Below, piece by piece: positions 1 through 16,131 of a stretch of 16,131 nt of DNA (positions are counted from its first letter, which is position 1; each line of letters begins with the position of its first letter). The notes beneath the pieces were generated by a model. The model was not told the DNA's origin and did no database searches. It saw nothing but the letters and a program-made list of their open reading frames with translations. Source of the stretch: Chloroflexi bacterium UBA5177 (GTDB taxonomy: Bacteria > Chloroflexota > UBA5177). The stretch lies in assembly GCA_002413265.1 (NCBI GenBank), contig DHWR01000143.1, positions 1-16,131 of the forward strand, read 5' to 3'. Position numbers and translations under genes: made by a program.

Positions 1-96
1 GTGTACTGGGTCGGGCTTTGGATCATGCTGGGCATCAGCGCTTCGGGTTTCGGCGTGGCAACTGTCCTGATGCACGGCCGCGACGTGGGAAGCTGA
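1..96 (+). CDS. C-terminal end of a membrane protein (partial)
   Basis: An open frame runs in from the left edge and stops with TGA at 94-96. The 31 visible residues contain one hydrophobic stretch (WVGLWIMLGISASGFGVATVL) followed by a short polar tail ending in HGRDVGS, as at the C-terminus of an integral membrane protein whose last helix leads to a cytoplasmic or periplasmic tail. The first codon in the window is GTG, but no upstream sequence is visible to judge whether that is a start, so I treat the gene as truncated. The family cannot be recognised from this fragment. Confidence 0.5.
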   Translation: MYWVGLWIMLGISASGFGVATVLMHGRDVGS

Positions 97-261
97 CAAC
101 GGTCTTGTCACGCGGCAGTCACGAGGATTAAGGCCAACGCAGCGGTCTCGGGCAGTAACTTGCGTACTTATGGAGCTGGACGCCGCTAGCGCGAGAATCT
201 TTGAAAGTGCTCGTATCCAGTGGGACGTCCCCTGCTGAAAACTCAGGCGCATTCCAAGCAG

Positions 262-321
262 ATTTACGATCCCGGCCCGATATTCAGGGTCTACCCGTCT
301 CCCTAGACTGGGGTCGTAAAT
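262..321 (+). repeat. Long imperfect inverted repeat over the promoter
   Basis: ATTTACGATCCC (262-273) is almost perfectly complementary to GGGGTCGTAAAT (310-321), with one T-G pair in 12. A nested 5-bp arm pairs GTCTA (289-293) with TAGAC (304-308). The arms flank the putative activator half-site and contain the putative -10, so this may be a DNA dyad for a regulator rather than an RNA hairpin, since most of it would lie upstream of the inferred transcription start. Confidence 0.55.
264..309 (+). promoter_or_regulatory. Putative activator site plus -10 of the 356 gene
   Basis: A right half-site CCGAT (277-281) is followed after exactly 22 bp by TAGACT (304-309), the same geometry as at five other promoters in this window. 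The left half-site position (264-268, TTACG) matches the consensus ATCRG poorly, so this would be a half-site or weak site. The 12-mer CGGCCCGATATT (273-284) recurs exactly at 14779-14790 within the mgtA site. The expected transcript would start near 316, about 40 nt before the ATG. Confidence 0.5.
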
Positions 322-355
322 ACGTCTCACAAGAGATTTCGAAAGGGAGCTAATC

Positions 356-958
356 ATGACACGGGAAATCAGATGGAGAATTCTGACCCTTCAAATCGTC
401 GCCACGGTCGTGCTCGCGGTAGTCGCGGGGATCGGCTATTGGGGACACAACTTCACACAGGATCAGGTACGAAGCCAGCTGACCGGGCAGCAGATTGTCT
501 TCCCGCCGGCAAACAGCCCGGCGATTAAAGCGCTGCCGGCGGCAAATGCCAGCGAGATGACGCAGTACGCCGGTCAGCAGATGACGACCGGTGAGCAGGC
601 TCACACTTACGCGCAGAACTTCATCGCAGTCCATCTCAAGGAGATCGGCCAAGGGAAGACTTACGCGTACTGGAGTGGCAAGGCGCTGACTGAGGAGAAG
701 ACGAATCCGAAGCAGTTCGCCATCGATAACGGCATCGCTCTCACACTGTTCCGCGGTGAGACATTGCGATCGCTGCTGCTGAATGCCTGGGCCTTTTGGT
801 TCGTCGGAACCCTGGCACTGTACGCGACCATCGCCATGACGATTGGCGCCGTAGTTGTCTTCTTCGCATTCCTGTACGAACTCCTGTTGGTGCCGAAGCG
901 AGAAGGCGTAGTAGAGCTAAAGGAACTTTCCCTGGGCTCAGCCAGCCCCGTCGCCTAA
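356..958 (+). CDS. Two-helix membrane protein of unknown function
   Basis: The product has 200 residues. A hydrophobic segment at about residues 9-29, preceded by Arg/Lys-rich sequence, is a likely signal anchor. A polar domain follows (about 30-140, with Gln-, Thr- and Ala-rich stretches around residues 70-100), then a second long hydrophobic region (about 143-178) and a short charged C-terminal tail. This predicts a single extracytoplasmic domain held by two helices, with both ends in the cytoplasm. The start is supported by AAAGGGAG 5-12 bases upstream of the ATG. No catalytic or metal-binding motif is visible and I do not recognise the family. It is monocistronic, followed by a strong hairpin at 974-1013. 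Its promoter carries the 22-bp-spaced CCGAT/TAGACT arrangement shared with the stress genes, which suggests co-regulation with them. Confidence 0.85.
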   Translation: MTREIRWRILTLQIVATVVLAVVAGIGYWGHNFTQDQVRSQLTGQQIVFPPANSPAIKALPAANASEMTQYAGQQMTTGEQAHTYAQNFIAVHLKEIGQGKTYAYWSGKALTEEKTNPKQFAIDNGIALTLFRGETLRSLLLNAWAFWFVGTLALYATIAMTIGAVVVFFAFLYELLLVPKREGVVELKELSLGSASPVA

Positions 959-973
959 CGCCGACGCCGTCGA

Positions 974-1013
974 ACAGAAATGGACCCGGCCAGAGAATCG
1001 GGTCCATTTCTGT
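974..1013 (+). terminator. Strong hairpin, probable terminator of the 356 gene
   Basis: ACAGAAATGGACCC (974-987) and GGGTCCATTTCTGT (1000-1013) form a perfect 14-bp stem with a 12-nt loop, starting 16 bases after the stop codon. No T-run follows the stem, so it is not a textbook intrinsic terminator, but the position and strength fit transcript-end formation. Confidence 0.7.
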
Positions 1014-1084
1014 CATCGGGGCGAGAACGACGAATCGCCTCTCTGTTCTTGGTTCCTGGGTATTCAGCCGCAGGAGGGCAATAT

Positions 1085-1130
1085 ATCGGGCGTGCGACCG
1101 ATATCACTGCCGCCCACGGCGGCATAGGTT
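1085..1130 (+). promoter_or_regulatory. Putative activator site plus -10 of the usp genes
   Basis: The perfect dyad ATCGG-N8-CCGAT (1085-1102) extends to seven matching bases per arm (ATATCGG at 1083-1089, CCGATAT at 1098-1104). TAGGTT follows at 1125-1130 after exactly 22 bp. The inferred transcript start is near 1137 and the usp1 ATG is at 1170. No good -35 hexamer lies at the usual distance, as expected for an activator-dependent promoter. Confidence 0.75.
1108..1124 (+). repeat. Short perfect inverted repeat in the usp promoter
   Basis: TGCCGCC (1108-1114) and GGCGGCA (1118-1124) are separated by only CAC. The repeat lies between the ATCGG dyad and the putative -10, so it would be in promoter DNA and not in the transcript. 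It could be an operator for a second regulator. Confidence 0.5.
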
Positions 1131-1169
1131 AGGGGGAAGGAATGGCTCTACGTTTACGGGAGAATGACA

Positions 1170-2107
1170 ATGAGACGGGTGTTAGTGCCCCTTGATGGTT
1201 CCAAGTTTGCGGAGGCAGTGATCTCCGATGCTCGACGGCTGAGCGGCGAAGATGGAGAACTCATTCTGGTCCGCGAAGCGAGCTGGCCGATCCTGCAACG
1301 AGATATCTTCGTCGATACTTCAGCGCTGGCCGTGGAAGACGCCGAATGGTATCTGGAGCGGGAGGCGGAGACTTTGCGCGACGAAGGAATCTCCGTTCGG
1401 ACCCAGTCCCTCATATTGGCCAACGCGGCTTCAGCTATCGACGAAGCAGTCAAAATCTTCCACGCGGATATGATTGCGATCGCGACGCACGGCAGGGCTT
1501 TGCCGGCTAGATTAGTGCATGGGAGACCGCCTGGCGTGCCCTGGCTCACAGTCCCGTACCTGTGCTTCTGCGGCACGTTGAGAGCGATGCCTTGGAGCCG
1601 GCGGCAACTGAAGGGAAGAGACGAATCTTGGTCCCACTTGACGGTTCCGCTTATGCGGAGAAGGCGCTGCCACTTGCACTGGAGCTGGCGGCTGAGTGGA
1701 ACGCTCCTCTGTGGTTGGTTCGAGTGGTCCCCGGGTATCCACTGCGAGACACACCGAACCCCGAAGTGAACCTCATTGCCCGCGCGCATGACGAGGCAGT
1801 GAAAGAAGCGCAGAAATACTTGGAATGGGTGAGCTCTTCTTTACCGGGCGAAGTGCACATCCATGCAGGTTTCGGTCCCATAACCGACGCTCTCGTCGAC
1901 TACGTCAACCGCTTCTTGATTACCGACACCGTCTTAGCGAGTCACGGTCGCACTGGTCTGTCGAGGGTGATTCTCGGCAGTGTCGCAGACGAGCTCATCC
2001 ATCGCCTGCATAGCCCGGTGATCGTCATTCCAGTGCTCGCGGCTGGTCATTTGGAGGAACGGGCAGAAAGTGCCACCCCACGCGAGGCAGGCGTCGGTTT
2101 GGATTAA
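1170..2107 (+). pseudogene. Tandem-domain universal stress protein, frameshifted (usp1)
   Basis: Two UspA domains are encoded in two frames. The first frame starts RRVLVPLDGS and reads correctly to RLVHG; the second picks up as ETAWRALAHSPVPVLLRH and continues through a full second domain (RRILVPLDGSAYAEKALPLALELAAEW, then SHGRTGLSRVILGSVADELI, a Usp nucleotide-binding loop of G-x9-GS form). The break is at the GGG of 1521-1523: one extra G restores a continuous 312-residue protein that aligns end to end with the downstream usp2 (RLVHGGVAWRAL at the same place). I chose ATG 1170 because GGGAG (1158-1162) is well spaced for it and not for ATG 1164. The gap to usp2 is only 10 bases, so the two are one operon. 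A sequencing or assembly error in a G-run is a real alternative to true decay. Usp proteins are ATP-binding or ligand-binding stress proteins of the cytoplasm. Confidence 0.85.
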
Positions 2108-2117
2108 AGAGAAGCAC

Positions 2118-3470
2118 ATGAGACGAGTGCTCGTTCCACTCGATGGATCGCCCGAAGCTGCGTCGATCCTCCCTGAGGCCAAGCGTCTGGCGGGGAAAGA
2201 CGGAGAACTGATCCTTCTACGGGACCCGATTGGCTCCGCATGGAACGGGACGCGTCACGGCACCGACGAGGCTGAGTCAGTCCGGCAAGCGGTCACGGAT
2301 CTGGAAGGCTACGCCGAAGCATTGCGCGTGCAGGGCGCGAGTGTCGAAACGCACGCTCTGGTCATGATTGATCCCGCCTACGCCATAGACAGTGCCGCTC
2401 GTGTCTATCACGCCGATATGGTGGCGTGCAGCACACGTGGAGACGGCCAGCTCGGCCGTCTCGTCCATGGCGGTGTTGCGTGGCGCGCACTGGCCGGCAG
2501 CTCCGTTCCAGTCCTCGTACGGAACGCCGCTCCTCCCTCAGACTATCGATCGATCTTCGCTCCCGAGCCACGGATCATGGTTCCGTTGGACGGCTCGCAG
2601 TACGCGGAGAAAGCCCTGGACCTCGCACAGGAGCTCGCGGCTGAGTGGACTTCCTCAATCTGGCTGGTTCACGTGGTGAGTCACTATCCGGTCACCGGAC
2701 TCGCTCACACGGATACTGATCCGGCTTCCGTCACCGATGAGGAAGCGCGACTTTCTGGAAAGGCCTACCTCGATCAGGTTGGCAAGAGCCTGACTGCAGA
2801 AGTTTACAAGCGTGTACTCTTCGGACCAGTGGCTGAGAGATTGTCGGCCGCAGCCCGCCACTGGAACATTGGTCACGTAGTTATGACGAGCCATGGCAGG
2901 ACAGGATTGAGGCGCACGCTGCTCGGCAGTGTTGCCGATGATCTAATTCGGCGCCTGGATTGCCCGATCATTGTGACCCCGGCACTTGCTGCCGAACGCA
3001 TTCAGCGATCTGTTGCCGGGGAGAAGAGGCCTGCAGCGCCTGATTTCTTGTCCGGGTCCGGTCAATTCGCTCGACGAGCAGAGGGGCCAAATGGAATGGG
3101 CTCACGGCTTGGCCGCATCTTCAGGACCGCGCGAGCAGCTTCGCGCCCTTGCGCCATGGCGCCCACCACAGTTGACGGGCCGACGAGAGCGTCGCCGGCC
3201 ACCCAGACGCGATCGTCGTACGAGGTCGGCGCGGCAGCTAATCCGCCCGCAGCTTGGCGGCGCCAGAGGGTCTGCCACCAGGTTGTCCTGAAGAAGGAGT
3301 TCGGTTTGGTCGACCCGCTCCTGAAGCGGACCCACCATCCGCCGCGTGTTGGCGAGGCTGCGACGGCGAGCCCAACTTCACGGCGCAATGCCTGGCTTCC
3401 CACCTGTGCAGGTGATTTACTCGGTATACCGCTAGCCGTCCAGCGGCGATCGGGAATGGTCCTGCTCTGA
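2118..3470 (+). CDS. Tandem-domain universal stress protein with run-on C-terminus (usp2)
   Basis: The start ATG 2118 (MRRVLVPLDGS) is preceded by AGAGAAG and matches the usp1 start. Domain 1 covers about residues 1-138, and its nucleotide loop is degenerate (STRGDGQLGRLVHGG, lacking the GS). Domain 2 covers about 150-295, with MVPLDGSQYAEKALDLAQELAAEW and SHGRTGLRRTLLGSVADDLI, retaining G-x9-GS. One canonical and one altered domain is common in tandem Usp proteins. Usp similarity ends near residue 300, as expected for a protein of about 300 residues, but no stop follows in frame until 3468-3470, giving 450 residues. The last roughly 135 residues are Arg/Pro/Ala-rich and lie antisense to the convergent flavoprotein gene from 3062 on. 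I infer the original stop was lost: a frame change near 3020-3040 would reach a TGA around 3040. The true C-terminus is uncertain. Confidence 0.8.
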   Translation: MRRVLVPLDGSPEAASILPEAKRLAGKDGELILLRDPIGSAWNGTRHGTDEAESVRQAVTDLEGYAEALRVQGASVETHALVMIDPAYAIDSAARVYHADMVACSTRGDGQLGRLVHGGVAWRALAGSSVPVLVRNAAPPSDYRSIFAPEPRIMVPLDGSQYAEKALDLAQELAAEWTSSIWLVHVVSHYPVTGLAHTDTDPASVTDEEARLSGKAYLDQVGKSLTAEVYKRVLFGPVAERLSAAARHWNIGHVVMTSHGRTGLRRTLLGSVADDLIRRLDCPIIVTPALAAERIQRSVAGEKRPAAPDFLSGSGQFARRAEGPNGMGSRLGRIFRTARAASRPCAMAPTTVDGPTRASPATQTRSSYEVGAAANPPAAWRRQRVCHQVVLKKEFGLVDPLLKRTHHPPRVGEAATASPTSRRNAWLPTCAGDLLGIPLAVQRRSGMVLL

Positions 3471-4906
3471 TCAATGCGCGGCAATGGGAGGTTGACAAAA
3501 TCCACCGCCAGCTCCGAATCGACACGGTAGCCAAGGGCAAAGATTACGCGGCTGACGATCACTCGTTCGGGCACGCCACCAAGGACCTTCGGGAGCCGAT
3601 CGATGCGGTCCTGTCGAGTTCGCCGAAGCAACGCAGAGCAGACCAATCCATCAATGCCCGCCAATCGCTCAACGGTGGTCGTGAAGCGAATGGTCACTCC
3701 TTCACCGCGAGCCTCTTCAAGCTCGTCCGGGCGGACGCGAGCGAACCGCTCATCCATCCACTCGACCGTCGTGACCTCGCCACCAAAGCGACGGACGGTT
3801 CGAGCAACGTCCATGGCCGTGTTGCCGCCCCCAAGAACCAAGACGTGAGCGCCGGCTCCCACCTCCGGCAGCGACCTGCCATCTCTGAGAGCCTGCTTTC
3901 CCCGCTCGAGAAACTCACGAGCGTCCTCGACGCCATCCAGCTCGCGGCCGGGAATGGGTGGGACGATCGGCTGAGAAGCTCCGTGAGCCAGGATGACGGC
4001 ATCGTTATCGGCCAGAAGCGCGTCCAGAGAGATATCGCGGCCCACCGAGCATGAGGTCTGGAGCCTGAGACCTGCATTCAACAATGCCTCGATGGGCCGT
4101 CGCATGGGGGCATCGGGAAGCGTGAAGGAAGGAATGCCCCACTGGAGCACCCCACCGGGAACCGCGTCCTTTTCGAGCATACGGACCGTCGCTCCCGCCT
4201 GTAGTAGCTCCCAGGCTGCTGCACAGCCCGCGGGCCCCGATCCAACTACGGCGACTGAGAGCCCATGGCCGTCCTTCCAGGCTCGCTTAACGGCCGGCAC
4301 CGTCCGGTTGTCGGCGACGAACCGCTCCAGGAGGCCGATGGAGACAGGTCGTTCGCCCGCAAGAGCCCAAGAGCAGGCCCCTTCACACTGCACACTCTGA
4401 TCGCAGACCCGGCTGCAGACATCCGGGAGGATACTCGTCTCCTGCAGGATCTCGTGCGATTTTTCAAGATTCCGTTCTCGTATGGCGGAGATGAAGCCGG
4501 GGATGTCGTTGTGCGCTGGGCACCCTTCCATACAGGTCGGATCAGGACAATTCAAACACCTGTCCGCCTCGAGTAGCGCGTGCGGCCAGTCAGAGAAGCC
4601 CTGACGCACCTCGCCGGTTTCGCCGAGGATACTGTCGAAGTGGAGGGGGGCTGGTTCCTGACGTGCTGCGACTACGACGGGCCCCGTGACGGCAACTGCC
4701 GTAAAGGGACAGACCCGCTCGCATTGACGGCAGCCCACACATAAGTTGTCATTTGCCTGTGCGATCCAGTTCTCAGAATCAAGAGTCAGGGCGCCGGTCG
4801 GACACCGGATGATGCACTCCTGACACCCCGCGCAACGCTCCCGGTTGATGTGGACGAAGGCGTGTTCAGGCGTTCTGTCAAATCCAGTCAACGGTTGGGC
4901 GATCAT
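3062..4906 (-). CDS. Ferredoxin/GltD-like FAD-NAD(P)H oxidoreductase
   Basis: The product has 614 residues. The N-terminus carries two 4Fe-4S ferredoxin motifs (C25/C28/C31/C35-P and C56/C59/C62/C66-P). A GltD-type cysteine domain follows (CLNCPDPTCMEGCP from C117, and C164/C168/C174/C178), then an FAD Rossmann motif (VVGSGPAG, 220-227), an NAD(P)H motif (VLGGGNTAMD, 357-366) and the closing flavin motif AGDALVGPSTV (570-580). The family passes electrons between NAD(P)H, FAD and Fe-S partners; glutamate synthase small subunit and NfnB-type proteins share this core. No large GltB subunit is nearby, so glutamate synthesis is unlikely. ATG 4906 is chosen because AAAGGAGC sits 9 bases upstream; an upstream in-frame ATG at 5020 lies inside napH. 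A Trp/Arg-rich stretch of about 45 residues (about 520-565) just before AGD is unusual. The gene follows the polyferredoxin gene by 76 bases and probably forms an electron-transfer unit with it. Confidence 0.88.
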   Translation of the reverse strand: MIAQPLTGFDRTPEHAFVHINRERCAGCQECIIRCPTGALTLDSENWIAQANDNLCVGCRQCERVCPFTAVAVTGPVVVAARQEPAPLHFDSILGETGEVRQGFSDWPHALLEADRCLNCPDPTCMEGCPAHNDIPGFISAIRERNLEKSHEILQETSILPDVCSRVCDQSVQCEGACSWALAGERPVSIGLLERFVADNRTVPAVKRAWKDGHGLSVAVVGSGPAGCAAAWELLQAGATVRMLEKDAVPGGVLQWGIPSFTLPDAPMRRPIEALLNAGLRLQTSCSVGRDISLDALLADNDAVILAHGASQPIVPPIPGRELDGVEDAREFLERGKQALRDGRSLPEVGAGAHVLVLGGGNTAMDVARTVRRFGGEVTTVEWMDERFARVRPDELEEARGEGVTIRFTTTVERLAGIDGLVCSALLRRTRQDRIDRLPKVLGGVPERVIVSRVIFALGYRVDSELAVDFVNLPLPRIDQSRTIPDRRWTASGIPSKSPAQVGSQALRREVGLAVAASPTRGGWWVRFRSGSTKPNSFFRTTWWQTLWRRQAAGGLAAAPTSYDDRVWVAGDALVGPSTVVGAMAQGREAARAVLKMRPSREPIPFGPSARRAN

Positions 4907-4982
4907 AACCGGTGCTCCTTTCGGCACCTGGTGACTCGCAGCAATGCCCTCATTCTCACACCAACCTCCGCCGCAGTCTCTC

Positions 4983-6551
4983 TCATGTCGCGGCTCCCAT
5001 AAGCACATAGAGGTAGGCAACGGGGGCGCATACCGCCGCCACTGTGAGGACGACTACGACCCTAAGCCATCCGATATGCGGGGTAAGACGGCTCATATCG
5101 CGAGGAAGGACCTTCATGGTCGCGTAGAGAGTGGCGAGCGCACCCAGTCCAACCACGATCACCTGGCTGATGACGACCCCGTTGGCCGAGAGGATGGAGA
5201 CATTGGCGCCAGACCAGTGGGCGGTGCCGAAGATGTTCCAGCCAAAGCCAAAGGGATCGGAGATGCTGGCAATGACTTTGGGCGCGGAGAACCAGAACTT
5301 CGGGAGCTGTCGGGCCAGATAGTCGGAACCAGTCAGAGGAATAAACGCGTAGGCGAGCGGCATCAGCCAGCTCGTGAATGAGCTCGTCTTTCGTACGCCA
5401 CTGCTTGGCGCCGGCTCGCGCCGGGCGAGGACAGCTCGGAGGAGCCAGACACATCCAGCGAATACGAGCGCGAAGGCCGCGATGAAGCCTACGAAGTCGA
5501 TCGGGTTGGGGTATGCCCAGCCGGTGTGGCTATTCAGCCAACCGTCAAGGTTTGCGTAGATTGGGAGCGCGTTGACCTGCTGAAAGACCACCAGACCAAA
5601 AAGCAACAGGACCGACCAGGCGATGTCAACCCGTCGTCGCAGGGGAGCAATGACCGACGTTAGAGGCTTCTGGACAAAGAAGCCGACATTATTCGATGGG
5701 CAGTTCTTGACGCATTCTGTACAGAGCCCGCACATGAGGTTGGAGGTCGCGCTCCCCGGCCATTCGTACCAAGGGCAGGGATAGCCGCGCTCACTCCCGC
5801 GCATGCAGTCCTTGGTCTCGCAGGTCAGACAGACGTCGCGGTCACGAGTCCGCAGGCCTGCCGCCATGCCGACAGCGCCTACGGTGCCGATCAGCCCCGT
5901 TAGGGGACAGAGGTAGCGGCAGAACGTGCGGCGCTCGAAGACCAGGAACATCACGAGAGCGAAGCTGATGATGAAGAGCACCATGTAGCTCGTGTAGCGG
6001 GGGTCGCCAGGCCCGGCGATACCCCAAAATTCTTCCGCCCACGTCAGAGCAATGAAGGCGCAGATGGCCGGTAAAACGCCGAAACGACTCAAGGCTTGTG
6101 GCCACTTGAGGTTGAGGCCGATGCTCCTGGGACGTCGACCCATGAAGCTCAGTCGCTGGACCCATTCGCCGAAGCCGCCGAACGGACACATGAGACACCA
6201 AGCGCGACCCACACCAACTATCATGACGAAGACCATGCAAAACCAGATGAACCAGGTAACGGCGGTCGCGAAGTTGCGATTCGGATCGGCGGTTCCCAAT
6301 AGCCCTGTAAAGATCACAACCCAGAAGATGATCTGATTTGGCAGAATGGCAAGGAACTGAAACCGCCTGCTCTTCATCGCCCTCATAAGGGGCCTCCCGA
6401 TTACGGGCATGGCGGTGAGCTCGATCACCTGATCAGTGGGAGCGAAGTGGCGTTCCAATCCATTTCTCTGAGGAGGTCGCAACCGGCGCGCGGGTGAATC
6501 CGCGCACGTCGCTTCCTCCGGCCGTTCCAGAAGTTCTACTGGTTTAGCCAT
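4983..6551 (-). CDS. NapH/NosR-like membrane polyferredoxin
   Basis: The product has 522 residues. About five to six hydrophobic segments are interspersed with cysteine motifs characteristic of the NapH/NosR/CcoG group: WCLMCPFG (118-125), CRYLCP (211-216), CLTCETKDC (241-249), and a cytoplasmic-type 4Fe-4S motif CGLCTECVKNCP (274-285). These proteins move electrons between membrane quinol or soluble donors and Fe-S partners. A further membrane region (about 305-375 and 450-518) extends past the minimal NapH length, nearer to the NosR core but without its N-terminal flavin domain. The ATG at 6551 has GGAGG nine bases upstream. It lies directly upstream of the GltD-like gene, on the same strand. 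No nitrate, nitrous oxide or cytochrome oxidase genes are visible, so the acceptor is unknown. Confidence 0.85.
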   Translation of the reverse strand: MAKPVELLERPEEATCADSPARRLRPPQRNGLERHFAPTDQVIELTAMPVIGRPLMRAMKSRRFQFLAILPNQIIFWVVIFTGLLGTADPNRNFATAVTWFIWFCMVFVMIVGVGRAWCLMCPFGGFGEWVQRLSFMGRRPRSIGLNLKWPQALSRFGVLPAICAFIALTWAEEFWGIAGPGDPRYTSYMVLFIISFALVMFLVFERRTFCRYLCPLTGLIGTVGAVGMAAGLRTRDRDVCLTCETKDCMRGSERGYPCPWYEWPGSATSNLMCGLCTECVKNCPSNNVGFFVQKPLTSVIAPLRRRVDIAWSVLLLFGLVVFQQVNALPIYANLDGWLNSHTGWAYPNPIDFVGFIAAFALVFAGCVWLLRAVLARREPAPSSGVRKTSSFTSWLMPLAYAFIPLTGSDYLARQLPKFWFSAPKVIASISDPFGFGWNIFGTAHWSGANVSILSANGVVISQVIVVGLGALATLYATMKVLPRDMSRLTPHIGWLRVVVVLTVAAVCAPVAYLYVLMGAAT

Positions 6552-6612
6552 CCAGCCCTCCAGAGGTGAAATTAAAACAGAGTACTTCTATAAACGTTAA
6601 GTCAGTGACTCT

Positions 6613-6625
6613 ACGTGTAGCACGT
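6613..6625 (-). promoter_or_regulatory. Candidate operator before the polyferredoxin gene
   Basis: A perfect 5-3-5 dyad (ACGTG-N3-CACGT) sits 62-74 bases upstream of the napH-like ATG in an AT-rich stretch. The octamer ACGTGTAG contained in it recurs before the rrf2 gene (7451-7458, minus strand). A TTGACG on the minus strand (6651-6646) could be a -35, but the matching -10 is weak. Binding by the neighbouring Rrf2 regulator is a plausible inference only. Confidence 0.4.
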
Positions 6626-6834
6626 TACCATGTTTTTTGGGATCCCGTCAAGAGAGTATTTTTGGCTCAGCCAATTCGGCCAACATGGTGCCGTTCGAGA
6701 CACATTCCGATTCCTGGCTCGACTATGGTTTCGCGGAATCTCACGGAGGCCAGGAGTGCACCAGCGCCTACCTTACTCGCCTTCAGCGAAGCTTGAAAAC
6801 GCGTGCGAGGTGGGCCGGCAGCTTCGGACGAAAG

Positions 6835-7395
6835 CTACTCCTCTACGGCATGGGAGAGCACCGGTCCGCGACCGTTTCCTTCCATGCCAGTCGGTGTACG
6901 TGCGGCGCCGTCCGTGCGACCAATCCGAGCCGCCGCCCGATGGGCGTTGCCTGGAATCGCGAAACGGCCGGCTTCGAGGGCCTCGTCCACCAAGACCACG
7001 CCGGCAAGTGTCGACTGTTGCAAGACCAGGCAGATGGCCTGGGTCGCGGCGCTCCACACGGGGTGAAGAGCACATACGTTCTCCCAACGGCAGGGCCCCC
7101 CGCGTAAAGCGCAGATACTGGGACCCAACGGCCCCTCGCCTGCCTCGACGACGTCGAGCAAACTGATCGCTTCCGGTGCGCGGACAAGCCGGTATCCCCC
7201 ATCGCGTCCTGCCCGCGCTTCCGCGATGCCAGCCTGCGCAAGCGCCGACAGAATTTGAGGTGTGTAGCTCAAGGGAAGGTCCATCTCCTCGGCCACCTCG
7301 CGGATCTTTCGGTAGCTGCCATCTTTCCACGCGCGGGCGAGGGCAAGGGCGGCGCGGACGACGTAGTCGCCTTTTTTGGAGAGAGTAAGGTCCAC
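6835..7395 (-). CDS. Rrf2-family Fe-S-type transcription regulator
   Basis: The product has 186 residues. The N-terminal winged helix begins MDLTLSKKGDYVVRAALALA, followed by IREVAEEMDLPLSYTPQILSALAQAGIAEARAGRDGGYRL, which is the classic Rrf2/IscR/NsrR pattern (recognition helix, then wing with G-R-D-G-G-Y). Three cysteines C95-x6-C102-x5-C108 occupy the cluster-binding loop position of IscR/NsrR-type sensors, so a 2Fe-2S or 4Fe-4S cluster sensing O2, NO or redox state is likely. GTG 7395 is chosen because GGAGG (7404-7408) is 8 bases upstream; an in-frame GTG at 7404 overlaps that site. The C-terminal 45 residues after the sensor domain are low in recognisable structure. It lies upstream of, and in the same direction as, the polyferredoxin gene (283-bp gap), suggesting local control of the redox module and of itself. 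Confidence 0.88.
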   Translation of the reverse strand: MDLTLSKKGDYVVRAALALARAWKDGSYRKIREVAEEMDLPLSYTPQILSALAQAGIAEARAGRDGGYRLVRAPEAISLLDVVEAGEGPLGPSICALRGGPCRWENVCALHPVWSAATQAICLVLQQSTLAGVVLVDEALEAGRFAIPGNAHRAAARIGRTDGAARTPTGMEGNGRGPVLSHAVEE

Positions 7396-7450
7396 GAGTC
7401 CCACCTCCCTGGGAAGAAGTAACCGACGACAAACATTATTCAGTAATACA

Positions 7451-7458
7451 CTACACGT
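7451..7458 (-). promoter_or_regulatory. ACGTGTAG motif in the rrf2 promoter region
   Basis: The octamer ACGTGTAG on the minus strand, 56-63 bases upstream of the rrf2 start, matches the one in the dyad before the polyferredoxin gene. Here only one arm is conserved (the other reads TGTAT instead of CACGT). The AT-rich TATTACTGAATAAT just downstream could supply a -10. An autoregulatory operator is possible. Confidence 0.35.
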
Positions 7459-7844
7459 TTATGAGTGAGTCCAACAAAGGACCCAACGGGGGTGCGACGC
7501 AAGTTTTTGGACAGACACCGAAAATCGCCTCCTTGTCGCTGGATCGGACGGGGCACACCACAAGATGTAGGGCCTGCTGAGCCGCTCGCGGCCGCAAGGA
7601 GGCACCCGCTTCCAAAACTTTGATACTGTTGGCGAATTGGAGCGCGTCAGGCGGCTGCGGGGAAAAGGGCAAAGAACGGAGACTGTCGCGTCTTGGCGAG
7701 GCGGGGATCCTCCAACCACTGGAGCGGTTCCCCGGAAAGCTGAGAATGCCGTGCATCTCCTTAGAAGGCATTCTTGCGTTCGATGTCCGTGGAGCTCGAG
7801 CGCACCTTCTTGAAGAGTAGGAACAGGTCCGAATCAGAAATGAC
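7459..7844. other. Intergenic stretch without a supported gene
   Basis: About 390 bases between the rrf2 promoter and the operator before the hsp20 fragment. Short open frames exist on both strands, but none has a ribosome binding site or recognisable protein pattern. One 39-codon frame starting at ATG 7461 gives a soluble-looking peptide with three Thr-Gly/Gly-Gly stretches but no leader. The segment may be decayed sequence from the same rearrangement that truncated hsp20; that is a guess. Confidence 0.4.
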
Positions 7845-7862
7845 ATCGGGTGGAGACCTGAT
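7845..7862 (+). promoter_or_regulatory. Orphan ATCGG-N8-CTGAT site before the hsp20 remnant
   Basis: ATCGG (7845-7849) and CTGAT (7858-7862) with an N8 spacer GTGGAGAC. The fuller form ATCGGGT-GGAG-ACCTGAT is nearly a perfect dyad, and GTGGAG is also the start of the spacer in the site before the intact hsp20 (15727-15732). No TAnnnT box lies 22 bp downstream, so the promoter seems to have lost its -10, consistent with the adjacent gene being a remnant. Confidence 0.65.
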
Positions 7863-7868
7863 TTTTGA

Positions 7869-8093
7869 TTGAAATGCGCCTTGGACCACGGGTTGGAGGC
7901 TCACGGACTGAAGGTGAATTGCGAGCGTGTACCACGGCCTCCTCCGAGAGAGTTCTCCGACGTCCTTACGCTGCCGGCCGAGGTCGATGGCAAGAAGGCC
8001 GAGGCAAGCTACGTCAATGGGATCCTGACGATCACTCTGCCCAAGGCTGCAAACGCCCTCCCGAAGGCCATCAAGGTCTCGACCACGTTCTAG
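7869..8093 (+). pseudogene. Truncated Hsp20 (alpha-crystallin) gene remnant
   Basis: The last roughly 50 codons read EFSDVLTLPAEVDGKKAEAS, then YVNGILTITLPKAANALPKAIKVS, which is the C-terminal half of the alpha-crystallin domain: the F-S-x-x-x-L-T-L-P-A-x-V strand, the YxNGxLxIxLPK strand and the tail with a possible I-x-V-type motif. The N-terminal arm and first half of the domain are missing. The first 25 codons (LDHGLEAHGLKVNCER) have only faint similarity to the LPG..x..LxV..ER portion. There is no ribosome binding site and no good start. Small heat-shock proteins are ATP-independent holdases of about 140-160 residues. The piece sits a few bases after a stress-regulon operator, so it is probably the residue of a once-complete gene after internal deletion. 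Confidence 0.75.
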
Positions 8094-8243
8094 GATCCAC
8101 TCCCAAGCAATGAGGATCCCCCTCCCGCTCTCGAAGGGAGATCCTTCTAACTGGCGCTAGCCCATTCGGAAGCGATTTGCCATTTCGGGGGCTGAGGAGA
8201 CCCCGGCCCCGTGCCACCAACCCCCGTGGGAGAACCTCCCGTT

Positions 8244-10604
8244 CTACAGAACACGTAAGGATGAGGTGCTGGTGATCTCGTCCAAGCGCGTATCGCGGAT
8301 GCCTGTGACCTGGATTCGCACACCGGGTTGGAGATCGGACAGGGATCCCTTCTTTCCGTTCTTCAGGATGATGTGAGCGCCGGGATCGAGATCCACGAGG
8401 AAAGGTCGGTTCCCGAAGCGCACGGTGTAGACTCGGCCCGCTTTGCCGAGATTGAAATCACCGGTGCCGTCCTGCCCCACGCCGAAGATGACGCCACGAT
8501 GATTCTTGAAGGACACAAGATCCGTGTCTTTCACGGTCGTCGCCCTGAAAACCAGTTGGTGTTGAGGGTCTGGCACGGCCGCTACCGTGAGCCTGTCTCC
8601 CGAGCGCATATCGGACAGGGCGGCGGCACGTCCACCGGTCATGGAGATGTGCGTGCTGCCCGACAGCGTGAGAGTGGCAACGTCCCCCGCTTGAGTGCGC
8701 ATTCTCAACTCAGTCTGCCCGCGCACTGTCGATATCTTGAGCATCGTGCCGGTGAGGCTCTTCTGGGCAGACTTTTTGCCGACGTGTAGAACCCGTACGA
8801 CCCGGACAGAGCTTGCGGTGGTAACTTCGCCGGTACGCTTATTGAGCAAGCCCGTTACTCGCACCTGAAGTCCAGCCCGCAGATCCGAGAGCGATCCTTT
8901 CCGGCCATTCTGGCGGGTGATCTGTGATTTCGGGTCCAGGTCGACCAACAGCGTGCGCTTGACGAAACGTACCGTGTACGCCCGTCCTTCCTTACCGAGG
9001 TTGTAGTCTCCCGTGCCTTCGGCCCCCACGTTCACGATGACGCCTGTTTGATTCTTGAATGGAACCAGATCCAAGTCCGTCATCGTATTGACCCCGTATA
9101 CGAGTGCGTGTTGCGGATCCGGCCGAGCCGAGACAGAGACGTGGTCGTCGGTTCGCAGGTCGGCAAGTGAGGCCCGCCCGGCGGTTGCGTAGATGGGCGT
9201 CCCGCCCAGGAGCAGAAGGGTGGCTATGTCGCCTCCTTTAACCCGCATCCGCACTTCGACATTGGCGCGGGTCACGGTCAGCTTGAGTATGTTTCCGCTG
9301 ATGGTCGTCTTGATGTTCTTGTCCCTCGCCGGACACGACTGATGAAGCAGGAGCGGTGGCAGCGGGCTCTGCGTGAAGTCCAGGGAGGACAAGAGAGACG
9401 GCGCCGTACGATCGTGGACATTTAGAGCAGGCAGATGAAAATCTTGCTCGACAAACTTCAGGATCGACGTGAAGTCCATGGTGTGGTGATCGACGTACCC
9501 CGACCTCGCGTAGGGCGATATGAGGATGGTAGGGACACGTGGGCCGAGGCTGATGTGGTCGCGGACGGGTGGCGCCATATGGTCGTAGAACCCTCCGAAA
9601 TCGTCCCAGGTGAGCACGATCAGCGTCGACTTCCAGTACTTGCTCTGCATCACTGAATTGATCTGCTGGTCGACCCAGCTTTGACCCACGCAGATACTGT
9701 ACGGGGGATGGTCGCTCAGCTCCTCTGGAGCCACGAGCCAGCTCACCTGTGCCAGCTTGCCGGCCTTCACATCATTGGCAAACCGCGTGTAGGCGGGGAC
9801 GTTCGTTTTCCAGAGCGACGAATCGCGGATATGCTTTATGGCATCGAACGAAGACCAGACGTAGCCGGACTTGTACTGCCCGGGAGCGTAGTAGTTCCAT
9901 GACGTGTAGTGCTTCTGGAAGGTGTCGGCCATGGTCGTCATGTTGAAGCAGGGCTTGGTCTCGTAGTTTCGGCCCGTTTTCGGGTCCATGGCACTCACCA
10001 GCGAATATGGCCCGGCATCACATCCCCACGCGTGAAAGGTCTCGCCCGACGGATTGTCCACCACGTTTGAGGAGGAGGCCGCAATCGTTATCAGGTGGTT
10101 AGGAAAGCTGGGGCCCATGATGGTCGAGAAGAAATGATCGTCAAGTGCAAACGTCTGAGCGTACTTCCAGTAGCTGGAAATGTCTTGCTGCGCGTATCGA
10201 GACGTCGCTACATCAACTCCGTTCTGGATAGCTCCGGGAAGGATGTTGAATTGGTTCATCTTGCCGCTGTTGACGGCGAGAGCGGCTGAGCCACCAGAGT
10301 GGTCGATATCGAGCAAGGTGTGATCGGGCGTGTGTCCGAGTTTCACCACCTTTCCGGTATCTATACGTGCCGTTGACGCGCCGGAGGCTCCGGGAAAGTT
10401 GCCGAAGAGATTGTCGAAGCTATGGTTCTCTCGGACCAGAATCACAACGTGATCGATGGGGTATGCGGGCTTGGGTGACGTCGACGCACTGATGGGAGAC
10501 GAGCTCGCGGGAGCGACGACGCCGGCTGACCAGCCGCTCCAGAGTGTCAAGAGAACGGCAAATAAACCCAGGGCGATAGCAAGTCTAAAAGCGGTGCGCT
10601 GCAT
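8244..10604 (-). CDS. Secreted phosphoesterase (AcpA/PLC-type) with duplicated C-terminal region
   Basis: The product has 786 residues. The N-terminus is a signal peptide (basic start, hydrophobic about 8-31) followed by a Ser/Pro linker. The catalytic phosphoesterase domain (about 50-415) shows [19 protein letters not shown] (50-68), MGPSFPNHL (163-171), [16 protein letters not shown] (331-346) and [18 protein letters not shown] (356-373). By analogy with acid phosphatase AcpA and bacterial phospholipase C, E59/N60, S166 and D334/D335 are likely metal and catalytic residues. After residue 430 comes a region of about 350 residues that is a clear duplication with a period of about 183 residues (see finding). 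GGGAG lies 8 bases upstream of the ATG. The export signal puts it outside the cytoplasmic membrane. The substrate could be phosphomonoesters or phospholipids. A short GC hairpin (8228-8240) lies just after the stop. Confidence 0.9.
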
Positions 10605-10699
10605 CGTGTGCTCCCTTGACGAAGAATGAATCTAGGCCCTGTTCCGGCGGTGGAAGTCAAAACGGGTCCCCAAGAGGCCGGCCACAGTACGGACAGCTC

Positions 10700-10745
10700 A
10701 ATCTAGGTGCGAAGCGAATACGCCGGTATCGGTTATCCGCCCGAT
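10700..10745 (-). promoter_or_regulatory. Putative activator site plus -10 of the phosphoesterase gene
   Basis: The perfect dyad ATCGG-N8-CCGAT (10728-10745), read on the minus strand, is followed after exactly 22 bp by TAGATT (10705 down to 10700). The inferred transcript start is near 10693, leaving a leader of about 89 nt before the ATG at 10604. No consensus -35 hexamer is visible. Confidence 0.75.
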
Positions 10746-10794
10746 GTTTTCGTCCCTCAGACCCGAAGTTTCCCGTGCTTGCCAGCCGATATGC

Positions 10795-10832
10795 GACGGG
10801 ACAGGCCAACCTCCTCGTTGACCTGTCCCGTC
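10795..10832 (-). terminator. Hairpin terminator after the alcohol dehydrogenase gene
   Basis: GACGGGACAGGCCAAC (10795-10810) pairs with GTTGACCTGTCCCGTC (10817-10832): an 11-bp perfect stem, one C-A mismatch, four more pairs, and a 6-nt loop. It starts 26 bases past the dehydrogenase stop codon. No T-run follows on the minus strand. Confidence 0.7.
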
Positions 10833-10857
10833 ATGTCGCGGGCCGGTGCCCTCGGCC

Positions 10858-11961
10858 TTAGAACACTATGAGTGGCTTCACTATGCCGTCGAGCTTCTTG
10901 TCCATGAAGTCAAAGGCCACGTTCAGCTCACCGAAGGGGAAGGTGTGAGTGGTCATGAGCGTCGGATCAACGCGGCCGTTCTCGATGACCTTGAGCAACC
11001 GCTGCATGCGCAGGCTGCCCCCAGGGCAGAGCCCGTTGACGATCGATTTTTCGGACATCCCTACACCCCAGCCGAGGCGGGGAACATGCAGGAAGTCTCC
11101 TTTGCCGTGATAGCCAACGTTTGCAATCGTGCCGCCTGGCTTGGTCACCGTGATCGCATTCTGGAATGTAATGTCGGAGCCCAGAGCCTCGATTGCCGAA
11201 TCGACACCCTTGCCGTTGGTGAGGTCGAGAATGGCTTCGATCGGATCGACCTTGCTGAAGTCGACGATCACGTCTGCACCGTACCCGCGAGCGAGCTCCT
11301 GACGGTGGGGGACTGAGTCGACGCCGATGATCAACCCCGCGCCTCGCAACCGCGCACCGGCGACCGCCATGAGGCCCACGGGTCCCAGAGCGAAAACGGC
11401 AACCGTGCCACCGATTGGAATGTTGGACAGCTCAGCGCCCAGGAATCCGGTCGAAAGCATGTCGGCGCAGTAGACGGCAGCGTCGTCGGAAACAGCGTCC
11501 GGAATCTTCGCCATGTTCGCGTCGGCCTGGTTGACGTGGAAGTACTCCGCAAAGACTCCGTCTTTGATGTTGGCAAACTTCCAGCCCCCAAGGGCTTCAT
11601 TCGACTGAGACGAATGGCCGGCCTGAGAGGCTTCGTCGAACCAGTCGGGTGTGATTGCTCCAACCAGCACGCGATCGCCAGGCTTGAAGTTCTTCACCAG
11701 TGACCCAACCTGGTAGACAACACCTACCGCCTCGTGACCGAGGGTGAGATTCTCTCGGGGCCCGATGGCTCCGTTCACCGTGTGGCTGTCCGAGGTGCAG
11801 ATTAGGGCGCGCGTCGTCTTGACGACCGCGTCCGTAGGTCCCGCCGTGGGGATCGGTTTGTCGGAGAAGCCGACCTTGCCCAAGCCGTTCATTACGAACG
11901 CCTTCATGGTCCCGGTGGCAAGGACCTCTTCCCGCGTGAGCTCCTCTGTCGTAACACTCAT
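10858..11961 (-). CDS. Zinc-dependent secondary alcohol dehydrogenase (medium-chain)
   Basis: The product has 367 residues and resembles the Thermoanaerobacter-type isopropanol dehydrogenase along its length: MKAFVMNGLGKVGF, ICTSDSHTV, LGHEAVG, FKPGDRV, GGWKFANIKDGVFAEYFHVNQADANMA, TGFLGAEL, KPGGTIANVGYHGKGD, LCPGGSLRMQRL. Expected zinc ligands are C55, H76 and D167. The Rossmann loop is ALGPVG (191-196). At the cofactor-deciding position after the second strand the sequence is GVDSVP (D215), where the NADP-specific thermophile enzymes have Gly-Ser-Arg; the acid predicts NAD(H) preference. ATG 11961 is chosen for AAAGGAGAT upstream; this adds 18 residues before the usual MKAF start. It is transcribed from its own promoter between mgtA and itself. 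It likely interconverts secondary alcohols or aldehydes with ketones or alcohols during low-oxygen or stress metabolism. Confidence 0.9.
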   Translation of the reverse strand: MSVTTEELTREEVLATGTMKAFVMNGLGKVGFSDKPIPTAGPTDAVVKTTRALICTSDSHTVNGAIGPRENLTLGHEAVGVVYQVGSLVKNFKPGDRVLVGAITPDWFDEASQAGHSSQSNEALGGWKFANIKDGVFAEYFHVNQADANMAKIPDAVSDDAAVYCADMLSTGFLGAELSNIPIGGTVAVFALGPVGLMAVAGARLRGAGLIIGVDSVPHRQELARGYGADVIVDFSKVDPIEAILDLTNGKGVDSAIEALGSDITFQNAITVTKPGGTIANVGYHGKGDFLHVPRLGWGVGMSEKSIVNGLCPGGSLRMQRLLKVIENGRVDPTLMTTHTFPFGELNVAFDFMDKKLDGIVKPLIVF

Positions 11962-12004
11962 CGCCTTATCTCCTTTGTGGCGAGGATGTTCCCCGCACAC
12001 CTGA

Positions 12005-12050
12005 AGCGTATGCGTGAGTAAAGGACACCCGCATCGGGTCAACACCTGAT
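12005..12050 (-). promoter_or_regulatory. Putative activator site plus -10 of the alcohol dehydrogenase gene
   Basis: On the minus strand the dyad reads ATCAG-GTGTTGAC-CCGAT (12050 down to 12033), one base off the perfect palindrome. TACGCT (12010 down to 12005) follows after exactly 22 bp. The inferred transcript start is near 11998 and the leader is about 37 nt. A TTGACC overlaps the site but is not spaced well to a -10 of its own. Confidence 0.7.
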
Positions 12051-12118
12051 ATGCATGGCATCCCGGGCCGAATCCTTGGCCTGTATTGGCGGAGCCCGGG
12101 CCGCGGGCCTCTTGTCGA

Positions 12119-14668
12119 CTAAGCGGCGAAGTGACGGTAGAACCAGCGCTTCACTGTCTCGACGAGAGCCAGATAAGTGACCACGGCCCCCAGTAGAAAT
12201 GCGAAGAAGCCAGGGGGCAATGGCACGAAACCCAGAGTATGTGCCACAGGAGAAAACGGAAGGATGAAGGCCACTGCGACGGCAGCTAAGATCGTCGCCA
12301 CGAGAGCCTTGCTCGGTCGACTGCGCCACGGAGAGGCAGAAGTGCGGATCACGAGAATTACAAGCGTTTGGGTAGCCAAAGATTCCGCAAACCAGCCCGT
12401 ATGGAACAGCTGTGCCGAGCTGTGGAAGATCCAGAGCAGGGCCCCGAACGTGAGGAAGTCATAGATGGAACTGATCGGTCCGACGACGAGCATGAAGCGC
12501 TGAATGAAGCGAATGTTCCAGCGCTTGGGGTTCTGGAGATAGTCGTCATCTACATGGTCGCCAGGTATGGTCAGCTGCGAGAGATCATAGAGGAGGTTGT
12601 TCAACAGGATCTGAAGCGGCAGCATGGGGAGGAAGGGCAAGAAGAGGGTGGCTCCGGCCATGCTGAACATGTTTCCGAAGTTGGAACTGGTTCCCATCAT
12701 GATGTACTTCATGATGTTTCCGAAGCTGCGCCGGCCCTCGAGCACCCCCTCGTGAAGAGCGCTCAGGGAGCGTTCGAGCAGAATGATGTCCGCCGCCTCC
12801 CTCGCCACGTCGACCGCCCCGGCAACCGAGATGCCGACATCGGCGTTGTGCAGCGACGGCGCATCGTTAATTCCATCACCCATGAAGCCAACCACGTGAC
12901 CACGCCGTCGGAGGGCCGCCATGACGCGGTTTTTCTGTTCGGGAGACACCCGTGCAAAGACGGTGGTACGCTCAGCGAGCGCTCCCAGTGCGGCATCGCT
13001 GGCAGCGTCGACGTCCGGTCCAAGAACCATCACCGCTTCGTCAAGTCCCACCTGGCGGCAGATGGTCCGAGTGACGAGCTCGTTGTCGCCGGTCATGATC
13101 TTGACAGTGATGCCGGCTCGCCGCAACTGATCGAGAGTCTGCGCAGCACTCTCCCGAGGCGGGTCCAGGAAGCAGGCAAAGCCTACAAACGTGAGAGCGG
13201 CTTCATCGTCCACTGAATAGGCGGACCGGCGATCCACGCGTCGAAAGGCGACAGCAAGGACACGATACCCATCGCGACTGAGCTCCTGAAAGGTCTCTGC
13301 GGCTGTCTTGCGTTCCTTGTCGCCGAATGTTTCAACGGCTTCGTCAAACTGGCAGTGCGAGCAAGCGGGCAAAACGCTTTCAGGCGCTCCCTTAGTCACT
13401 AGCAGAGGCTGGCCACCGCCGATCACGACAACCGATGATCGTCTCCTTCTAAAGTCGAATGGAATCTCGTCGAGCTTCGAGTACGAAGCCATGTCAGGGT
13501 GGCGATGCTGCACTATGGCGTCGTCCATGGGGCTTTTGATGCCTGTTTCGAACGCCCCATTGAGAGCTGCATACAGCAGAACCTGCTCGCACTGCGCTCC
13601 CTTTGCGTCGACATAGCGCTCGAGCGTGATACGACCTTCGGTGAGGGTGCCAGTCTTGTCGCTGCAAAGGATGTCCATCGAACCGAAGTTTTCGATAGCT
13701 GCAAGACGCTTGACTATGACCTTTTTGTGAGCCATCCGTAGAGCGCCGCGTGCCAGAGTCACCGACATGATCATGGGCAGGAACTCAGGAGTAAGGCCCA
13801 CGGCAAGAGCAATGGCGAAGAGGAATGATTCGAGCAGAGGGTCGTGCTTGATGATCGCGGTCACCACGAACACGAACAGAACCAGGAAAAAGACGGTCCT
13901 GGTAATCAGGAGTCCGAAGGCTCGTGTTCCTCGCTCGAACTCGGTCTCCGGTGGTCGAGCGGCTAGATGGTGGGCAACGCCGCCAATCTGGGTCGAGCGA
14001 CCAGTATGCACCACCAGGGCAGTTGCGGCACCGCTAATCACGGACGTGCCGAGAAACACCGCCCCCGCGGAGTCGCCTGTGGCGCCCGGGCTCTGAGACG
14101 GCTGGACTGCTTTCTCTGCGGGCAGCGATTCTCCTGTGAGAGCCGCCTCGTCGGTGAATAGATCGTGTGCTTCCAGCAGTCTCCCGTCGGCAGGTATCAG
14201 GTCTCCCGCGGCAAGCCGTATGACGTCGCCAGGGACGACTTCAGCTCGAGGAAGTTCTGACCAGTCGCCATCTCGGAGGACAGTAGCCGTGGAAACGACG
14301 GACTGACGCAGGCGATTGGCCGCCTGCTGAGAATGAAATGCCTGAAGGAAATTCAAGGCGACGCTGACGACGACCATGACTGAGATCAATCCAGCGTTGA
14401 CGTACTCGCCAAGAACCCCGGATACGATGGCCGCGAAGAGAAGGATCAGGACTAGCGGGTTCACGAAGAAGCGGAGGATTTCCAGAGCCATCACGCCGTG
14501 GCGGCGGTCGAGTTCGTTGGCACCGTACCGAGAGAGACGTTGTGCCGCCTCTGCAGATGAGAGGCCGGCAGGCGTAGCATCCAGCTCGCGGCACAGTTGC
14601 TCGGGGGGTCTGAACCAGGAGGGCCCGGATCCAGGAGCGTTCGGAGGGGCCGTAGGGGCGACTGACAT
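12119..14668 (-). CDS. mgtA: MgtA/MgtB-type P-ATPase (P3B, probable Mg2+ importer)
   Basis: The product has 849 residues, a normal length for the family. Motifs in order: actuator-domain TGES (178-181), M4 motif VGLTPEFLPMI (290-300) typical of Mg transporters (P3B), phosphorylation site SDKTGTLT with D337, nucleotide-domain KGAPE (426-430), MTGDN (525-529) and hinge GDGINDAP (597-604). A region with NNLLYDLSQLTIPGDHVD (690-707) matches the M6 area of MgtA proteins. Four hydrophobic segments lie before the nucleotide domain and about six after it. The family imports Mg2+ (also Ni2+) across the inner membrane. No MgtC gene or leader peptide is visible in this window. GAGG lies a few bases before the ATG. 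It shares a divergent control region with the response regulator gene, which carries a stress-regulon dyad facing this gene, so induction by that regulator rather than only by low Mg is likely. Confidence 0.93.
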   Translation of the reverse strand: MSVAPTAPPNAPGSGPSWFRPPEQLCRELDATPAGLSSAEAAQRLSRYGANELDRRHGVMALEILRFFVNPLVLILLFAAIVSGVLGEYVNAGLISVMVVVSVALNFLQAFHSQQAANRLRQSVVSTATVLRDGDWSELPRAEVVPGDVIRLAAGDLIPADGRLLEAHDLFTDEAALTGESLPAEKAVQPSQSPGATGDSAGAVFLGTSVISGAATALVVHTGRSTQIGGVAHHLAARPPETEFERGTRAFGLLITRTVFFLVLFVFVVTAIIKHDPLLESFLFAIALAVGLTPEFLPMIMSVTLARGALRMAHKKVIVKRLAAIENFGSMDILCSDKTGTLTEGRITLERYVDAKGAQCEQVLLYAALNGAFETGIKSPMDDAIVQHRHPDMASYSKLDEIPFDFRRRRSSVVVIGGGQPLLVTKGAPESVLPACSHCQFDEAVETFGDKERKTAAETFQELSRDGYRVLAVAFRRVDRRSAYSVDDEAALTFVGFACFLDPPRESAAQTLDQLRRAGITVKIMTGDNELVTRTICRQVGLDEAVMVLGPDVDAASDAALGALAERTTVFARVSPEQKNRVMAALRRRGHVVGFMGDGINDAPSLHNADVGISVAGAVDVAREAADIILLERSLSALHEGVLEGRRSFGNIMKYIMMGTSSNFGNMFSMAGATLFLPFLPMLPLQILLNNLLYDLSQLTIPGDHVDDDYLQNPKRWNIRFIQRFMLVVGPISSIYDFLTFGALLWIFHSSAQLFHTGWFAESLATQTLVILVIRTSASPWRSRPSKALVATILAAVAVAFILPFSPVAHTLGFVPLPPGFFAFLLGAVVTYLALVETVKRWFYRHFAA

Positions 14669-14741
14669 TCCCCATCCTCAGCACCGATTTGACTGCTCAG
14701 CCGCTGTGACCTACACCTGGCTTAGAGAGCAGACATGCGAC

Positions 14742-14787
14742 ATCCTAAGCGACACGGCTGCGGTTCTCCATCGGCTCTCGGCCCGAT
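14742..14787 (-). promoter_or_regulatory. Putative activator site plus -10 of mgtA (divergent region)
   Basis: The perfect dyad ATCGG-N8-CCGAT (14770-14787), read on the minus strand, is followed after exactly 22 bp by TAGGAT (14747 down to 14742). The inferred transcript start is near 14735 and the leader about 67 nt. Facing the response regulator, no TAnnnT lies at 22 bp (nearest is TAGTTC at 19 bp), so the site seems to serve mgtA, though it may also affect the divergent gene. Confidence 0.75.
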
Positions 14788-14800
14788 ATTTGCACGTGTG

Positions 14801-14817
14801 CCAACGTAGTTCGTTGG
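14801..14817 (+). repeat. Dyad before the response regulator gene
   Basis: CCAACG (14801-14806) and CGTTGG (14812-14817) form a perfect 6-bp inverted repeat with a 5-nt centre. A neighbouring GCACGTGTGC (14792-14801) and CCGCATGCGG (14833-14842) are also palindromic. These could be operators for the divergent control region; nothing identifies the binding protein. Confidence 0.4.
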
Positions 14818-14874
14818 CGACTAGCACGGAATCCGCATGCGGTTGCATGATGTACGAGGAGAAGGGACCGACGC

Positions 14875-15525
14875 TTGGACACAACTGTGCTCCTCGTAGA
14901 CGATCACGCAATCCTGCGTGAGGGGCTGCGCATGGTTCTCGACGCCCAGCCGGGAATCAGTGTTGTGGGCGAAGCTGAGGACGGACGCCACGCCGTGGAG
15001 ATGGCGGAGCGGCTGCGACCTCAAATCGTGGTGATGGACATCGCCATGCCCAATCTCAACGGGGCCGAAGCAACCAGACAGATCAAGCGCCGCTTCCCGG
15101 GTACGAGAGTCCTTATCCTGACGATGCACGAAAACCGAGAATACCTCGCGCAGATCGTGGAGGCGGGGGCAATCGGCGCCGTGCTGAAACGGGCGGCGGG
15201 TACTGAATTGGTTGAGGCCGTGAAAGCTGCGGCGCAGGGGCGTAGCTTCTTCTCACCAGCGATCGCCACGATGATGCAGGAAGATTACCGATTTCAATTG
15301 TCTAAAGAGGGCCGGGACGAGGCGGAGCATCTGACGGCGCGCGAGCGGGAGATCCTGCAGCTCGTGGCCGAGGGCAAGAGTAACCGAGACATGGCGACCA
15401 TCCTGGATCTCTCGATCAAGACCGTACAGACGCACCGCGCCCATCTGATGCACAAGCTGGATGCCCACGACCGAATGGACCTGGTCAAGTACGCGATTCA
15501 GCACGGAATCATTGCCGCTCCGTAG
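14875..15525 (+). CDS. NarL/FixJ (LuxR-type) response regulator
   Basis: The product has 216 residues. The receiver domain (about 4-120) has the acidic pair D9/D10, phospho-acceptor D55 (VVMDIAMP), T83 and K105. The LuxR-type helix-turn-helix covers about 152-208 (LTAREREILQLVAEGKSNRDMATILDLSIKTVQTHRAHLMHKL). The family consists of two-component transcription factors that dimerise on inverted or direct repeats; DosR/DevR belongs to it. The start is TTG 14875: GAGGAGAAGGG (14856-14866) is placed for it, and the nearby ATGs at 14847 and 14850 are out of frame. No histidine kinase gene is in the window. Its position among genes that share the ATCRG-N8-CYGAT promoter module makes it the leading candidate for the activator of that module; this is inference. 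Confidence 0.93.
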   Translation: MDTTVLLVDDHAILREGLRMVLDAQPGISVVGEAEDGRHAVEMAERLRPQIVVMDIAMPNLNGAEATRQIKRRFPGTRVLILTMHENREYLAQIVEAGAIGAVLKRAAGTELVEAVKAAAQGRSFFSPAIATMMQEDYRFQLSKEGRDEAEHLTAREREILQLVAEGKSNRDMATILDLSIKTVQTHRAHLMHKLDAHDRMDLVKYAIQHGIIAAP

Positions 15526-15531
15526 CGAACG

Positions 15532-15563
15532 AAGGAGAACGCCGGCTTAGCCAGGGGCTCCTT
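15532..15563 (+). terminator. Weak hairpin after the response regulator gene
   Basis: AAGGAG (15532-15537) can pair with CTCCTT (15558-15563), followed by T then CCC, with an inner GGC-TTA-GCC stem inside. It begins 7 bases after the stop codon. The outer stem is short and the T-run is only three bases, so this is a low-confidence terminator. Confidence 0.35.
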
Positions 15564-15642
15564 TCCCAGACCGCAGAGTGGCTAGCAACCAGTGGCGGAT
15601 GGACGAGTAACGCTGCTCTACGCCGCTGCCATGCTCCCCAAC

Positions 15643-15660
15643 ATAGGTTCGTCACCCGAT
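15643..15660. promoter_or_regulatory. Second, weaker dyad upstream of hsp20
   Basis: ATAGG-N8-CCGAT, one mismatch from the consensus dyad, lies 62 bp (edge to edge) upstream of the better placed hsp20 site. No TAnnnT box is at 22 bp on the plus strand. On the minus strand TAGAGC (15620 down to 15615) is at 22 bp, but no gene follows there. It may be a distal auxiliary binding site, as is common for DosR-type activators, or chance. Confidence 0.4.
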
Positions 15661-15721
15661 TTTTGGCTCGATCGCCTCTGGTGAAGACGGTCGGCTGAAC
15701 TCGTACACGGACGTGGGAAAT

Positions 15722-15767
15722 CTCAGGTGGAGGACTGATAGCGGTTCAAGCACGCGGAACCTACAGT
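15722..15767 (+). promoter_or_regulatory. Putative activator site plus -10 of hsp20
   Basis: CTCAG-GTGGAGGA-CTGAT (15722-15739) is a slightly degenerate copy of the dyad, with TACAGT (15762-15767) after exactly 22 bp. Spacer bases GTGGAG also occur in the site before the hsp20 remnant at 7845. The inferred transcript start is near 15774, giving a leader of about 63 nt. Confidence 0.65.
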
Positions 15768-15836
15768 AAGGCCATGAAAGCGAGCAGCGTGGCTTCAACC
15801 GAAGAGTCAATACTCCGAGTTCGCAAAAGGAGAAAC

Positions 15837-16131
15837 ATGATGACAGCAACAACTGTCCGCGAAGACGGCCGGTCCGTGGTTGGATTGAAACCGGACGATA
15901 TCGACCAGATGCTTCGAAAGGCTCTTGAGTCGGGGGAAACCGACCGAAAGGTCACCGTCAATCGGAGCAACCTCATCGAGACCTGGGGTTCCTACTTCCT
16001 TCAGATCACACTCCCCGGAGTGGACCCAGGCCACTTGGAAATCGAGATAGTCGGGCGGCAAGCCATCGTCAAAGGGCGCTTTCAGGTCGCGACCATCGAA
16101 AGCGGAACCGATCTGTGGCGCGAAATTCCGA
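15837..16131 (+). CDS. Hsp20 small heat-shock protein, N-terminal part
   Basis: 98 codons are visible before the right edge of the window. After an N-terminal arm (about 1-45, with DQMLRKALESGE), the alpha-crystallin domain starts: NLIETWGSYFLQITLPGVDPGHLEIEIVGRQAIVKGRF corresponds to strands 2-6, including the LPGV turn. The start has AAAAGGAG placed for ATG 15837 or 15840 (tandem ATGs); either is possible. Small heat-shock proteins are cytoplasmic holdases that keep unfolding proteins soluble. The gene has its own activator-type promoter (15722-15767). It may be the intact counterpart of the 7869-8093 remnant, but the two visible parts hardly overlap, so their identity cannot be compared here. 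Confidence 0.85.
   Translation, partial: MMTATTVREDGRSVVGLKPDDIDQMLRKALESGETDRKVTVNRSNLIETWGSYFLQITLPGVDPGHLEIEIVGRQAIVKGRFQVATIESGTDLWREIP

Follow-up and report, generated by a model that had tools for sequence, protein, structure and literature searches.

The window analysed here, a stretch of 16,131 nucleotides from Chloroflexi bacterium UBA5177, carries a similar promoter element before six of its genes, which raises the question of what this element is, which protein reads it and to what signal it responds. The element is a real, repeated module that occurs genome-wide. We consider it likely (with a probability of roughly 0.7), from comparative sequence evidence, that a NarL-family response regulator binds it as operator and thereby turns on a putative low-oxygen survival regulon.

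A promoter module of fixed geometry

A sequence-only reading of the window had described six 46-bp modules, each composed of the dyad ATCRG-N8-CYGAT, a gap of 22 bp and a TAnnnT box. All six were found again at the same positions, with the 22-bp gap and the same boxes in every case. The exact pattern is matched fully by four of them (1085, 10700, 12005 and 14742), three dyads read precisely ATCGG-N8-CCGAT as had been noted, and G follows the left half-site in five of the six. Sites and genes are as follows.

243–248, +: upstream half-site of module 1 (TCAGGC), 22 bp before the left half of the dyad
264–309, +: module 1, left half degenerate, box TAGACT (304–309), before the gene of a 200-residue membrane protein
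356–958, +: gene of the 200-residue protein, a membrane protein by eye
1064–1069, +: upstream half-site TCAGCC of module 2
1085–1130, +: module 2, exact, box TAGGTT (1125–1130)
1164–2107, +: universal stress protein gene (Pfam, on the first of two overlapping ORFs)
2118–3470, +: gene of a second universal stress protein, with two Usp domains
7845–7862, no strand: strict intergenic dyad that lacks TAnnnT at 22 bp on both sides
8244–10604, −: phosphoesterase-family protein behind module 3 (Pfam)
10700–10745, −: module 3, exact, box TAGATT (10700–10705)
10761–10766, −: upstream half-site TCGGGT of module 3
10858–11967, −: zinc-type alcohol dehydrogenase behind module 4 (Pfam)
12005–12050, −: module 4, exact, box TACGCT (12005–12010)
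12066–12071, −: upstream half-site TCGGCC of module 4
12119–14668, −: cation-transporting P-type ATPase behind module 5 (Pfam)
14742–14787, −: module 5, exact, box TAGGAT (14742–14747)
14803–14808, −: upstream half-site of module 5, poor (TACGTT)
14875–15525, +: NarL-family response regulator, candidate binder, with receiver and GerE helix-turn-helix
15643–15660, no strand: extra dyad ATAGG-N8-CCGAT that precedes the module 6 dyad by 79 bp and lacks TAnnnT at 22 bp
15701–15706, +: upstream half-site of module 6, partial (TCGTAC)
15722–15767, +: module 6, exact but for one mismatch (CTCAG), box TACAGT (15762–15767)
15837–16131, +: gene behind module 6, family unconfirmed

With at most one mismatch, the window holds 11 matches to ATCRG-N8-CYGAT where 2.23 are expected, and 0 of 200 shuffles have as many as 11. 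These 11 matches comprise five of the dyads above (all but that at 264) and six others, namely the intergenic dyads at 7845–7862 and 15643–15660 and four one-mismatch matches within genes (2922, 3449, 10323 and 16095). The dyad of module 5 (14770–14787) is common to the divergent response regulator gene, on whose side TTCGTT alone is found at 22 bp. Module 1, whose left half is degenerate as reported, is the weakest site, with a score of 10.7 where two reversed-control matches in 111 kb score above 9. It is supported because a kin gene of the 200-residue protein (139 of 199 residues identical) is preceded by a full module in locus L060 and because the site itself carries the half-site TCAGGC.

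In the bacterium's own genome, the exact 46-bp pattern has 12 matches and its reversed control none (130 versus 35 if up to two mismatches are allowed), which, with the fixed spacing, bears out the idea of a shared promoter module. The regulon had been placed on this segment; its sites are actually spread over ten contigs, that of the window included. A search blind to spacing showed TAnnnT at 22 bp from 17 of the 26 distinct strict dyads, and at each other spacing from 5 to 43 from at most 2 of the 26. Equal frequency in coding DNA had been named as an argument against the motif; in the part of this check that was run, 15 of the 17 spaced dyads fell outside called ORFs, which cover 85% of the own-genome DNA searched, and the claim was not refuted. 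The full dyad consensus is MTCRGGY-N4-RNCYGAT, and the site alignment has A at −2 in 25 of 26 own sites. If the TAnnnT box is taken as the −10 element, the dyad spans −52 to −35, where there is no −35 hexamer, in support of the class II activator position proposed earlier.

The 46-bp module is present as described, but the full element extends further: a third half-site, TCRGnC, precedes the dyad by exactly 22 bp. This half-site never served in choosing the sites. TCRG is found at −21 in 14 of the 26 own sites, versus no more than 2 at each other offset between −80 and −5, and also in five of six kin sites. Distant families show no clear enrichment of it (2 of 19 sites at −21, an equal number at −22).

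Genes behind the sites

The labels universal stress protein, phosphoesterase, alcohol dehydrogenase and cation P-type ATPase were all confirmed by Pfam. The first universal stress protein gene (1164–2107) has its reading frame broken into the two overlapping ORFs. The gene behind module 6 had been called hsp20, a label left unconfirmed, as its 98 visible residues match nothing above cut-off in Pfam or NCBIfam; the 200-residue protein behind module 1 has no family in either collection. Over the whole genome, the predicted targets include universal stress protein genes, alcohol dehydrogenase, P-type ATPases, an F-type ATPase operon, a 2-oxoacid:ferredoxin oxidoreductase, a pyridine-nucleotide-disulphide oxidoreductase and respiratory genes (haem A synthase and cytochrome genes). 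The term stress regulon stands in part: the genes speak for a role in low oxygen and energy metabolism no less than in stress. In family f23, the site neighbours (by eye, a lipoprotein, glgB and sigma factors) fit no single function; the neighbourhoods L183–L186 were covered in part.

Regulator paralogues and a candidate sensor kinase

The proposal of a two-component response regulator as the likely binder is supported. The window regulator has no adjacent kinase; it is one of three paralogues in the genome (100, 75 and, over part of the length, 64%), and on contig C301 a histidine kinase adjoins the regulator that is 75% identical to it. Pfam assigns PAS and GAF domains to this kinase, and the best PDB matches of its GAF domain are DosT (2vzw, E = 1.8e-36) and DosS. 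In the two kinases searched, the haem GAFs of DosS and DosT were by far the closest solved domains (E ~1e-36). All five GAF kinases examined keep H-x21-Y, corresponding to the proximal His149 and distal Tyr171 of the haem site of DosS (PMC4082495, in the part available); in the L062 kinase, His and Tyr are kept without the T after Y.

These features bear on the nature of the signal. The response regulator could bind the dyad in answer not to oxygen or NO but to another ligand or to redox state, as part of a general energy or membrane-stress response. Such a role would suit the P-type ATPases among the targets, the sigma factor targeted in another family (L180) and the kinase L175 of family f18, in which Pfam finds a weak HAMP match and no GAF. 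We regard it as unlikely, given the match to DosS/DosT haem domains, the conserved His and Tyr and the anaerobic and respiratory genes among the targets. Since the f18 kinase examined (L175) has no GAF by Pfam, the box would outlive a change of sensor.

The module accompanies the regulator across the phylum

Loci picked by the regulator alone (56 in number) were split at 62% identity. The eight with a regulator at or above this value (98.8 kb) hold 11 dyads and nine oriented modules, versus none of either for the reversed patterns; a spacer of 21–23 was permitted for the modules, which represent eight distinct dyads. The remaining 48 loci (752 kb) hold six dyads versus one reversed, and no module versus one reversed. 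In L064, a module sits directly before the kinase-regulator operon. In L063, in which a kinase was not found, a module precedes the regulator gene by about 420 bp. In four loci of family f18 (L175–L178, of which L175 was annotated with Pfam), the module is flanked on one side by a kinase-regulator pair and on the other by a divergently oriented cytochrome b gene.

Phylum-wide, a strict form of the module has 56 matches in 32 of 301 genomes, versus a single reversed match. This stricter pattern was used for the counts because a looser one, which matched in 113 of the 301 genomes, had a reversed control that scored in 44. With the regulator called at E ≤ 1e-60, the strict module occurs in 26 of 61 genomes that have it versus 6 of 240 that do not (Fisher 2e-15); at E ≤ 1e-50 the figures are 29 of 137 versus 3 of 164 (Fisher 2e-8). 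These Fisher values overstate independence, as the 1e-60 line was set after the data were seen and the genomes are related. The association is incomplete in both directions: 35 of the 61 genomes with the regulator are without a strict module, and six of the 32 module-bearing genomes are without a regulator at E ≤ 1e-60. One genome of the same order, G005, has the regulator and no module in the genome scans; dyads do occur at the locus of its regulator (L194), and one of them has its box at a spacing of 23.

The link to the regulator also weighs on the identity of the binder. Class II position and low-oxygen gene content would suit control by Fnr-type proteins, and three HTH_Crp_2 genes score above cut-off in the bacterium's own genome. 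The dyad could thus be a Crp/Fnr-type activator site (FixK/ANR-like), with the response regulator as its neighbour and target, and the kin modules before the L064 operon and the L063 regulator gene are placed as for a target. The Fnr box, however, is TTGAT-N4-ATCAA and the other Crp/Fnr-type site TGTGA-N6-TCACA. Neither is matched by the alignment of the 26 own sites, and the arms and spacing of ATCRG-N8-CYGAT differ from the Fnr box. As the box also tracks the regulator across families and in loci picked by the regulator alone, we find Crp/Fnr control quite improbable. Finally, a chance or mobile-repeat pattern with no regulatory function, conceivable in that short degenerate motifs may accumulate by chance and the site-bearing contigs may come from few genomic islands, is contradicted by the reversed control, the shuffles, the fixed 22-bp spacing and the independent third half-site, and the spacer sequences vary between sites, so that the module is not a copied repeat; we consider it extremely unlikely.

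Proposed mechanism

For the response regulator as activator under low oxygen, we infer a chain of haem-based sensing, phosphotransfer, binding and activation. The C301 kinase, through its DosS/DosT-type GAF, would sense O2, NO or CO by means of haem and would phosphorylate one or both regulators, the C301 copy and that of the window. A phosphorylated dimer would bind MTCRGGY-N4-RNCYGAT at −52 to −35 and a second dimer the half-site TCRGnC, two helical turns upstream; both may recruit RNA polymerase as class II activators. Genes predicted to be activated are usp, the 2-oxoacid:ferredoxin oxidoreductase and ATPase operons, the P-type ATPases, alcohol dehydrogenase, the pyridine-nucleotide-disulphide oxidoreductase, haem A synthase and the cytochrome genes.

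Comparison with known systems

The closest parallel is DosR/DevR-DosS-DosT of Mycobacterium, which likewise pairs a NarL-family regulator (receiver and NarL/GerE helix-turn-helix) with usp genes in its regulon and with kinases whose GAF domains are nearest to that seen here, with the putative haem-site His and Tyr kept. The operator differs. The DosR/OsdR core, searched as GGGMC-N4-GKCCC so that both DosR and OsdR were covered, is not enriched in the own genome (19 places versus 17 for the reversed pattern), nor clearly in the window, where with one mismatch it occurs 6 times against 4.08 expected and 40 of 200 shuffles have as many; the earlier view that this is not the DosR box is upheld. 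Among solved structures, the regulator is closer to VraR (149 bits) and NarL (123) than to DevR (109). DosR contacts DNA through K179, K182 and N183, and K182Q lowers its binding (PMC5999986, in excerpt); here K179 is kept, with Q in place of K182 and T in place of N183. In DevR, the proximal site overlaps the −35 element, as does the dyad, and binding to an adjacent weaker site is cooperative (PMC3029386, available part).

OsdR/OsdK of Streptomyces coelicolor has many usp genes nearby, and the predicted regulon here shares with it usp genes, alcohol dehydrogenase and a sigma factor; its consensus, AGGGCCGATCGGCCCT, is not MTCRGGY-N4-RNCYGAT (PMC5069765, in part). Some sources name relatives of the window regulator NreC, after the NreBC system of Staphylococcus and Bacillus. 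NreC binds GC-rich palindromes under oxygen control and NreB senses oxygen via an iron-sulfur cluster (available portion of PMC8139620), and the kinase here carries a PAS and a DosS/T-like GAF domain; in B. licheniformis, NreC activates sulfur-oxidation genes (PMC9918477, in excerpt). No DosR-like regulon, box or gene set of Chloroflexota was found among the papers listed from the openly licensed literature; PMC10991733 and PMC8199190 deal with unrelated matters in their accessible parts, and those of PMC10034137 and PMC12919924 contain no box letters. The best reading is a low-oxygen activator system that resembles DosR but has an operator of its own, with binding, signal and induction as its putative parts.

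More tentatively, and at somewhat less than even odds, Chloroflexota may possess a dormancy or low-oxygen code of their own, TCRGnC-N16-MTCRGGY-N4-RNCYGAT-N22-TAnnnT, that predates the split of the families. The code would be read by a NarL-family regulator with the recognition helix KTV[Q/D]THR, which differs from that of DosR at base-contacting positions. A DosS-like gas-sensing kinase would then control a gene set resembling that of DosR by way of another DNA word, kept in distant families even where this kinase has been swapped for another sensor. The proposed regulon would give a largely uncultured phylum a low-oxygen response legible from DNA, and a promoter rule precise enough for genome annotation from sequence alone. 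It would also provide a natural example of a sensor and targets of the kind known from tuberculosis dormancy linked through a different operator, and regulon rewiring could be tested directly, with the sensor kept and the DNA word changed, or the word kept and the sensor changed.

Some of the strict matches look incidental, such as those in the f18 genomes G059, G067 and G131, which are identical in sequence, and the single matches in G063 and G259. Among genomes reached via named loci, 32 others than regulator kin (five titled Chloroflexi, its classes or Thermoflexus) gave one match each in G305 and G318 and a reversed-control match in G317, and two of the four genomes of regulator kin carry strict modules, with one and two matches.

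The module in the window and across the genome

All six promoter modules claimed by the sequence-only reading (at 264, 1085, 10700, 12005, 14742 and 15722) were found in the window as described. Compared with the exact 46-bp pattern, in which a dyad (ATCRG-N8-CYGAT) is separated by 22 bp from a TAnnnT box, four of the six match fully, one departs from it at a single base, and in one (264) the left half is degenerate. The window holds approximately five times as many dyads with no more than one mismatch as expected from shuffling, and the observed count was reached in 0 of 200 shuffles. The organism's own genome (3.03 Mb in 321 contigs, 88.9% complete) was scanned, yielding 12 exact modules versus 0 for the reversed-pattern control, and 130 versus 35 when up to two mismatches were allowed. 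Sites are spread over contigs C26, C35, C145, C205, C223, C248, C261 (the window), C301, C314 and C320.

A search of the genome with the strict dyad alone (MTCRGGY-N4-RNCYGAT) returned 32 oriented matches, corresponding to 26 distinct dyads, versus 1 for the control. When these 26 dyads are read in their 52 orientations, TAnnnT lies exactly 22 bp away in 17, and at most twice at every other spacing between 5 and 43. The full module is present at 17 of the 26 dyads, of which 15 fall outside ORFs of 100 aa or longer, although 85% of the own DNA examined is within such ORFs as identified by a simple ORF caller. Four of the nine strict dyads lacking a module lie within ORFs; the other five include window 7845, L049 7760 and L051 998, the latter two 85–86 bp from a full-module dyad. 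Together with window 15643–15660, these two form a set of additional boxless dyads, possibly distal binding sites, placed 79–86 bp from full-module dyads.

A third half-site upstream of the dyad

We aligned 26 sites of the genome, 22 of them from a weight matrix and four weaker, including 264. Upstream positions that played no part in site selection were conserved, with T in 23, C in 20, R in 23 and G in 18 sites at -21 to -18, C in 18 at -16, and A at -2 in 25 of 26. The resulting TCRGnC repeats the left half of the dyad exactly 22 bp 5' of it. TCRG occurs at -21 in 14/26 own sites (at most 2 at other offsets) and in 5/6 sites of close relatives (at most 1 at other offsets), but in only 2/19 sites of distant families. 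Within the window, the half-site accompanies modules 264, 1085, 10700 and 12005, is partial at 15722 and poor at 14742.

Linkage of the module to a NarL-family regulator

The response regulator encoded in the window (14875..15525, + strand) carries receiver and GerE domains, and has own-genome paralogues with 75% identity (C301, next to a kinase) and 64% identity over part of the protein (C58). Among the matches listed, those relatives for which a taxon was given are from Chloroflexota. Loci were fetched by the regulator protein alone and scanned with spacers of 21–23 bp. The eight loci whose regulators are at least 62% identical contained 9 oriented modules (8 dyads) versus 0 reversed, while the other 48 contained 0 versus 1 reversed. 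All nine modules sit in L060, L062, L063 and L064, whose regulators share the helix KTVQTHR; L061 has the same helix and one dyad but no module, and L065–L067, with KTVQAHR, have no module. In L064 the module lies 5' of a kinase-regulator operon, and in L063 approximately 420 bp upstream of the regulator gene, no kinase being found on this 5.2-kb contig. For 17 looser dyads in loci selected through the regulator alone (L060–L067 and L194), boxes were found at 22 bp in six cases, at 23 in four and at 27 in one.

A scan of 301 genomes of the phylum gave 56 strict modules, distributed over 32 genomes, versus one match for the reversed control. Of these 32 genomes, 26 are found in the set of 61 that carry the regulator at E<=1e-60, and the set of 137 that carry it at E<=1e-50 includes 29.

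Predicted mechanism and comparison with DosRST

The kinase adjoining the C301 regulator, the candidate sensor, carries PAS, GAF, HisKA_3 and HATPase domains. Its GAF domain matches the solved structures of DosT (2vzw, 1.8e-36) and DosS (2e-35 to 2e-34), the next solved match in the region being at 1e-7, and the L060 kinase GAF gives the same pattern. In DosS, His149 is the ligand and Tyr171 the distal residue (PMC4082495); the corresponding H-x21-Y spacing is present in all five GAF kinases examined (L056, L060, L062, L064 and L194).

If TAnnnT is taken as the -10 element, the dyad would cover -52 to -35 and stand in for a -35 element, the arrangement expected of class II activation. We infer that the candidate regulator binds dyad and half-site and activates in this manner. 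At DevR promoters, the proximal site overlaps -35 and binding to an adjacent weaker site is cooperative (PMC3029386); the strong dyad with a weaker half-site two turns upstream would fit this scheme. The base contacts of DosR are K179, K182 and N183, K182Q reducing binding (PMC5999986); the residues aligned to them here are K, Q and T, which would be in keeping with a different DNA word.

Systems combining a gas-sensing kinase, a NarL regulator and a usp-rich regulon are of a kind known from Mycobacterium and Streptomyces. In the part of the openly licensed literature covered, no published account was found of the operator, the third half-site or the spread in Chloroflexota. We classify the Chloroflexota system as one that would work like DosRST, but falls outside DosR by its box, contact residues and nearest relative.

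Genes behind the sites

The gene set behind the own-genome sites resembles known low-oxygen survival islands.

Genes behind sites of the own genome
usp genes: window, L051 and L053
metal-sensing repressor, CsoR type
P-type ATPase: L052, second gene behind the site
ABM-domain protein
2-oxoacid (pyruvate-type):ferredoxin oxidoreductase operon
F-type ATPase operon opening with the beta subunit (identity of beta and alpha confirmed)
pyridine-nucleotide-disulphide oxidoreductase
oligopeptide-binding protein
radical SAM/SPASM protein, then haem A synthase CtaA
cytochrome b, behind a weak site (score 15.5)

The beta and alpha subunits of the F-type ATPase both score above 600 bits to alternate F1F0 models, under the cut-offs of those models (~750). 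In our reading, the pyridine-nucleotide-disulphide oxidoreductase looks like a sulfide:quinone reductase. Acetate kinase and phosphoketolase genes are arranged divergently from a usp gene whose site is weak, scoring 10.5. Several sites precede proteins without a family, and L050 163 and L052 124 reach the contig end.

In the window, the usp gene at 1164–2107, behind the second module, consists of two overlapping reading frames, 1164–1769 and 1562–2107, as the result of a frameshift or of an error in assembly. A second usp frame (2118–3470) overlaps the opposite-strand frame of an iron-sulfur flavoprotein (3062–5020) by approximately 400 bases, and the family match of the latter ends near residue 475; thus, one end is probably frameshifted. 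Next to an Rrf2-type regulator (6838–7404) lies a membrane protein (4986–6551) whose domains are of the 4Fe-4S (Fer4_5) type, and their pairing suggests that iron-sulfur or NO is sensed. The strict dyad nearest to them, 7845, lacks a box at the 22-bp spacing.

Sites in distant families

Sites in distant families were picked using the 22-bp spacing and are therefore no test of it. In L175–L178, all from one family, the box separates a kinase-regulator pair from a divergently oriented cytochrome b gene, and in L181, L183 and L190 it lies 5' of similar cytochrome b genes (Pfam was run on L175 and L181). No GAF was found in the L175 kinase. The box also precedes sigma factors, identified by Pfam in L180 and by eye in L192, L186 and L048, and the system may thus feed a sigma cascade there.

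Sigma-70 family factors behind the module
L180, 2305–3501 (Pfam)
L192, 3673–4536 (by eye)
L048, 546–1457 (by eye)

In L194, from a genome of the same order as the window's (G005), acetate kinase and phosphoketolase-like genes come after a kinase-regulator pair in the segment 5856–10208, as judged by eye. L060 and L066 come from a record titled Proteobacteria bacterium Centralia_MAG_338, in which the contig number and position of the module coincide with those in G001; since G001 is of the window's family, the genome under this title appears to be Chloroflexota.
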